64,000 nt of DNA, from contig JANYDA010000036.1 in NCBI GenBank assembly GCA_025360005.1, positions 1 through 64,000 of the forward strand. The letters run 5' to 3'. Of this stretch, positions 1-64,000 are shown one piece after another. This DNA comes from Fibrobacteria bacterium. Lineage in GTDB: Bacteria; Fibrobacterota; Fibrobacteria; UBA11236. The position numbers and the translations under genes were made by a program. Below the pieces are notes generated by a model. The model did not search any database. It had not been told where the DNA came from and worked only from the letters and a program-made list of their open reading frames with translations. Every line of letters starts with the position of its first letter. The stretch's first letter is position 1.

Positions 1-20
1 ATCCTCATTGCCTAGACATT

Positions 21-138
21 CCCTGGTGTATACAGCTTGAGGGCCACACCTGTTCCCATCCCGAACACAGAAGTTAAGACTCAACGCGCCTATGGTACTA
101 CGGTCATTTGCCGTGGGAGAGTGGGTCTATGCCAGGGT
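21..138 (+). rRNA. rrf: 5S ribosomal RNA
   Basis: The ends pair (CCCTGG near 21 with CCAGGG near 133) and the interior carries the conserved 5S blocks around CCCATCCCGAACACAGAAG and the GGGAGAGT segment near 115. The length of about 118 bases suits a bacterial 5S. It would be the distal part of an rRNA operon whose 23S lies before the window. The ends are placed by the closing helix and may be off by a base or two. Confidence 0.93.
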
Positions 139-163
139 ATACCTCGCTCCGACAAGGAGCACG

Positions 164-200
164 AAACGGCCATCCTAAGGGGTGGCCGTTTCCGTTTTAA
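164..200 (+). terminator. Intrinsic terminator after 5S rRNA
   Basis: Nine-base stem AAACGGCCA (164-172) pairs with TGGCCGTTT (183-191), followed by a T-rich stretch. It sits 25 bases after the 5S gene, where an rRNA operon should end. Confidence 0.7.
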
Positions 201-227
201 ACCTTTTTTTCCTGCGCTCCCATTTCG

Positions 228-254
228 GGCCGCCTTTGCGGGCGGCTTTTTTTT
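228..254 (+). terminator. Second intrinsic terminator of the rRNA operon
   Basis: GCCGCC (229-234) pairs with GGCGGC (241-246) around a six-base loop and is followed by eight T residues (247-254). This is a stronger Rho-independent signal than the hairpin just upstream; double terminators are common after rRNA operons. Confidence 0.8.
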
Positions 255-717
255 GCCCTGGAGTTCCGCCCGAAGCCGAGGTGGATCGGGGCGGCGGCCA
301 AAGCCCCATCAGTATGGGAAAGCCGGGTGCCGCCCGCGAAATCGGGAGTAAGGCCATCGGCGCCGGGAAGAGCTAGGGAGCGCACTCCGCCCAGGGCATC
401 GATGATGTCAATCCCTGGTTCCATCCGATTTCGGCGCAGGCCGCCAGCATGCCCAGGCCCAATTGGGTATGGGTATGGGTCTGGTCGCGGCCGCTTTCCT
501 GGCATTGCCCGTCCGTATTGATTGCGTAATGGGTCAAGGTGCCGTTATGGCCCCATGGTAATACCGGTTCACGGCGCGGTTGAACATGGCGGTATCGTTG
601 GTGAAGATGCCGATGCCATCACATGGCGGATTATCCGATGCGACCGACAGAGGACCGGTTCCCGATACCGGAAACCATGCCGGTGCAATCCCATGAGGGG
701 CATTATATTCAAATACC
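255..717. other. Gap without a convincing gene
   Basis: No reading frame here has a recognisable product, signal peptide or ribosome-binding site. A short run of GGGTAT units lies near 466-482. AT-rich sequence TTATATTCAAAT lies just before the ATG at 718 and could be part of a promoter or weak leader. No tRNA-like fold was recognised. Confidence 0.5.
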
Positions 718-3700
718 ATGAAAGTCCCCACCCTTGCCGGACTCCTGCTCGCTGCCGGTGCCCTTCAGATTTTCCCGGGTATCCCATCTCAAGCCTCGCC
801 CCTGGCGCATATCGGGGGCAGCCCCGGAGCTTTTGGCGAAGGCGCGGTTGAAACCCGGGGCAATGCCGCATTCCCCCGTTCCCAGGACCCTGGAATGCCC
901 GGGAAGACTTCCGCCTTGCCGGGCCCGCTGTGCCTGCGCATCCCGGATCAATACCTTCCTTTGGGCATCGATACGCCCATCCCCCGGTTCGCCTGGACCT
1001 GGCCCGCGGCCTTGCGGGGATTCCGCCAGACCGCCTACCGGATCCTCGTTGCTTCCAACCTGGACAATCTCCGGTGGGATCTGGGCGATATCTGGGATTC
1101 GGGCCCGGTACCGTCGGATCGACAGAACGGCATTCCCTTCGGAGTCCCTGGCGGCGGCGATGATGGACGTGTGGTACTGGCCTATGATGGCCAAGGACCG
1201 GATGCCCTGATGATGCAGGCGGACTCGCCTTCCGGCCGGGCGAACGGAAGGTTGGTTCAGGCGGACGGAAAGCCCCTGGCGGCGGTTCCCCTGCAAAGCC
1301 ACCGGACCTATTTCGCCAAGGTCCAGGGTTGGGATTCCTCGGGCCAGGCCACGCTCTGGAGCCCGGCCCTGGAGTTCTCCACCGCCTTGCTGGCGGGCGA
1401 GCTTCCCGCCGGAAAGTGGATCCGCCATGCCGCCGACGGCAACCGCAGCGCCCAGTTCCGCAAGGAATTCACCCTGCCCGCCGACAAGACCGTGGCCAAG
1501 GCCGAGGTGCTGGTTTGCGGCCTGGGGCAGTCCGTCCTCTCCTTGAACGGCGCCAAGGTGGGAGCCGATGTCCTGGAACCCGGCTGGACGGACTATTCCG
1601 CCTCGGTCCTCTACGTCACCCATGACGTCACGTCCCAGGTCCTGGCGGGCCGCAATGCCCTGGGCCTGGTCCTGGGAGGCGGTTTCTATGATCCGGTCCC
1701 CGGCGGCCGGCACTTTTACCTTTCCGGGGGTACCGCCCCAGTTACGGGCTATTCCTACGGTCCCCTGAAGGCCCTCCTGGAGCTGCGCGTTACCTTCACC
1801 GACGGGACCGGACAATCGGTCCTCAGCGATGCCACCTGGAAAACCATCGCCGGTCCTACCACCTTGGCCAATATCTACGGCTCCGAGGATTACGATGCGC
1901 GCCTGGAGACCCCGGGGTGGGACAGAGCGGGCTTCAACGATGCGGCCTGGGCCGCCGCCGCCGAGACCGCGGCGCCTCCGGGGCCCCTGGAATCCCAGAA
2001 GCATCCGCCCCTGCGGATCCACCGGGTCCTGGAATCCGTTAAGGTCACCGAGCCCAAGGCCGGGACCTGGGTTTTCGATCTGGGGACGAATATATCCGGA
2101 CAGTTCGGCCTCACGGTCAAGGGCGCGGCGGGGGCCAAGGTAACCTTGCGGCCCGGAGAGAAGCTCAAGGCGGACGGCACGGTGGACCCCACCACGGATT
2201 CCTACTTGGTATATACCCTGAAGGGCGGAGGCGAGGAAACCTGGATGCCTCGCTTCAGCTGGTACGGATCCCGGTGGATCCAGGTCGAAGGGGCCACGCG
2301 CGATGCGGCCCGGACCGATCTGCCCGCCATCCTGGCGGCCCGGGGGGACTACATGTATTCCGCCGCCGATTCGGTGGGAGCCTTCCGGGCCGGCGATGCG
2401 CGCTACGAGGCCATCCATGGCCTGATCCTGGGGGCCATCCGCAGCAACCTGCAGCATGTCCTCACCGATTGCCCGACCGTGGAAAAGCTCGGCTGGCTGG
2501 AGGTCTCCCATCTCATGGGACCCTCCATCATGTACGAGCACGATGTGCGGACCCTGTGGACCAAGATCGCCAAGGATGCGCGGGAAGCCCAGCTGCCCAA
2601 CGGCATGGTCCCGGACATCGCCCCCGAGTATACCATCTTCGCCGGGGCCTTCCGGGATACGCCCACCTGGGGCAGCGCCCTCATCATGGATCCCTGGCTG
2701 GTCTACCAGTTCTACGGGGATTCCGCCGTCCTGGCGCAGAACTACGCGGCCATGACCGCCTATGCGGGCTACCTCGCGACCAAGGCGGCCGGGAACGTCC
2801 TCACCGCCGGCCTCGGGGACTGGGGCAGCGTGGACAATACCTCCCCGCCCAATGTAGAGACCGCCACCTATTACCAGGATCTCGTCGTGCTGGCCCAGTC
2901 CGCCGAGCTGCTGGGAAAGGCCGCCGACTCCAAGAAATACCGGGACCTGGCCCAGGCCGTTCTCATCGCCTACAATGCGAAGTTCTTTGATGCGGCCAAG
3001 AGCGCCTACCTGCCGCTCAACCAGACCAACCAGGCCATGCCCCTGCTCCTGGGCATGGTGCCGCCGGGCCAGGAGGCCAAGGTCTTCGACAACCTCCTCC
3101 AGAACATTAAGGCCAAGAACGACCATTTCACTTGCGGAGAGGTGGGCATGCGCTTCCTATTGCAGGCCCTGGCCGCCCGCGGCCGGAACGACCTGATCCA
3201 TACCCTCATCATGCAGCCGGATCATCCCAGTTATGCCCGTTTCCTGGCGCGGGGCGAGACCACCTTACCCGAATATTTCCAGGACAATGCGCGTTCCCGG
3301 AACCATGCCATGTATGGGCAAATCGTGGAGTGGTTCTACAATACCGTGGGAGGGATTTCCCCGGCCAAGCCCGGCTTCGCCGAAATCCGCATCCGGCCCG
3401 CCTTTCCCCGGGCCCTAACCTGGGCCTCTGCCTCCTATGCTTCGGTCCGCGGCGCCATCTCTTCGGATTGGAAGCTGGACTCCCTGGGCAAGCGCTTCGA
3501 TCTCAATGTCACCGTCCCCGGCAATACCCAGGCGGTGATCCACGTCCCCACCTTGCGGTATCCGCAACTGGTCGTCACGGAATCGGGCCGGCGGATCTGG
3601 GAAGGCGACGCGGCCTCGGCCCCGGTCGCCGGGATCGCCTTCGTCTCCAGGGACAGCGACTACGTGGCGTGGAGGGTCGGGGCGGGGAATTACCGGTTCA

Positions 3701-3948
3701 CGGCCTGGGGGAATCCCTCCCAGGTTACGGTATCCGGAAAGTTACCCCTGGCGGTCGGACCGGCGGAATACCGGGTCTTCGACCTGGCAGGGCGGGAGCT
3801 GGGCTTTTTCCGGGTCCGTTCCTTCGCGGCCTGGGACCGGCGCCTTGCGGACGGTTTGCGCCTGCCCGCCGGAACCTATCTGTTCCGGGCGGCCGGGCGG
3901 AGCGGGACGGCGCGCGGGCGGAGCTTCCGGGCCACCCTGGAGCCATGA
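718..3948 (+). CDS. Secreted alpha-L-rhamnosidase-like enzyme, GH78
   Basis: A 1076-residue protein predicted to remove terminal alpha-L-rhamnose from pectic or other plant glycans outside the cell. An N-terminal signal peptide (first ~26 residues) is followed by the beta-sandwich domains usual in GH78 (PIPRFAWTW near 85, and the region around 240-420). The alpha/alpha-barrel has the motif DCPTVEKLGWLE with Asp584 and Glu589, which matches the DCPxxEKLGWLE variant of GH78. About residues 1010-1076 form a C-terminal module (VFDLAGRELG, then LPAGTYLFRA) like those on neighbouring secreted enzymes. The rhamnosidase call comes from motifs and domain order; substrate is inferred. It is convergent with the next gene, with 184 bases between them. 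Confidence 0.85.
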   Translation: MKVPTLAGLLLAAGALQIFPGIPSQASPLAHIGGSPGAFGEGAVETRGNAAFPRSQDPGMPGKTSALPGPLCLRIPDQYLPLGIDTPIPRFAWTWPAALRGFRQTAYRILVASNLDNLRWDLGDIWDSGPVPSDRQNGIPFGVPGGGDDGRVVLAYDGQGPDALMMQADSPSGRANGRLVQADGKPLAAVPLQSHRTYFAKVQGWDSSGQATLWSPALEFSTALLAGELPAGKWIRHAADGNRSAQFRKEFTLPADKTVAKAEVLVCGLGQSVLSLNGAKVGADVLEPGWTDYSASVLYVTHDVTSQVLAGRNALGLVLGGGFYDPVPGGRHFYLSGGTAPVTGYSYGPLKALLELRVTFTDGTGQSVLSDATWKTIAGPTTLANIYGSEDYDARLETPGWDRAGFNDAAWAAAAETAAPPGPLESQKHPPLRIHRVLESVKVTEPKAGTWVFDLGTNISGQFGLTVKGAAGAKVTLRPGEKLKADGTVDPTTDSYLVYTLKGGGEETWMPRFSWYGSRWIQVEGATRDAARTDLPAILAARGDYMYSAADSVGAFRAGDARYEAIHGLILGAIRSNLQHVLTDCPTVEKLGWLEVSHLMGPSIMYEHDVRTLWTKIAKDAREAQLPNGMVPDIAPEYTIFAGAFRDTPTWGSALIMDPWLVYQFYGDSAVLAQNYAAMTAYAGYLATKAAGNVLTAGLGDWGSVDNTSPPNVETATYYQDLVVLAQSAELLGKAADSKKYRDLAQAVLIAYNAKFFDAAKSAYLPLNQTNQAMPLLLGMVPPGQEAKVFDNLLQNIKAKNDHFTCGEVGMRFLLQALAARGRNDLIHTLIMQPDHPSYARFLARGETTLPEYFQDNARSRNHAMYGQIVEWFYNTVGGISPAKPGFAEIRIRPAFPRALTWASASYASVRGAISSDWKLDSLGKRFDLNVTVPGNTQAVIHVPTLRYPQLVVTESGRRIWEGDAASAPVAGIAFVSRDSDYVAWRVGAGNYRFTAWGNPSQVTVSGKLPLAVGPAEYRVFDLAGRELGFFRVRSFAAWDRRLADGLRLPAGTYLFRAAGRSGTARGRSFRATLEP

Positions 3949-4132
3949 ATCACCGGCTTGATGCGGTCGATGTCCGGCTGGGAAGGTTTGCGATCCCGCC
4001 GCATCGGAAACGGTCACCATCAGTCCTTCCTGCATCCGGAAACCGGCCTGGAGAACTTCCTGTTCGACCGAGTAGCCTCCTATGGCTGGCATGGCCGGCA
4101 TCACCTGGCTCACATCGAACTGACTTTGCAGC

Positions 4133-5620
4133 CTACCGCTGTAAATCCCCGTTTTCCGGAATCCCGGGTTCATCCAACAATTGAATCGCCGAGGCGGGAC
4201 CCAAGTTGAATGGATCTTTCCATGCCTTCATGGCCCAGATAACCCGCTTGTCCGGGGTTACCTCCAGCACTTGGAAGGTTTTGGAATTATCGGGTAGATT
4301 GGAAAACCCGACGAAATTGCATACGACGGTGTTTCCGTTCTCGAGACGGCTGGCTTCCTGGGTGAGGTAAAGTTTATAGTTCGGAACGTCTTTTTGGACC
4401 AGCTCCCAAACGATTTTGCTTTGCTTGTCCAGTTCGCGCACAAAGCCCGAGCCCGCGTCCTTGCCGGTCACCAGGGTGTTTCCGTTCTTGAGCCGGACGG
4501 CGGTCCAGATGTTGGGTACGGCCGCCGACCAGATCTCCTTGCCGGTGGCGGTATCGTATTCCGCCACCTTGCTCCAATCAGAGTGGGCTGCGAGGATGGT
4601 TCCCTGCTTGGTCAGGCTTACGCGGCGGAACTGCAGGTGCGGGGTATTGGGTTTCCCGGCGGGGAGGGCTATTTGCTTCTCTATCAGTCCGGTTTTCATG
4701 TTCACGATTTTCACGTAAGGCGGAACGCCGTTCTGCACATAGAGGATCCGATCCAGCCCGAGCGGTTTGGCGGCATGGATTTCCGTGCCGGCAGGGGCGT
4801 CGAAGTTCCAGATGACGCGTTTGTCCGGCGTGATCACGCTTACTCCTTTGAGGCGGGAGAAAACGATGTTCCCGTTGGAACACAGGGTGGCGTCGCCCAG
4901 CTCCCCGTTGGCGGGCATGGTATAGGACCAATCGATTTTCCCGCCTTTCACGATGTACATGGACTGGTTGGCGAAGGTGGCGTTCTGCCATTCGCCGACA
5001 TATAGAAAGGGGTGTAGGCCGGGAGTGGTATCCACCGGTGCAGGTTGCATTTTCACTTTCAAATCAGTCCGGCTTCCGGAAACCGTTTCCACCGCCTTTT
5101 TAAACCCGGCTCTTTCAAAAGTAAGGATGGCCGCGGCTGAGGAGGCGGAGCCTTTGGAAAGGCCGGAGGATCCCGGCTCGGAAGCGAAGTCGAGGGCTGC
5201 GCCGCGCGATCCGATTGCGGAGAGGAGCGGGGCCAAGCGCCTCCCATCCGCGGCGAAGAAACCCTGGGCGGCGAAGAAGCCCGCCCTGCGCCCGCGCAAG
5301 TTCAGGTAATCGGACCCGGGATCATATCTAAGGGGTGTGCGGCGAAATCCCGGCGTGAGGATGTGCGTGGATCCGTCCGTAGTCAGGCTGAATCCGCCTT
5401 CCCGATCCGTATAGGTCGCATGGGCGGTATCGATGGCCACCTTGACCCGATAGAGCGGAACACCGGACCCGGAATCGACAACTATGCCTTGCAGGATATC
5501 CCCGGCGGCGCAGGACCAACTCGCCAGCAGCAAGGGAAGCCACCGAAGCCAACGGTGTTGGGGCTTGAGGGAAAGGAGGCTAACGGTTGTAACGGCTTCT
5601 GAAGGCATCCAGGGGTGCAT
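4133..5620 (-). CDS. Secreted PQQ-like beta-propeller protein with carboxypeptidase-regulatory-like domain
   Basis: A 495-residue exported protein. After a signal peptide (hydrophobic stretch about 27-40, ending SCAAG), residues ~40-90 resemble a CarboxypepD_reg/CNA-B beta-sandwich (GIVVDSGSGVPLYRVKVAI). The rest (~200-485) has propeller blades with repeated I-x-W/GxxIW and NGNTLV patterns, as in PQQ-enzyme-like or arylsulfotransferase-like propellers. No catalytic residues could be assigned, so it may be an oxidoreductase relative or only a binding scaffold. The ATG at 5620 is preceded by AAGGA eight bases upstream. The C-terminus ends in a natural-looking IQLLDEPG tail and lacks the module seen on its neighbours. 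It is divergent from the copper oxidase gene. Confidence 0.72.
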   Translation of the reverse strand: MHPWMPSEAVTTVSLLSLKPQHRWLRWLPLLLASWSCAAGDILQGIVVDSGSGVPLYRVKVAIDTAHATYTDREGGFSLTTDGSTHILTPGFRRTPLRYDPGSDYLNLRGRRAGFFAAQGFFAADGRRLAPLLSAIGSRGAALDFASEPGSSGLSKGSASSAAAILTFERAGFKKAVETVSGSRTDLKVKMQPAPVDTTPGLHPFLYVGEWQNATFANQSMYIVKGGKIDWSYTMPANGELGDATLCSNGNIVFSRLKGVSVITPDKRVIWNFDAPAGTEIHAAKPLGLDRILYVQNGVPPYVKIVNMKTGLIEKQIALPAGKPNTPHLQFRRVSLTKQGTILAAHSDWSKVAEYDTATGKEIWSAAVPNIWTAVRLKNGNTLVTGKDAGSGFVRELDKQSKIVWELVQKDVPNYKLYLTQEASRLENGNTVVCNFVGFSNLPDNSKTFQVLEVTPDKRVIWAMKAWKDPFNLGPASAIQLLDEPGIPENGDLQR

Positions 5621-6009
5621 CGTAAATCCTTTTGTGACCCCAACCTTCTGATCAAAGTAGGAAATGACGCTTCATACAGAAAACTTCGTTCAAGCGCTTC
5701 CACTCAGCAAACGAAACGATTAAACCCGAAACAAAATTGAATAACCACTTGGAGAAGGCTTCATTTATATTTGCGATTGACGAAATGGTCGCTCAGGTAT
5801 GAGTGTGGTTTCAATGCCCTCAAAGCCTGGGCAGCAGGGGAACAGCTCCCTAGACCGTGCATAACGCATAAGCGCATGGCTTAGAACCAGCAGGCCTTAC
5901 AAGGGCATGCGACTTTCGTTCCGGTATTTTTACGGTTCGGGTTTCCCGTACCCATCGGCTAGGCCATAGCTTATCGCGCCACCGGATTTTATGGGAAAGG
6001 AATTTCGCA
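5621..6009. other. Divergent intergenic region, no gene seen
   Basis: This 389-base stretch separates two divergent secreted-protein genes and so should hold both promoters. It is more AT-rich around 5700-5790 than its surroundings. I could not fix convincing -35/-10 pairs. GGGAAAGGA at 5993-6001 is a good ribosome-binding site for the gene starting at 6010. Confidence 0.5.
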
Positions 6010-9000
6010 ATGCAAAAGATATTCTTCCAGGTAATCTTGTGCGCAGCCGCGGTTTTCGCGCAACCGGGGACCAGTACTCCGGTTTTCAAGAACGACCGTG
6101 CCGGATCCGGATCCAGTCGGGATCTGTTGGGCCGCAAAGAAAAATCCCCTTCCTTCACCGCGAAGGCGGGGAAGGCGAAGCCGCCGCAGGTCGGCGCTTG
6201 CCAAGAATCCGCGGTGGTCCTTTCCGATGCTTGCGCGGGGCAATCCTTTGGAGACCGGCCGCTATTCAAAGATGATTTCCGGGAAGGGGGCCTGGCGGCC
6301 TGGACCCCGGCCGAAGGGTTCTGGAACCTTAGCGCTTCCCCGCTGTCGAATACTCGGGCGCTCCGTTCCGATTCGGGCGGCATGAGCACCGTTTTCGCGG
6401 GCCGGGATGATTGGGGAAACTATACCGTCGAGGGCACGGTGACTTTTGAGAAGGGATGGGGCGAAGCGGGATTGCTGGGACGCGTTCAGGGGGGGCATCA
6501 CTATTACGAGCTCGCCTTGGGTACGGATGATCAAGGCCGCAAGGGATGGCTGATCCGTCTGCGCCACCATGAGCATATCATGACCTTGGCGTCCGGCCGG
6601 TTTGAATATGCGGCGGGTAAAAGCTATTCGCTCCGTTTTGATCTGCGCGGCCAGCGGTTGCGCGGGTGGATAGCGGAGCCGGGCGCTTCGGAATACCGGC
6701 TATTGGGCGAGGCCAAGGATGCTGCCTGGTCCCAAGGCGCGATTGGGCTGCACAGCGAAGGCGCTTCCGCCCGGTTTACCGCGCTATCGGTCACGGGGAC
6801 GGCGGCCGCCGCAGCGACCGGCCCCTGGGGTCCAAAAATAACGTTGCGGGATATCTCGGGGACTTTTCCGGGAATGCCCGATGGCGGCTGGTGGGTGACT
6901 CCGATCCATGCCAACCTGATGCCGGCTACCGGCAAGGTGCTGATTACCGGCTGGGGAAGACGGGATCCGGTAAGTTGCGACAAGGCCGGGGGCGGCGCGC
7001 GCAAGAACGGCACCACTTTCATATTGGATCCGGCTTCCTTGACGCCGGATACGGCGCGGACGATATACATCCAACCCATCAATGAGCAGAATCAGCAGGC
7101 ATCGGAAGTGCTCTACTGCGCCGGCCACAACACGCTCGCGGATGGGCGGATCTTTTTCAGCGGCGGATCGCATTACACCAATCTCGGCGGCATCGGCGGA
7201 GGCGAAGTGGAAGACGGGGTCAACTACGCGCGCATCTTCGATCCGGCGGCCGGTTCCTTCGCGCGCATTACCCAGCCTATGGAGGGAGGACCGGTGGGCT
7301 TGCGCGGGGTGAAATGGTATCCCACCCATCTGCTGCTGCCGGACGGCACCACCTTGATAACCGGAGGGTTCAAGCAATGTTGCGAGACCCCTAACGATTG
7401 GAATCTTTCCGCGGAGATTTTCGATCCCGGCAAGCTGATGGCCGGCAGCGATCCCTGGAACGTGATCGTCCAGCATGAAGAAGGCAATCCGGACATGGCT
7501 CCCACGCGCGGTTATACCAATCTGTTCTTGCTTCCGCAACCGGTTTCCGCGGCGATGGCGGGCGGTATCGATCGTCCCATCGCCATCTTTGCGGGCGCGG
7601 GGAAGGTTCTGCTTTTCAACCAAGGCCCGGGCCTTATGGCCGCCCAGCGCTTCTTCGCGCGGCCCAATGCGGTTGTGCCCAGCCCGGCTACCGTGGAGAA
7701 GGGGGAAGGCGCTTCCGGAGCCATGCTTTCCGACGGCAGGTTGACCTTCCTGGGCGGCAGCGCCGACGGTACCACGGCGGAGAAATTCCACATCTATGAT
7801 CCTTCGGCGGATACCTGGACCCAGTTTTCCCTGGGCATCTCCCGCCATTTCGGCAACAACGTGCTTTTGCCGGATGGTACCATCCTCGCCATAAACGGAT
7901 ACAAGCTGAACGCGACCTTTATCGGGGACGTACGGCAGCCCCAGATCATCGATCCCATCACCCGCACGTTCACGACCTTGCCGGCATGGGACAACGACGT
8001 GCTGGAGCGGGGCTACCACAGTTTTTCGGTGTTGCTCAAGGACGGCCGCATCCTGATCGGCGGCGGCACGGCGGCGGACTATGCGGTGGCCTGCGAAAGG
8101 GCCGATGCCCGGATATTTTCCCCGCCCTATCTTACCGCCGGCGCGCGCCCCATTCCCGCGAACATCTCCGATGGCCAGATCCTGAACGTGGGTGGACGGC
8201 CCATCACCGTGAAGTACAGCGGCGGCGCAGTCAGGTCGGCGCGCGGGGCCGTCCTCATGGCGCCCACATCGGATACGCACGCCTTCGACATGGGCCAGCG
8301 CTACGTGCCGCTGCTGCAGGGTTCTCCTTCCGCGGGGACCTTGACCTTGACGCCGCCGCCCAATTCCTCGGTGGCGCCTCCGGGAGAATACCTGCTCTTC
8401 CTGATCAGCGGCGCCTCCACTCCATCGGTGGGAGTGCACGTGCATTTGCGCCAGCTCCCATCCCCCTGGATCGGCGGCGATATCGGCATAACGGGCTTTC
8501 CCGGCAGCGCCGTGGAGGCTTCCGGCAAATTCACCGTACGGGGTTCCGGGAGCGATATCTGGGGGACGGCGGATCAATTCCAATTCGTGAGCCGCCCCAT
8601 CAACGGGGACGGTTCCCTCACGGCGCGCATCACCGGTCCAAGCAACACCAACGCCTGGGCCAAAGCCGGGGTGATGATCCGTGAAAGCGCGGCTCCCGGA
8701 TCGAGGCATGCCATGATGATCCTTTCGGCGGCTTCCGGCCTGGCCTTCCAGCGCCGCCTCCAGACCGCCGGGGTCTCCGTCAATACCGGTGCGGCCTTGA
8801 ATAGCCGCACTTGGGTGAGACTGGCCCGCGCAGGCAATCTTTTCACCGCTTACGCGTCGACCAACGGCGTCGCATGGGATGTCATCGGAAGCGCGAACAT
8901 CGCCATGCCGGCGGGAGCGCTCATGGGCCTGGTGGTCACCAGCCATAACAACGGGGCCGTATCGCAGGCGGATTTCCAGAATGTCACCGCGCTGGAGTGA
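6010..9000 (+). CDS. Secreted galactose-oxidase/glyoxal-oxidase-like copper radical oxidase with extra lectin-like domains
   Basis: A 996-residue exported protein (signal peptide MQKIFFQVILCAAAVFAQ). Residues ~75-265 look like a concanavalin-type or DUF1080-like domain. Residues ~280-690 are a Kelch propeller. An E-set domain of the galactose-oxidase type (DUF1929) follows to ~825, then a DUF1349-like beta-sandwich to the end. All five residues of a copper radical site are present: Cys370 (YCAGH) and Tyr437 (WYPT) for the Cys-Tyr cofactor, Tyr669-His670 (GYHS) and His757 (DTHAF). The WYPT and CAGH forms resemble glyoxal oxidase/GlxA more than fungal galactose oxidase. It would oxidise a primary alcohol or aldehyde to make H2O2; the substrate is unknown. 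The start is supported by GGGAAAGGA. Confidence 0.85.
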   Translation: MQKIFFQVILCAAAVFAQPGTSTPVFKNDRAGSGSSRDLLGRKEKSPSFTAKAGKAKPPQVGACQESAVVLSDACAGQSFGDRPLFKDDFREGGLAAWTPAEGFWNLSASPLSNTRALRSDSGGMSTVFAGRDDWGNYTVEGTVTFEKGWGEAGLLGRVQGGHHYYELALGTDDQGRKGWLIRLRHHEHIMTLASGRFEYAAGKSYSLRFDLRGQRLRGWIAEPGASEYRLLGEAKDAAWSQGAIGLHSEGASARFTALSVTGTAAAAATGPWGPKITLRDISGTFPGMPDGGWWVTPIHANLMPATGKVLITGWGRRDPVSCDKAGGGARKNGTTFILDPASLTPDTARTIYIQPINEQNQQASEVLYCAGHNTLADGRIFFSGGSHYTNLGGIGGGEVEDGVNYARIFDPAAGSFARITQPMEGGPVGLRGVKWYPTHLLLPDGTTLITGGFKQCCETPNDWNLSAEIFDPGKLMAGSDPWNVIVQHEEGNPDMAPTRGYTNLFLLPQPVSAAMAGGIDRPIAIFAGAGKVLLFNQGPGLMAAQRFFARPNAVVPSPATVEKGEGASGAMLSDGRLTFLGGSADGTTAEKFHIYDPSADTWTQFSLGISRHFGNNVLLPDGTILAINGYKLNATFIGDVRQPQIIDPITRTFTTLPAWDNDVLERGYHSFSVLLKDGRILIGGGTAADYAVACERADARIFSPPYLTAGARPIPANISDGQILNVGGRPITVKYSGGAVRSARGAVLMAPTSDTHAFDMGQRYVPLLQGSPSAGTLTLTPPPNSSVAPPGEYLLFLISGASTPSVGVHVHLRQLPSPWIGGDIGITGFPGSAVEASGKFTVRGSGSDIWGTADQFQFVSRPINGDGSLTARITGPSNTNAWAKAGVMIRESAAPGSRHAMMILSAASGLAFQRRLQTAGVSVNTGAALNSRTWVRLARAGNLFTAYASTNGVAWDVIGSANIAMPAGALMGLVVTSHNNGAVSQADFQNVTALE

Positions 9001-9010
9001 AGGCGGGTTC

Positions 9011-11041
9011 TTAAGGCAGCCAGGGCAGACGAATGGTTTGCGATCCGGATACGGTCCGGAAGCGCAGGAAAAGGACCCCGCGCGCCCATCCGGAAGCGTC
9101 GATGGAAACCTCTCCCCGGGGATTTTGGAAGCCCGCCATCCGGGTTCCCGCCGCGGTGAAGATCGCGGCTTCGGTGACCTGGCCGGGAGCGGGGAACGTG
9201 AGCGTCAGTCCGCGGGCGGCAATCCGGCATCTCACCGTTTCCGATCGCGTCCCCGGCTTCCGTGCGGGGATTCCCGTGCCGCCGCAACCCGACTGGGAGT
9301 TTTTCCATCCCACGCCCGCGTGCGTGTCCGCCCAGGCGGCGATGGCTCCCGGCATCTGGCAGAGCGCATTGCCGTCCAGTTCCACCTTGATCCCCGCGGG
9401 TAACTTGGCGACTTCGCGGGGAAGCGCCGCCAACCGGTTCGCTCCCAGGTCCAAGGAGTTCAGGCTGTCCAGATAGGCGATATCAGGAGGCAAGTCGGTC
9501 AGGTTTTTGCCGCGCAGGTTGAGGGCGATCACGCGCCCGCCGGCATTGCGCGTAGCGACGGCGCCGACGGCGACACCCAGGGAATTTGCCTTGAGGATGG
9601 CCGCCACGCTCAGGGAGTCCCGCTGGCGCGGCTCGGTCAGGGGAAAACCGTAGAAATGCAAGGCGCCTACGCCGTTGCGGTTGAGTACCAGAGGTTCCGG
9701 GGGCACTTCCGCATGCCCCAGGAAGCTGATGGCGGTGATGCCGGCGGCGGCCGCGGACAATGCCAGCTTCACCCTGGATCCGGAAACCGATCCCGCCGTC
9801 ACCTTGGCGTTACCTCCAGTCAATTCGAATTCGTTCTGCGAGCCTTCGTTCCAGCTGAGGCTGTCGAAAGCGTTTTTCATGAACAATGTGATTTCCCGGT
9901 CTCCGCTGGCTTCCGCGAACCGGATCGCGGGCGGTTCGATGTCGTCCCCGTCCACGCCGTAGTAGTCCCGGGCCACCAGGCGGTAGATGTTGTTGCCCAT
10001 CAATTCATAACCGCCGGGAAACGGGTAATGGCACACGCTTCCCGCATCATGCTTTTGCGCGGACATGGACATGTTCTCCACGTTGGGCAGCTCTTGCGCC
10101 AACTGGCGCTCGGCCTCCAGGATCCGGGCCATTTCCGGCAGCGGGTTCTTGCAACCGTTGCGCAACTGGAAGAGGTAAATCCTTTCCGTGCCGGGATAAT
10201 CGGCCAGCCAGCCCTGACGCAAAGAGATGAAGGCGGATTTGTAGTCGGCCGTGGCCGTGGTGGAATTGTTCTCTCCCTGCACCCAGAAGATTCCCCGTAC
10301 CTTGCCGGTTAACCCGGTGGCCTTGAGGCGCCGCAGGAGCCGGCCGTAATTCGTCGCCGTGTCCGACGGGTTCACGTCGTTCCGTTCGAAAAAAACGATG
10401 GGTTTTCCGCTATGGTTGCCGTTGAAGATGGCGACGGGGATCTTTGCGTTGTCCACAATCTGGCGGGCCATGCGCAATTCCCATTGCCCGGTGTTGGCCA
10501 CCGAATACATATCGTTGTCCCCCTGCCCCGCGTTCCAATCGGTATAGTAGATGGTGGGATTGCTGGATCCGTAAACGCGGATGTACGGATTGGCGTTGGC
10601 CTTAGCGCTGGTGCCGTCGAAGCTGTGGGACTCCGCGTTGGACTGGCCTTGGATTATGAACACGTCGCCGGCGACCACGGAATCGGCGCCGCCCAGGATG
10701 GTTTCCGCGGCGCCGTTGAAGCCGATGATCTGGAACCGGTAACTTGCAAGTTCCGCCTTGATGCGGTAGGCCAGCGAGAATGCGGCGGTATTTCCGGTGA
10801 AGACAAGCTTCTGCGCCGCCATGGGCAAGGCGGAACCGTTGCGATAGGCTTTGATGCGGATCTCCTGGTAGTCGGCTCCGCTTTTATTGACGGAACCCCG
10901 GATGACCACGTCCCCGGAATCGTTGGCCTCGCGCGCATAGAGGCGGTTCTTGACGGGAACGTCCTGGAAGGTGACTTGGGCTGGGGCGACCCGGCAAATA
11001 AAGAGGGGGAGGAAGGTAAAAGCAATTAATATTCTGCGCAA
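9011..11041 (-). CDS. Secreted sialate-O-acetylesterase-like esterase with leucine-rich repeats
   Basis: A 676-residue exported protein. Residues ~125-355 carry SASA-type SGNH hydrolase features: GQSN with Ser134 as likely nucleophile, and Asp332/His338 in DAGSVCHYPF as the likely rest of the triad. Residues ~490-580 contain a few leucine-rich repeats (LNSLDLGANRLAALP). The last ~75 residues are a C-terminal module like that of other exoenzymes here (AAGTRMAGF, then GVLFLRF). The family removes acetyl groups from sugars, for example acetylated pectin or xylan; the exact substrate is inferred. The start is a TTG at 11041 preceded by GGAGGAGA. It is the last gene of the minus-strand run and converges on the copper oxidase gene, with only 10 bases between the stop codons. 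Confidence 0.8.
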   Translation of the reverse strand: MRRILIAFTFLPLFICRVAPAQVTFQDVPVKNRLYAREANDSGDVVIRGSVNKSGADYQEIRIKAYRNGSALPMAAQKLVFTGNTAAFSLAYRIKAELASYRFQIIGFNGAAETILGGADSVVAGDVFIIQGQSNAESHSFDGTSAKANANPYIRVYGSSNPTIYYTDWNAGQGDNDMYSVANTGQWELRMARQIVDNAKIPVAIFNGNHSGKPIVFFERNDVNPSDTATNYGRLLRRLKATGLTGKVRGIFWVQGENNSTTATADYKSAFISLRQGWLADYPGTERIYLFQLRNGCKNPLPEMARILEAERQLAQELPNVENMSMSAQKHDAGSVCHYPFPGGYELMGNNIYRLVARDYYGVDGDDIEPPAIRFAEASGDREITLFMKNAFDSLSWNEGSQNEFELTGGNAKVTAGSVSGSRVKLALSAAAAGITAISFLGHAEVPPEPLVLNRNGVGALHFYGFPLTEPRQRDSLSVAAILKANSLGVAVGAVATRNAGGRVIALNLRGKNLTDLPPDIAYLDSLNSLDLGANRLAALPREVAKLPAGIKVELDGNALCQMPGAIAAWADTHAGVGWKNSQSGCGGTGIPARKPGTRSETVRCRIAARGLTLTFPAPGQVTEAAIFTAAGTRMAGFQNPRGEVSIDASGWARGVLFLRFRTVSGSQTIRLPWLP

Positions 11042-11189
11042 ACTTGAATCTCCTCCGGCACGCGATACCGGTTATTGCCGCCGATGATATGCTACTTCCC
11101 CGAACTTCCAAGTTAGCATGATAAGGAAAGTCCAGGTTGCTGAAGTCGCCGGGTCCATCATCCTAAAAAACCGGTAATCGGCAATACCG

Positions 11190-12419
11190 TTAAGGGACCA
11201 TTGGGCCTGCGGGAATGGCGCGGCCCGGCCTCCAACGATATAGGATCAGGAAACAAACGCAGCAAAAGCCGGCGCAGACCGCGAACACGGAACGGAAGCC
11301 GAGGCTGGAGCTCAGGGATCCGAAAAGAAGGTAGCCCAAGGTGGAACCGGTCCTTTGGGCATTGGCGTATATGTTGGTCGCGGAACCCGCTTGGCCCGGC
11401 ATGAAGTCCTGGAAGAAGGTGATGGCGATGCCGCCGGTGACGGCCACGATGGCGGCGCTGAGGATTTGCAGGGGGTAGACCTGCCACGGGGCGCGGATCA
11501 GGGACAGTCCCGCGTAATAGACGATGGCCAAGATCACGGCGGCGCGGATGAGGCGGGAATTTTCCAGGCGCATGGCCAGCACTCCGATGAAAAACATGAA
11601 CGGGATTTCAAATATGGGGGCCACGCTATAGGCCAGGCCCACATTGCTTTCGTTCCCGCGCAGGGCGTTCAGGATCAGCAGCGGCAGGGCCATCATCCCC
11701 ATGGTGGTGCAGCAGAAGATCAGCACGAATCCGATGAAATGCGGGAGCAGACCAGGCAATCGGAACGCTTTGCGGAGCGGCAGTCCCGCGGCCGCCAGCT
11801 TGCTTTGCGCGGAGGGCGGCACGGAAGGAACCAGGCCCGCGACCACCAGCGCCAAAAGCGCGAACAGGCCCGCGGCCACCAGGAAAGTGCCCCGGAAGGA
11901 AAACCGCCCCATCACCAAGGCCGCCAAAGCGGGGCCTACGGTCCAGGACAGGGCGAAAAAGAGGCGGAAGACATTCATGTACATGGGGACTTCGCGCGGG
12001 GGGATATCGCTGCTATCCAACAGGTTCCGCGCATGGGCGAAGAGTTGCGAAAAGCTGAGCGAGGAAATCCCGAGCAGAACCGCGCCTATCGGCAAGAGCA
12101 GACGGGCATCCCGCACCCAGGCATAACCCAGGTATCCCAGCGCCCCGGCGGCGCTGCTTGCAAGGAGCGTGGTTTTGCGGGACCAGCGCGTGTCGGACCA
12201 CTTGGCCAGCAGGGTGGACAGGATCACGGCGGAAAGGGAAGTGATGGTCATGAAGATCCCGAACACCCACGGGCTCATGCCCACTTCCCGGGTGCCGAAT
12301 ATGGACATGAAAGGGATCACGAAGGAGTAGGTCAATCCCAGGATCAGGTTGCAAAGGATCAGGACGACGAAATCGCGACGGCCCAGCAGGATACGGATGA
12401 GCGGGGAAATGCGGCGCAT
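11190..12419 (-). CDS. MFS transporter, sugar-efflux (SetA/SotA-like) type
   Basis: A 409-residue inner-membrane protein with about twelve hydrophobic segments and the MFS loop-2 motif region between helices 2 and 3 (LLAKWSDTRWSRKTTLL). The N-terminal IPFMSIFGTREVGMSPWVFGIF stretch resembles the SET sugar-efflux family. It may export or import a sugar or oligosaccharide released by the neighbouring enzymes. It lies within a co-directional run, 97 bases after the PL9 gene and 148 before the esterase gene. A general drug/H+ antiporter role cannot be excluded. Confidence 0.75.
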   Translation of the reverse strand: MRRISPLIRILLGRRDFVVLILCNLILGLTYSFVIPFMSIFGTREVGMSPWVFGIFMTITSLSAVILSTLLAKWSDTRWSRKTTLLASSAAGALGYLGYAWVRDARLLLPIGAVLLGISSLSFSQLFAHARNLLDSSDIPPREVPMYMNVFRLFFALSWTVGPALAALVMGRFSFRGTFLVAAGLFALLALVVAGLVPSVPPSAQSKLAAAGLPLRKAFRLPGLLPHFIGFVLIFCCTTMGMMALPLLILNALRGNESNVGLAYSVAPIFEIPFMFFIGVLAMRLENSRLIRAAVILAIVYYAGLSLIRAPWQVYPLQILSAAIVAVTGGIAITFFQDFMPGQAGSATNIYANAQRTGSTLGYLLFGSLSSSLGFRSVFAVCAGFCCVCFLILYRWRPGRAIPAGPMVP

Positions 12420-12516
12420 GGGTCGTCGACAACATGATTATTTACCGGGCGTCCGTCAATGCGGATCCACGGCCCGGGACAAGGTCCCCAGACCGCGGCG
12501 GAATCTGGGAACGGGA

Positions 12517-13983
12517 TCAGCGCGGGACGGAGAAGGCGTGCCGGACCGATGCGAGCTTGCGGCCCGAAAGATCGAAAATGGCTAGGTCGGATAGCCCACC
12601 GGCTTGGGCCTTGGGTTGCAGGCCCCGCGCGGGACGCAGGCCCACGGAGAGCTTGGTTTCAAAGGGCCCTAGGTCCGGAGCCGATCCTTCAAAGGCGAGC
12701 TTCACATCCAATCCCTTGTCGATAAGATCGCTGCCCGGGGCGAGCTTCAGGAAGGGGATGTCGGGCAGGCTTCCATCGGCCTGTCTGGGTCCATCGAGCC
12801 CGGTCGGATCCACGCTCCGGAAATCCTCGTCCGAAACCGTGACGGGCAGGGTCCAGGAGTTCCGGGACTCGTCGATCCCGGCATTGTAGTCGATGAGTTT
12901 TTGCCCTTTGTAGGAGATATTGTTCTTCAGGATTCCTACCGTGGTGAATTTCCCGTCCTTGTAGCCCACCATCCTGAAATTGGCCGAGTCGTTGGCATAT
13001 CCGATATTGTTGTACCAATAAATGGGTCCGGGATGGTAATTGGCGTGGAAACCGGAAGCGAAGTTGGAGTAGGCCAGGCAGAACCGTACCGTATGCATGG
13101 GCGCGATGGCAGGCGGCCTGATGGCGGGAACATTATAGCCCCCCGCCTTAAAGCCCTTGCCGTCCCCGATGTGGTTCCGGGTTCCCGGTTCGTATCCGTT
13201 GTACCAGGACCAGCAATTCTCGATAAGGACCGCCTCTTGGGCCGCAATCAGATCGAAGCCATCGTCGGTGTTGTACCAGGCCCGGCATCCCCGGAATACA
13301 TTGCCGGTGTGTCCGGCGCCGATATGGCAACCGAACCCATCCGCATTGCCTCCCACCAGTCCGCGGCCGGATTTTGAATCGAAATTGTCATGGGAATCAC
13401 AGTTCAAAGCCAGATTGTTTCCGCCGTTGGAGATGAACAATCCGGGGCCCATGATATTGTGCATGTTGAGGCGTTCGAAGATATTATCGCTGCCTGAATT
13501 CCAGATGCACCAGGATTCCTTTTCCGTGGTCAGGATCTGCGGCACGTTCTTGAGCTCCAAGCCTTTGAGATGGAGATAGCTGCCCGTGGTGCGCAGGCCG
13601 GTAATGCGGGCCTGCGCCGTCATCCCGATGAAGTCGAATACCGGAATCTCGCCCGGATAGGCCCAGTATTTGATTCGGTTGCCTGCCGCGCCGCTCTTGT
13701 CCAGCAGCACCCCGTTGGCGGCGGTGGCCGTCTTGAACTGGTAGATCCCGCCCCGGAAATAAACGGTGTCGCCCGCTTTGGCGGCCGTTTGGCCGCGCGC
13801 CATGGTTGCAAAGGGCTTATCCTTGCTTCCGCCATTGGCATTGTCCCCATCGGGAGCCACGTAGTAGGTGGCGGCTTGCGCGGAAAAAAACAGCAGATGA
13901 AGGAGCGATAGAACGGTAAGGGGCCGGGTGCCGGCATACAGCGCGTTGCCGGCGGCGGGCCTGGAGACATGCCGGGTTTCCAT
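12517..13983 (-). CDS. Secreted PL9-like pectate lyase (right-handed beta-helix)
   Basis: A 488-residue exported protein predicted to cleave homogalacturonan or rhamnogalacturonan by beta-elimination. Motifs typical of PL9 are clear: NADGFGCH, GCRAWYNTDDGFDL, ENCWSWYNG and GDGKGFKAGG. Lys279 in the last motif is the expected catalytic base, and the Asp residues of DGF and DDGFD are the expected calcium ligands. An upstream in-frame codon exists, but the ATG at 13983 shares its A with the TGA stop of the preceding gene (TGATG), which indicates translational coupling. The C-terminal module stops unusually early, soon after FDLSGRKL, so it may be shortened. Confidence 0.87.
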   Translation of the reverse strand: METRHVSRPAAGNALYAGTRPLTVLSLLHLLFFSAQAATYYVAPDGDNANGGSKDKPFATMARGQTAAKAGDTVYFRGGIYQFKTATAANGVLLDKSGAAGNRIKYWAYPGEIPVFDFIGMTAQARITGLRTTGSYLHLKGLELKNVPQILTTEKESWCIWNSGSDNIFERLNMHNIMGPGLFISNGGNNLALNCDSHDNFDSKSGRGLVGGNADGFGCHIGAGHTGNVFRGCRAWYNTDDGFDLIAAQEAVLIENCWSWYNGYEPGTRNHIGDGKGFKAGGYNVPAIRPPAIAPMHTVRFCLAYSNFASGFHANYHPGPIYWYNNIGYANDSANFRMVGYKDGKFTTVGILKNNISYKGQKLIDYNAGIDESRNSWTLPVTVSDEDFRSVDPTGLDGPRQADGSLPDIPFLKLAPGSDLIDKGLDVKLAFEGSAPDLGPFETKLSVGLRPARGLQPKAQAGGLSDLAIFDLSGRKLASVRHAFSVPR

Positions 13984-15122
13984 CAAAGTCCGGTCCACTT
14001 GACGCGGGCCACGGTGGCGCCGGATTGCCAGCTTATCAGGCACAGGCCCTTGCGGGCAAGCGCAACGTATTGCGGCACGCCTGCGGCTACGGTCATGCGC
14101 GCCAGGATCTTGCCGGAGGGATCCGCAACCTCCAAGTTACCCCCCTGGGGCGAACGGAAGGAGAAGCCGGCCGGTTCCCGCGTCATATCCACGTTACGGG
14201 GAAGGGCATCGGCCGGAGCGGCCACGCCGGTGGCGGCGCAGGCCGCCGGATTGTCCTTCACGAAATAGGTGCGATAGGCGGCCTTGGACTTATCCATGCA
14301 GCCTTCCAGATCCAGGACTTCGATTTTCCGGAACTTGTAGGGATGGCTTTCCGCCTGGATGGCGATATAGCCGCTCTTGAGCGGCGTGCCGTCCGGGGGA
14401 GTATTGGCCGGCGGATTGGATACGGCGCCTGCCCAATAGACCGGATGATAGTAGGTCAAGGTGGGGGTGCCGGTGGGGCTGTTCCCGATATAGTGGCGGA
14501 TGATGGAGTCTCCCATCACCGCCGCGGAAACCCAGGTCCAGACGCCGGGGGCGGGGCGGAAATTCGTAGTCGCCGAAAAGCAATGGTTAAGGTTCACGGT
14601 CCCTCCCGTGGGCACGGTATAAAATGCGGTCCCGGGCGTGCACAGGTTCATGTTGCTGTTGGGATCCGCGCCTGTGTTGCTTGCGCCCAGCAATTGGGCC
14701 TCCAGGCTGATGGGGAAATCCTGGTTCAAGGTCATGCTGGCCATGGATTGGGAGTGCAGCATCAGGCCGTTGTTTTGGAGCGCCCAACCCGGGCCCCCGG
14801 TTACCTGCTTGTCGCCCACCTGGTATTCCGACCTTAGCAGGTAATACGAATAGGTCCGGGTCTTGTTTATGGCATGCCCGAATTCGCCGTTGAAGGTGCC
14901 CCATCCGGTATAGTCCACGCTGAGGATCCCGTCCGCCACCTTGAACGTGTTGTTGAAATTCTCATTCAACGGATGCTTGGCGAACTTGAGGTCCCAATCC
15001 TTCATATCCGTGCCGTTGAAGAGCTGCACCCAAGCCGAGTCTTCCGCCTGCGAGACGGTCGCTCCGGCCAGCAGCGCTGCCGTGATGAGGTTTCCCAAGA
15101 CCTTGGTTCGATTATTCCGCAT
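13983..15122 (-). CDS. Secreted DUF1080 / 3-keto-disaccharide hydrolase domain protein
   Basis: A 379-residue exported protein with signal peptide (to SQAED) and one PF06439-type beta-sandwich (WVQLFNGTDMKDWDLKF at the start, GWGTFNGEFGH, NNGLMLHSQS, then YIAIQAESHPYKFRKIEVLDL at the end). Some members of this family hydrolyse glycosides after oxidation to the 3-keto sugar; others only bind. A C-terminal module (ADPSGKILARMTV, then GLCLISW) follows. Two in-frame ATGs lie six bases apart (GGGATGGCTATGCGG). I chose the second, because GAAGGG is then correctly spaced. The stop codon overlaps the ATG of the PL9 gene. Confidence 0.82.
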   Translation of the reverse strand: MRNNRTKVLGNLITAALLAGATVSQAEDSAWVQLFNGTDMKDWDLKFAKHPLNENFNNTFKVADGILSVDYTGWGTFNGEFGHAINKTRTYSYYLLRSEYQVGDKQVTGGPGWALQNNGLMLHSQSMASMTLNQDFPISLEAQLLGASNTGADPNSNMNLCTPGTAFYTVPTGGTVNLNHCFSATTNFRPAPGVWTWVSAAVMGDSIIRHYIGNSPTGTPTLTYYHPVYWAGAVSNPPANTPPDGTPLKSGYIAIQAESHPYKFRKIEVLDLEGCMDKSKAAYRTYFVKDNPAACAATGVAAPADALPRNVDMTREPAGFSFRSPQGGNLEVADPSGKILARMTVAAGVPQYVALARKGLCLISWQSGATVARVKWTGL

Positions 15123-15232
15123 AGCCATCCCTTCAAAAGTGAAAACCTTCGGCCGCAAAGGACCGTTTCCGCGCCCCAGGTCCACCCCGAAGGGAAACCC
15201 GGAGCCTGTTCCGTACCGCGTCCCGCCGCCAC

Positions 15233-16897
15233 TTAGCGGGAAAGGAGCCTTACCCGTAACATCCCCGTTACCTGACCGGCTTGGCCGGGATCCAGATCCA
15301 GGAACCGCGGTTGCGCTCCCTGGCCGCGCCGCCATGTCCAGACCCTGATTCCCCGCGTGTCGAACGCCTCCGCGCGGACGGCGCCTGCCGGGATTTCCAG
15401 CCTGCGGGCCAACCCCAGGTTCCGCCAGGACCAGACCTCCGGAATGGATGCCGCTGCGCCCGCGCCCGGGAAGCGGGTCCCGATCGCGTCCGCGGGGCCG
15501 ATATAATCCAAGCGCACCAGGTTGCCGTGGCCGGCGTTCCTGGGATAGGAGCCGTTGTCGCCCCAGTCCAGGAAATAGAAGGCCCCGTCCGGACCGACTT
15601 TCAGATCGATGGGGTTCTTGATGGGGTTGTCCGTCGTCTGATCCCAGAAGCGTTTGACCGCCACCACGCCGCCGGTATCGTCCAATTGCACGGCATGGAT
15701 GAGGCTGCGCGAGAAATCGAATATAAAAAGGTGATGATCGTAATACTTGGGGATCTTATTGGGGGACGTGACAGCGGGATCCGAATTATAGACGGGCCCC
15801 AGCATGGAGGTGTTGGCGGAGCCGCTTGCGAAGACGGGGAAGGCCGTGCCGGTGGCGTTGTAAGGGTACCAGATCAAAGAGGGGCGGGCCGGAGGCAGGT
15901 CCCTGATGCCGGTGTTGTTGGAAGAGATGTTCTGCAGGGCGTTGGGCTGATAGAGCGCGCCGCCGGTACTGGTCTCGTAATTCCATTCATGGTAGCAGAA
16001 GTTGTTGCCCACGCAGTAGGGCCAGCCGTAGTAGCCCGGGGTCTTGGCGATATTGACTTCATCGTACCCGCGCGGGCCCTTGTTGGGATCGTCCGCGGTG
16101 GCGTTGGGTCCGGGTTCCGCCTCGAACAGCCACCCGGTCTTGGCATCGATGGTGATGCGGAAGGGATGGCGATGGCCCATGGTGTAGATTTCCGGCCGCG
16201 TCTTGTCGGTGCCGGGCGGAAAAAGGTTGCCCGCCGGGATGGTATAGGTGCCGTTGGCTTCCGGATGGATGCGCAGAACCTTGCCGCGCAGGTCGTTGCT
16301 GTTGGCCGCGGAACGCTGCGCATCGTAATTGGGGCGCTTGGGATCGCGGGGGGAATAGCCCATGGCGGGAGAGGAGAAAAAGTTGTTGGTATTGTCCGCC
16401 AGGCCGATGTACAGGTCGCCCTGCTTGCCGAAGGCGAGACAACCGGTATTGTGCTCGTCGCTGGACGTGAGGGAATAGGGAACGCTCAGCATGTCCACGC
16501 GCGAGGCGGGATCGAGGTTGCCGTTGGCCAGGGCGGTAAAGCGCGCGACTACCAAGGCCTGGCTGGGCTGCAAGGTCCCGAACAGCAGGAAGACATGGCG
16601 GTTGGCGGCGAAGTCCGGATCCAGGACGATGGAATGGAGGCCGTCCTCGCGCACGTCGGAAACGGTCAAGGTGGCGGCGAGGGTGGCCGTTTTGGTCTGG
16701 GGATCGAACAGCTTGATGGTCCCGGATTTATTGAGCACGTAAATGCGGCCGTCCGGAAGGAAAGCTATCTGGGTGGGGTTGTTCAGGTTGTCCAGCAACA
16801 CCGTGGTCCGGAAAAGGCTGCGCGCGGGTTGTGCCGATGCTCCGGCCGCAAAAGCGACCAGGAGGCAGAACGACAACAAACCTGATTTGCCTAGCAT
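15233..16897 (-). CDS. Secreted PQQ-dependent sugar dehydrogenase (glucose/sorbosone dehydrogenase family)
   Basis: A 554-residue exported propeller enzyme of the GSDH family, predicted to oxidise sugars with PQQ in the periplasm or outside. Supporting motifs run in family order: NPTQIAFLPDGRIYVLNKSG, DGLHSIVLDPDF, GCLAFGKQGDLYIGLADN, GKVLRIHPEANG, EIYTMGHRHPFRITID, YDEVNIAKTPGYYGWPYC and IDLKVGPDGAFYFLDWG. A signal peptide ends near ASAQ. A C-terminal module (DTRGIRVWTW, then GMLRVRLLSR) follows. The ATG at 16897 is preceded by GGGAGAG. It lies 110 bases upstream of the DUF1080 gene in the same run, which suggests the two act in sequence. No PQQ biosynthesis genes are in the window. Confidence 0.85.
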   Translation of the reverse strand: MLGKSGLLSFCLLVAFAAGASAQPARSLFRTTVLLDNLNNPTQIAFLPDGRIYVLNKSGTIKLFDPQTKTATLAATLTVSDVREDGLHSIVLDPDFAANRHVFLLFGTLQPSQALVVARFTALANGNLDPASRVDMLSVPYSLTSSDEHNTGCLAFGKQGDLYIGLADNTNNFFSSPAMGYSPRDPKRPNYDAQRSAANSNDLRGKVLRIHPEANGTYTIPAGNLFPPGTDKTRPEIYTMGHRHPFRITIDAKTGWLFEAEPGPNATADDPNKGPRGYDEVNIAKTPGYYGWPYCVGNNFCYHEWNYETSTGGALYQPNALQNISSNNTGIRDLPPARPSLIWYPYNATGTAFPVFASGSANTSMLGPVYNSDPAVTSPNKIPKYYDHHLFIFDFSRSLIHAVQLDDTGGVVAVKRFWDQTTDNPIKNPIDLKVGPDGAFYFLDWGDNGSYPRNAGHGNLVRLDYIGPADAIGTRFPGAGAAASIPEVWSWRNLGLARRLEIPAGAVRAEAFDTRGIRVWTWRRGQGAQPRFLDLDPGQAGQVTGMLRVRLLSR

Positions 16898-17118
16898 AAT
16901 CTCTCCCACCGTAAATTTAATAGCCCGGATGAAAAGCCGCCCTGGATAGGCGGCCGGAAATGCCGGTTTCCATGGCCTTTTTTTCCTGTGATTCCTGGGA
17001 GGCGCATGAACCAAGGCTCAAGGGGCTCAACGCGGGGAGTTTCTTTGTGAGGAGAATCGCCGTGTCCCCGGGTTCTCCGGGAAATGCTCGCCCGGCGCGC
17101 GGCGCAGGCGGAGGGATT

Positions 17119-19068
17119 TCATGGATCCAGGCCGGATAGGAAAAGCCTGCGGGTTTCGGTTCCGGCCGGCGTGCGGATTTGGGCCAGGCAAAGGCCTTTG
17201 CCGAATCCTTGCAGGGTATAGACGGCGGGTCCCGGGCCATGGAATTCGGCCAGGCGGTTGCCGCGGAAATCAGTGAGGCGCACGGTATGCGGACCCGCAT
17301 CGCGGATGCTCAGGCTGTTCCCGTTCCAGGCCGTGCCCAATCGGGTTTCCGACCGGCGCGGACCGGTCCGCGATCCCATGCCGTCCGTACGCGCTCCGTC
17401 CAGGATCACCAGGGAAATGCCATGACGGGGCAAAGTGAATGCTAAGGTAACTTTCCCGTTAACATTGGCCGACATCCCCGGAGGGGTAAGGGTTTCCAGC
17501 GCCATCGCCGCCTGCAATTGGGCCGTCTGCGCCGCCGTAGGGGTTTGCGGGCCGCCCATCTTCAACCAGGCCGAGTACGCGTTGCTATGGGTGCTGTCCA
17601 TACGGTAATGCGTTACCTTGACTTGGGCGGGAAACGTCGCTGGCACGCTCACGTTGAGCGTTATGGAGGCCGGCAGGGAAGGCGCCAAATCATCATGATA
17701 GTTCCATATCAAGGCCATCACGCGATCGCCGTCTTTTACCGCCATGCCGTCGACGTCGGCCGCGCCGCGTACGCCGTTGGTGAGGATGTCGGCCAAGCCG
17801 CGCGCGCCGCTGCTCTTGAGCGGAATCCGCTGGCCCTGTAATTTGCCCAGCATCTTGAACGCTTCCAGCACGGGTTTGTGGATGCCGTTGTTGGCCAACT
17901 CGCGGTATCCGGAAAAGTACGGGCTGCCCGGGAAGGTGAAGGCCCAGGTGACAAGCCCCTTGAGGTTTACCTTCAGGCTGTCGGCCAATTCCAGGCTATG
18001 CGCCATCATGGCCACTTCGTAGGCGCCGTAGGCAGGCACGTTGCGGTAGCCGTCCGCAGGGACTTTGCTGGCCGGGCACGCGGCGCAGCCGTCCGGATCG
18101 GCCTCGCCGATCACGATGGGCTTGGCGCGGAACTGGGGATAGGAATGGACGGTGGCGAAGGCGTCGCGATGATTGCGCAATTGGCTTCCCAGGTCCATGC
18201 GGATGTTCGCGCCGTTCATGGCCACGCCGCCCTTGGCATGGAAGGTGACCATATCCAGGCGCGTGCCGGTTTTCTGGGTGACGGCGTTGATGCCCGTTGC
18301 GCAATGGTCCAGGAATTCCTTCAACATCCCCACGCTTCCCCGGGTCACTTCCGGACCGCCCAGTACGGCCTTATCCATCACCCCGTGCAGGGCCCCTTCC
18401 GTATAGTCGAAGAGCTTGAAGTATTCGGCGTGGGTTCCGTGCCAATAACCGATGTCGGGTTCGTTCCATAGCTGCCAAAGCCAGGACGTATCGGACCCCG
18501 GATAGCGCGTCTTGCTGTGCTCGGCCCAGGCGCCGATGAGCCCGGCCCATTTGGAATAATCGTTGGGCGGATAGAAACTCCCGCCGTCCAGGACATAGGT
18601 GCCGGAGGGCTGATAGGGATCGGGTTTGCTGGAAAGGGCCTTGGGCATGAAGGCGATTTCCGCCAAGGGGAGGTTTCCCGCGGCCGTGATGCCGTCCATG
18701 ATGCCGTCCAGCAAGGTCCAATCGTACACCGGCTGGCCTTGGGCGTTCTCGGTGTACACGTTGGTGGATCCCCATTTGAGCGCGGGCTTCCCGTCCCCGG
18801 TGTTCAACAGGAAATGCGTGCGGATATGGACCGGAAAGGCGTTGAGGGCCTTGATGTCCTTGAGGAGCCGCTTGCCTTCCGGCATGGTGGTGTAGTTGTC
18901 CTCGTCATAGCCGTAATAGGGCCAGACGGGATTCAGGGGGGTTCCGGCGGCGGTACCGTCCACGCTGATGTCTATCGGCTGGGACTGCGCGCGCGCCGTC
19001 CGCGGCGAAACTTGCCCCAACAGGATCAACCCCATCCCCACGTACCCAAAATATCCAAAATTGCGCAT
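17119..19068 (-). CDS. Secreted GH39-like glycoside hydrolase
   Basis: A 649-residue exported enzyme. The (beta/alpha)8 barrel (~25-440) has Glu203 in WNEPD as likely acid/base and Glu322 in VIGEADPDG as likely nucleophile, as in GH39 beta-xylosidase and related enzymes. A beta-sandwich follows (~450-570). The last ~75 residues are a module of the local type (LTDFRGNRLAEF, then GKGLCLAQIR). It could act on xylan or on acidic side chains; specificity is not visible. The start has the same double-ATG arrangement as the DUF1080 gene (GGGATGGCGATGCGC); the second ATG is better spaced from the GGGGCGGG upstream. Confidence 0.84.
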   Translation of the reverse strand: MRNFGYFGYVGMGLILLGQVSPRTARAQSQPIDISVDGTAAGTPLNPVWPYYGYDEDNYTTMPEGKRLLKDIKALNAFPVHIRTHFLLNTGDGKPALKWGSTNVYTENAQGQPVYDWTLLDGIMDGITAAGNLPLAEIAFMPKALSSKPDPYQPSGTYVLDGGSFYPPNDYSKWAGLIGAWAEHSKTRYPGSDTSWLWQLWNEPDIGYWHGTHAEYFKLFDYTEGALHGVMDKAVLGGPEVTRGSVGMLKEFLDHCATGINAVTQKTGTRLDMVTFHAKGGVAMNGANIRMDLGSQLRNHRDAFATVHSYPQFRAKPIVIGEADPDGCAACPASKVPADGYRNVPAYGAYEVAMMAHSLELADSLKVNLKGLVTWAFTFPGSPYFSGYRELANNGIHKPVLEAFKMLGKLQGQRIPLKSSGARGLADILTNGVRGAADVDGMAVKDGDRVMALIWNYHDDLAPSLPASITLNVSVPATFPAQVKVTHYRMDSTHSNAYSAWLKMGGPQTPTAAQTAQLQAAMALETLTPPGMSANVNGKVTLAFTLPRHGISLVILDGARTDGMGSRTGPRRSETRLGTAWNGNSLSIRDAGPHTVRLTDFRGNRLAEFHGPGPAVYTLQGFGKGLCLAQIRTPAGTETRRLFLSGLDP

Positions 19069-19335
19069 CGCCATCCCGCCCCAAACGCCTTCGTCCACTT
19101 CGGCTAAGTAAGTAAAGGTAATGCTTCCCGGCGCGCTCCGCACGCCTCCGGCGGGAAATGGGCGCCCGCTTCCGCTATTGGGAAGGTTTCTCGCGGATTC
19201 GCGGCCTGAGAACGGCCTTCCCAAAAAACGCGGCATTGGGGTAACGGGAGGCGATCCAACGCACGCCATCCCGAACCCAAAATGAAAACCGTTGCCGGCA
19301 CCCGTTCCAAGCGCGGCGGCGTGTGAAAAGAACCG

Positions 19336-21633
19336 TTACAAATTAGACAAAAGTGAAATCCGGCCGCGCAGAAGCGTTCCATCCCGGCCGCGGAACTCAT
19401 ACGCATAGACCGGTTCCCGCAGACCTTGGGCCGTGGGCCGGGACCAACTCGCTGAACCCGCCTGGTAGCTGGAGCGGAAGGCGGCGCGCCCGCGTAGATC
19501 GAATACGGCGAGTTCGCCGGAAGCCAGGCGGCCATTGGGCATCATGGCGAAACCGTCCCGGCGCAGGGAGAAGCGCAAATCGTCGCGGGGCTGGGCCTGC
19601 GATACGGGGGCGTGGGGTGCGATGGACACGGCATCGTAAGCGGGGGTGCAAGGTTTGGCGGCGCTGGCGGCGATGCCCGCGCTGCCGAAGGCGCTAGTGG
19701 CGGATGAATCCACGTCCCGGTAGGTGTTCCATAGGGCGGTCAGGCCGGCCGGCTTGCCGCTGATTTCGGAAAGCGCCACCAAGGCCTGGAGCCGCACATG
19801 CCCGTGATCATCATTCACGGAGCAACGATCGCTGATTGCTTTGGCGGAAACCGAGGTGCGCGGCATCGCGCGAAGGGCATTGCGGCGCACGCCCACGGCG
19901 GGATGGAGCAAAAGCCGTGAGAGGATGGGGTTCCATTTGGCGGAATCGTTATCCAGCCTTCCCAGCCCGGAAAGCGTCCATAGCGCGTGCACCACCCGGG
20001 GATTGTTCCCAACATCGTCCACGGTCTTATCGTTGGCGAGGATATCCTCCAGCAGGGTTCCCAATTCGGGCGTATAGCCTTTGCCGATCAGCAAGCGCTG
20101 GGCGTGCAGCCGCCAGAGCAGATTGGGATTGCCGAATACCGCCACCAATTGCTGGGTGGTGGCGGAGGCGAGGTTCAGCACCGGCTCGGTCTTCTCGTCG
20201 GCCGGCGTTACGCGATAGACGCGGCTGCGCGTCTTGACGCGCAAGCTGTTCTCCCAGGCGCCGCCGGGACCGCGCGGATCGGCGGGATTGTGCAGGAAAA
20301 GGTAGTTGTACCAGTCGAGGATCCAGAGGGCGCCATCCGGTCCGGTGCGGGCGCGGATGGGAGCGACCCAGGCATCCTTGGACGCGAAGATGTTGGCGCG
20401 CTCGGGACCGGGCAGGCGGATCGATTTCCAGGTGCTTCCCGTAACATTTCCGTTACCGCTCTCCACCAGGCTGTCTTGGTTGCAAAGCTTGCTGGCCCCT
20501 TCGCAATTGAAAGCGAAGCGGTTCCAGTATTTCTTGGGGAACAGGCGGGAGGTATAGAAGTCCATGCCGGATACGGCCGTGGTCCCGGAGGTGAATTGCC
20601 CTTGCGGGTTCTTGCCCGTGGAGCCTTCCCACAGGTACCGATCGCCGGTGATGGGGTAGAATACATTGGCCGGATTTCCGGCGGGCGCTCCCGGCATGGC
20701 GGTGCGTATGTCGATGGCGTAAACCCCTTGGCGGGCTGCATGGTTGATATGCGGCGATCCGGTGGCGCCGGATTGGAAGAGCTGGCCGTCCTCCATCTGG
20801 CCGATGCCGTGCGCGTTGGCCGGCCCCTCGTCCCAGGATTGGAATTCCGTCTTGGCGTAGCCCAGCGCCGTATGGCGGAAACGCCACATGCGGCCATGAC
20901 TGCAATCGACGCCGCTGGCGGTGCAGCTGTTGTAGCCGCTATGCCCGTAGATCCAATTGTCCAGGCCGTACATCAAGCTGTTGATGCCGCCGTGGGTATC
21001 GAAGTTGGCGTTGGAACCCATGCCGGAGAAAAGGATCTGCGGCGTGCCCGCGGTATCGTTATGGTTGGGGAAGAAGACCAGGTACGGCACCATGCTCACC
21101 ACGATGCCGCCGTTCACCACTTCGATTCCCTGCGGCATGTTCAGGCCGTCCCGGAACACGGTAAGCTTGTCCATCACCTTGTCGCCGTCGGTGTCTTCCA
21201 GGATGATGATGCGATCGGTTCCGCCCACGAATTTCTGATCCGTGATGGAGCCGCTGGCGGGACGGATGATGTTGGGATAGCTCTTGGGTTCCACGCCCCA
21301 CAAGCGTCCCCGTTCATCGAAAGTGAAGTCCTGCAAATAGGCGATGGCCCCGGGGTTCTCTTCCGAGGCCCACAGCTCCGCCTTCAATCCGGGCGGCGTC
21401 ACGATGCAATTCACGGATTGCGCCGGAGTCATGGGATTCTGGATGGTGCTGAGCGGAAAATCCGTCAGGGGGTTGGGAACGATCCTGAATTGGTCCCAAT
21501 GATCGGTATCAGGGGCTTGATAACGGCCTATGGTGGAAACCGTGCAATCGCCCGTTTTCTGGATCGGCGTGGCGGCTTCGCTGAGACCGAACGCCACGGA
21601 TATGAAAATCGAAAATCTTACCAAACCACTCAT
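19336..21633 (-). CDS. Secreted membrane-bound-dehydrogenase-like propeller protein with HEAT-like region
   Basis: A 765-residue exported protein. Residues ~60-480 match the N-terminal propeller of the putative membrane-bound dehydrogenase family common in Planctomycetes and Verrucomicrobia (GLKAELWASEENPGAIAYL, RIIILEDTDGDKVMDKLTVF, GLNMPQGIEVV, TGPDGALWILDWYN). An alpha-helical HEAT-like part follows (~500-660). The CxxCH heme-binding domain often found after it is absent; instead the protein ends in a local C-terminal module (VFDLRGRAAFRS). Redox activity is therefore uncertain. The ATG at 21633 has GGAG five bases upstream. It is the first gene of a seven-gene minus-strand run. Confidence 0.75.
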   Translation of the reverse strand: MSGLVRFSIFISVAFGLSEAATPIQKTGDCTVSTIGRYQAPDTDHWDQFRIVPNPLTDFPLSTIQNPMTPAQSVNCIVTPPGLKAELWASEENPGAIAYLQDFTFDERGRLWGVEPKSYPNIIRPASGSITDQKFVGGTDRIIILEDTDGDKVMDKLTVFRDGLNMPQGIEVVNGGIVVSMVPYLVFFPNHNDTAGTPQILFSGMGSNANFDTHGGINSLMYGLDNWIYGHSGYNSCTASGVDCSHGRMWRFRHTALGYAKTEFQSWDEGPANAHGIGQMEDGQLFQSGATGSPHINHAARQGVYAIDIRTAMPGAPAGNPANVFYPITGDRYLWEGSTGKNPQGQFTSGTTAVSGMDFYTSRLFPKKYWNRFAFNCEGASKLCNQDSLVESGNGNVTGSTWKSIRLPGPERANIFASKDAWVAPIRARTGPDGALWILDWYNYLFLHNPADPRGPGGAWENSLRVKTRSRVYRVTPADEKTEPVLNLASATTQQLVAVFGNPNLLWRLHAQRLLIGKGYTPELGTLLEDILANDKTVDDVGNNPRVVHALWTLSGLGRLDNDSAKWNPILSRLLLHPAVGVRRNALRAMPRTSVSAKAISDRCSVNDDHGHVRLQALVALSEISGKPAGLTALWNTYRDVDSSATSAFGSAGIAASAAKPCTPAYDAVSIAPHAPVSQAQPRDDLRFSLRRDGFAMMPNGRLASGELAVFDLRGRAAFRSSYQAGSASWSRPTAQGLREPVYAYEFRGRDGTLLRGRISLLSNL

Positions 21634-21833
21634 TGTCACTCCGTGACTTGCAGCCTGGCCCCCCCTCGAACGTAAATAATCTAATCGGGAAATGGGTTTT
21701 CAGGGCCGCATTTTTTTGCTGGTACGAAAAAATTCCGGAGGGGAGTGAAAATCGGCCGGACCAAGGGTGCGCAAACAAGGTTGTCGAAGCGGATAATCCG
21801 GAGCGGGGAGCATGGACGCGATGGCAGCGGACG

Positions 21834-24800
21834 TCAAAACGTCCGGGCGCTGAGCCAGACATTCTCCGCGCCCACCAGACCGGCCAGGGAGGCGGTGAAG
21901 CCCTTCTCCGCGGAAACGCGCAGTTTCTCGCTCACCATGGCCATCTCCTGCTCCCCTTGGCAGTCCAAGTGAAGCACCAACTGGCACTTTCCCGCGTATT
22001 CGGAACATACGTTGTGGCAGAGCATTACGTCCGGTTCCAGCAAACCCACGGTTTTCAAACGCACATGGACGCTGCGCGTCAGCCGTTCGCGCGCTTCATG
22101 GAGGTTGATCACCTTCTGGGCGTTCAGCTTGAACATGGCCAGTTCTTCGTTGAAGGTGAGGTTGCCGCGGATGAGCACCATGGAATCGATCTCGACCAGG
22201 TGCCGCACCTCTTCGAACACGTCCGACCACAGCGTCACTTCCACCTTGCCTACGAAATCCTCCAGCTCGGCGAAGGCGAAGGTCTTGTTGTCCTTGGCGG
22301 AAAGCTTGGTCTTAAGGCGCGTGATAATGCCGCCCAGCACCACGGGCGCGCCTTGCGGGCCCCGGAAGCGCTCGCCCTCCTTCGGCCGTTCCTGCTTGGT
22401 CTCGCCGACCACCATGCGCAGGCTTTCGGGATCGAGGGGGCAGGTCCGGAAGCCGTTCAATTCGCTGCGGTACGGTTCCAGGGGATGGCCGGAAAGATAA
22501 AGGCCCAGCACCTCTTTTTCCTTTTCCAACATCTCGTTGTAAGGCCAGGGATCCACGCCCGGTAGCGGCGGTTCGCCCGTATCCAGCGAGGACCCGCCCG
22601 CGGAAGATCCGCTTTCGAACAAAGAGACCTGGCCCACGGAACGATCCTGTTGGAACGATTGCGCGTAAGCCAGCGCCGATTCCACGGCGGCGAATTGCTG
22701 CGCGCGGTTGCCGGGGATTTCGTTCGGCAAGGCGCCGCCCAATACCAGCGATTCCAGCGCGCGCCGATTGAGATATTGCGAGTCCACCCGCTTGCACAGA
22801 TCATAGAGGGAGGCGAAGGGGCCGTTCTTGTCGCGCTCCTCCACCATGCGTTCCACGGCCGAAAGGCCTACGTTCTTGATGCCGCCCAGGCCGTAGACGA
22901 TCTTGCCCTCCTTTTCCGTGTACTTGGCCAGGCTCAGGTTGATGTTGGGGAAGGTGACTTCTATCCCCATGGATTTACAATCGTTGAGGAGCACCACCAG
23001 CCGGGTGGTGTCATGCATTTCCGAGTTCATATTGGCAGCCATGAACTGGGCCGGATAATGCGCCTTGAGATAAGCGGTCTGGTAGGCGACCGTGGCGTAG
23101 GCGGCGGAATGCGATTTGTTGAAGGCATAGCTGGAGAAAGGCACCAACACTTCCCATATTTTCTCGGCCAGTTTGGGATCGTACCCGCGCTCCTTGGCGC
23201 CGCCCACGAACTTGGGCTTGAGGTCGTCCATCTTCTTCAGATCCTTCTTGGCCATGGCGCGCCGCAGCAAATCGGCGCCGCCCAGGGAAAAGCCGGAAAG
23301 CACCTGGGCTATCTGCATCACCTGTTCCTGGTACACGATGACCCCGTAGGTTTCCTTGAGGATGGGTTCCAGGTTCTTATGGTAGCAGTCCACCTTCTCG
23401 TGCCCGTTCTTGCGGGCGATATAGTCCGGGATGAATTCCATGGGGCCCGGCCGGTACAAGGCGTTCATGGCGATCAGATCTTCGATGACGGACGGTTTGA
23501 GCTTGCGCAGGTAATCCTGCATGCCGCTGGATTCGAACTGGAAGACGCCTACGGTGAGGCCCTTGCCCAGCATCTGGAAGGTCTTCGCGTCCGTTTCCGG
23601 GAGCTTGAGCGGGTCGATGTCCAGCCCCGTGGACACATTCACCTGGGCCAGGCAATCCTGGATCACGGAAAGGTTGCGCAGCCCCAGGAAGTCCATCTTC
23701 AGCAGTCCGATGTCCTCCGAGTACGTCTTGTCGTACTGGATCATCACCTGATCGGATCCGGGCTGCTTGAACAGCGGGGCATAGTTGACGATGGCCTTGG
23801 GCGCGATGATGACGGCGGCGGCGTGCATGCCGGCCTGGCGTACCAGGCCTTCCAGCTTGAGCGCGATCAGCTTGAGGCTTTCCAGGCCCGGTTCGCTCTC
23901 CATCTCTTTCTTGAGATCCGGCGACTCGCTGAGGGCCGTTTCCAGATCCGCGAAGGGATTGAAGGCGGGGAAGAGCTTGCAAATCTGGTTCAGGCGCTGG
24001 GCCTCGAAGCCCATCACGCGGCCCACGTCGCGGAGCACCATCTTGGCCTTCATGCGGCCATAGGTGACAATCTGGGCCACCGAATCCGTGCCGTACTTGT
24101 CCACCACGTACTGGATCACTTCCTGGCGGCCGTTGTCGGAGAAGTCCGTATCGATATCGGGCATGGACACGCGCTCGGGATTGAGGAAACGCTCGAACAG
24201 CAGGTTGTAGCGGATGGGATCCACGTCGGTGATGCCCACCGCGTAAGAAACGATGGAACCCACCGCGGATCCGCGGCCCGGCCCCACGGGAATGTCCCGG
24301 TCCCTGGCCGCGTTGCAGAAGTCCTGCACGATGAGCATGTAGCCGGCTACCTTCATCCGCCGCATCACTTCCAGCTCGAACTCCAGGCGCTCGTTGAGGG
24401 CCTTCACCCTGGGCGAGCCCGCCTGCGCGGGATCGGCCGCTTCCGGGTAGCGCTTGGCCATGCCTTCCCGCGAGAGATGCGCCAGGAAGGCGTCCGAATC
24501 CGCGAACTCCGGCGGGATGGGGAATTGGGGATGATGCAGCTTGCCGAACTCGATGGTGACGTTGCATTGCTCCGCGATGCGCACGGTGTTCTCGATGGCG
24601 CCCGGATAATCCCCGAAGAGCGCGGCCATTTCCGCGCCCGAGCGCAGGTAATACTGATCGGAGTTGAAGCGCGGGCGGTTGGCGTCCTTGAACTTGTGGC
24701 CGCCTTCTATGCAGAGCATCACCTCATGGGCTTCCGCATCCGGCCTTTCCAGGTAATGCACGTCGTTCACGGCCGCGAGCTTCCAGCCTTCGGCCTTGTG

Positions 24801-25394
24801 AAACTCAAGGAAGCGGCGGTTGACGGTTTCCTCGTCCGCCAGCCCGTGGGATTGCAGGCACAGGTAGACGTTCTCCTTGCCGAAGAAATCCGCGTATGCG
24901 GTCAACAGCTCCCGCGCCTTCTTCTCGTTGCCTTTCAGCAGGGAATACCCCAACTCGCCCTGATGGTTGGAGGTGAGGCAGATGAGCCCTTCCGTGCGGC
25001 CGCGCAGGGACTCGTGATCGATGCGGGGCTTTTGGAAGAATCCGTCCATGTACCCGTCCGAACAGATATGCATCAGGTTCTTGTAGCCCCCGTCCGTGGC
25101 GGCGATGAGGATAAGCTTGTGGTGGAGGGGCTGGTTGGGCGAATAGACCTGGTTCTGGCGCCGGTCCGGGGCCACGTAGAGATCGCAGCCTATCAACGCC
25201 TTGATGCCCGCTTTCTTGGCGTAGGTATGGAATTCCAGCATGCCGAACATGTTGCCGTGATCGGTAAGGGCGATGGCCGTTTGCTTGAGCTCCAACGCCT
25301 TCTTCACCAACCCGGAAATGCGGGCCGACGATTGCAGCATGGAATATTCGGAGTGGGCGTGGAGATGGACGAAGGGGACCGGGGTGGTTTCCAT
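21834..25394 (-). CDS. dnaE: DNA polymerase III alpha subunit
   Basis: A 1186-residue replicative polymerase. The PHP domain opens the protein (HLHAHSEYSML, ALTDHGNMFGMLEF). The PolIII catalytic core follows (GPGRGSAVGSIVSY; MPDIDTDFSD with two catalytic Asp residues; KMDFLGLRNLSVIQD; GPMEFIPDYIARK). The helix-hairpin-helix and OB-fold parts are towards the end (KTFAFAELEDFVGKVEVTLW). Length is normal for DnaE1. The ATG at 25394 lies four bases after the stop of the upstream gene; a TTG twelve bases earlier would overlap it. The tight spacing suggests an operon with the helicase-C_3/WYL-like gene. Confidence 0.96.
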   Translation of the reverse strand: METTPVPFVHLHAHSEYSMLQSSARISGLVKKALELKQTAIALTDHGNMFGMLEFHTYAKKAGIKALIGCDLYVAPDRRQNQVYSPNQPLHHKLILIAATDGGYKNLMHICSDGYMDGFFQKPRIDHESLRGRTEGLICLTSNHQGELGYSLLKGNEKKARELLTAYADFFGKENVYLCLQSHGLADEETVNRRFLEFHKAEGWKLAAVNDVHYLERPDAEAHEVMLCIEGGHKFKDANRPRFNSDQYYLRSGAEMAALFGDYPGAIENTVRIAEQCNVTIEFGKLHHPQFPIPPEFADSDAFLAHLSREGMAKRYPEAADPAQAGSPRVKALNERLEFELEVMRRMKVAGYMLIVQDFCNAARDRDIPVGPGRGSAVGSIVSYAVGITDVDPIRYNLLFERFLNPERVSMPDIDTDFSDNGRQEVIQYVVDKYGTDSVAQIVTYGRMKAKMVLRDVGRVMGFEAQRLNQICKLFPAFNPFADLETALSESPDLKKEMESEPGLESLKLIALKLEGLVRQAGMHAAAVIIAPKAIVNYAPLFKQPGSDQVMIQYDKTYSEDIGLLKMDFLGLRNLSVIQDCLAQVNVSTGLDIDPLKLPETDAKTFQMLGKGLTVGVFQFESSGMQDYLRKLKPSVIEDLIAMNALYRPGPMEFIPDYIARKNGHEKVDCYHKNLEPILKETYGVIVYQEQVMQIAQVLSGFSLGGADLLRRAMAKKDLKKMDDLKPKFVGGAKERGYDPKLAEKIWEVLVPFSSYAFNKSHSAAYATVAYQTAYLKAHYPAQFMAANMNSEMHDTTRLVVLLNDCKSMGIEVTFPNINLSLAKYTEKEGKIVYGLGGIKNVGLSAVERMVEERDKNGPFASLYDLCKRVDSQYLNRRALESLVLGGALPNEIPGNRAQQFAAVESALAYAQSFQQDRSVGQVSLFESGSSAGGSSLDTGEPPLPGVDPWPYNEMLEKEKEVLGLYLSGHPLEPYRSELNGFRTCPLDPESLRMVVGETKQERPKEGERFRGPQGAPVVLGGIITRLKTKLSAKDNKTFAFAELEDFVGKVEVTLWSDVFEEVRHLVEIDSMVLIRGNLTFNEELAMFKLNAQKVINLHEARERLTRSVHVRLKTVGLLEPDVMLCHNVCSEYAGKCQLVLHLDCQGEQEMAMVSEKLRVSAEKGFTASLAGLVGAENVWLSARTF

Positions 25395-25398
25395 GCGC

Positions 25399-27336
25399 CT
25401 ATTCAACGATCCTTAGCGCTTTGGCCTGTTCCAGCACGTACTCGTTGCGGTGCCCGGTATCGGCTTCTATGCCGATGAACTTGATGGGATCCTTATGCTT
25501 CAAAAGCAGCAAGGGCCTCAGCGAGATCCGCTTCATGGTCGGGGCCGCGTAGCTGAACTCGATCTTCTTCTCCGCCGCGATGGCCGATTCCAGGGTCTCG
25601 ATGCGTTCCTTCATCTCCTGCTCGCGGGAGGCCTGGCTGTTCTTGTCCTTGGGTTCCTGGGGCGGGGCGCGCAGGGAGCCGGGCGACTCGCGATAGGCGG
25701 GCGGGCCGATTTCCGGACGCGCCAATTCCCAGGCGGTGCCGGCCATGGAAAGGGAAACCGGAGCCAGTTCCAGGATGCGGCGCGAATCCTCCCCCGGCAC
25801 CAGGCCGAAATGCTGGAGCAGTTCCTTGACGCGCGCCTTGTTCTGGCGGATCAGGACGAATCCGTAAGCCGGGATCACTTCGGTCACCAGTTCCAGGAAC
25901 TGCGGAATCTCCTGCAGCTCGCGGAAGCGGATCGGATCGGAAACCTTAAGCAGTAGCGCGTCCATGAACAGGGTGGACGCGTAGGTGGAGGCCCATTCCA
26001 ACAGGGTTTGGCGCGCCGGTCCTTCAAAGCCGAGCCAGGTGAGCAGCTCCTGGAACTCTTCCACGCCCAAGCCCGCCTGCAGGCCTTGGATGACGGATTC
26101 CTTGCTGAAGCGGTAGCGCCCCATGAACTCGTCGTTGCTTTTCAGCCCCACCAATTCCAGGCGGTGCTGCCACCCGAGCGGGGAATCCAGCGGAACCAGG
26201 CTTTCCATGTTGGGCAGGCTGATGGGACGGGTGGGATGCCCGGTGTTACCCGTATCGGCGCTGTTACCCGGGCTGCCGGGGCTTCCGGACTCACGGGCGG
26301 CGATGCGGGTTGCCAGGAAAGCGATGGCGGCGCGGTCGGGGCGGACGAAGGCGATGCGGCCCTTGACCATGCCGAAGTCCGCCAGGCCCAGCAGCCACAG
26401 CTCCTGCAATGCCTTGGGCAGGTTTTCCCAGGTGAAGGACGCCTGGGGATCGTGGAAGCCTTTGCGTTGCGCTCCGGAATAGATCCACAGGATGTTCGCC
26501 CAGCCCGCTATCCGGCCGACGGCGGGTTCCGCGGGGAGGGTGGCCAGGGATTGGATGGTATGCGCCAGCCCGTGCACGCGCGCGGTCATCCACCACTCGA
26601 TGAGCCTGCGCCAGGCTTCCCGGCGCTCGCCGCGCAAGAGGGCCCGGCCCTCCGCGGACAAGTGCAGCAGGCCGTCTTCCTGCAAGACCAGGGACGCGCC
26701 CACGGAGAAATGGAGAAGCAGTTGCACTTCCTCGGCCGGCAGCGCCGTCGAAAGCCGCTCTCCGAAAGTGAAGCGCTGCGCCAGCTCTTGCGCGTCCTTG
26801 CGGTGCATTTCCCCGTTCTGGGTGATCTTGACGGAACCCAAGGCCACTTGGCACAGGAAATGGCACAAGTGCCCGCTCAGGAAATGCCGGAAAGAGATCC
26901 AGCTCGCCGTCTCGGCGCCCGCTCCGCCCAGCCATTGATCGGCGAGCACGGCGGGCAAAACCTCGTCCGCCATTTCCCGGAAGCCGTGGAAAGTGCGGGT
27001 CTTGTCGGCTTCGCGGGAAAAGATCAACAGTTCCTGCTCCAGCTTGCCCAACAACATCAGGGCCTGCGAAGGCGGAAAGTTTTCCAGGCTTCCCAACAAT
27101 TCGGCTTCGGCAGCGCCGCGTTCTTCGGACGCATATATCAAGGCGATCAAGTGTCGGCCCTGGGCATCGGCCGTTTTCAGGGATTGCGCGATACGCTCGG
27201 GACGGATGGCCCAGTCATAGACCATCTGGACTACCTTTGCGGCCTGCATCAGGCCTTCTCCAGGCTGATCGCGGCGATGCAGCTTGATGACAAAGGTTTT
27301 TGGGGCTGCCGTCAGGAATTCAAGGAGAGAATGCAA
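25399..27336 (-). CDS. Helicase-associated (XPB/Ssl2-like, Helicase_C_3) protein with WYL-like C-terminus
   Basis: A 645-residue predicted cytoplasmic protein. The N-terminal half resembles the helicase-C_3/XPB-associated winged-helix region found in bacterial proteins that lack the helicase motor (repeated ALQELWLLGLADF-type helices). Residues ~420-530 keep the pattern FQELLTWLGFEGPARQTLLEW and a segment near GFVLIRQNKARVKELLQHFGL. The last ~60 residues (IEFSYAAPTMKRISLRPLLLL and IGIEADTG) look like a WYL-type ligand or nucleic-acid-binding domain. No Walker A motif is visible. A Gly/Ser/Thr-rich linker sits around 353-370. The start is a TTG at 27336; an ATG at 27249 has a better ribosome-binding site (GGAGAAGG), but the codons before it look coding. 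Exact role is unknown; its position suggests replication or repair. Confidence 0.72.
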   Translation of the reverse strand: MHSLLEFLTAAPKTFVIKLHRRDQPGEGLMQAAKVVQMVYDWAIRPERIAQSLKTADAQGRHLIALIYASEERGAAEAELLGSLENFPPSQALMLLGKLEQELLIFSREADKTRTFHGFREMADEVLPAVLADQWLGGAGAETASWISFRHFLSGHLCHFLCQVALGSVKITQNGEMHRKDAQELAQRFTFGERLSTALPAEEVQLLLHFSVGASLVLQEDGLLHLSAEGRALLRGERREAWRRLIEWWMTARVHGLAHTIQSLATLPAEPAVGRIAGWANILWIYSGAQRKGFHDPQASFTWENLPKALQELWLLGLADFGMVKGRIAFVRPDRAAIAFLATRIAARESGSPGSPGNSADTGNTGHPTRPISLPNMESLVPLDSPLGWQHRLELVGLKSNDEFMGRYRFSKESVIQGLQAGLGVEEFQELLTWLGFEGPARQTLLEWASTYASTLFMDALLLKVSDPIRFRELQEIPQFLELVTEVIPAYGFVLIRQNKARVKELLQHFGLVPGEDSRRILELAPVSLSMAGTAWELARPEIGPPAYRESPGSLRAPPQEPKDKNSQASREQEMKERIETLESAIAAEKKIEFSYAAPTMKRISLRPLLLLKHKDPIKFIGIEADTGHRNEYVLEQAKALRIVE

Positions 27337-27551
27337 ATCCAGTCACCCGGTCGCTAAAAGTGGAAGAGGGTAAATATAACTCCAAACTTCCTGGTCAAAT
27401 TTTGCCTTCCCGTCAGGGGATGACCCGCCTGGGTCGGGAAAACCCATTATATTTTGATGTGATCATGATGAAATACCGGGGTCTTTGCCACCGGGCCCCT
27501 TGGCCCTGGAATTGCTTCCTGAAACGCCGGATACTTTTCCGGTAGAAAACG

Positions 27552-28775
27552 ATGGCTCCGTATCACCTTCAGGCAACGCTGATGCACTTCCGAAATAATC
27601 GGTTCCGCCCCGTTTTGCTCGGTTCGCTTATGCGATTAGGCCTATTGCTGCTGTGCCTGGCCGCCTCGGCGGATGCCATCTATACAGCCGATGCCATAAC
27701 CGCCTTCCGGGTTCCGGACGGGAAAATCGTGGTGGACGGGAAGCCGGAGCTGCTGTGGCGGGCCTTGTCCGCGCAAAACGGAGCCGTTTCAACCCTTTCC
27801 TTCCAAGACTACGCCAAGCTGGTGCTTCTGCAACCGGAGAATGTCCGCAATGCCGATCCTTCCCGCTACGTCAAGAACCCGGTCAATGGCACGGTATCCA
27901 TGCTGGCCGCTTATGACAACGCGGCTTTGTACTTCCTCTTCCTGGTGAAAACCAAAACCGTGGTGAATGCCAAGACCGTATGCCTTACCGCGGATAATCT
28001 TTGGAAGGCGGATGCGCCGGACGTGTTTCTGGACCCCAGCGTTTGGGTGGACGATTCCACTTCCTACCGGAGCTATTTCTCGGCGGACGCGGGCGGTTTG
28101 ATTTTCGGAACTTCGCCGAAAACGATCGAGTTGGCCAAACCCCTTTACGATAAGGATACGCGTTTTTTCTTCCGCAATCGCGCCTCGGCGGACAAATTCC
28201 AGGTGGTGGCTCCTCCATCCGGAGTGCAAGCGGCCTCCTCGCGTCTCACGGCATCGGATACTTCGGCGATGGTCGTGGAGATGAAGATCCCCTACTGGGG
28301 CGGGTTCAGTTCCGCCTATAGTGGAAAAAAATCGGCCTTCATCTCGTGGGGCTTCAACATGTATCCGGATTCACTGTGGGGCAATTGCAACGGGAATCCC
28401 CTCGCCTATCGCTGGGCCAAGCATTATGTGAATTACGATGCCTCGCCGACCCAGCCGCCGGGCTGGCGCAAAAACGACAGCACCCATTACGATCCAACCC
28501 GTTCCTGGGACGGCTGGGGTAAATTCTCGCTTTCCCCGTCGCCGGCGATCGACAGCAACCAATGCCGAAATAGTTCGGGTAACGTCTGGGATCTTCAAGT
28601 CTGGAGGTCTTCCTGCAGCATTGCGACTACAAGCTTACAAACGGCCAGATCCCTTGCCAGGAATCCCAAGCCATGGACTCTGATGGAGCGTGTGGCGGAT
28701 CGGGATTTACGCGGTCGCGCGATTCTCGGCAGACGGATTTTCCCGCGGGCGTATTGGAGCGGGCTGGAGCCGTAA
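27552..28775 (+). CDS. Secreted CBM9-like carbohydrate-binding protein
   Basis: A 407-residue exported protein. A hydrophobic signal (LGLLLLCLAASADA, ~29-42) is followed by one domain resembling family 9 carbohydrate-binding/DOMON-like sandwiches (VPDGKIVVDGKPELLWRA, AAYDNAALYFLFLVKT, WKADAPDVFLDPSVW, VVEMKIPYWG). Such domains bind sugars or heme; no catalytic residues are evident. The tail (~375-407) contains DLRGRAILG and may be a degenerate form of the local C-terminal module. Codons after ~345 look less regular, so a late frameshift is possible. An ATG at 27630 would give a more standard signal peptide. A terminator follows. Confidence 0.65.
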   Translation: MAPYHLQATLMHFRNNRFRPVLLGSLMRLGLLLLCLAASADAIYTADAITAFRVPDGKIVVDGKPELLWRALSAQNGAVSTLSFQDYAKLVLLQPENVRNADPSRYVKNPVNGTVSMLAAYDNAALYFLFLVKTKTVVNAKTVCLTADNLWKADAPDVFLDPSVWVDDSTSYRSYFSADAGGLIFGTSPKTIELAKPLYDKDTRFFFRNRASADKFQVVAPPSGVQAASSRLTASDTSAMVVEMKIPYWGGFSSAYSGKKSAFISWGFNMYPDSLWGNCNGNPLAYRWAKHYVNYDASPTQPPGWRKNDSTHYDPTRSWDGWGKFSLSPSPAIDSNQCRNSSGNVWDLQVWRSSCSIATTSLQTARSLARNPKPWTLMERVADRDLRGRAILGRRIFPRAYWSGLEP

Positions 28776-28813
28776 GCAAGGTCGGCCATTGGCGGTCGCG
28801 ATTGCGGATCATG

Positions 28814-28846
28814 AAAAAAGCCGATCTCCCGGGAGGTCGGCTTTTT
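28814..28846. terminator. Bidirectional intrinsic terminator
   Basis: AAAAAGCCGA (28815-28824) pairs with TCGGCTTTTT (28836-28845) around a CTCCCGGGAG core, giving A-runs on one side and T-runs on the other. It lies between the convergent CBM9-like and ferredoxin genes and can serve both. Confidence 0.85.
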
Positions 28847-28908
28847 CGCTTCTTATTGATGGGAACCGGGGCGGTGCCGCGATTCCCATTCCGGCTTCCG
28901 CCGAAAAA

Positions 28909-29136
28909 TCACATGGGATTGTCGCGCTTGCCGCTCCCATCGTATTCGATGGCGATGGTGCCTACGGGGCAACCTTCTGCCGCTTCCACGATTTCGTCCG
29001 TCAGCTCCAGCTTGGGGGAATTCTTGACGACCATCTTTTCGGGGACTTCAAAGACTTCCGGGCAGGTGGCCTCGCAAGCACCGCACATGGTGCACTCATT
29101 CTCGCTCTCGTCCAACCAAACTTTAGTAACGGCCAT
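28909..29136 (-). CDS. Small single-cluster ferredoxin
   Basis: A 75-residue soluble electron carrier. Cys15, Cys18, Cys21 and Cys25 (CTMCGACEATCP) with Cys56 (EGCPVGTI) fit a monocluster 4Fe-4S or 3Fe-4S ferredoxin rather than the two-cluster type. The acidic composition suits a redox partner. The ATG at 29136 is preceded by GAGGAA; a longer frame upstream lacks this support. It is a monocistronic gene divergent from argC, so its partner enzyme is not visible here. Confidence 0.88.
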   Translation of the reverse strand: MAVTKVWLDESENECTMCGACEATCPEVFEVPEKMVVKNSPKLELTDEIVEAAEGCPVGTIAIEYDGSGKRDNPM

Positions 29137-29415
29137 TTCCTCAAACTCCTGTGCTGCTGGGGATATTCTACATCCCGGCTGCCGAAACGGCACGGATTGC
29201 CGGACCGGTAGTAAAAGCGCCCAATCTTGGATGCGTGTTGTATTGGATAAAGAAGATACTAGGCGCCCGGCCCTTTGGCAAGAGGCTCCGCAGGCCCGTC
29301 GAGGGATCTAAGTCCTGCCAGGGCTGGGACTTATTTCGGTTGTCGTCGGGAGAATCTGCGCCGGCGCTACAAACCCCGGTGCCTCCTTGCTATTTTTGGC
29401 CTTTGCAAGGGAAAC

Positions 29416-30447
29416 ATGGAAATCGAAATCGGAATTCTTGGAGCTACGGGATTCACCGGCAATGAACTGGTGGGCTTGCTGCTAAGGCATCCGCAGGCGA
29501 AAATCGCATGGTTGAGCTCCGAATCCCAACCCGGAACGGCTTACGGTAAGGTCTATCCGCAATACCAGGGCAGGCTTAATCCCGCCATCGAAAAGATGCG
29601 CAGCTTCGAGGAAGTGAAGGCAACCCGACCGGACGTGGTGTTCTCCTGTCTGCCGCACGGGGCTTCCGCGGAATGCGCCGCGCCCTTTCTGGCCAACGGC
29701 AAAACCATCGTCATCGATTTGTCCGCGGACTTCCGCCTCAAGGACGCCCAGGCCTATGCCGAAGCGTACGCGCATACCCATCCCCTGCCGGACCTGCTGG
29801 CGCAAAGCCGTTATGGTCTCTGCGAAATCCACGACGAGGCCATCAAGGGCGCGCGTCTGATAGCGAATCCCGGGTGTTACCCCACCTCCGCCTTGCTGCC
29901 GCTCTTCCCCTTGATCAGGGACGGCGTGGTTTCGCCGGACGGCATCATCATCGATTCCAAATCGGGGGTTTCCGGAGCGGGCAAGAAAGCCACCGAGACT
30001 ACCCATTACGTTTTCGCCAACGAAAGCGTTTTGGCCTACGGCGTGGGCGACAAGCACCGGCATCGCTGGGAGATCATCGAGCAGCTTTCCCTGGCCGCGG
30101 GCCGCAAGGTGGATCTGCTTTTCACGGCGCATCTGATTCCCATGGAGCGGGGCATCCTTTCCACCATCTATTGCGACCTGGCCGCCGGCAAGGACGCGGC
30201 CGCCGCGGACGCATGCCTCAAGAGGCAATATTCCGGATCCGATTTCGTGAAGCTGCGCGAGGATTTCCCCCGCACGGGCGACGTGAAACATTCCAACCTG
30301 TGCCATATCAAGACCTACCAGCCCGCGGGAAGCCGCAAGCTTATCATCGTGTCCGTGATCGACAATATGGTAAAGGGCGCCTCCGGCCAGGCTTTGCAGA
30401 ACATGAACCTGGCCCTTGGGCTGCCCGCCGCGCTCGGGCTGGCCTGA
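29416..30447 (+). CDS. argC: N-acetyl-gamma-glutamyl-phosphate reductase
   Basis: A 343-residue cytoplasmic NADPH enzyme, the third step of arginine synthesis. The Rossmann start is GILGATGFTGNELVGLLLRHP and the catalytic cysteine is Cys154 in NPGCYPTSALL. SGVSGAGKKATE and HRHRWEIIEQL also fit the family. The ATG at 29416 has AAGGG upstream. It is the first gene of an arginine cluster and is followed by argB after 15 bases. Confidence 0.96.
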   Translation: MEIEIGILGATGFTGNELVGLLLRHPQAKIAWLSSESQPGTAYGKVYPQYQGRLNPAIEKMRSFEEVKATRPDVVFSCLPHGASAECAAPFLANGKTIVIDLSADFRLKDAQAYAEAYAHTHPLPDLLAQSRYGLCEIHDEAIKGARLIANPGCYPTSALLPLFPLIRDGVVSPDGIIIDSKSGVSGAGKKATETTHYVFANESVLAYGVGDKHRHRWEIIEQLSLAAGRKVDLLFTAHLIPMERGILSTIYCDLAAGKDAAAADACLKRQYSGSDFVKLREDFPRTGDVKHSNLCHIKTYQPAGSRKLIIVSVIDNMVKGASGQALQNMNLALGLPAALGLA

Positions 30448-30462
30448 TATAGGTCGCGCGCC

Positions 30463-31314
30463 ATGCCCACGGCTTCTGCGGCAGCCAAGCTGCGCCCCAT
30501 CGTCGTCAAAATCGGCGGCTCCATGATGGATGACGAGGCGGCCTTGCGCGCGTTGTGCGCCTCGCTCGCGGGTCTGAGGAGATCCCCGCCCGTATCGCCT
30601 GCGTTACCCTCCGGAACAGTCACCCTATCGGCTTTTCCGGCGCCCCTGGTGCTCGTGCACGGCGGCGGCAAGGATATCAACCGCCATCTGGCCTGGTTGC
30701 AGGAAGAGCCCGTCTTCCGGGACGGCTTGCGCGTGACCAGCATGGCCGCGCTCAAAGTGGTGGAAATGACCTTGAGCGGATTCGTGAACAAGAAGCTGGT
30801 AGGCCTGTTGAACTCGGAAGGCGGAAGCGCGGCGGGCCTGAGCGGCGTGGACGGCCCCACCTTCATCTGCGAAAAGATTTCCGACGCGCTGGGGCAGGTG
30901 GGACGCATCACGGAAACGCGCCCGGAACTGGTCCATGCCCTATTGGCGGGAGGTTTCCTGCCGGTGGTCTCCCCCATCTCGGTGGATGCGAAGCAGGCGC
31001 ATTACAACGTGAACGCGGACGATGCGGCCGCGGCCCTGGCGAGCGCGCTGGGCGCGGAAAAACTCATCTTCGTTTCGGACGTGGAAGGCGTACGCGGCGC
31101 GGACGGCGCGCGCATCCCGGAACTGGACGGCATGGGCGTCGCCCGCCTGATCGCGGACGGCGTCGCCAGCGGCGGCATGATCCCCAAGCTTAACTCCTGC
31201 CTGGCCGCGGTGGCGGGCGGCATCGGGCAAGTGCATATCTGCGGCTGGGCCGGCCCGGAAGCCTTCGCGGCGCAAGCGCGCGGCGAAGGGAATACGGGGA
31301 CGATCATACGGTAA
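30463..31314 (+). CDS. argB: Acetylglutamate kinase
   Basis: A 283-residue amino-acid kinase that phosphorylates N-acetylglutamate. Key segments are VVKIGGSMMDD, LVHGGGKDINRHL, YNVNADDAAAALASALGAEKLIFVSDVEGV and GGMIPKLNSCLAAV. Between the first strand-helix unit and the LVHGGG motif there is an extra ~20-residue Pro/Ser/Ala-rich stretch (RSPPVSPALPSGT...) not usual in ArgB; it looks like a short in-frame insertion. It follows argC in the same operon. Confidence 0.93.
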   Translation: MPTASAAAKLRPIVVKIGGSMMDDEAALRALCASLAGLRRSPPVSPALPSGTVTLSAFPAPLVLVHGGGKDINRHLAWLQEEPVFRDGLRVTSMAALKVVEMTLSGFVNKKLVGLLNSEGGSAAGLSGVDGPTFICEKISDALGQVGRITETRPELVHALLAGGFLPVVSPISVDAKQAHYNVNADDAAAALASALGAEKLIFVSDVEGVRGADGARIPELDGMGVARLIADGVASGGMIPKLNSCLAAVAGGIGQVHICGWAGPEAFAAQARGEGNTGTIIR

Positions 31315-31340
31315 AGGCAGTACAAGAGAAGATTTTGCAA

Positions 31341-31442
31341 TTTGCAAATTGAAAATTGAAAGTCGGAAAAATCCGCGGCCGTGCGCATCGAAGCATTGGA
31401 CTATCTCTTCCAATTTGCATATTTCAATTTTCAATTTGCAAA
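31341..31442. repeat. AT-rich perfect 21-bp inverted repeat between argB and argD
   Basis: Left arm 31341-31361 and right arm 31422-31442 are exact reverse complements over 21 bases, separated by 60 bases. The left side also carries a 14-base palindrome, CAATTTGCAAATTG (31338-31351). The composition differs sharply from the GC-rich genes around it. The right arm ends about ten bases before the argD start codon, so a folded transcript could affect argD translation or mRNA stability. Confidence 0.85.
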
Positions 31443-31452
31443 GTTGGTTTTT

Positions 31453-32622
31453 ATGAGCGAGCACCTCCTCCACAACTACGGCCCCCGCGGCCTCACCATC
31501 GCGCGCGGCCAGGGCAGCTGGGTATGGGACGCGGAGGGCAACCGGTACCTGGATTGCGTGTCCGGCGTGGCCGTGAACGCATTCGGACATCTGCATCCGC
31601 CCGTCGTGGCGGCCATCCGGGGGCAACTCGAAAGTTACCTGCACGCCAGCAACCTGTACCTGATGGAGCCGCAGGTCCGCCTGGCGGAGGCATTGTGCGG
31701 CGCCATGGGCATGGATAAGGCTTTCTTCTGCAACAGCGGGACGGAAGCCAATGAAGGCGCCATCAAGTTCGCCCGGCGGCATTGGCTGGAAAAGGGCGCG
31801 GCCGGAAAACTCCGCATCCTGTCCTTCGCGTCCTCTTTCCACGGGCGCACCTACGCTTCCATGGCGGCCACGGGCCAGGAAAAGATCCGCACCGGGTTCG
31901 GCCCGCTCCCGGAAGGCTTCCAGGTCGTTCCCGTCAACGACGTCGCCGCCTTGCGCGCGGCCGTGGGGCCGGAAACCGCCGCCATCATTTTCGAACCCAT
32001 CCTGGCCGAAGGCGGAATCATCCCCTTGTCCGGGGAAATCGCGGCCGAGCTGATACTGGCGCAGGCCCAAGGCGCGCTCCTCATCGCCGATGAAATCCAG
32101 ACGGGGCTGGGACGCACGGGAGAGATGCTGGGCGCGCACGCGCTGGGACTGCGGCCGGATCTGATCACCTTGGCCAAGCCTTTGGGCGGCGGGCTCCCAT
32201 TGGGCGCGGTACTGATGCGGGAGGATATCGCCAAATCCATCCACGTGGGCGATCATGGATCCACCTTCGGCGGAAATCCCGTGGCCTGCGCCGCCGGCCT
32301 GGCGGTGTTGGCCGAACTGCAGCGCGAGGGTTTCCTGGAATCCGTGCGGACCCGGGCGGGGGGATTGCGCAAGCGGTTGGAAGATCTGATGCGGCGCAAA
32401 TCCGCCCAAGGCATCGCCTGCGGCCCGGTGGTGGGCAAGGGTTTCCTTACCGGATTCCGCTATGGCGGCGATTTGGAGGCCTTGCAGAAGGCTTGCCGCG
32501 GCAATGGCCTGTTGGTGCATCGCGCCGGCCAGGACGTGGTGCGGCTGCTGCCGCCTTTGAATCTTTCCGAAGGGGAAATCGGCGAGCTGATTGACCGTTT
32601 GGATCGCTCCATGCTAAAATAA
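31453..32622 (+). CDS. argD: Acetylornithine aminotransferase
   Basis: A 389-residue PLP-dependent class-III aminotransferase. Family motifs include NYGPRGLTIARGQGSWVWD, FCNSGTEANEGAIKFAR, LIADEIQTGLGRTG and LAKPLGGGLPLGAV, in which Lys242 should bind PLP; STFGGNPVACAA follows. It likely serves arginine synthesis, although such enzymes often also act in lysine synthesis. I chose the ATG at 31453 because the frame upstream runs through the AT-rich inverted repeat. No strong ribosome-binding site precedes it. Confidence 0.94.
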   Translation: MSEHLLHNYGPRGLTIARGQGSWVWDAEGNRYLDCVSGVAVNAFGHLHPPVVAAIRGQLESYLHASNLYLMEPQVRLAEALCGAMGMDKAFFCNSGTEANEGAIKFARRHWLEKGAAGKLRILSFASSFHGRTYASMAATGQEKIRTGFGPLPEGFQVVPVNDVAALRAAVGPETAAIIFEPILAEGGIIPLSGEIAAELILAQAQGALLIADEIQTGLGRTGEMLGAHALGLRPDLITLAKPLGGGLPLGAVLMREDIAKSIHVGDHGSTFGGNPVACAAGLAVLAELQREGFLESVRTRAGGLRKRLEDLMRRKSAQGIACGPVVGKGFLTGFRYGGDLEALQKACRGNGLLVHRAGQDVVRLLPPLNLSEGEIGELIDRLDRSMLK

Positions 32623-32648
32623 GGCGTACCGCACCCGAGAGGGGATCC

Positions 32649-33134
32649 GTGGCGTCCAAGCTTTTCAAAAAAATCGTCCGCGCCTATGCAGCCGGGGAAA
32701 TCATTTTCGAACAGGGCTCGGAAGTGGACGGCATCTACAGCGTGCAATCGGGCCGCGTCTCCGTGTACAAATCCAAGCCCACGCCCCAAGGCCCGGCGGA
32801 AATCGAACTGGTGCAGTTGGGCCCGGGCAGCATGTTTGGCGAAATGGGAATGCTCGATCAGACCACCCGCGACGCTTCGGTAAAGGCCGTGGAGTTCACG
32901 GAGGTCCTTATCATCACCAAGGACATGTTCGAGAACCAGATGACCTTGCTGCCGCCCTGGATCGTCAACTTCATCAAAATCCTGATCAGCCGCTTACGCG
33001 CGACCAACAACAAGCTGGCCTCCGCCATCCAGCTGTTGGAAGCCAACGGGCTGAAGCTGGATGAACGCGCGCCCGGCGATGCGGCGGCGAATCCCTTGCC
33101 CAACGAAAAAGCCGGGGGAAAGCCCGCGGCTTAG
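32649..33134 (+). CDS. Stand-alone cyclic-nucleotide-binding-domain protein
   Basis: A 161-residue protein made of one cNMP-binding beta-barrel ([24 protein letters not shown], then [23 protein letters not shown]) plus a C-terminal helix region ([19 protein letters not shown]). There is no DNA-binding helix-turn-helix, unlike CRP/FNR regulators, so it probably acts by protein contact. The phosphate-binding cassette ([14 protein letters not shown]) departs from the usual GExALxxxxxRxA form, so the ligand is uncertain. The start is a GTG at 32649 with GAGAGGGG upstream. It lies 26 bases after argD, where argF might be expected. Confidence 0.85.
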
Positions 33135-33238
33135 GCAAACGTTTCACCGCTCGCGCCTCCCCGGCCGATCTTCGTCCCATTACTACATTTGACCCCTTAA
33201 GCGAGCGTCCGGACTTACCGGCCGCGATGAAAGGGATT

Positions 33239-34507
33239 ATGGCGAAGCAGAGCGCAAAAGCGTCCGCACAAGGCGGAAAAGGTGGAAAACAAAAAGTGGT
33301 GTTGGCCTATTCCGGGGGATTGGATACCTCCGTGATCATTCCCTGGCTGATAGAGAATTACGACGTGGAAGTGATCGCCTTCGCTGCCGATATCGGGCAG
33401 GGCAAGATCGAAACCGATCCGCTCAAGAAAAAAGCGGTCATGACGGGCGCTTCCAAGTGCTACGTGCTGGATCTGAAAAAGGAATTCCTGGAAGAATACG
33501 CCTGGCCGGTGCTCAAGGCCGGGGCGCGCTACGAAGGCCAGTACCTGCTGGGAACCTCCATGGCCCGACCGCTCATCGCCAAGCACCAGGTTCTCATCGC
33601 CGAGAAGGAAGGCGCCTTCGCCGTGTCCCATGGCGCCACCGGCAAGGGCAACGATCAGGTCCGCTTTGAGCTGACCTATATGGCGATGAACCCGCGCCTC
33701 AAGATCATCGCGCCCTGGAAGGATCCCAAGTGGAAGATCCGCTCGCGCGAAGACGCCATCGAATACGCGGAGGCGCGCAACATCCCGCTGACGGTATCCA
33801 AAAAGAAAATCTATTCCGAGGATGGCAATCTCTGGCATCTCTCGCACGAAGGCGGATCGCTGGAGCATCCCGAACAGGAGCATGGTTGGGACATGCTGCG
33901 CCTGACCACGCCGCCCGAGAAGGCGCCGAACACTCCCGGTTATGTCGAGATCGAATTCGCGAAGGGCATCCCCGTGGGCCTGGACGGCAAACGCCTGGGC
34001 GCGGTGGAGTTGCTGGAGAAGTTGAACGAGCTGGGCGGCAAGCATGGCTGCGGCCTGGTGGACATGGTGGAGAACCGCCTGGTGGGCATGAAGTCCCGCG
34101 GCGTGTACGAAACCCCGGGCGGAACCCTGCTCTACCGGGCGCACGAGTTCCTGGAACAATTGACCTTGGATCGCGACACGCTCCTCTACAAACTTTCCAT
34201 CGGCCAGAAATACGCGCAGATGGTGTACGACGGCCTGTGGTTCACGCCCTTGCGCCAGTCCCTGGACGCCTTTATCGACAAGACGCAGGAAGTGGTGACC
34301 GGCAGGGTGACCCTCAAGCTCTACAAGGGCAACGCCAGCCTGGCCAAGATGGACAGCCCGTTTTCGCTGTACGATCCGGGACTGGGCGGCTTTTCGGACG
34401 TGGATACCTACAACCAGCAGGATGCGACCGGGTTCATCAAGTGCCTGGGTCTGCCCATGAAGATGCGGGCCTTGCTGCTGGGCAAGAAAAGCAACGTCCG
34501 GATCTGA
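33239..34507 (+). CDS. argG: Argininosuccinate synthase
   Basis: A 422-residue ATP-dependent enzyme joining citrulline and aspartate. The N-type PPi-loop is [51 protein letters not shown] and [10 protein letters not shown] are characteristic. The ATG at 33239 has AAAGGG immediately upstream; an earlier ATG at 33227 is possible. A Lys/Gly-rich N-terminal extension of about 15 residues precedes the catalytic core. It is the last recognised arginine gene; argF and argH are not in the window. Confidence 0.95.
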
Positions 34508-34582
34508 GCCAGATGCGCCCCGGTAACTCGAGCGATACCCCCTTGCGTTCCATCCGGAACGCGAGCGGGGGGCCTGGGTAAC

Positions 34583-35332
34583 ATGGCGGATACGGCAGCT
34601 CCGCAACCGGCCGTTCCCGCCGCGCTGCCCCGGGTGGGCGTGATCCTGCCCGCAGGCGGCAAGGGCCTCCGCACCGGCGGCGCCCAGCCCAAGCAATTCC
34701 TGGAATTGGTTTCCGGCAGGCGCGTGCTGGATTATGCCGTGGCGGCTTTCGGGGGCATGGACTGCGTGCGGTCCATCGCCTTGGTGCTCCCGCGCGAGAG
34801 CATGCCGGATTTTTCCGCCTTGACACGGGCCTTTCCCAAGGTGACTCTCGTGGAAGGCGGGAACGAGCGCTGGATATCCGTGCGCAACGGCTTCCGGGCC
34901 CTGGATCCGGGTTTACCATATATCCTGGTGCACGACGTGGCCCGCCCGTTCGTGTCCGCCGCCGTGATCCGGCGCTGCCTGGAAGCGGCGCGCCCGGACG
35001 CTTGCGTGATAGCGGCCCTTCCGGCTTCCGATACCATCAAGGAGGTCTCCGGATCCGTGGTGCGGCGAACCCTGGATCGGACGAAGCTGATCCAGGTACA
35101 GACGCCGCAGGTATTCCCCCGTTCGGTATTGGAAGCGGTTTACGCGGGAATGGAGGACGCGGGCGGCGGCGTTCCCACCGATGAAGCCATGATGGCCGAG
35201 GCCGCGGGTTGCCGGGTGCGCTGGGTGCGCGGCGGCGATTGCAACCGCAAGATCACCGGGGCCGCGGACGTGGCCTGGGCGCGATGGATGGCGGGCCGGC
35301 TGGCCGCGGGCGAAACGATCGAGGACGCTTAG
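34583..35332 (+). CDS. ispD: 2-C-methyl-D-erythritol 4-phosphate cytidylyltransferase
   Basis: A 249-residue enzyme of the non-mevalonate isoprenoid pathway. The nucleotide-binding start VGVILPAGGKGLRTGGAQPKQ, the HDVARPFVS motif and TPQVFPRSVLEAVYAG fit IspD. It is followed 16 bases later by ispF, a common pairing. The two likely form one transcript. Confidence 0.93.
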   Translation: MADTAAPQPAVPAALPRVGVILPAGGKGLRTGGAQPKQFLELVSGRRVLDYAVAAFGGMDCVRSIALVLPRESMPDFSALTRAFPKVTLVEGGNERWISVRNGFRALDPGLPYILVHDVARPFVSAAVIRRCLEAARPDACVIAALPASDTIKEVSGSVVRRTLDRTKLIQVQTPQVFPRSVLEAVYAGMEDAGGGVPTDEAMMAEAAGCRVRWVRGGDCNRKITGAADVAWARWMAGRLAAGETIEDA

Positions 35333-35348
35333 TTCCGGGAAGGGCGAT

Positions 35349-35840
35349 ATGTTCAAAGTGGGAATCGGACAGGACAGCCATCGCATCCAGGAACCCGCCG
35401 CGGGCAAGGCCCTGGTGCTGGGCGGAGTGGTTTTGCGGGAGGCCTACGCCCTGGAGGGCAACAGCGATTCCGACGTGGTGCTGCACGCGGTGACCAACGC
35501 CATATCCGGCGTCACGGGCAAGCCGATATTGGGCCCGGTGGCGGACGGCATGTGCAAGGCGGGAGTCACCGACAGTTCGGCATACCTGCAGAAGGCCCTG
35601 GAGGATCTTGACGCCATCGGCTACCGTCTCACCCATGTTTCCGTAACCTTGGAGTGTCGCCGCCCCAAGATCCTTCCGGTGCTGGGGGCCATGACCGCGC
35701 GGGTGGCCGAGCTGACCGGGCTCATGCCCGAAGACGTGGGCATCACCGCCACTTCCGGGGAAGGGCTGACCGATTTCGGGAAAGGTTTGGGAATCCAGGC
35801 TTTCGCCTGTGTTTCGACGGTCACTAACAATTTGGGTTAG
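35349..35840 (+). CDS. ispF: 2-C-methyl-D-erythritol 2,4-cyclodiphosphate synthase
   Basis: A 163-residue enzyme acting two steps after IspD. Asp9 and His11 (GQDSHR) and the His of SDVVLHAVTNAI should bind the metal. The usual loop GDIGxxFPDTD is replaced by a different sequence (TGKPILGPVADGM), and the C-terminal loop reads TATSGEGLTDFGKGLGI, so it is a divergent member. GGAAGGG precedes the ATG. Its position after ispD strongly supports the call. Confidence 0.86.
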   Translation: MFKVGIGQDSHRIQEPAAGKALVLGGVVLREAYALEGNSDSDVVLHAVTNAISGVTGKPILGPVADGMCKAGVTDSSAYLQKALEDLDAIGYRLTHVSVTLECRRPKILPVLGAMTARVAELTGLMPEDVGITATSGEGLTDFGKGLGIQAFACVSTVTNNLG

Positions 35841-35860
35841 GTCTTACGCAACTCTTTTTA

Positions 35861-36490
35861 TTATCCCGAGTGCAGAAACCGGAATCTGACGCCGCCCACT
35901 TCGATCTCATCGCCGTCCTTGAGGCGCGCCGAGTTCACTTCTTCGCCGTTCAATTTGATGTGGGAGAAGCGTTTGACCAGCAGGTTGATGACCCAGACCG
36001 TGCCTTTGCGATCGATGCTGGCGAATTGCTTGCCGATCATGAGGCCGGGGATGTGGATATCGTCGCTGCTGCTGTTGCCGAAGTAGGTGGTTTCCTTGAC
36101 CAGGGGGACGGATTTCCCCGATTCGATGGCCTCGAGGAGGGGTTCCCGCCCATGGCCGAGGGGCGCCGAGGCCGGCATGGGCGCTTCCCGCAGGCGGCTT
36201 TCTTCCAGGTATTCCAGGGCATGCTGGCCGATGGTGATGACATCGTTGGACTTGAGCAGGCATTTGTGGACGCGTTTTTTATTGACGTAGGTGCCGTTGA
36301 GGCTTTGCAGGTCCTCGAGAATGAAGACTTTTTCCTCGATATCGCCGATGATGAAGGCGTGATTGCGGGAGATGCCCAGGTTTTCGATGCAGATGGGATG
36401 GGCGGGAAGGCGACCGATGGTGTTGAACCCCGGCCTGAGCTGGGCTTCGCCCAGGATTTGATTCTGATATCGGATGACGATTTTCGCCAT
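35861..36490 (-). CDS. Tandem FHA-domain protein
   Basis: A 209-residue cytoplasmic protein with two forkhead-associated domains. The first (~1-105) has the phosphothreonine-binding residues GR (26-27), SRNH (41-44) and NGTYVN. The second (~125-205) keeps the fold pattern (TTYFGNSSSDDIHI, HIKLNGEEV) but lacks the SxxH motif, so it may not bind phosphopeptides. No kinase gene is nearby. The ATG at 36490 starts just before the first strand; a longer upstream frame overlaps the divergent gene's promoter region. Confidence 0.86.
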   Translation of the reverse strand: MAKIVIRYQNQILGEAQLRPGFNTIGRLPAHPICIENLGISRNHAFIIGDIEEKVFILEDLQSLNGTYVNKKRVHKCLLKSNDVITIGQHALEYLEESRLREAPMPASAPLGHGREPLLEAIESGKSVPLVKETTYFGNSSSDDIHIPGLMIGKQFASIDRKGTVWVINLLVKRFSHIKLNGEEVNSARLKDGDEIEVGGVRFRFLHSG

Positions 36491-36587
36491 GATTGCGACC
36501 CGAAAATAACCCCGGACCCCGGTTTTGCCAAGCCATGCTGGAGCCCCGGGGCCATTAATGCTAGTATTGTGGTATTCCAAACCCATT

Positions 36588-37691
36588 ATGAAGGTCATCA
36601 AGCCATTTTTCCTAGGCGTGCTCGGTGGCCTGGCACTGGCCCTGGCCCTGCTGACAGGCCTTTTCTTTTCCCCCTTGAGGGAAAAGGTTTATTTCGCGGC
36701 CGATCCGGAAATGGCCGATATCCGCTCCAAGTTGGATCAATACCAGCAATGGCTGGCGCAAACCGATTTGCGCATCGCCGCGAACGGAGCCGCTCCGTCC
36801 GGCCGCGTTTCCGATTCGCTGCAAGCGGCCCAGACCAAAGCCTGGCGGGACTACAAAGGCTGGCGCAACCGCCTGGGCGATTTGGCGCGCGAACATGTCA
36901 ACCCCACCGCGGAAGGATTCTGGCCATGGCTCTATTCGCTGCGGTTCTGGATTCTCCCCCTGGGGGCGGCCCTTGTCCTGCTGCCGGGATTGATGCTCGC
37001 CTGGCGGGCCCGCCCGCCTTTCCCATCGGCCCGGGGAAAGGCGCCCCTCAAGACCGCGCGCGCGCAGGCCTTGTCCAATTTCGAGGACGCCATCAAGAAG
37101 GTCGCGCGCATCTCCGAGTCCGATCGCGGCAACGCCCCGCTTTTGCCGCCGCGCGCCTTCCCGGGGGAAAAGCGCCCGCGATCGGTAACCGGCATGGAAC
37201 CCCCCACCGAGACGCTTCCCTCCTCCGCCTTCCCGGAAACGTTCCCGCCGGAGGTGCCGCCGCCGGCTCCGCCTCCGAAAAGCAGGGAACCGGAAACCGT
37301 TCCCATCCCGCGACTCGACGATCGCGAACCCGCTTCCGATCCCGGCCGTGAGACCCGGTTCATGGAAGTGGGCCCGGGTTGGGGCGAATCCCTCAACCAA
37401 CCCGGAGAACGTATCGGCGGCCCCGGCGCCACGCCGGCAAACCCGCCCAGCCGCCTGGCGATGGAAGATGAGGATGTAGCCGACGCCCGCGCCGCCGCCT
37501 CGGAAGACGAGGACGAAGAGACCTTGGGCGCGATGCCGCCGACCACGGAAGTGGAACGGGTGGAGCGCCGCAAGGATGAGGTGCTCAAGCTGGCGCGCAA
37601 AGGCATGACATCATCCGAGATTTCCCGCCGCATGCGCATCAGCCAGGATCAAGTCGAATTCATCATCCGGTTGCGCCGCGAGAAGGGGTAA
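36588..37691 (+). CDS. Membrane-anchored protein with C-terminal SwrB/DUF6115-like helix-turn-helix
   Basis: A 367-residue protein. There is a hydrophobic segment at the N-terminus (FFLGVLGGLALALALLTGLFF) and a second near 122-142 (FWILPLGAALVLLPGLMLAW). A long Pro- and acid-rich region follows. The last ~40 residues form an HTH-like unit (VLKLARKGMTSSEISRRMRI, then QDQVEFIIRLRRE) like that of DUF6115/DUF2802 proteins, which sit in flagellar operons (Bacillus SwrB). The FliK-like gene downstream supports that reading. Function here is unproven. Confidence 0.7.
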   Translation: MKVIKPFFLGVLGGLALALALLTGLFFSPLREKVYFAADPEMADIRSKLDQYQQWLAQTDLRIAANGAAPSGRVSDSLQAAQTKAWRDYKGWRNRLGDLAREHVNPTAEGFWPWLYSLRFWILPLGAALVLLPGLMLAWRARPPFPSARGKAPLKTARAQALSNFEDAIKKVARISESDRGNAPLLPPRAFPGEKRPRSVTGMEPPTETLPSSAFPETFPPEVPPPAPPPKSREPETVPIPRLDDREPASDPGRETRFMEVGPGWGESLNQPGERIGGPGATPANPPSRLAMEDEDVADARAAASEDEDEETLGAMPPTTEVERVERRKDEVLKLARKGMTSSEISRRMRISQDQVEFIIRLRREKG

Positions 37692-37959
37692 CGCGCAGTC
37701 GCTGCGCTCCGGGCGGGTTCGTTGCGGGGGAAAATCAATGCGAGGTGGGCCCCATGCCGTGCATCGGGTGACGTTGGTGTTACCCATACCATCTGTGATA
37801 CCGCCCCCCTTGGGCTGAGCCGCGCCAGGTCCCAGCCTCCGACGCGGGCCAAGCCGCCCGCAAATACCGCAAATCGGACTCCGCGATCCGCTTTTAGGAA
37901 TTAAAGATCCCCCTTGCGGATGCCGTATAATAGAAAGCCCCTTTTCCAACCGGGACCTT

Positions 37960-39999
37960 ATGGACGCATCCGAAAATTCCATTTCCGCCGTCAGGGGCAT
38001 CTCCGACCGTACCCCCGGCCAGGGAGCGGATCGATCCGCGGGATCGGGAATCGATCGGTTCGCCCCCAACACGGCTTTCGCCGGAACGGTTACCTCCATC
38101 AAGCAGGAGGCGGGGGCGCAAACCCTGGAAGTGCAATACTCCCAGGGCAAGATCAAGTTCCAGGCCGCGGGCGATTTCCAACTGGGCGAGAAGGTGCGGC
38201 TTTCCTTTCCCGGCAACGGATCCGTGCAGGTGGAAAAGGGCGCCGCGCAACCGGCGCAGGGGGATGGGGGGGCCGGCTACACCTTGCCCGCGAATATGTC
38301 CGCCCTCAAGGACTTGCGCGCTTTCGAGCAGAACGTTACGGAATGGATGTCCTCTCCGCAGGCTCCGGGATCGCCCGCGAGCGTGCAGGATCGCCAGGCG
38401 ATGGCGCGTCTCACCTTTCCGCAATTGCTGCTTAAGGTGATCGATAAGCCGAGAGGAAAGGAATTCCTGACCCAGGCATTGGCCGGGATGGATCCCGGCA
38501 ACCTTTCCGCTTTGATGGATGCTTTGGAAGAAGCGCCCGGCGACGCGGGGGCGGGCGCGAAACCCGCTTTGCTGGACTTGCTGAGAACCGCCGCGAAAGC
38601 GGCCGGGGTTTCGGATGCGCTGCGCTCAATGCCGGGCGGAACCCCCGCGCGCATGGGGAATGCGGCTTCCGGGGGCGCCTTCATGCCGGCCGAAGCCGGA
38701 GCCGGTCATGCGCCCTGGTTCGGGCGCATCATGGATAAGCAGCAAGCGGACGCGTTTCTTTCGCCCATGCAGCGTTTGCAATTCGGCGGCGCGGGAGGCC
38801 CTCCCCAGAGCGCGCCTATGTACCGATACCTGATGGACATGGGCGGTGGCCATAGCCTGGAAGTTTTCTCTTCCGAATCCAAGGAGCCGGGCGCCTTCGC
38901 GGATTTCCAACTGGAGAAGCAGGGCGGCCGCATGCAGGCGCGCTTCACCGATCCCGCCGCCTCCCTGCCGGCCGGGCTCAAGACCGCCATGGCGGGCGCG
39001 GCTCCGGAATTGCGCCAGGGGATGCTGCTGGCGTCCCATTACCTGAGCGAGTTCGAGAACGAACCTTATTACGGGCAGTTGGTGGAGGACTTCGGGGAAG
39101 TGCTGGCGCAAAGCGGTCGCATGAATCCGCCCACCGCTGACGGCAAGCCCGCGGGCATCCCCGATCAAAAGGATCTGGACGGCTTGCTCAAGCTGTTCGT
39201 CGCCTTCCCGCGCGACGCAGTGCAACCGGAGCGCCAGGCCAAGGCCTGGGGCGATGCCGTCAAGGATCCGCAAGCCCTGTTGAACCTCTTGAAAACCCTG
39301 CAGCCCGATCAGGAAGCCTCCCTGCTCCGATCCGGCACCGCATTGCATTTGGCCGCGGACGGCAAGCTCCCCGCGGGCGCCGAGGCGGCGATGACCGCAG
39401 CGGCCAAAGCGGGGGAAGAACCGGCCGCCATCGCCGCTTGGCTCAAGAAGGCGTTGCCGGAGGCTTTCCGCGGCGAGGATCTGATGAACCTGGCCAAGGA
39501 CGCCTCGCCCCCGACCCAGGCGGGCAAAGACCATGATCCGGCCAAGTTCCTGTTGCAGGCGGTGGCGAACGGCTTGCCGCGCGAGGATCAGATCCGGGAA
39601 GGGCAGCCGTCGCAATTCTATTTCTACCAGGGCCAGGAATGGCGCAACCTGCAGGTGACGTGGGAGCGCAGCGGCGAAAAGGGCCGCGGCAAGTCCGGGC
39701 CCAAGGCGCCCCTGCAAGTGCGCGTGGAGACGCAATCCAAGCACATGGGCGCGGTCAAGGTGGGCGTATCCTGGGAACCGAAAGGCGCGCGCCTGGATTT
39801 CCGCAACCAGTTCCACGATGTAAGGGAGCTTCTCTCGCAATCGCTTCCCGAGCTGGAGAAAAGCCTGGCCCTGATGGATTTCCACGTGACCGCCTGGAGC
39901 TACGATTTGCTGCCGGACGATGCGCCCGCCGTTCCCGACCCGGGTTGGACGCGCCCCGCCAGCCTCTCGGACGGAACCAACCTGGACATGCTGGGCTGA
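37960..39999 (+). CDS. FliK-like protein (hook-length-control C-terminal domain)
   Basis: A 679-residue protein rich in Ala, Gly and Pro, without a signal peptide. The C-terminal ~90 residues fit the Flg_hook/FliK pattern: PLQVRVETQSKHMGAVKVGV, then RLDFRNQFHDVRELLSQSL and PELEKSLALMDFHVTAWS. FliK measures hook length in flagellar export, but the domain also occurs in non-flagellar proteins. No hook, rod or export genes are in the window. The gap before it (37692-37959) shows nothing recognisable. Confidence 0.72.
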   Translation: MDASENSISAVRGISDRTPGQGADRSAGSGIDRFAPNTAFAGTVTSIKQEAGAQTLEVQYSQGKIKFQAAGDFQLGEKVRLSFPGNGSVQVEKGAAQPAQGDGGAGYTLPANMSALKDLRAFEQNVTEWMSSPQAPGSPASVQDRQAMARLTFPQLLLKVIDKPRGKEFLTQALAGMDPGNLSALMDALEEAPGDAGAGAKPALLDLLRTAAKAAGVSDALRSMPGGTPARMGNAASGGAFMPAEAGAGHAPWFGRIMDKQQADAFLSPMQRLQFGGAGGPPQSAPMYRYLMDMGGGHSLEVFSSESKEPGAFADFQLEKQGGRMQARFTDPAASLPAGLKTAMAGAAPELRQGMLLASHYLSEFENEPYYGQLVEDFGEVLAQSGRMNPPTADGKPAGIPDQKDLDGLLKLFVAFPRDAVQPERQAKAWGDAVKDPQALLNLLKTLQPDQEASLLRSGTALHLAADGKLPAGAEAAMTAAAKAGEEPAAIAAWLKKALPEAFRGEDLMNLAKDASPPTQAGKDHDPAKFLLQAVANGLPREDQIREGQPSQFYFYQGQEWRNLQVTWERSGEKGRGKSGPKAPLQVRVETQSKHMGAVKVGVSWEPKGARLDFRNQFHDVRELLSQSLPELEKSLALMDFHVTAWSYDLLPDDAPAVPDPGWTRPASLSDGTNLDMLG

Positions 40000-40070
40000 C
40001 CGTGCCCATTCAACGTTCCACGTTCCGCCGATCCCTTCTCCGCCTCCGCGCTTTGCTAAATTCCAACCCG

Positions 40071-40811
40071 ATGGGACGCTATCGCTTTGCCGTGGAATAC
40101 CTGGGGACATCCTTTGCCGGATGGCAGGCGCAGCCCGGCCAGGCCACCGTGCAATCCGAATTGGAACATGCCCTGGGCGTATGCCTGCGGGTTCCCGCCC
40201 AGGTGGTGGGCGCGGGCCGCACGGATGCGGGCGTGCATGGTTCCGGCCAGGTGGCCCACTTTGAATGCGATGCCGAACTGGATGTCCGCCGCGTGCAGGG
40301 TTCGGTCAACGCGCTCACTCCGGATACCGTTTTCATCCGCCGGTTGGAAGCGTGCCCCTCGGATTTCCATGCGCGCTATTCCGCGCTCTCCCGCTTGTAC
40401 CGTTACCGCATCGCGCTGCGTCCCTCCGCGTTGCTGGGGCGCGTCTCCTGGCATCCCGGCCTGCCCCTCGATCCGGATCGCTTCCGGCGCGCGCTGGCGG
40501 ACGTGGTAGGGAAGTACGATTTTATGAATTTCTCCGTGCCCAGGGAGGACGGGAAAAGCACGTGGTGCGAAGTGCTCCGGGCCGACGCGGAAACGGATGA
40601 AGCGTTCCTGACCGTGACCCTGGAAGCCAACCGCTTCCTGCATAAAATGGTACGATCCGTCGTGGGGGCCTGTTTCGACGTGGCGCGGGGAGCGCACCCG
40701 GTCGGCCTCATCAAGGAAATACTGGCCGGCGGTTTCCGGGGCGAACGCACTTGGGCCCCGGCCCATGGGCTTTGCCTGGAAAGGGTAAAATACTCCGATT
40801 ATGAATACTGA
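40071..40811 (+). CDS. truA: tRNA pseudouridine synthase A
   Basis: A 246-residue enzyme that makes pseudouridine at tRNA positions 38-40. The catalytic Asp52 lies in GAGRTDAGVHGSGQVAHFE; YLGTSFAGWQAQPG, DFHARYSALSRLYRYRI and NRFLHKMVRSVVG are diagnostic. I chose the ATG at 40071, where the family begins (RYRFAVEYLG). Its stop codon overlaps the next gene by eleven bases. Confidence 0.95.
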   Translation: MGRYRFAVEYLGTSFAGWQAQPGQATVQSELEHALGVCLRVPAQVVGAGRTDAGVHGSGQVAHFECDAELDVRRVQGSVNALTPDTVFIRRLEACPSDFHARYSALSRLYRYRIALRPSALLGRVSWHPGLPLDPDRFRRALADVVGKYDFMNFSVPREDGKSTWCEVLRADAETDEAFLTVTLEANRFLHKMVRSVVGACFDVARGAHPVGLIKEILAGGFRGERTWAPAHGLCLERVKYSDYEY

Positions 40812-41961
40812 ACGTTTCCGCCGTTTGACGGGCCCCTGCCTGGCCGCGGCGCTGGCCGCATGCTACGCGCTTTCCGCGCCTCCCGTAACTGCCGCGTTAC
40901 TGCAGCAAGCCGCCTCCAACGGCGCGGCCGGTTCCGATCCTTCCGAATCCCGCCGCACCGGCATTGTGGTGGCTACGGAAAAGGCGGCCCCGGCGGTGGT
41001 TTCCATCACCGTGCGCCGATCGGCCGTGGTGGCATACGGAAACCCTTTCTTCCAGGATCCGTTTTTCGATTTCTTCGGGCCGCAATACCGGCGCAAGGAG
41101 ATGAGCAGCCTGGGCTCGGGCGTGATCGTGTCCAAGGACGGGTATATCCTCACCAACAACCACGTGGTGGGAGCCTCGGAAGAGGGCGGCGAACTGGAAG
41201 GCATCACCGTAACCCTCGCCGACGGGCGGCAATTCGGGGCCAAGCTAATAGGGGCGGACAATGCCAACGATTTGGCGGTGGTGCGCATCAAGGCGGCGGA
41301 CCTTCCCGTGATCCAGACCCAGGAAAAGGCCGATAACATGATAGGCGAATGGGTGGTGGCCATCGGCAACCCCTACGGCTACCTGATAGGGGACACCAAG
41401 CCCACCGTCACCGTGGGCGTCATCAGCGCCCTGAACCGGTCCTTCAGCAGCACCAGTGACATCCATTACCACAACATGATCCAGACGGACGCCTCCATCA
41501 ATCCCGGAAATTCCGGCGGCGCGCTGGTGAATGTGGATGGTAAACTGATAGGCATCAACACCTTCATCTTCACAGGCGGCGGGCAATCGCAAGGATCCAT
41601 CGGACTCGGCTTTGCCATTCCCATCCAGAAAGCCAGGCTGGTGATGGAGGAATTGATCAAGTATGGGCGCATCCGCGAGTTCACCACCGGCATCTACGCG
41701 GACCCGAACATGGAACCGGGAGGCCCCGGGGCCACGGTGGCGGGCGTGGAAAAAGGATCGCCCGGAGAGAAGGCCGGTTTGCGGGCCGGGGACGTGATCT
41801 ACGAGGTGGCGGGCAAGCGCATCAACACCTTGCAGGACATCCAGGACGTATTCAAGCTTTTCCAGGTAGGCGAATCGGTGGAGATTCTCTACCTTCGCCA
41901 AGGGGAAAAAAAGAAAGCATCCATCCTGCTCGAGGAAAAAGCGAAGCGGCGGAGATTGTGA
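40801..41961 (+). CDS. HtrA/Deg-family serine protease with one PDZ domain
   Basis: A 386-residue exported protease for protein quality control. A signal sequence spans ~10-33. The catalytic triad is His121 (TNNHVVG), Asp157 (ANDLAVV) and Ser238 (NPGNSGGALV). One PDZ domain follows (~300-375, KGSPGEKAGLRAGDVIYEVAG). A Lys/Arg-rich tail ends the protein. Overlap of the first codons with truA indicates coupled translation. Whether it corresponds to degP, degQ or degS cannot be told. Confidence 0.93.
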   Translation: MNTERFRRLTGPCLAAALAACYALSAPPVTAALLQQAASNGAAGSDPSESRRTGIVVATEKAAPAVVSITVRRSAVVAYGNPFFQDPFFDFFGPQYRRKEMSSLGSGVIVSKDGYILTNNHVVGASEEGGELEGITVTLADGRQFGAKLIGADNANDLAVVRIKAADLPVIQTQEKADNMIGEWVVAIGNPYGYLIGDTKPTVTVGVISALNRSFSSTSDIHYHNMIQTDASINPGNSGGALVNVDGKLIGINTFIFTGGGQSQGSIGLGFAIPIQKARLVMEELIKYGRIREFTTGIYADPNMEPGGPGATVAGVEKGSPGEKAGLRAGDVIYEVAGKRINTLQDIQDVFKLFQVGESVEILYLRQGEKKKASILLEEKAKRRRL

Positions 41962-42034
41962 AGCGTGGACAAAAGGACGCGGGCCGAACGGGCCATGCGG
42001 CCGCACAGGTTTTAAAGGGTAAAGGGAGCAACGA

Positions 42035-42346
42035 ATGAACAGAAGCGCCGGAGTGGGACGATTGGTGGTTTTCATTTTGCTGGGATTGATCCTGGGCGGG
42101 ATTCTGGGGGAAGTGCTGGGCCTGGTGCTGGGCCAGATTGGGGTGATGAGCGGCGGCGACATGAACAACCCCATCCGCAACTTCTTCGTCAAGGCCTGGG
42201 AATTGGATCTGGGCTTCAAGGACGGCTGGGCTTTAGACCTGTACATGGTCAAGCTGCGCTTGGGGCTTGGCCTCAAGTTCAACACCTGCAGCATAGTGGG
42301 CATGGGCCTGAGCCTGTATATCATGAAGTGGTCGAACCGGGGGTAA
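42035..42346 (+). CDS. DUF4321-like small membrane protein
   Basis: A 103-residue protein with an N-terminal membrane segment (LVVFILLGLILGGILGEVLG) and a second hydrophobic stretch at the end (LGLKFNTCSIVGMGLSLYIM), separated by a loop with Trp and Asp residues. This resembles DUF4321, a small membrane protein of unknown role. A ribosome-binding site (AAAGGGAG) precedes the ATG. It follows htrA by 73 bases. Confidence 0.75.
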   Translation: MNRSAGVGRLVVFILLGLILGGILGEVLGLVLGQIGVMSGGDMNNPIRNFFVKAWELDLGFKDGWALDLYMVKLRLGLGLKFNTCSIVGMGLSLYIMKWSNRG

Positions 42347-42701
42347 GAGAAGAGTCGCGGGGAAGAAGTCGCGGGGACGCGGAGGCGTCGGGAAGGGCTT
42401 TGGAGCATTGTTCCGGCGTTTCGTCGGGCGTACGGCGCGCTGGCATTGCGCTTGGCGAGACCTCGGCTTGGCACCTCGGCGTGGGGCGTTAAGAGAAAAA
42501 CCGAAACCAAACAAAGTCACGCGATCCCGTTTTTTTGGTAACGCCCAACGCCCAGGCCCGCTCCGGGCCGGGTCGCCCGACGAAACGCACACTACAAATT
42601 CATCCCTTTCAATCCCCTCCGCCGCCCACTCTTCGCCGTCCGCTCCAGCCGCCCATCCCCTTTTTCTATATTCCCAGCCTCCTCTTTCAAGGCTTTTTCC
42701 T
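42347..42701. repeat. Intergenic region holding a GC-rich inverted-repeat element
   Basis: CGTTTCGTCGGGCG (42417-42430) and CGCCCGACGAAACG (42574-42587) are perfect 14-base inverted copies. Inside them GGGCGTT (42484-42490) pairs with AACGCCC (42540-42546). The sequence resembles the elements near 54731 and 60948. No gene is seen; AAGG near 42689 may serve the next start codon. Confidence 0.75.
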
Positions 42702-44123
42702 ATGGCAACCGTCGCCGATACCGCCCGTAAGGTCCAATCCGGGGAAATCACTTCCGAGTCGCTGGTGCAGGCTTCCCTGGCCAAAATCGAAGCGAGCAAA
42801 GGGTTAAACGCCTACATTTCCGTGCTGGGCGAGCAGGCCCTGGAGCGCGCGCGCGCCTTGGACAAGCGGGTGAAGGCCGGGGAGAAGCTGGGGCCGTTGG
42901 CCGGGATTCCCGTTGCCGTCAAAGACAATATCGTGACCGCGCAGGGACGGACCACTTGCGGTTCCAAAATCCTGGGCGACTTCCATTCACCGTACGATGC
43001 CACCGCCGTGGAACGCCTTATTGCCGCCGGGGCCGTGCCGGTGGGCAAGACCAACATGGACGAGTTCGCCATGGGAGCCACCTCGGAGACCAGCGCGTTC
43101 GGCGCGCCCAAGAACCCTCTGGACCCGAGCGTGATCGCGGGCGGATCCTCCGGCGGCTCCGCCGTGGCCGTCGCTTCCGGCACCGTAGCCATCGCGTTGG
43201 GATCGGACACGGGCGGATCGATCCGTCAACCGGCTTCCTGCTGCGGCTTGGTGGGCATCAAACCCACCTACGGGCGCGTGTCCCGTTACGGCCTGGTGGC
43301 TTACGCTTCCTCGCTGGATCAGATCGGCACCTTCGGCAATTCCGTGGCGGACGCGGCGCTGCTGCTTAATTCCATTTGCGGCTGGGACAAGCACGATAAT
43401 ACTTCCGCCCAAGTAGCGGTGCCGGATTTCACGGCTTCCCTTGCGAAGGGGATCAAAGGCAAGATCATCGGCCTGCCCAAGGAATTCTTCGGCGTGGGCC
43501 TCAACCAAGATGTCCGCTCTGCGGTGATGAAAGCCCTGGAGACCCTGGAAAAGGCCGGCGCCGTAATGCGGGAGGTTTCCATCCCCAGCTTCCAATACGC
43601 CGTGGCCGCCTATTACGTGATCGCCACCGCGGAAGCCTCCGCCAACCTCTCCCGCTTCGACGGCGTGCGTTACACTATCCGTTCCAAGGACGCTAAGGAT
43701 CTCTTCGGCCTCTACGCCAAGACGCGTTCCGAAGGTTTCGGGGAGGAAGTCAAGAAGCGTATCCTGCTCGGCACCTATGTGCTCAGCTCCGGTTTCTACG
43801 ACGCCTACTACATGCAAGCGCAGAAGGTCCGTAGGCTCATTACGGAAGATTTCAACAAGGCCTTCGCCACGTGCGACGTGGTGGTTTCCCCCACCATGCC
43901 CACCTTGCCGCCCAAGCTCGGCGAAATCTATTCGGACCCTATGGCGCAATACCTGGGCGATATCTACACGGTGGCCGTGAACCTGGCGGGGCTGCCTGCG
44001 TCTTCGCAGCCGGTGGGCCGCGTGGGCAAGCTGGCGGTGGGCCTTCAGTTTATCGGGAAGGCATTCCAGGAGGAAGAACTGTTGCAGGTGGCGGCGGCCA
44101 CGGAAAAGCTGTGCGCGGCCTAG
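42702..44123 (+). CDS. gatA: Asp-tRNA(Asn)/Glu-tRNA(Gln) amidotransferase subunit A
   Basis: A 473-residue amidase-signature enzyme that supplies ammonia for tRNA-dependent Gln/Asn synthesis. The Ser-cisSer-Lys triad is Lys74 (PVAVKDNI), Ser149 (GGSSGGSA) and Ser173 (DTGGSIRQP). PTYGRVSRYGLVAYASSLDQ and EGFGEEVKKRILLGTYVLSSG identify it as GatA rather than another amidase. gatB and gatC are not adjacent. I chose the ATG at 42702, where the family begins; the frame upstream runs through the repeat element. Confidence 0.94.
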   Translation: MATVADTARKVQSGEITSESLVQASLAKIEASKGLNAYISVLGEQALERARALDKRVKAGEKLGPLAGIPVAVKDNIVTAQGRTTCGSKILGDFHSPYDATAVERLIAAGAVPVGKTNMDEFAMGATSETSAFGAPKNPLDPSVIAGGSSGGSAVAVASGTVAIALGSDTGGSIRQPASCCGLVGIKPTYGRVSRYGLVAYASSLDQIGTFGNSVADAALLLNSICGWDKHDNTSAQVAVPDFTASLAKGIKGKIIGLPKEFFGVGLNQDVRSAVMKALETLEKAGAVMREVSIPSFQYAVAAYYVIATAEASANLSRFDGVRYTIRSKDAKDLFGLYAKTRSEGFGEEVKKRILLGTYVLSSGFYDAYYMQAQKVRRLITEDFNKAFATCDVVVSPTMPTLPPKLGEIYSDPMAQYLGDIYTVAVNLAGLPASSQPVGRVGKLAVGLQFIGKAFQEEELLQVAAATEKLCAA

Positions 44124-44312
44124 AAGCGGGTGCCTTCATTTCCTTCTGATATATTCCCCCTCGATTTCGGGGGAGCGCGATTTACCGTCATCCTCTCGCC
44201 TTTCCATGAACTGCAGTTCCACGGCGGCCTTATTAGCCGTGTATCTATTTCCGGGTCGAGTTTTCTCGAGATTACTTTTTTTCACTTGATCCATGGACAT
44301 TTCGTCTTATCC

Positions 44313-44549
44313 CTATGGCCAGGGTCCAGGTCCGCATCGCACCTTGACCTCTTCCGGTATTTCGGTGAGTAAGTACCAATCTATTTGCCCGTAGCCGATC
44401 CTAATTCCGTCCAGGGAATCGTTCTTGAAGATAAATGAGCAATAGTTTCTTCTGATCGGGGCGGTGGATGGACTTGACGAAGTCACGGATGTCCTAGCGG
44501 TGGATTTGCCCAATAAAATCAGTACTGAAAATACGAGGAGGATTTTCAT
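44313..44549 (-). CDS. Possible small secreted protein, unknown function
   Basis: A 78-residue reading frame with a convincing signal-like start (MKILLVFSVLILLGKSTA) and a short mature part rich in Ser, Thr, Tyr and Ile (YCSFIFKNDSLDG, IGYGQIDWYLL). There are two cysteines. It lies in a stretch of lower GC content than its neighbours, between gatA and the NlpC/P60 gene on the opposite strand. No family was recognised. It may be a real orphan gene or a remnant; the rest of 44124-44312 shows nothing. Confidence 0.4.
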   Translation of the reverse strand: MKILLVFSVLILLGKSTARTSVTSSSPSTAPIRRNYCSFIFKNDSLDGIRIGYGQIDWYLLTEIPEEVKVRCGPGPWP

Positions 44550-44616
44550 GCCATCCATTTCCGCCGGATCGCATTCCGACAAGGCCTGACACGATAATTG
44601 GCTAGATTATGTGCTG

Positions 44617-45213
44617 ATGCGGGAAGGAAACCGGTACAGGCTGGACGGAAAAACGGGAGCACAAGCCGCCTTTGCGCTGCGGACCTTCTCTGCGCTCCTG
44701 TTGGCCCTTTGCCTCACCGCCTGCGGCCCCCTGGTCCGCCCTTATTACAACCGCGATCTGGGCGGCTACCTGCAGCCCGATCCCTCCCTCACTCCCACCG
44801 CCCTGGTCCCGGCGGAACTCAAAGTCCCCGCCCCCGGCGGGGACCGGGACCGCCTCCGCAAAATCGCCGAGTCCTATCTGGGCGTGCCGTACAGCTTCGG
44901 CGGGCAAAGCCGGTCGGGCATGGACTGCTCCGGATTCATCCGCCAGGTGTTCGCGGAAGCCCATGGCCTTAGGCTGCCGCATAGCTCCGGCGATATCTAC
45001 GCGATGGGAAGGCCCGTTCCGCGCGGAGAACTCAAGCCGGGAGATGTGGTCTTCTTCCGGCAGTTCGGATTCATCGATCATGGCGGCATCTATATGGGGA
45101 AGAATTATTTCATCCATTCCTCCTCCAGCGTGGGCGTGGCTTATTCCGCTCTCAACGCCCCTTATTTTGGCGCGCATTACGCGGGAGCGCGGCGATTGCT
45201 GGACGTGCCTTAG
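44617..45213 (+). CDS. NlpC/P60-family lipoprotein endopeptidase
   Basis: A 198-residue exported lipoprotein (lipobox LTAC, Cys36) predicted to cut peptidoglycan stem peptides. The catalytic residues are Cys104 (MDCSGF), His155 (IDHGGIYMG) and a third polar site near FIHSSSS. GVPYSFGGQSRSGMDCSGF matches the NlpC/P60 fold. The ATG at 44617 is preferred to a GTG six bases upstream; about 20 residues precede the hydrophobic core. Confidence 0.9.
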   Translation: MREGNRYRLDGKTGAQAAFALRTFSALLLALCLTACGPLVRPYYNRDLGGYLQPDPSLTPTALVPAELKVPAPGGDRDRLRKIAESYLGVPYSFGGQSRSGMDCSGFIRQVFAEAHGLRLPHSSGDIYAMGRPVPRGELKPGDVVFFRQFGFIDHGGIYMGKNYFIHSSSSVGVAYSALNAPYFGAHYAGARRLLDVP

Positions 45214-45283
45214 CTTCCGCGCCCGTGGGCAATCGGGATGCGGCCGACTTGGAGGCCGGCCCTGGATCGCCTATTATTAGCCG

Positions 45284-46234
45284 ATGAAAGCCGCATTCCA
45301 AGGCGTCCATGGCGCCTACAGCGAGTTGGCCAGCAAGCAATTGCTGGGATCGCGCACGCAAACCCTTCCCTGCGAATCCTTTGAAGATGTTTTCGACGCC
45401 GTGGCCCGAGGCCAGGCCGAACGGGGCATCCTGCCCATCGAGAATTCCCTGGCCGGCAGCATCCATCAGAATTACGATCTGCTGCTGGCGCGAGACCTGC
45501 ATATCGTGGGGGAGGCCCATCTCAAGGTGGAACATGTGCTGATGTGCCATCCGTCCGCTTCCCTCAAATCGCTGGACCAGGTGCGCTCCCATCCGCAGGC
45601 CCTGGCCCAATGCAGCCGCTTCTTCGCCCAGAACAAGCGTATCAAGCCCGTGGTTTATTTCGACACCGCCGGCGCGGCGGAATCCCTGGTGAAGGAAGCG
45701 CCTGTCCATATCGGCGCCATTGCCAGCGCGTACGCTGCCGAACTGTACGGCTTGAAGGTGCTTAAGCGCAACTTGCAGAATCAACCCAACAATTTCACGC
45801 GCTTCCTGGCCGTAGCCAAACATCCGCTGAATCGGGCGCGCGGAGCGGGCAAACGCGCAGTGGCTGGAGCGGTCTCGGCGTCGGCAACCGATGCGTACAA
45901 AACCAGCATCGCCTTCATGCCCAATCGCAACCAAGTGGGCATCCTTTTCAATATCCTAGGCGTGTTCGCCCTGCGGGAAATCGATCTGCTCAAGATCGAG
46001 TCGCGCCCCAATCCCCTGTCGCCCTTCGAATACTGGTTCTACCTGGACTTCGCAGGCGCGGCCGCGCGGGGCCTGGCGGGACGGGGCGGGGGCGATGCCA
46101 AAGTGGATCAGGCCCTGGAGCAGCTCAGCGGGATGGCCTCGCGGCTGAAGGTACTCGGGAGTTACCCCCGCGCCGCCAAGGCCGCCCCTACCGGATCTCC
46201 ACGCAAAGGCGCCAAGCCCGGCGCGCGCAAATGA
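45284..46234 (+). CDS. pheA: Prephenate dehydratase
   Basis: A 316-residue enzyme for phenylalanine synthesis without a chorismate mutase domain. The catalytic part has FQGVHGAYSELA, ILPIENSLAGSIHQNYDLLL and the NNFTRFLAV motif. The ACT regulatory domain follows (VGILFNILGVFALREIDLLK, then ESRPNP for phenylalanine binding). The last ~35 residues form a basic Ala/Gly/Pro/Lys tail beyond the usual end. Feedback by phenylalanine is expected from the ACT domain. Confidence 0.93.
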   Translation: MKAAFQGVHGAYSELASKQLLGSRTQTLPCESFEDVFDAVARGQAERGILPIENSLAGSIHQNYDLLLARDLHIVGEAHLKVEHVLMCHPSASLKSLDQVRSHPQALAQCSRFFAQNKRIKPVVYFDTAGAAESLVKEAPVHIGAIASAYAAELYGLKVLKRNLQNQPNNFTRFLAVAKHPLNRARGAGKRAVAGAVSASATDAYKTSIAFMPNRNQVGILFNILGVFALREIDLLKIESRPNPLSPFEYWFYLDFAGAAARGLAGRGGGDAKVDQALEQLSGMASRLKVLGSYPRAAKAAPTGSPRKGAKPGARK

Positions 46235-46284
46235 TCTTTTTCCCTTTCCGGCATTTCCCCTTCAAACGACAAAGGCAGGTAAGC

Positions 46285-47031
46285 ATGTCCCGAGCGGACG
46301 GCCGTAAGCACGATCAACTTCGACCCATCAGGATCACCGAGGACTTCGTCTCCACCGCGGAAGCGTCCTACCTGGTGGAAGTGGGCAAAACGCGCATCCT
46401 CTGCTGCGCCAGCCTGGAAGAGGAAATCCCGCGCTGGCTCAAGGGCAAAGGCAAAGGCTGGGTCACGGCCGAATACAGCCTGCTGCCGCGCAGCACCGGT
46501 TCCCGCGTCAAGCGCGAGCGCGCGGGCGCATCGGGGCGCACCCAGGAGATCCAGCGCCTTATCGGCCGGGCCTTGCGCGGCGTTTGCAATCTGGAAGCGT
46601 TGGGCGAACGCAGCTATGTGGTGGATTGCGACGTGATCGAAGCCGACGGCGGCACGCGCACGGCATCCATCGTGGGCGGCTTCATGGCCTTGACCAAAGC
46701 CCTGCAGCGCATGAAGGCCGCGCAATCCCCTGCGGCGGCGGCCGCGGCTTCGGCCGCTTCGCCCATCCTCCGCCACTTCGTCTCCGCCGTCAGCGTCGGT
46801 ATCGTGGGCGGCGTGCCCATGTTGGATCTCTGTTACGTGGAGGATTCGGAAGCGGAAGTGGACATGAACATCGTCCGCACGGATTCCGGCCACTTCGTGG
46901 AAGTGCAAGGCACGGGCGAGGAAGCCGTTTATTCGCGCGCGCAGCTGAACGACATGCTGGACTTGGCCGAAAAAGGCTGCGGCGAGTTGATCGCCTTGCA
47001 GAAGACGTTCCTGGGAACGGTGCTGCCTTGA
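46285..47031 (+). CDS. rph: Ribonuclease PH
   Basis: A 248-residue phosphorolytic 3'-to-5' exoribonuclease that trims tRNA ends. Diagnostic segments are RADGRKHDQLRPI, GRTQEIQRLIGRALRG, VDCDVIEADGGTRTASI and VDMNIVRTDSGHFVEVQGT. An Ala-rich insertion (SPAAAAAASAASP, near residue 152-164) is not typical. I chose the ATG at 46285, preceded by AGGCAGG, as it gives the standard N-terminus. Confidence 0.95.
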   Translation: MSRADGRKHDQLRPIRITEDFVSTAEASYLVEVGKTRILCCASLEEEIPRWLKGKGKGWVTAEYSLLPRSTGSRVKRERAGASGRTQEIQRLIGRALRGVCNLEALGERSYVVDCDVIEADGGTRTASIVGGFMALTKALQRMKAAQSPAAAAAASAASPILRHFVSAVSVGIVGGVPMLDLCYVEDSEAEVDMNIVRTDSGHFVEVQGTGEEAVYSRAQLNDMLDLAEKGCGELIALQKTFLGTVLP

Positions 47032-47159
47032 AGCCGGTTAGAGGCCCTTGCGAACCCGTATCCGTGCGATTCGCCTGTAAGGCGCGATAGGATCGCAGTA
47101 CATTATCCTTACGGCGAAGGGCTTCGCGAATCGAAGGCTTTCCGCGGGAGAAGGTGGAT

Positions 47160-49535
47160 ATGTCCGGGTACATGGGAATGGTGGCGGGAACCTTGTTGGC
47201 ATTGGCCTCCGGCGCCTTGGCCGAGACCGCCGTGGGCGCAGGCGGCTACGCTACCGAGGGTAACTTCGCGGTTCCCCCGGGTCCGCCTTACGTAACGGAC
47301 GATTTTTCCCAGCGGCCCATATCCGCGCAATGGTGGGCCACCCTTATCGCCAAGCCTTTCTCGGACGCCCTCTTTGCGCATCCGGCCTCTTACAAAGCCA
47401 CGGCCCAGGGGCTGGAAATCGGCTATCCCGGCGCGCCCGACGTTGCCCAGGCCGACGGGTTTTCCTCCGCCCATGCAGCCGACCTTGTGGTGGGCGTGGA
47501 AGCCATGAACGCGGATGCGGCGCGGGTGGCGGGCTATTCCCATTGGTCGGTCACGGCGCGCTGGAAGGACGGCGCCAGGCTGCTGGAAGCGACCATCGGG
47601 CATGGTCTGCCGTTCTCTTACTTCAAGGTGGCGGGGGGCCGCGCGGCCATCTCCGCGGCCGCCAAACCCTGGTATGATCGGGACGGGACGCTGGGCATCA
47701 CCGTCGGCGGAAAATCCTACGGCGTGTTCGCCCCCAGCGGATCGAGCTGGAGCGGTACCGGCACGCTTTACTCCACCCTCAACGGAAAGGATTATCTCTC
47801 CGTGGCCCTGCTGCCGGACGGGACCCCGGAAACCCTGGCCTTCTTCCGCAAGTACGCGTTCTCCTTCGTCAAGAAGACCAAGGTAACCTGGGTGTATCGG
47901 GAGGCGGACGCCCGGCTGGTGGCTACCTGGGGAGTTGAGACCGAGGCCAAGGAAGGCCTGGAGACCGGCACCGTATTCGCGTTGCTGCGGCATCAATGGC
48001 TGGAGGCGGCATCGCCTTTGACCCAATACGGATACCAGAGCCCGCGCGGGGAAATGAAGCTGGCGGCGGGGCCTTCTTTCACCACCTCCATGATCTTCAA
48101 TGGCATCCTGCCGGCCATGCCCCAGGTAGGCATGGATGCGGCCGCCCTCAAAGACTTGGTGGCCGGGTTCGCCGGGGACGTGGGCGGAGGCGAGTCCTAC
48201 GGCAGCGGCAAGAGCATGGGCAGGCTGGCCGCCATGATCCCCATCGTCGACTTGGCGGGGGACACCGCCAAGCGGGATGCATTGGTGAAGAACTTGGAGA
48301 AAGGGCTGGAGAGCTGGCTCACCGCAGGGGGAGGGCAGCAGCTTTTCTACAATAAAACCTGGTCGAGCCTGGTGGGATACCCGGCCTCCTACAATTCGGA
48401 CACGCGCCTGAGCGATCACCATTTCCACTTCGGCTATTTCCTGATGGGCGCGGCCGTGATCGCCCAGTTCGATCCGGATTGGGCCAGACAGGACAGGTGG
48501 GGCGGAATGGTGGAGATGCTCATCCGCGAAGTGAATTCCTGGGACGAGAATGATCCCCTGTTCGGGCGCTTCCGCTACTTTGACGCGTATGAGGGCCATG
48601 GCTGGGCGGACGGAATGGGTTTCGATCGCGGCAATAACCAGGAGTCCTCTTCCGAATCCATGAATTGCAACGCCGGCATCATCCAATGGGGGATCCACAC
48701 CGGCAACAATGCCATCCGGGACATGGGCATTTTCATGTACGTGAACGAGGCGCGCGCCATCGAGCAATACTGGTTCGACGTGGACGGCGCGGTGTTCCCG
48801 CCCGCCTTCGCGCATTCGGCGGCGGGTATGGTCTGGTCCAACGGAGCCGTGTTCGCCACGTGGTTCTCGGGGGATCCGGGGTCCGTCCACGGAATCAACA
48901 TCCTTCCCATCGCGGCTGGGAGCCTGTACTTCGGCCGCCACCCCGAACACGTCCTTAAGAATTACGCGCAAGGCAACCAAGGCACCTGGACGGATCTGTT
49001 CCTGGAATACCTGGCCTTCGCCGACGGCGATCAGGCCGCCTCCAAATACGGGAGCGGCGTTGACCCGGAGGGCGGCGATTCCAAGCCGCACGCAACCTAT
49101 CAGATCAAGAGCCTGCAGGCCGCGGGCAGGCTTAACGCCCAGATCGCCGGCAGCGTGCCCTCCTTCGCCGTGTTCGATAAGGCCGCAGCTCCGGGCGGCC
49201 CTCCATCCCTCCGCACCTATACGGCATATAATGCTTCCGCGAAGGCGATCACGGTGGAGTTCACGGACGGTTTCCGGATGGAAGTCCCTTCCCGCCGGCA
49301 GGTGACCAAACAAAGCCCGGTGCTTGCCATCGCGGTGCTTCCGTCCGCGCGCCGCGGACCGGCGGCAGGCCCCCGGCTATGGAACGGCCTGGCGTACCCT
49401 TCCGGTTACCCGGGTATCATGGAGGGTACCTCCAGGTTCGATCCGGCGGGCCGTTCGCTTTCCGGCCGCAAAGTCCCGGAACCCTTTTCCAACGCTTTCC
49501 CCGGATTCTACCTCACCTTGCCGGACGGGCCCTAG
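47160..49535 (+). CDS. Secreted GH81 endo-beta-1,3-glucanase
   Basis: A 791-residue exported enzyme predicted to cut laminarin-type beta-1,3-glucan (fungal or algal walls, callose). Family features include PYVTDDFSQRPISAQWWATL, SDHHFHFGYFLMGAAVIAQFD, FDAYEGHGWADGMGFDRGNN and Glu495/Glu499 in NQESSSESMN. A signal peptide ends near ALAE. The C-terminus (FDPAGRSLSGRKV, then PGFYLTL) resembles the module on the exoenzymes at 718-21633. I chose the ATG at 47160 with GAGAAGG upstream; a GTG two codons earlier also exists. A terminator overlaps the stop codon. Confidence 0.9.
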   Translation: MSGYMGMVAGTLLALASGALAETAVGAGGYATEGNFAVPPGPPYVTDDFSQRPISAQWWATLIAKPFSDALFAHPASYKATAQGLEIGYPGAPDVAQADGFSSAHAADLVVGVEAMNADAARVAGYSHWSVTARWKDGARLLEATIGHGLPFSYFKVAGGRAAISAAAKPWYDRDGTLGITVGGKSYGVFAPSGSSWSGTGTLYSTLNGKDYLSVALLPDGTPETLAFFRKYAFSFVKKTKVTWVYREADARLVATWGVETEAKEGLETGTVFALLRHQWLEAASPLTQYGYQSPRGEMKLAAGPSFTTSMIFNGILPAMPQVGMDAAALKDLVAGFAGDVGGGESYGSGKSMGRLAAMIPIVDLAGDTAKRDALVKNLEKGLESWLTAGGGQQLFYNKTWSSLVGYPASYNSDTRLSDHHFHFGYFLMGAAVIAQFDPDWARQDRWGGMVEMLIREVNSWDENDPLFGRFRYFDAYEGHGWADGMGFDRGNNQESSSESMNCNAGIIQWGIHTGNNAIRDMGIFMYVNEARAIEQYWFDVDGAVFPPAFAHSAAGMVWSNGAVFATWFSGDPGSVHGINILPIAAGSLYFGRHPEHVLKNYAQGNQGTWTDLFLEYLAFADGDQAASKYGSGVDPEGGDSKPHATYQIKSLQAAGRLNAQIAGSVPSFAVFDKAAAPGGPPSLRTYTAYNASAKAITVEFTDGFRMEVPSRRQVTKQSPVLAIAVLPSARRGPAAGPRLWNGLAYPSGYPGIMEGTSRFDPAGRSLSGRKVPEPFSNAFPGFYLTLPDGP

Positions 49536-49548
49536 GCCCTGTTTTTTT
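49527..49548 (+). terminator. Intrinsic terminator at the end of the GH81 gene
   Basis: GGGCC (49527-49531) and GGCCC (49535-49539) pair around a CTA loop that overlaps the stop codon, followed by seven T residues (49542-49548). The stem is short but GC-only. Confidence 0.65.
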
Positions 49549-49687
49549 CCGCCTCGGGACCGGTGATTTGGGTTATTTGAAACCGTATCCCCCATATCCG
49601 CCCGGGACGGGCCCCAAGCGCCGGGACCGCGTTCCCGGGCCAAACGGGACTTGCCGACCTGTCAAGGCCGGCCCCTATAATGATCCC

Positions 49688-50278
49688 ATGGCCGAAAAAA
49701 ACGTTCCCGACCGCAAACGCCATCCGATCCGCAATTTCATCATCATGCCGGATGTGCAATGGCCTTACATCATCCGGCTGCTGGCGATTGTGAACATGGC
49801 CGGTGTGCTGATGGCGACTTCCATCTGCGCTTTGTTCTACTTCCATTACATCGGCGGCCACGCGGGGATGGAATCCGGCGCCGACATGATCAATGCCGGG
49901 GCCATGGATGTCCTGGTCGAAGACAACCTCATGGATGTTATCGTGCCGGCTTTCGTGATCGGGGATCTGGTTTCCCTGGCCATCGGGCTGTGGCTGAGCC
50001 TGTATTTCTCGCGCAAGATTTCCGTGCCCATCTACCGCATCTCCAAATGGGCGCAGGTTGTCACCAGCGGCGATCTCTCCTTCCGGCTCAAATTCCGCCC
50101 CGGGGACGATTTGCAAAGGCTGGAAGAAGCCTGCAACAACGTGAGCGACACCTATTGCAAGATCATCGAGGACATGCGCAGGCAGATCACGGAAGCCAAC
50201 CTCCCTTTGCCCTCCAGCCTTAACGGGTATAGCGGGCCGAAGCCGCGCGCGCATCCGGAACCTTCCGGCCAGGCCTAG
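49688..50278 (+). CDS. Two-helix membrane protein with HAMP domain
   Basis: A 196-residue inner-membrane protein. Transmembrane segments lie at ~29-52 and ~85-107, with a short periplasmic loop between. A HAMP-type linker follows (~108-160, RKISVPIYRISKWAQVVTSG, then FRLKFRPGDDLQRLEEACN). There is no kinase, cyclase or chemoreceptor output domain, so it may signal through a partner. The start at 49688 comes after a stretch without coding features. Confidence 0.8.
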   Translation: MAEKNVPDRKRHPIRNFIIMPDVQWPYIIRLLAIVNMAGVLMATSICALFYFHYIGGHAGMESGADMINAGAMDVLVEDNLMDVIVPAFVIGDLVSLAIGLWLSLYFSRKISVPIYRISKWAQVVTSGDLSFRLKFRPGDDLQRLEEACNNVSDTYCKIIEDMRRQITEANLPLPSSLNGYSGPKPRAHPEPSGQA

Positions 50279-50317
50279 GCCCCGGGCGATCGGGAACTTT
50301 CCCCGCCGTCCCCCGTT

Positions 50318-52564
50318 TCAGAACGCGAAAGCGTTCATCTCGTCCCGCAGGGCTTCCGCCAGCACGGTATTGCGCGCCACCGAGGGATTGTGCTCCACCG
50401 CGCGCCGGATGGCTTCCGCCTGGCCCACCAGGAACAGGCGCTCGCGCGCCCGCGTGATGCCCGTGTAGAGGAGGTTCCTCTGCAGCATGATCCAATGGGC
50501 CTTGCAAGCCAGCATCACCACGGCCTTGAACTCGCTGCCTTGGCTTTTATGGATGGTGATGGCGTAGGCCAGCCCCAATTGGTCGAGGTCCTCGCCTTCG
50601 TATACGGCTGGTTCTCCGTCGAAGTCCACCGTCACCGAACGAGCGGTGCGTGACACCGCGGATACGTAGCCGATGTCCCCGTTGAAGACGTTTTTATCGT
50701 AGTTGTTCCGCAATTGCATCACCTTGTCCTTGACGCGGTAGCGGCGATCCTTGAACTCGATCCCTTCCGAATCCGGGTTGAGGCGTTGTTGGAGGGCCCG
50801 GTTCAAAGCCAACGTGCCCAAGGGGCCCTGGTTCATGGGCGTAAGCACTTGCACGTCCATGAGCGGGTCGTACCGGAACAGGCGCGGGAGCGCATCCGCC
50901 ACCATTTCGGCCACCAGCGCGGCCCCCGCCTCTCCGGTCGCCGCGGAAGCGGAATCGAGGGTCGCCAAGTGAAAATCCCCCGCGGACCCGGAGGGCCCGG
51001 AAACCGGACCAAGCGGAGGCGCGGACGGCATCTCCAAGGTAACCGGCGGGATACCCTGGCGGATGCGATGGGCGTTGGCCACTATCAGCGATTCCTCGGC
51101 CTGCCGGAAAATCCGGTCCAGATGCAAATGCGGCACCGCGCCGGAACGGATGAATTCCGCCAGCACCTTGCCGGGCCCCACCGAAGGCAATTGATCCGGA
51201 TCGCCGATCATGATCAGGCGCGTGCCCGGTTTCACGCCTTTCAAAAGGGCATACATGAGCACGGTGTCGATCATGGAGAGCTCGTCCACCACCAGCACGT
51301 CGGTAGGCAGGGGGTTCAGATCGTCATGGGTGAATTTCTTCTGGCCGGGATCGTATTTCAGCATGCGGTGGATGGTGGAGGCGGGATGGCCCGTGACCTC
51401 GGACAAGCGTTTGGCGGCGCGGCCAGTGGGCGCCGCCAGCCGCACGCGCAGGCCCGCGCGCTTGAATACTTCCAGGATGCCCAGCACGGTAGTGGTCTTT
51501 CCGGTGCCGGGGCCGCCCGTCAAAAGGAACATGCCCCGGCCCACCGCATTGCGGATGCCTCCGCGTTGCTGCTCGCTGTAGGCGAATGCGCGTCCGGCGA
51601 TTTCGCTGCCGGAGCGGGCCGTCCCGAAAGCCGCTTCGGCCCCGGCGATGGCCGAGGCTATGATGGCGGCGGGTATGGGGGCGGGCGAAAAGGAAAGCTC
51701 CGCCGCGCGCCGGGCGATGCCGCGTTCGCTGTGGTAAAGGTAGGGCAGGTAAAAGCGGCCCTCGCCGTCATGGCGCACCTGGCCAATTTCGTCCAGGCCG
51801 TCCAGGGTGAAGACGATTTTCTCCGGTTGGCATTGCAATAAGTTTTGTGATCGTTGCATCAGCTCTTCCCGGTTCAGGAAGACGTGGCCTTCTTCGGCGG
51901 ATTTGGAAAGCGCATAGGCCAGGCCCGCCCTGATGCGTTCGTAGGAATCCGGCGCGAACCCGAGCTTGCGGGCGATATCGTCGGCCTTTAGGAAGCCCAC
52001 GCCCCATACTTCGTCCGCCAAGCGGTAAGGGTTGGCCCGCAAGACGGCAACCGCCTGTTCGCCGTATTCCCGGAAGATACGATCGCTCATGCCCGCGCTC
52101 AGATTGTGCGCCTGCAGGAAGTAGAGCGCCTCGCGCATGGATTTGTTTTCGCGCCAGCCCGCCAGCAGGGCGCGTTTGGATTTGACGGTAAGGCGGGGCA
52201 CTTCGCTCAGGCGTTCGGGATGGTCGTCCAGCACCGCGAAGGTTTCCAATCCGAACTTGGCCACCAGACGCTTGGCCGCTCCGGGTCCCACGCCTTTGAT
52301 CGCGCCGCCGCCTAGGTACCGCTCCATCGCTTCCAGGCTGTCGGGGGCCACCAGCTTGTATCCGGCAGCCTTGAATTGCTCCCCGAACACGTCATGCTTG
52401 GACCAGTCGCCTTCCAGTTCCAATATCTCGCCCGGACTCAGCTTGGGAAAGCGGCCCACGGCGGTGAATTGTTTTTGGGAGGCCGGATCGGTCAGGCGCA
52501 AGACGGAATAGCCGTTGTCCGGATTATGGAAGGTGACCGTTTTAACGATGGCTTTTTGGATCAT
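50318..52564 (-). CDS. recD2: RecD2-type ATP-dependent DNA helicase
   Basis: A 748-residue superfamily-1 helicase. An N-terminal OB-like region and tandem helix-hairpin-helix part (YLGGGAIKGVGPGAAKRLVAKFG) precede the motor. The motor has Walker A GGPGTGKTTTVLG, DELSMIDTVLMYALL, QLPSVGPGKVL and the C-terminal motif YAITIHKSQGSEFKAVVML. The absence of RecB/RecC interaction partners nearby fits RecD2. I chose the ATG at 52564; a GTG ten codons earlier has no better ribosome-binding site. Confidence 0.93.
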   Translation of the reverse strand: MIQKAIVKTVTFHNPDNGYSVLRLTDPASQKQFTAVGRFPKLSPGEILELEGDWSKHDVFGEQFKAAGYKLVAPDSLEAMERYLGGGAIKGVGPGAAKRLVAKFGLETFAVLDDHPERLSEVPRLTVKSKRALLAGWRENKSMREALYFLQAHNLSAGMSDRIFREYGEQAVAVLRANPYRLADEVWGVGFLKADDIARKLGFAPDSYERIRAGLAYALSKSAEEGHVFLNREELMQRSQNLLQCQPEKIVFTLDGLDEIGQVRHDGEGRFYLPYLYHSERGIARRAAELSFSPAPIPAAIIASAIAGAEAAFGTARSGSEIAGRAFAYSEQQRGGIRNAVGRGMFLLTGGPGTGKTTTVLGILEVFKRAGLRVRLAAPTGRAAKRLSEVTGHPASTIHRMLKYDPGQKKFTHDDLNPLPTDVLVVDELSMIDTVLMYALLKGVKPGTRLIMIGDPDQLPSVGPGKVLAEFIRSGAVPHLHLDRIFRQAEESLIVANAHRIRQGIPPVTLEMPSAPPLGPVSGPSGSAGDFHLATLDSASAATGEAGAALVAEMVADALPRLFRYDPLMDVQVLTPMNQGPLGTLALNRALQQRLNPDSEGIEFKDRRYRVKDKVMQLRNNYDKNVFNGDIGYVSAVSRTARSVTVDFDGEPAVYEGEDLDQLGLAYAITIHKSQGSEFKAVVMLACKAHWIMLQRNLLYTGITRARERLFLVGQAEAIRRAVEHNPSVARNTVLAEALRDEMNAFAF

Positions 52565-52602
52565 GTCGGGAAGAAACGCATCCTTGCCGGGCACAAAACG
52601 AG

Positions 52603-52624
52603 AAAAGGGCTTGGAAGCCCTTTT
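52603..52624 (-). terminator. Intrinsic terminator between the bS22-like gene and recD2
   Basis: AAAAGGGC (52603-52610) and GCCCTTTT (52617-52624) form an eight-base stem with a six-base loop. Read on the minus strand it follows the small ribosomal gene and is trailed by T-rich sequence. Confidence 0.75.
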
Positions 52625-52688
52625 CCTTTCGTCCGTAATTTAGCAACCATCGGACCCGTTGTCCGCGCGGGCCTCACGCCCGCTACGC

Positions 52689-52784
52689 TTACACCAGCTT
52701 CTTCTTGTGACGGTTGAGACGGCGGCGCTTCTTGCGCTTATGGGTCGCCATCTTCTTCCGCTTACGCTTTTTACCGCAAGGCAT
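52689..52784 (-). CDS. 31-residue bS22/mS38-like ribosomal protein (AURKAIP1/COX24 domain)
   Basis: A very short, extremely basic protein: MPCGKKRKRKKMATHKRKKR in its first 20 residues, then RRLNRHKKKLV. This is the consensus of the AURKAIP1/COX24 family (PF08213), known as mS38 in mitochondria and as a small 30S-associated protein in bacteria. Ribosome-binding site GGAGAAGGA lies five bases before the ATG. It has its own apparent promoter (52853-52881) and terminator (52603-52624), so it looks like a monocistronic gene. It is small enough to be missed by automated callers. Confidence 0.88.
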   Translation of the reverse strand: MPCGKKRKRKKMATHKRKKRRRLNRHKKKLV

Positions 52785-52852
52785 CTGCTTCCTTCTCCGG
52801 ATTTCCGCCGCGCCAATGGAAGGTTTTCCAAGGGCTTAGGCTGTCTCCGGGT

Positions 52853-52881
52853 ATAATAAAACCGGGCCTAAAATTTTGTAA
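52853..52881 (-). promoter_or_regulatory. Sigma70-like promoter for the bS22-like gene
   Basis: On the minus strand, TTACAA (52881-52876) is followed by exactly 17 bases and TATTAT (52858-52853). The -10 matches five of six consensus bases, and the -35 is weak. The site lies about 70 bases before the ATG at 52784 in a markedly AT-rich patch. Confidence 0.6.
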
Positions 52882-52952
52882 TAAAAGGGGTTTCTGTCAA
52901 TGCCCCAGAGGCCTAAACGCGATCTTTGCCTCGGGACCGGAGCGCGAATGGC

Positions 52953-53339
52953 TTAAAAATGCATCCAGGCCGATGCGCCGGGCCGCAAGCTGCCATCGAC
53001 GCTAAGAGTCAAGGTAGGCGTCCACCCGATTTCTCCCCGGTACAGGAGGGCGTTTTCACGATCCACCGCGAACTTGGTGTCGATGAGGCTGAAGAGGGTC
53101 GCGCTCGCGAGCAAAGCGCCCCCGGTCCAATAGAACGTTTTCTCATTCTTCTCGGGGCAATCCCTATCGGTCTCCACCCCTCCGAAGTTGGTTTCATAGC
53201 CGCAATTTCCCGCGAAAGCGGATTCCAAAGCACCTGAGACCAGGGATATCAGGATTAGGCGCGATCCCGGACGGCCGCAAAGAGGCGTTTGGCGAATTCT
53301 CCCAGGGCAGGATCGCGCGCTCCCATGGAGACCACCCAA
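52953..53339 (-). CDS. Small exported protein, unknown function, start uncertain
   Basis: The reading frame has a signal-like stretch (LILISLVSGALESAFA) followed by a ~85-residue mature part with two Cys (NCGYETNFGG, DRDCPEKNEK), a hydrophobic helix (FYWTGGALLASATLFSLI) and an amphipathic beta ending (WTPTLTLSVDGSLRPGASAW). The ending looks like an outer-membrane or periplasmic protein. The only ATG is at 53339, inside the Mur-ligase gene; the true start is probably a rare codon near 53255. No family was recognised. Confidence 0.5.
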   Translation of the reverse strand: MGGLHGSARSCPGRIRQTPLCGRPGSRLILISLVSGALESAFAGNCGYETNFGGVETDRDCPEKNEKTFYWTGGALLASATLFSLIDTKFAVDRENALLYRGEIGWTPTLTLSVDGSLRPGASAWMHF

Positions 53340-54643
53340 TCCCCGGGCCTGGCCTCCGCGGCCACGGCGGCGATCACTTCCTGTTTGGTCGCGTAGAACC
53401 GTCCGAAACCGGTTTCCCGTTTGGCTGCGTTGGCCGCGGCGATCAGGTCTGCGGAGGAAATGGTTTTGTCCGCAGTGCCGCCCGCGTAATAGATCTCCGG
53501 CATGTAGATCCTGTCCGTGCCGTCGAGCGCGTCGGCCATGCTTTGGACCAGATCCTCTCCCATCAATTTCATGGGCGCGAAGCCATGCGGATGGAAAATG
53601 GCGAGCACGCGGCGCTGGGCCGCTGTGCCCCTGGCCTTAATGGTTTCCAGGCAGGCTTTAACCTTGGCCGGATTATGCGCGAAGTCGTCCACCACGGTAA
53701 TGCCGTGGGCGTCTCCGATATGGACATGGCGGCGTTCCACGCCGCGGTAGGCCGCCAGGCCGCGCGCGCAGGCCTCCAGCGAAACGCCCACTTCCCTGCC
53801 GATTGCGATGGCGGCCATGGCGTTGGCCAGGTTGTGGCGGCCGGGCACGTTGAGATGAAAGGCCACGCCGGCCAGAAGGAAATCGGTGCCCCAATCTCCC
53901 CAGCCTATGGACTGGGCGGCGCCGTCGGCGACTGAACCGGCGTGGAAGAGCAGATCGCCGCTGCGGGCCAAGGCGGCGCAATGGGCGTCGTCTCCGTTCA
54001 GGATCACGCGGCGCGCGGTTTGATCGCGGAACCGCACGAAGAGGGGGATCAGTTCCGCCACTTCCTTATGATCCTTTTCCACGTTCAGGATCACGCCCAG
54101 CTCAGGCGCGTATTTGATCAGGCTGCCGTCGGATTCATCCGCTTCGATAAGGAGCCATTCGCCTTTGCCCGCTTTGGCGTTGCCCAACAGGCCCTGGTCC
54201 AGCAGGGAAGCCAGGTTGGCTCCCGTGATCAGGGATGGGTCCCATCCGCCCGCGTCCAGCACATGATAGGCCATGCCCGTGACGGTGGATTTCCCCGAGG
54301 TGCCGGAGATGGCGATGGTCTTGCGGCGGCGCGCCAACTCCGCCAGCAAATCGGAACGATGGATGACGGGAAGCTTCAGCGCGCCGGCGCGTTGCACTTC
54401 CGGATTCTGCGCTTCGATGGCGGTGGAAACGATAAGGCAGGAACACCCGTCCAGGCCGCTTCCGTCCTGGGGCGCCAACCGGATGCCGATGCCGGCGAAG
54501 TAGTTGCGCTTGTCCTCTTCGCCGCCGCGATCCAGGCTGCGATCGGAACCGGAAACCTGCGCGCCCTGGAATGCCAGGTACTGCGCCAAAGCGCTCATGC
54601 CGGTGCCGGCGATGCCGGAGAAGAAAGGGCGGGTTAAGTCCAC
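53255..54643 (-). CDS. Mur ligase, MurC/Mpl type
   Basis: A 462-residue ATP-dependent ligase for peptidoglycan synthesis or recycling. The UDP-MurNAc-binding Rossmann part opens the protein (FFSGIAGTGMSALAQYLAFQG). The P-loop is GTSGKST (residues 114-120) instead of the usual GTHGKTT. ADESDGSLIKY, NVEKDHKE, VPGRHNLANAMAAIAI and VVDDFAHNPAKVKACL are family signatures. MurC and Mpl cannot be separated by eye, and no other mur genes are adjacent. The start is a GTG at 54643 with no strong ribosome-binding site. Confidence 0.85.
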   Translation of the reverse strand: MDLTRPFFSGIAGTGMSALAQYLAFQGAQVSGSDRSLDRGGEEDKRNYFAGIGIRLAPQDGSGLDGCSCLIVSTAIEAQNPEVQRAGALKLPVIHRSDLLAELARRRKTIAISGTSGKSTVTGMAYHVLDAGGWDPSLITGANLASLLDQGLLGNAKAGKGEWLLIEADESDGSLIKYAPELGVILNVEKDHKEVAELIPLFVRFRDQTARRVILNGDDAHCAALARSGDLLFHAGSVADGAAQSIGWGDWGTDFLLAGVAFHLNVPGRHNLANAMAAIAIGREVGVSLEACARGLAAYRGVERRHVHIGDAHGITVVDDFAHNPAKVKACLETIKARGTAAQRRVLAIFHPHGFAPMKLMGEDLVQSMADALDGTDRIYMPEIYYAGGTADKTISSADLIAAANAAKRETGFGRFYATKQEVIAAVAAEARPGDWVVSMGARDPALGEFAKRLFAAVRDRA

Positions 54644-54730
54644 AGGGGGAAGCGGGAGGAGGTGGGAGAAGAGGTGGATCGGGAGAGCGGGTGCGAGTGG
54701 ATGCTGACACCCTTCGGGATGCTCCTCGCC

Positions 54731-54806
54731 GGGCGTCGGGCTTCGGGCGAAAAAGCCGGTACTTTGGTGAATACCGTGTATCGGTCTCCGGCTTTTACGC
54801 CCGAAG
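54731..54806. repeat. GC-rich inverted repeat between the Mur-ligase and HEAT-protein genes
   Basis: CTTCGGGCGAAAAAGCCGG (54741-54759) pairs with 54788-54806 over 19 bases with one mismatch, around a 28-base loop. GCGTCGGGC at 54733-54741 resembles the elements near 42417 and 60948. It could act as a terminator or mRNA-stability element for the minus-strand HEAT gene. Confidence 0.78.
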
Positions 54807-54833
54807 AAATCCTACTCAACTTCAAATGCCGCT

Positions 54834-55790
54834 TCACACACCATCGTTGTTAGAAGAGTTTCCTTCGTCCTCGGACTCCGGGTTGTCCAGGATATCCTCG
54901 ATCTCGCTCAGGATCAGATTGTCGTCCCAGATGGACTCGCCCTTGTTCAAAGCGGAGCGTTGCTTGAGGCAGCTCTTGGCCACCAGGATGGCTTCGCGCA
55001 CTTCTTCGCTTTGTTCGTTGGCTTCCAGGTTCTTGATGATATCCGGCAAGCGGGAGATGGGCGCCACCGCGCCCAAGGCGACCACGGATTCGTAGCGGAT
55101 GTCCGTGCTGGGGGATTTGGAAAGCTGCATCAGGCGTTCTTCCGCGGCGTGCAGTTCCAGCCCGGCGGCGGAATGCACCGCTTCCAGGAGCACGGGCTCG
55201 CTGGCGGAGTAGAGCTCTTCCAGTATCAGCCGCTCGAACACGGCATCCTTGATGAGGCCCATGGCATATAGGGCGCTGACTTTCACGTAAGGATTGGGAG
55301 CCTGATGGTAGAACCGCATCACTATCTGGCGGACTTCCGGTTGGAAGGCGAGGTAGCCCAGGGCTTCCAGCGCGCGCCGGCGCACTTCCATGCTTTCCAT
55401 CAGCGCGTCCACCTTGGCGAGCAGGAAATCCCGCACAGTCTGGTAGAATTCCCGCGAGACCGAAGCATAGCCGGAGGGGAAACCCGGCGGCAATTGATCC
55501 TCGAACTCCAGGCCGTCCTGGATCACCGCGCCCAGGCAGCTGTTGGCCATGGCCCGGATCTCCTCTTCCGGATAATCGTGCGCCATCTTGAAGATCTCTT
55601 GGAAGAGGCTTTCGTCCGACACATAGTTGCTGGCTGCCTGCAAAGCGGACAACATGATTTCCGGATCCGAAGAGTGGAGATAGCCCTTTAAGAGCTTGGT
55701 GACATCCACACCGTCGAAGTCGCGATTTCCGATATCCTCAATGCGCTTAAGGATTTGGAGCTTTTCATCGAGGGGGGAGGCGTTTTCCAT
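54834..55790 (-). CDS. HEAT-repeat protein
   Basis: A 318-residue all-helical protein with repeated HEAT-like units (DPEIMLSALQAASNYV, EVRRRALEALGYLAF, NPYVKVSALYAMG, DIRYESVVALGAVAP). The C-terminus is strongly acidic (WDDNLILSEIEDILDNPESE). It is a scaffold with no catalytic motif. It resembles HEAT-repeat proteins used for protein-protein contacts, but the partner is unknown. Confidence 0.83.
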   Translation of the reverse strand: MENASPLDEKLQILKRIEDIGNRDFDGVDVTKLLKGYLHSSDPEIMLSALQAASNYVSDESLFQEIFKMAHDYPEEEIRAMANSCLGAVIQDGLEFEDQLPPGFPSGYASVSREFYQTVRDFLLAKVDALMESMEVRRRALEALGYLAFQPEVRQIVMRFYHQAPNPYVKVSALYAMGLIKDAVFERLILEELYSASEPVLLEAVHSAAGLELHAAEERLMQLSKSPSTDIRYESVVALGAVAPISRLPDIIKNLEANEQSEEVREAILVAKSCLKQRSALNKGESIWDDNLILSEIEDILDNPESEDEGNSSNNDGV

Positions 55791-55897
55791 AAGCATGAAT
55801 TTAGGAAAATATCCTGGGGGGATAAACCTGATCGGGGATTGGCTTTTTACGCCAAATTTGTTTATTACCAGTCGTTCCCATCCCTTGGAGTGGTTCG

Positions 55898-56659
55898 ATG
55901 CTTCTTTTTCCGACTTCGCCTCTCCGCCGCTCCCGCGTCCCGTCCGCTTTCATCCTGGTTATCGCCTGCTTAGGCTTCATTCACGCGGGGGATATCAAGC
56001 TCCCCGACGCGGAGACTTCTTCCGCTTCCCCCGCTCCCGCCCCCAAGGCCCCGGAAACCCCTGCGGGCAGGGCTTTCGGGCCGGTCGATGCCCGCGAAGC
56101 CTTGCGCAAGTCCATTGCGTTCCATCGCAATGCCAAGGACCTTTCGCTCAAGTTCAAGGCTTCGGTTTACAATGCCGCCTTGGACAAGCAGGACGAATAC
56201 CAAGGCAAATTGCTTTTGAAAGGCGCGGCTCGCTTCCGCCTGGAGATCCCCGGCGGCACTTATGTTTCGGACGGCGAGTCGTATTGGGAATACCATGCTC
56301 AGAACCATCAGGTGATCCTCAAGAAGGCCAAGGACATGGAAGACAAGCCGCTGCCGGGCGAGGTACTGCTGCGTTTCCTGGATTCGGAACCGCTCTCCAT
56401 CGGGCCCGCGGTGGATGGGGGAAAGGCTTTTCTGGAGTTGCGCCTGGATCCCTCCCGGGCCATGAAGAACCTGGACAGCCTGGCGGTGCTGCTGGACAAG
56501 GGCGATTATTCCGTGCACCGCATTTCCAGCCGCGACGTTTCCGGCAACGAGGCGGAATATACCGTCGCATCCATCAAGCGTAATTCCGGCCTCAAGGACA
56601 AGGAGTTCACCTTCACGGTCCCCAAAGGCGCGGAAGTGGTGGATATGCGGGATCAATGA
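55898..56659 (+). CDS. LolA-like outer-membrane lipoprotein carrier
   Basis: A 253-residue exported protein with signal peptide (VIACLGFIHAG) and a Pro/Ala-rich linker. The rest has the LolA/LolB open-barrel pattern: SLKFKASVYNAALDKQDEYQ, KGAARFRLEIPGGTYVSDGE, YWEYHAQNHQVILKKA and KEFTFTVPKGAEVVD. It would carry lipoproteins across the periplasm. It starts about 100 bases from the divergent HEAT gene. Confidence 0.82.
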   Translation: MLLFPTSPLRRSRVPSAFILVIACLGFIHAGDIKLPDAETSSASPAPAPKAPETPAGRAFGPVDAREALRKSIAFHRNAKDLSLKFKASVYNAALDKQDEYQGKLLLKGAARFRLEIPGGTYVSDGESYWEYHAQNHQVILKKAKDMEDKPLPGEVLLRFLDSEPLSIGPAVDGGKAFLELRLDPSRAMKNLDSLAVLLDKGDYSVHRISSRDVSGNEAEYTVASIKRNSGLKDKEFTFTVPKGAEVVDMRDQ

Positions 56660-56680
56660 AGTCGATTCCATCGGGGACTC

Positions 56681-56720
56681 TCTCTTCAATTTTTATCTTT
56701 GCATTTTGCACTTTGAACTC
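56681..56720. repeat. Degenerate AT-rich repeat related to 31341-31442
   Basis: This short intergenic stretch, read on the minus strand, shows TGCAAAATGCAAAG followed by AAAAATTGAAG, close to the left arm of the inverted repeat between argB and argD. Similarity is partial, so it may be a decayed copy. Confidence 0.4.
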
Positions 56721-56744
56721 TAATCAGTAGACCGAGGTACATCC

Positions 56745-57242
56745 ATGCCGTCCGATAGTTCGTTCGATATCGTATGCAAGACCGATCCGGAGGAACTCCG
56801 CAACGCCGTGCAGGCCACGCAGAAGGAGTTGGGCATCCGATTCGATTTCAAGGGCAGCAAGGCGTCCCTGGAGCTGGACGCCAAGACCAGCGTGGTGACC
56901 CTGGTCGCCGATGACGAGTTCAAGCTGGGGCAATTGCGGGACATGTTCGAGGGCCGCCTGGTCAAGCGCGGGCTGGGCCCCAAGACGGTGAAGTATTCCA
57001 CTCCTCAACCCGGCGGCAAGATGACGGTGAGCCAGACCGCCAAGTTCCAATCCGGCATCGAGCAGGAGGACGCCAAGAAAATCGTGAAACTGATCAAAGA
57101 GAAGAAACTCAAGGTTCAGGTCTCCATCCAGGGCGAACAATTGCGCGTGAGCGGCAAGAGCAAGGACGATTTGCAGGAAGCCATGTCCGCGGTGCGCGGC
57201 GCCGATCTCGACTTCGACTGCCAATTCGTGAATTACCGGTAA
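56745..57242 (+). CDS. yajQ: YajQ-family nucleotide (c-di-GMP)-binding protein
   Basis: A 165-residue protein with the two ferredoxin-like domains of the YajQ/UPF0234 family. Conserved stretches are SSFDIVCKTDPEELRNAVQ, TQKELGIRFDFKGSKASLEL and ISIQGEQLRVSGKSKDDLQ-like segments near residues 125-145. Some family members bind cyclic di-GMP or nucleic acids. The start has no strong ribosome-binding site. Confidence 0.93.
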   Translation: MPSDSSFDIVCKTDPEELRNAVQATQKELGIRFDFKGSKASLELDAKTSVVTLVADDEFKLGQLRDMFEGRLVKRGLGPKTVKYSTPQPGGKMTVSQTAKFQSGIEQEDAKKIVKLIKEKKLKVQVSIQGEQLRVSGKSKDDLQEAMSAVRGADLDFDCQFVNYR

Positions 57243-57272
57243 CGCTTGCGATTCCTCCCCTTCCCCTTATCC

Positions 57273-58859
57273 ATGGCCCGGCGCGCGGCGGCCTGCTTAG
57301 GGTTTACCGCCTGCGTGGCGTTGGGCCAAAGCGATCCGTTGGTCTCCAAATCCATCTCCGGCGTCATCGCGGACCAGGCCGGGTTCTGGGCCTTCGCCGC
57401 GGACGGGCTGCAATACAGCCGTATCGACCCATTCCCTTCCGTGCTGGACATCCGCAATGGGACCCTGCCTTTCAAGGGCGGCGTCCGCGGCGGCGTGGGC
57501 CGCACCGCGAGCGCGCTGCTCTTTTTCAATTACGGCCAATCGGATACCGTGACCGTAGGCGCCATCGCCACTTTGGACAGGAACGGCAAGACGGCCATGG
57601 ACACGCTCGCCTTCTATCGCGCGACCGGACAGAACAAATCGGTCACCTTGGGCGTGGAATTGTCCGCGCTCGCGCTTTGGCACGACACCTTGATCGTGGG
57701 CGCCGGAAACGGCGGCATCGCCTTCAGCCGCGTAAAAGCGGAAGGCCAGGCCGCCTTGGCCGCGGACTCCCTGATCTTCGGCGCCTTGCCGGAGGGCCGG
57801 GATACGGCCGTACCCACGCTCCGTTGCGCACTGAACAATAAAGGCAAATGCCCGGTCGCCGCCATCGCCACTCTGGCGGATAAAGTAGGGCTCCCGGACT
57901 CGGTGGCCGCATTGGCCGTGGACTCCGCGCAGGATAGCGTCTGGTTGTTGATAGGAACGCAAACCGGTTTGCGCCGCGGCCTCCTTTCCGGAAACGTCTT
58001 CCCCCAGGTCGCCTTGCCCGCCTCCAAGGCCAACAGCCCCATCGCCATCGAAAACATCCTTGTCGATGCGCAGCGGAACATCCTCTGGGTCTTTTCGGGG
58101 TCGGAATATTTCTTCAGCGGCGATCACGGCCGCAGCTTCCATAAAGCGCCCGGGGTCAAAGGTGTCGTCAGCGCGCCGGGATCCCTGACCGGGTTCAAGA
58201 CCGCGCCCCAAGCGATCAACATCGACGACAGCACCTTCGTGAACTTCAACCTGGACAACCATCCCGGCCTGGTTTTGTTCAACCGGGACAGCGTGGCCGC
58301 CAATAAAGGCGTCGGGGATTTCGCGGATCTGGTCTTGGACGATGCGGACGGCTTACCCATCCGGGCGGGTCAAGGCGGACTCACCAGCCTGGCCGTCATC
58401 CGCAAAGGCGCGGAAACCGCCCTCGTCGTAGGCACCACGTCCGAAGGCCTGCTGCTGCGCAAGACCGGCGGATCCAACCCGGGCGCCTGGAACGTGGTGA
58501 ACAGTCTGAAGGCGCTCAAGGGCGGCCTGCATGAAGTCATCACTTTTCCCACCTTGTTCTCCGGCACCGCGCCGGACGGCAGCCCGGAGTACGTCAATCT
58601 GGGCTACCGCCTCAAGAAGGACGGTAACGTCACGATTACCGTCTACAACTACGGGATGGAGAAGGTGCGGACCATAGTGAAAGGCTCGCATCGCAAGGGC
58701 GGGGGCAACCGCAGCGAGGACCCCGTCCTCGATCGCTGGGACGGCAAGGATTCCGGGGGCCGCAATGTTTCCGTGGGAACGTATTATATCCTGGTGGAAT
58801 CCGACAAAGGCGAAAAGGGTTGGGGCAAGGCCATCGCCGTGCACGGGAGGGACCAATGA
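57273..58859 (+). CDS. Secreted beta-propeller protein with C-terminal FlgD/Por-type module
   Basis: A 528-residue exported protein. A signal peptide (MARRAAACLGFTACVALGQ) precedes a region of repeated short beta-strands with D-rich loops (ALWHDTLIVGAGNGG, SVAALAVDSAQDSVWLLIGT, ILVDAQRNILWVFSG) like a propeller. The end (~440-528) is FlgD-Ig-like: YRLKKDGNVTITVYNYGMEK, RWDGKDSGGRNVSVGTYYIL and VESDKGEKGWGKAIAV. Such modules occur in FCB-group secretion and attachment proteins. A TTG at 57246 is an alternative start. The stop overlaps the next start (ATGA). Confidence 0.7.
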   Translation: MARRAAACLGFTACVALGQSDPLVSKSISGVIADQAGFWAFAADGLQYSRIDPFPSVLDIRNGTLPFKGGVRGGVGRTASALLFFNYGQSDTVTVGAIATLDRNGKTAMDTLAFYRATGQNKSVTLGVELSALALWHDTLIVGAGNGGIAFSRVKAEGQAALAADSLIFGALPEGRDTAVPTLRCALNNKGKCPVAAIATLADKVGLPDSVAALAVDSAQDSVWLLIGTQTGLRRGLLSGNVFPQVALPASKANSPIAIENILVDAQRNILWVFSGSEYFFSGDHGRSFHKAPGVKGVVSAPGSLTGFKTAPQAINIDDSTFVNFNLDNHPGLVLFNRDSVAANKGVGDFADLVLDDADGLPIRAGQGGLTSLAVIRKGAETALVVGTTSEGLLLRKTGGSNPGAWNVVNSLKALKGGLHEVITFPTLFSGTAPDGSPEYVNLGYRLKKDGNVTITVYNYGMEKVRTIVKGSHRKGGGNRSEDPVLDRWDGKDSGGRNVSVGTYYILVESDKGEKGWGKAIAVHGRDQ

Positions 58860-59920
58860 TGCGTCCCAGCGTGCGCGGCGACAGGGCGGCCGGCGGGCCG
58901 GCGGGAGCATTGCTGGCAGGGGCGATTTTGATCGGCGGCCTCATGCTCTCAGCAGCACCGGCCTCGGCTACGGAGGCGGAGGTTTTGGGCGGGCATGAAG
59001 GTTGGCTGGATCGTATGGGAGGCGGCATCCGGGAATTGGGCATGGGCAATACCGGCACCGCCTCCGAAGAGGCCATGCCGGCCGCTTTCTGGAATCCGGC
59101 CGTATTGCCTTTCAATCGGCAGACCACGGCGGGAGTGGGCGCGGACATCCGCAGCTTGTCCCGCAACGGCGGGTTTCTGGGCGTGCAAGGGCGCGTGGCC
59201 GCGAACATGGGATTCGGGGTAGGCGTTCTGAATCGCGGGGATTATAACGTACCCGCCTACGATCGCGACGAGAAGCCCATCGGCACCGCGCGGCCGCAAG
59301 CCATCGGCAGCTATTTGGGGCTGGGCGTCAAGGCATCGCGCAGCAACAGTTTCGGCGCGGCCGTGCAATGGTATTCCTACAATCCCGATCTGGGCGGCAG
59401 CACCGGCAACGTGAACGTGATCGGCATCTTCAACCTGGGTTGGTACAAGCGTTGGAGCAATATCCTCAAGACCGGCATAGTGATCCGCAATCTGGGCATC
59501 AACCGGGATCTTTCCGCGGATTTCGATCAGACTACGCTCACCAACCAGGATGCGCAGGGGTTTGAACGCACGGCTTCGGATTTCATGCCCAAGACCCTGG
59601 TGGCGGCGGTGTTCTACACCCTTACGGCTTGGAACCGGACCTTCGACCTTTCCGCTGAAGCCCTCGACTACCAGTTGAAGCGGGAGTTGTTCGTCACGGA
59701 CGCCAACTTTCATACGCAAGCCCTGCGCCTGGGAGCGGACTGGCATGTCAGCGATCAGGTGAACGTGCGCGCGGGCATGGATCAGGGCAATCTTTCCGCA
59801 GGCCTGGGTTATGCCCTGCCCTGGGGCTCGCACAAACTGCTTTTCGACTACGCCATCGTGGCGGAAAGGGGGTTATTGACCATCAACCCCTTCGCAGTAG
59901 GCTTCCGGTTCACCCTGTGA
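58856..59920 (+). CDS. PorV/UPF0164-like outer-membrane beta-barrel protein
   Basis: A 354-residue exported protein. After the signal (IGGLMLSAAPASA) the conserved opening MGGGIRELGMGNTGTASEEAM, AAFWNPAVLPF is the PorV-family pattern. The rest alternates short strands typical of a barrel and ends in an aromatic C-terminus (NPFAVGFRFTL). In type IX secretion PorV shuttles cargo; here the role is inferred. The ATG at 58856 overlaps the upstream stop and has GGGAGGG four bases away. Confidence 0.82.
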   Translation: MMRPSVRGDRAAGGPAGALLAGAILIGGLMLSAAPASATEAEVLGGHEGWLDRMGGGIRELGMGNTGTASEEAMPAAFWNPAVLPFNRQTTAGVGADIRSLSRNGGFLGVQGRVAANMGFGVGVLNRGDYNVPAYDRDEKPIGTARPQAIGSYLGLGVKASRSNSFGAAVQWYSYNPDLGGSTGNVNVIGIFNLGWYKRWSNILKTGIVIRNLGINRDLSADFDQTTLTNQDAQGFERTASDFMPKTLVAAVFYTLTAWNRTFDLSAEALDYQLKRELFVTDANFHTQALRLGADWHVSDQVNVRAGMDQGNLSAGLGYALPWGSHKLLFDYAIVAERGLLTINPFAVGFRFTL

Positions 59921-59945
59921 GCGAATCTTTTTAGTTTATCCTCTT

Positions 59946-60887
59946 ATGCTAACGCTATCCGCGGCCCGGTCCCTTTTCCCTTGCCTTTTCCTGAGCCTGT
60001 TGCTGGCCACTTGCGTTTCCGTCCACGCCCTGGAAACCGATAAAGAGTTCGGCGAAGCCAGTTTCAAGTTCCTGAAGCTCCCGCTTTCCCCGCGCGTGGT
60101 GGGCTTGGGCGGTTCCGGCGTGGCCCTCTCAGACGGAGCGGGGGAAATGGATGTGAATCCCGCCGCCCCCGCCGCCGATTCCGGAACGTTGGTGGTGGGC
60201 AAGGGTTATCCCTTCGCCGAGTTCCTGGCCAACAGCAGCCACATCACCTGGGCCATCCCCGCGGGGGGCTATCGCATTCTTCTCAATGCGCGCTATCTGG
60301 GTTTCAATGATATTCCCGGATTCACGTCCCAGGATCGATCCACTTCAAGTTACGGGGCGCATACCCTTAAGGCCCAGGCCGGCCTGGCCGGCGTGTTCCA
60401 TGATCTGCAATGGGGCGCCACCTTGGGCTATGCCGACAACAGCATCGCCAACGCCAACTACGCTTCCGCCATGATCAGCGCGGGGGCGCGTTACTTCCTC
60501 CTGCCCGGCCTGGTGGCCGGCGTCAGCGCAGTGAACGCGGACTTCTGGGATTCCCAAGCCAAGGATGCGAACAACGCCGATCCATTCCCGCCCACCACCC
60601 TGCAAGCCGGGCTTGCGTATTCGCATGCTTTGGGCGCGTCCTTCACGGCCGGCGTGGAGGCGGATGCGCGCACCCGCAACGATGAAAAAATGGCTTGGCC
60701 CCTGGGCCTGGAAGTCGGCTGGAGGCACACCGTTTTCGCGCGCGCCGGTTTCCCGCTGGGCGAACAGGAGCCCGGCCTGGCTGCCGGCATAGGCTTACGC
60801 TGGTCCCTGTTCCAATTCCAATATGCGTACCAGAGCCATGAGACGTTGAGTCCGGCGCATTATTGGTCTTTGGATATCCGGTACTGA
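59946..60887 (+). CDS. PorQ-like outer-membrane beta-barrel protein
   Basis: A 313-residue exported protein. After the signal (LLLATCVSVHA) the segment FKFLKLPLSPRVVGLGGSGV, GAGEMDVNPAAPA fits the PorQ opening. Later strands (ITWAIPAGGYRILLNARYLG, AGLAYSHALGASFTAGVEAD) and the tyrosine end (HYWSLDIRY) fit a barrel. It lies 25 bases after the PorV-like gene, so the two likely form one operon with the FlgD-like protein. The next feature is a repeat. Confidence 0.8.
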   Translation: MLTLSAARSLFPCLFLSLLLATCVSVHALETDKEFGEASFKFLKLPLSPRVVGLGGSGVALSDGAGEMDVNPAAPAADSGTLVVGKGYPFAEFLANSSHITWAIPAGGYRILLNARYLGFNDIPGFTSQDRSTSSYGAHTLKAQAGLAGVFHDLQWGATLGYADNSIANANYASAMISAGARYFLLPGLVAGVSAVNADFWDSQAKDANNADPFPPTTLQAGLAYSHALGASFTAGVEADARTRNDEKMAWPLGLEVGWRHTVFARAGFPLGEQEPGLAAGIGLRWSLFQFQYAYQSHETLSPAHYWSLDIRY

Positions 60888-60947
60888 AGAAGAGCGTTTG
60901 ATGGGGGGCGGTGTGTTGGGGGGACTGGGGGCCTCTGAGCGGCATTT

Positions 60948-61052
60948 CGTCGGGCGTTCGGCGTCGGGCGCGAAAAACAAATCATGAAGAGAAACTCCGC
61001 GATTTTTTTACGCGACTTCAGAACTTTTTACCCTATCGCCCGACGCCCGACG
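60948..61052. repeat. GC-rich inverted-repeat element, possible bidirectional terminator
   Basis: CGTCGGGCG (60948-60956) and GCGTCGGGCG (60961-60970) are both mirrored by CGCCCGACGCCCGACG at 61037-61052. Between them lies an AT-rich segment with a run of T (61003-61009). It sits between convergent genes and resembles the elements near 42417 and 54731. Confidence 0.78.
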
Positions 61053-61117
61053 GGAAAGCACCCCCAGGGCGGAGGCTTCTAAATTCACACTCTCTCTCCC
61101 GATCGCTTCTTACTTCC

Positions 61118-61942
61118 TCATCCCAACACCCCCGCCACTATCGCCAACATCCCCGCCAACATGGTCCACTTCAACCGCTTCTGCACGGCGTGCCAATCCG
61201 TTCCCGGTCGTTTGAGCGCGGCCAGTATGATCGCCAGCAGGGGCAAGGGGCCCAGCGCCGCCAGGACAGGGTAGCCTGCATGATAACCCAGATGCAGCCA
61301 GGGTAGGGGCAGCATCAGCAGCACCAGGACGCAGGCGGCCGCGGTCACGCCCTTGGCGGCGGTCTCCCCAAAGCGGATGGGAAGGGTTTGGTAGCCGTTG
61401 GCCCTATCGCCCGCCACGTCTTCCGCATCCTTGGCCACCTCCCGCGCCAAGGTGGTGAGAAAGGCGAACAGCACCGGGATGGCGGTATAGTCCGGCCAGC
61501 GGCCCAGTTCCGGGAGATAAACGGCGAGCGCGCACAAGACCGCCACCGCCAGGTTACCCCATAGCGGCAGGGCCTTCAATTTGCGGTTGTAGAGCCATAG
61601 CAGCAAGCCCATCTCAAAGGTCAACAATCCCTCAGATCGGCCCAGCGTGAAAGCGATAAGGACGGCCAGGATGTAGAGGGCGATGGCCGCCGCCAGCGCG
61701 GATCCCCGGCCCACGCGGCCGGAAGGCAGGGGGCGATCGGGCCGATTGATGCGATCGACCTGTAAATCCAGCACATCGTTTTGCATATTGCCCGCAGCAG
61801 CCAGCAAAGCCATGGCGGCCGAACCCAGGGCGGCGGCCTTCCAGGCCAAGGGTCCGGGCAGGCAGGCATGGCCCAGCCAGACGCCCATTCCCGCCGTTAC
61901 GGCGTTGGGCAGCCGCGCAAGTTTGACCCAGTCGCTGAACAT
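61118..61942 (-). CDS. UbiA-family prenyltransferase
   Basis: A 274-residue membrane enzyme with about eight hydrophobic segments. The two Asp-rich motifs are NDVLDLQVDRINRPDRP (Asn55-Asp63) and DAEDVAGDRANGYQTLP. The pattern is close to geranylgeranylglycerol-phosphate geranylgeranyltransferase-like members, as well as menaquinone and heme A enzymes. No other quinone or ether-lipid gene is adjacent, so the product is not fixed. I chose the ATG at 61942; a longer TTG-initiated frame is possible. Confidence 0.85.
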   Translation of the reverse strand: MFSDWVKLARLPNAVTAGMGVWLGHACLPGPLAWKAAALGSAAMALLAAAGNMQNDVLDLQVDRINRPDRPLPSGRVGRGSALAAAIALYILAVLIAFTLGRSEGLLTFEMGLLLWLYNRKLKALPLWGNLAVAVLCALAVYLPELGRWPDYTAIPVLFAFLTTLAREVAKDAEDVAGDRANGYQTLPIRFGETAAKGVTAAACVLVLLMLPLPWLHLGYHAGYPVLAALGPLPLLAIILAALKRPGTDWHAVQKRLKWTMLAGMLAIVAGVLG

Positions 61943-62024
61943 GCGGATAATGGTAGCTATTCGGGATTCGCGGGACCAATGGGCCCAGGCGGACAATTAA
62001 TTAACTTAAGGCGCAAATCGGACT

Positions 62025-64000
62025 ATGATCGACGTACGCAACCTCAGTCTTTCCTTCGGCGATAGATACCTGTTCAAGGAACTTTCCTTCCAATTGGGGG
62101 ACAAGGAGAAGATCTGCCTGGCCGGGCCCAACGGATCCGGCAAAACCACCTTGCTCAAGGTGTTGTGCGGCGAACAACAGACGGATGCGGGCCAAATCAT
62201 CCGTTCCAACTCGGTCAAGATAGGCTACCTCCGCCAACATCTCGGGGAAGACAAGGGCGCCACCGTATACGAGGCCGCCTTGCAGGCCTTCAGCGAGGCT
62301 TTGGATTTCGCCAAGGAGCTGGACGGGCTGCACGCCATCCTGGGCGAGCGCGAAGCTACCGAAGCCGAGCTCAACCGCATGGATTTCCTCCAGGACGAGC
62401 TCATCCGCAGCAACTATTATACTGCCGAGAGCGAGACCCGCACCGTACTGGCCGGCCTCGGCTTCAGCAACGAAGAGCAGGACAAACCCTTGGGGGCGAT
62501 GTCGGGCGGATGGCGCATGCGGGTGGCCCTGGCCAAAGTGCTGCTGTCCCAACCCACCACCTTGTTCCTGGATGAGCCCACCAACCATCTCGATCTGGAA
62601 TCGATCGTGTGGCTGGAAAGCTATATCCGCGACTATTCCGGAAGTTTGGTTCTCATCTCGCATGATCGGGCCTTCGTGGATCGCACCTGCGATCGCATCC
62701 TGGAGATCACCAACAGCCAATTGACCTATTATCCCGTGCCCTATACCCGCTACGAAGAAGAAAAGGCGCTGCGCATGGAGCAGCTCCTCAAGGCGCACAA
62801 AAAACAGACGGATGAGATCGCTAGCCTGGAACGGTTCGTGGAGCGATTCAAGGCCAAGGCCAGCAAGGCCACCCAGGCGCAGAGCAAGCAGAAACAGATC
62901 GACAAGATCGAGCGCATCGTCATCCCCGGCGGCGTCTCCACCATCCGGCTCAAGTTCCCGGAAGCCCCGCCCTCCGGCCAATGGATTTTCGAGGCCGAGG
63001 ATTTGGATAAGGCTTACGGCGATCACGAGATCTTCCGCGACGGCAAGTTCGGCATCCAGCGGGGCGATCACGCCGTGCTGGTGGGGCCCAACGGCGCGGG
63101 CAAGACCACGTTGCTCAAGGTGCTGCAAGGCATCGAGAAGCCCACCCGGGGAAAGGTGACGGTAGGCGCCAATGTTGTGGTCGGCTACTTCGCCCAGTAC
63201 GAGGAGCCCACTGCGGCTGAAGCGGCGATGGATCTCATCACCTACCTGGAATTCTCGCTTCCCAAGATCCCCACCCAGCAATTGCGGTCGGTGTTGGGAG
63301 CCATGCTTTTCAGCGACGACGATGCCTTCAAGAAGTTCGGCATCCTCTCCGGCGGCGAGCGCGCCCGCGTGCGGATGTGCCGCCTGCTCCTGCAGAATTG
63401 CAACGTGCTCATCCTGGATGAGCCGACCAACCATTTGGACATGGATTCCAAGCAACTGCTGATGCGCGCCATTGAGGCTTTCACGGGAACGGTGCTGTTC
63501 GTCTCGCATGATCGCTACTTCGTCGAGAATATCGCCACGCGCGTCATCCTGGTCAAAAACGGAAAGGTCACGGATTATCCCGGCGACTACCATTATTACC
63601 TGAATAAACTGCAAAGCGATGATCGCTATGCCGCCGAGGCCAAGGCCGAAGGCAGAGGCGGGAAGACCGCCGCCGCCAAACCGAACCCAAAGCCGCAAGA
63701 ATCCAAACTGGGCCTTTCCAAGCTCGCCAACGCGAACGTGGCCCCCGCCCAGGCCAAAACCAACAACTCCGCCGCAGCCGCGTCCGGCGACGCGGTTGCA
63801 TCCCCTGGCGGCGCGCCGGGAGCGGCCAAACCCGCGAATGCATCCGCCCCCTTGGACTACGAGGCCAAAAAGGAAGCGGAGAAGCAGAAGCGCAAAGCGG
63901 AAAAGCGCTGGGGCGAAATAGAAACCGCCATCTCCGGCCTGGACCAGAAGGTCTCCACCCTGGACGCGGAGCTGTGCCTGCCGGATACCTACGCGGACCA
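62025..64000 (+). CDS. ABC-F family ATPase (Uup/YheS-like), cut by the window end
   Basis: At least 658 codons, open at the right edge. Two ABC cassettes are present. The first has Walker A GPNGSGKTT (34-42), signature SGGWRMRVALAK and Walker B LFLDEPTNHLD. The second has GPNGAGKTT, SGGERARVRM and LILDEPTNHLD. The linker between is basic and helical (KAHKKQTDEIASLERFVERF). A Lys/Ala/Pro-rich C-terminal segment with coiled coil follows. There are no membrane segments, so it probably acts on ribosomes. It is divergent from the UbiA gene. Confidence 0.95.
   Translation, partial: MIDVRNLSLSFGDRYLFKELSFQLGDKEKICLAGPNGSGKTTLLKVLCGEQQTDAGQIIRSNSVKIGYLRQHLGEDKGATVYEAALQAFSEALDFAKELDGLHAILGEREATEAELNRMDFLQDELIRSNYYTAESETRTVLAGLGFSNEEQDKPLGAMSGGWRMRVALAKVLLSQPTTLFLDEPTNHLDLESIVWLESYIRDYSGSLVLISHDRAFVDRTCDRILEITNSQLTYYPVPYTRYEEEKALRMEQLLKAHKKQTDEIASLERFVERFKAKASKATQAQSKQKQIDKIERIVIPGGVSTIRLKFPEAPPSGQWIFEAEDLDKAYGDHEIFRDGKFGIQRGDHAVLVGPNGAGKTTLLKVLQGIEKPTRGKVTVGANVVVGYFAQYEEPTAAEAAMDLITYLEFSLPKIPTQQLRSVLGAMLFSDDDAFKKFGILSGGERARVRMCRLLLQNCNVLILDEPTNHLDMDSKQLLMRAIEAFTGTVLFVSHDRYFVENIATRVILVKNGKVTDYPGDYHYYLNKLQSDDRYAAEAKAEGRGGKTAAAKPNPKPQESKLGLSKLANANVAPAQAKTNNSAAAASGDAVASPGGAPGAAKPANASAPLDYEAKKEAEKQKRKAEKRWGEIETAISGLDQKVSTLDAELCLPDTYAD

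Follow-up and report, generated by a model that had tools for sequence, protein, structure and literature searches.

Oxidative and hydrolytic carbohydrate enzymes in an exported-enzyme neighbourhood of a Fibrobacteria genome

The cleavage of 3-keto glycosides is a recently recognised alternative to the classical glycoside hydrolases. The enzymes described as forming 3-keto substrates are flavin GMC, Gfo/Idh/MocA or LacABC enzymes (PMC9007349, PMC10628242, PMC11239390), with LacABC in this role in PMC9007349, flavin oxidoreductases in PMC4650693 and PMC10646112, and Gfo/Idh/MocA enzymes in PMC11239390. Other proteins of the DUF1080 family (PF06439) have been linked to xanthan, being reported as endo-xanthanase (PMC9007349) or proposed to hydrolyse the xanthan backbone (PMC5673643). 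Characterised enzymes of the soluble glucose dehydrogenase (sGDH) fold and of family AA12 oxidise C1, from which a hydride is taken to give lactones (PMC6881810). No description of C3 oxidation by enzymes of the GSDH fold was found in the literature.

The window analysed here, a stretch of 64,000 nucleotides, spans positions 1-64000 of contig C26. The genome, from an uncultured member of the Fibrobacteria, measures 4.98 Mb and is 98% complete. A sequence-only reading of this DNA had described a 21-kb locus encoding a secreted, SusC/SusD-free pathway that oxidises sugars and then cleaves them. In a new profile search, all ten of the genes it named were present where it had placed them, each scoring above a Pfam cut-off. 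The plus strand carries a GH78 alpha-L-rhamnosidase with a signal-like N-terminus (718-3948; PF17389, 270.8 bits, plus N, ConA-like and C domains) and a copper radical oxidase of the galactose oxidase/GlxA type (6010-9000; PF09118). On the minus strand, a Mala_s_1-like beta-propeller (4133-5620; PF22701, 65.5 bits against a cut-off of 27.5) lies between these two. Seven co-directional genes then run on the minus strand from a DUF7133 propeller of the PVC type (19336-21633; PF23500, 223.9 bits; TIGR02604, 133 bits against 122.2) through a GH39 glycoside hydrolase (17119-19068; PF01229, 144.5 bits), a GSDH-family six-bladed propeller that is predicted to be a PQQ aldose (C1) dehydrogenase (15233-16897; PF07995, 128.4 bits against 25), a DUF1080 protein with a signal peptide and a C-terminal extension (13983-15122; PF06439, 62.2 bits against 26.8) and a Pel9A/PelN-like PL9 pectate lyase (12517-13983; PF22842, 233 bits) to a sugar-efflux (SetB)-like MFS transporter (11190-12419; PF07690, 115.2 bits) and a SASA-type acetylesterase-like protein (9011-11041; PF03629, 38.8 bits). 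The Mala_s_1-like and DUF7133 proteins are the two further propellers of the earlier description, and the DUF1080 gene does follow the PQQ dehydrogenase gene in the same run. The minus-strand gene dnaE (DNA polymerase III alpha, 21834-25394) is outside the function of the cluster.

The PL9, GH78, GH39 and esterase assignments are sound at the family level, and the PL9 together with the GH78 points to pectin as the probable target. More specific models score below their cut-offs, both for the PL9 (PelN, NF041899, 443 bits against 740) and for the MFS protein, for which the best NCBIfam model is sugar efflux TIGR00899 (200.7 bits against 522). The short C-terminal tail of the PL9 (window 12517-12640) looks cut short when set beside the tails of its neighbours; a frameshift behind it was sought by eye and none was established. 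The esterase has a leucine-rich-repeat-like segment (residues 504-568, window 9338-9532, minus strand) preceding its tail, and its weak NCBIfam matches to effector families of plant pathogens reflect the repeats only and have no further meaning. A GH81-like protein (PF17652, 176.7 bits) is encoded apart from the cluster at window 47160-49535.

The copper radical oxidase retains the full ligand set of its family: C370, Y437, Y669, H670 and H757 provide the Cys-Tyr cofactor, the axial Tyr and the two His. All of these were aligned to galactose oxidase except Y437, which was placed by motif. Galactose oxidases in the PDB match it at E 2.5e-26. No match to the oxidase core above about 33% was found within the genus. 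Many other open reading frames of the genus contain the C-terminal DUF1349-like module (residues 815-994, window 8452-8991), some of them twice, with identities reaching 52%.

In the GSDH protein, H149 and R243 align with the catalytic His144 and Arg228 of sGDH, and their equivalents are invariant in 8 of 8 orthologues. These residues were placed by alignment rather than in three dimensions, as the structure model, built from three sequences, has a pLDDT of 47.6. The protein scores below the cut-off of the NCBIfam subfamily TIGR03606 (79.4 bits against 434.55). Elsewhere in the loci examined, an SMP-30/gluconolactonase-like gene is present between a GSDH and a DUF1080 gene (L082, 8225-14110), as expected if GSDH makes lactones.

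The AlphaFold model of the DUF1080 protein (pLDDT 84.2) matches the solved 3-keto-glycoside eliminase/hydratases and BT2157 (9fbe, 8rr2, 8v31, 8tda and 3osd) with Z scores of 17.5-18.7 in a fold search, the top rows of which are the uncharacterised DUF1080 structures 4jqt and 3hbk. The predicted fold supports the assignment as a 3-keto-glycoside enzyme and is not proof of it, because of the xanthan activities reported or proposed for other PF06439 proteins. Residues E141, Q143 and H180 do not vary among 30 relatives. The subfamily has relatives in Fibrobacteria, Gemmatimonadota, Bacteroidota, Balneolaceae and Cellvibrio. Among all neighbours in 80 named loci of the subfamily there is no conserved oxidoreductase partner, the gene being mostly alone amid housekeeping genes. 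By blastp to the window protein, a GSDH gene is within 8 kb in 2 of the 80, both from this Fibrobacteria family, and in Agaribacillus, additional to these two, Pfam places a gene for a GSDH-cytochrome c fusion after the DUF1080 gene. Thirteen of the 80 have a DUF7133-type propeller and four a cytochrome c, one of them fused to GSDH. Sister-genus orthologues had seemed to lie between Gfo/Idh oxidoreductases; the flanking genes are in fact adenylosuccinate synthetase (three loci) and homoserine dehydrogenase (one). Sulfatases flank the gene in two Bacteroidota loci, with no wider pattern. The window DUF1080 has its nearest paralogue (about 53%) in L084 (9801-13068), between alginate-lyase-like and xylose-isomerase-like TIM-barrel (PF01261) genes, with a divergent GSDH nearby.

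Signal-peptide-like N-termini are predicted on most of the cluster products, in agreement with the claim that the enzymes are secreted. Type IX secretion is likely in this genome, since the translocon gene SprA is encoded in it. With the T9SS sorting-domain model TIGR04183, the esterase alone of the cluster products scores, weakly (13.6 bits against a cut-off of 23). The C-terminal extensions of the DUF1080 subfamily, which are present in its Fibrobacteria members and absent from the Bacteroidota and Gemmatimonadota relatives, would fit sorting tails. SusD (PF14322) was found in none of four Fibrobacteria genomes, namely this one and three others of the class, with the positive control matching in Bacteroides. 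As one of the four, from a large genus (g4), belongs to another family, the absence is probably a trait of the class. The locus is thus SusD-free as had been claimed, and this does not set it apart.

The relatives do not share the gene order of the 21-kb locus. A GSDH orthologue is found near dnaE in three congeners (L087, L088 and L089), the dnaE orthologues being 78-83% identical: the order is dnaE-GSDH in G001, dnaE-DUF7133-DUF7133-GSDH in G003 and dnaE-orf-DUF7133-GSDH-GH39 in G005, where the GH39 gene is at a contig end. DUF7133 is therefore between dnaE and GSDH in two of the three. None of the DUF1080, PL9, MFS, esterase, oxidase or GH78 genes is alongside the GSDH orthologue in these congeners. 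From these comparisons, dnaE-DUF7133-GSDH is the conserved core, giving GSDH a conserved genomic position in the genus, and those six genes are additions in this genome. A lack of conserved order, which had been named beforehand as evidence against the proposed locus, is thus largely what is seen for the cluster as a whole, and the core alone recurs.

Nor is the minus-strand run a clear operon. With re-estimated starts, the gaps are about 268 bp between DUF7133 and GH39, about 222 bp between GH39 and GSDH and about 111 bp between GSDH and DUF1080, and DUF1080/PL9 is the only pair to abut among the junctions from DUF7133 to PL9. Because of these gaps a single operon is not established, and scans of the run for sigma-70-like promoters and terminators performed no better than on shuffled sequences. 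It is possible that one transcript covers the run.

The genes pqqB, C, D and E are present on contig C65, each above its equivalog cut-off, in a locus where they follow a quinoprotein-like gene (L115, 3846-8994). Contamination was considered for this contig and is ruled out: from position 9822 onward its right side shows synteny with four congeners, with full-length neighbours at 50-91%. The pqq cassette therefore belongs to this genome, in which it looks like a gain. PqqE was found over the cut-off in none of ten relatives, though in nine of the ten the GSDH matches number seven or more. Either these relatives depend on scavenged PQQ, or their GSDH proteins have some other role.

Taken as a whole, the locus is probably a grouping of exported carbohydrate-active enzymes that is peculiar to this genome and was built up around the older dnaE-DUF7133-GSDH locus of the genus, with oxidative and hydrolytic enzymes working in parallel. 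Outside the cell, the most likely targets of the PL9, GH78, GH39 and esterase are pectic glycans resembling rhamnogalacturonan, with type IX secretion as the putative export route. The GSDH, charged with PQQ from the cell's own pqq genes, would most likely convert the freed reducing sugars to lactones by oxidation at C1; the copper radical oxidase would oxidise an alcohol or aldehyde and generate peroxide; and the DUF1080 protein would most likely cleave or hydrate 3-keto glycosides. The two sets of enzymes would thus act side by side rather than in an obligate chain of oxidation and then cleavage. That chain, as proposed by the sequence-only reading, is partly supported, by its gene identities, catalytic residues, signal-like N-termini and predicted DUF1080 fold, and finds no support in gene order or in chemistry. 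The chemistry does not join, because sGDH-fold enzymes oxidise C1 and the described makers of 3-keto substrates belong to other families. The locus is real and moderately interesting, a fairly ordinary exported carbohydrate-enzyme neighbourhood in a little-known lineage.

An unlikely alternative is that there is no shared pathway at all, exported enzymes simply gathering in islands in which GSDH, DUF1080 and the carbohydrate-active enzymes happen to meet. Both families are greatly expanded, with 23 DUF1080 and 34 GSDH loci in this genome and up to 53 DUF1080 loci in a congener, and most gaps in the cluster exceed 100 bp. Among the DUF1080 loci listed for this genome and congeners G002 and G004 together, 16 of 77 have a GSDH gene within 3 kb where 3.9 are expected, a figure obtained for this pair of families alone and to be read knowing that exported genes cluster generally, as PL9 paralogues also lie beside GSDH genes (L103 and L108). 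In this genome alone the excess among loci listed is borderline (3 pairs against 1.0 expected, P 0.08). Against mere crowding, the enrichment among loci listed is marked in both G002 (6 against 1.35, P 0.0018) and G004 (7 against 1.56, P 0.0007), and 15 of the 16 listed pairs are co-directional, with both gene orders represented. Some functional coupling of GSDH and DUF1080 is plausible because their adjacency in the genus is about four-fold above chance. This also tells against the preferred reading of parallel action, as a four-fold and mostly co-directional adjacency favours some coupling over crowding.

The strongest form of coupling, that the PQQ dehydrogenase makes 3-keto glycosides outside the cell and the adjoining DUF1080 protein cleaves them, is quite unlikely. 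Besides the adjacency and its co-directional bias, it has in its favour that some nine or more separate changes, on branches with good support in a tree of 47 GSDH proteins, are needed to account for pairing, that the predicted DUF1080 fold matches those of 3-keto-glycoside eliminase/hydratases, and that a DUF1080 gene precedes the GSDH-cytochrome c fusion of Agaribacillus. The Gluconate_2-dh3 subunit (PF13618) of LacABC-type enzymes was found in none of nine genomes including this one, with the positive control matching in Caulobacter. The seven Gfo/Idh/MocA proteins of this genome have no signal peptide and look cytoplasmic, and all are encoded on contigs other than that of the cluster, so that no such gene is beside the window DUF1080. 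Another extracytoplasmic oxidant would therefore be needed. Set against this are the C1 chemistry of characterised sGDH-fold enzymes (PMC6881810), the lack of PqqE over the cut-off in the ten relatives, which carry both families, and the phylogeny. In the tree the window GSDH groups with seven orthologues, with full support, and of the eight it is the only one beside DUF1080, the other seven being unpaired. Of the genomes sampled, this one alone has the window pair; it is pairing as such that recurs. Within the same genome, a co-directional ThuA-GSDH-DUF1080 run followed by a weak cytochrome-c-like match (L085, 7205-11508) makes a neater candidate for an oxidative locus than the one in the window.

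More broadly, the GSDH-fold PQQ dehydrogenases of the lineage might be extracytoplasmic glycoside 3-dehydrogenases that feed secreted DUF1080 proteins, in place of LacABC, GMC and Gfo/Idh/MocA enzymes. This is offered as a speculation with little chance of being right. If true, it would explain the repeated, independent and co-directional pairing of the two genes, as well as why neither a LacABC-type subunit nor an exported Gfo/Idh/MocA protein is present. The question matters for a lineage whose genomes carry as many as 53 DUF1080 loci and, among the LacABC-type and Gfo/Idh/MocA candidates examined, no obvious extracytoplasmic maker of their substrate. If the co-located GSDH makes 3-keto sugars, the PQQ propeller family would gain a new reaction; otherwise the locus clearly warns against reading the co-location of an oxidoreductase and DUF1080 as a pathway where gene order is not conserved.

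It is highly improbable that the GSDH and DUF7133 propellers are carbohydrate-binding or structural proteins rather than dehydrogenases, like the hedgehog-interacting protein (HHIP) of the same fold family: this would suit a PF07995 match that covers only positions 1-233 of 332, the presence of HHIP among the PDB matches of the GSDH, the GSDH-rich relatives lacking PqqE over the cut-off, and the absence of a CxxCH haem motif from all ten cluster proteins, DUF7133 included, but the invariant catalytic His and Arg equivalents and the pqqBCDE genes of this genome speak against it.

Comparison with described systems places each part of the locus near a known enzyme and at some distance from it. 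The oxidase shares the Cys-Tyr, axial Tyr and two His ligands of galactose oxidase and Streptomyces GlxA, and differs in scoring far below the GlxA equivalog cut-off (93.6 bits against 800) and in its extra C-terminal module. The window GSDH has the His144 and Arg228 equivalents of the Acinetobacter soluble glucose dehydrogenase (1c9u) and the fungal AA12 pyranose dehydrogenase (PMC6881810), whereas it has a His at the Asn229 equivalent and a C-terminal half that is unlike sGDH, with weak similarity to TIGR02604/DUF7133. The DUF1080 model resembles the 3-keto-glycoside eliminase/hydratases BT2157 and BT2/AL2 over about 200 residues; the identity is, however, 17-18%, the protein belongs to a separate subfamily in which C161 and C181 are invariant, and its gene has no Gfo/Idh/MocA neighbour. 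The 3'-ketolactose pathway of Caulobacter crescentus, with LacABC and DUF1080 (PMC9007349), is similar in that a signal-peptide-bearing DUF1080 protein is encoded near a sugar dehydrogenase. That dehydrogenase is the membrane-bound LacABC, whereas here it is a GSDH-fold protein in a genome without PF13618. Finally, the grouping of carbohydrate-active enzymes with transport recalls the polysaccharide utilisation loci of Bacteroidota, with the difference that in this genome, which is without SusD, an MFS exporter-like protein is found instead.
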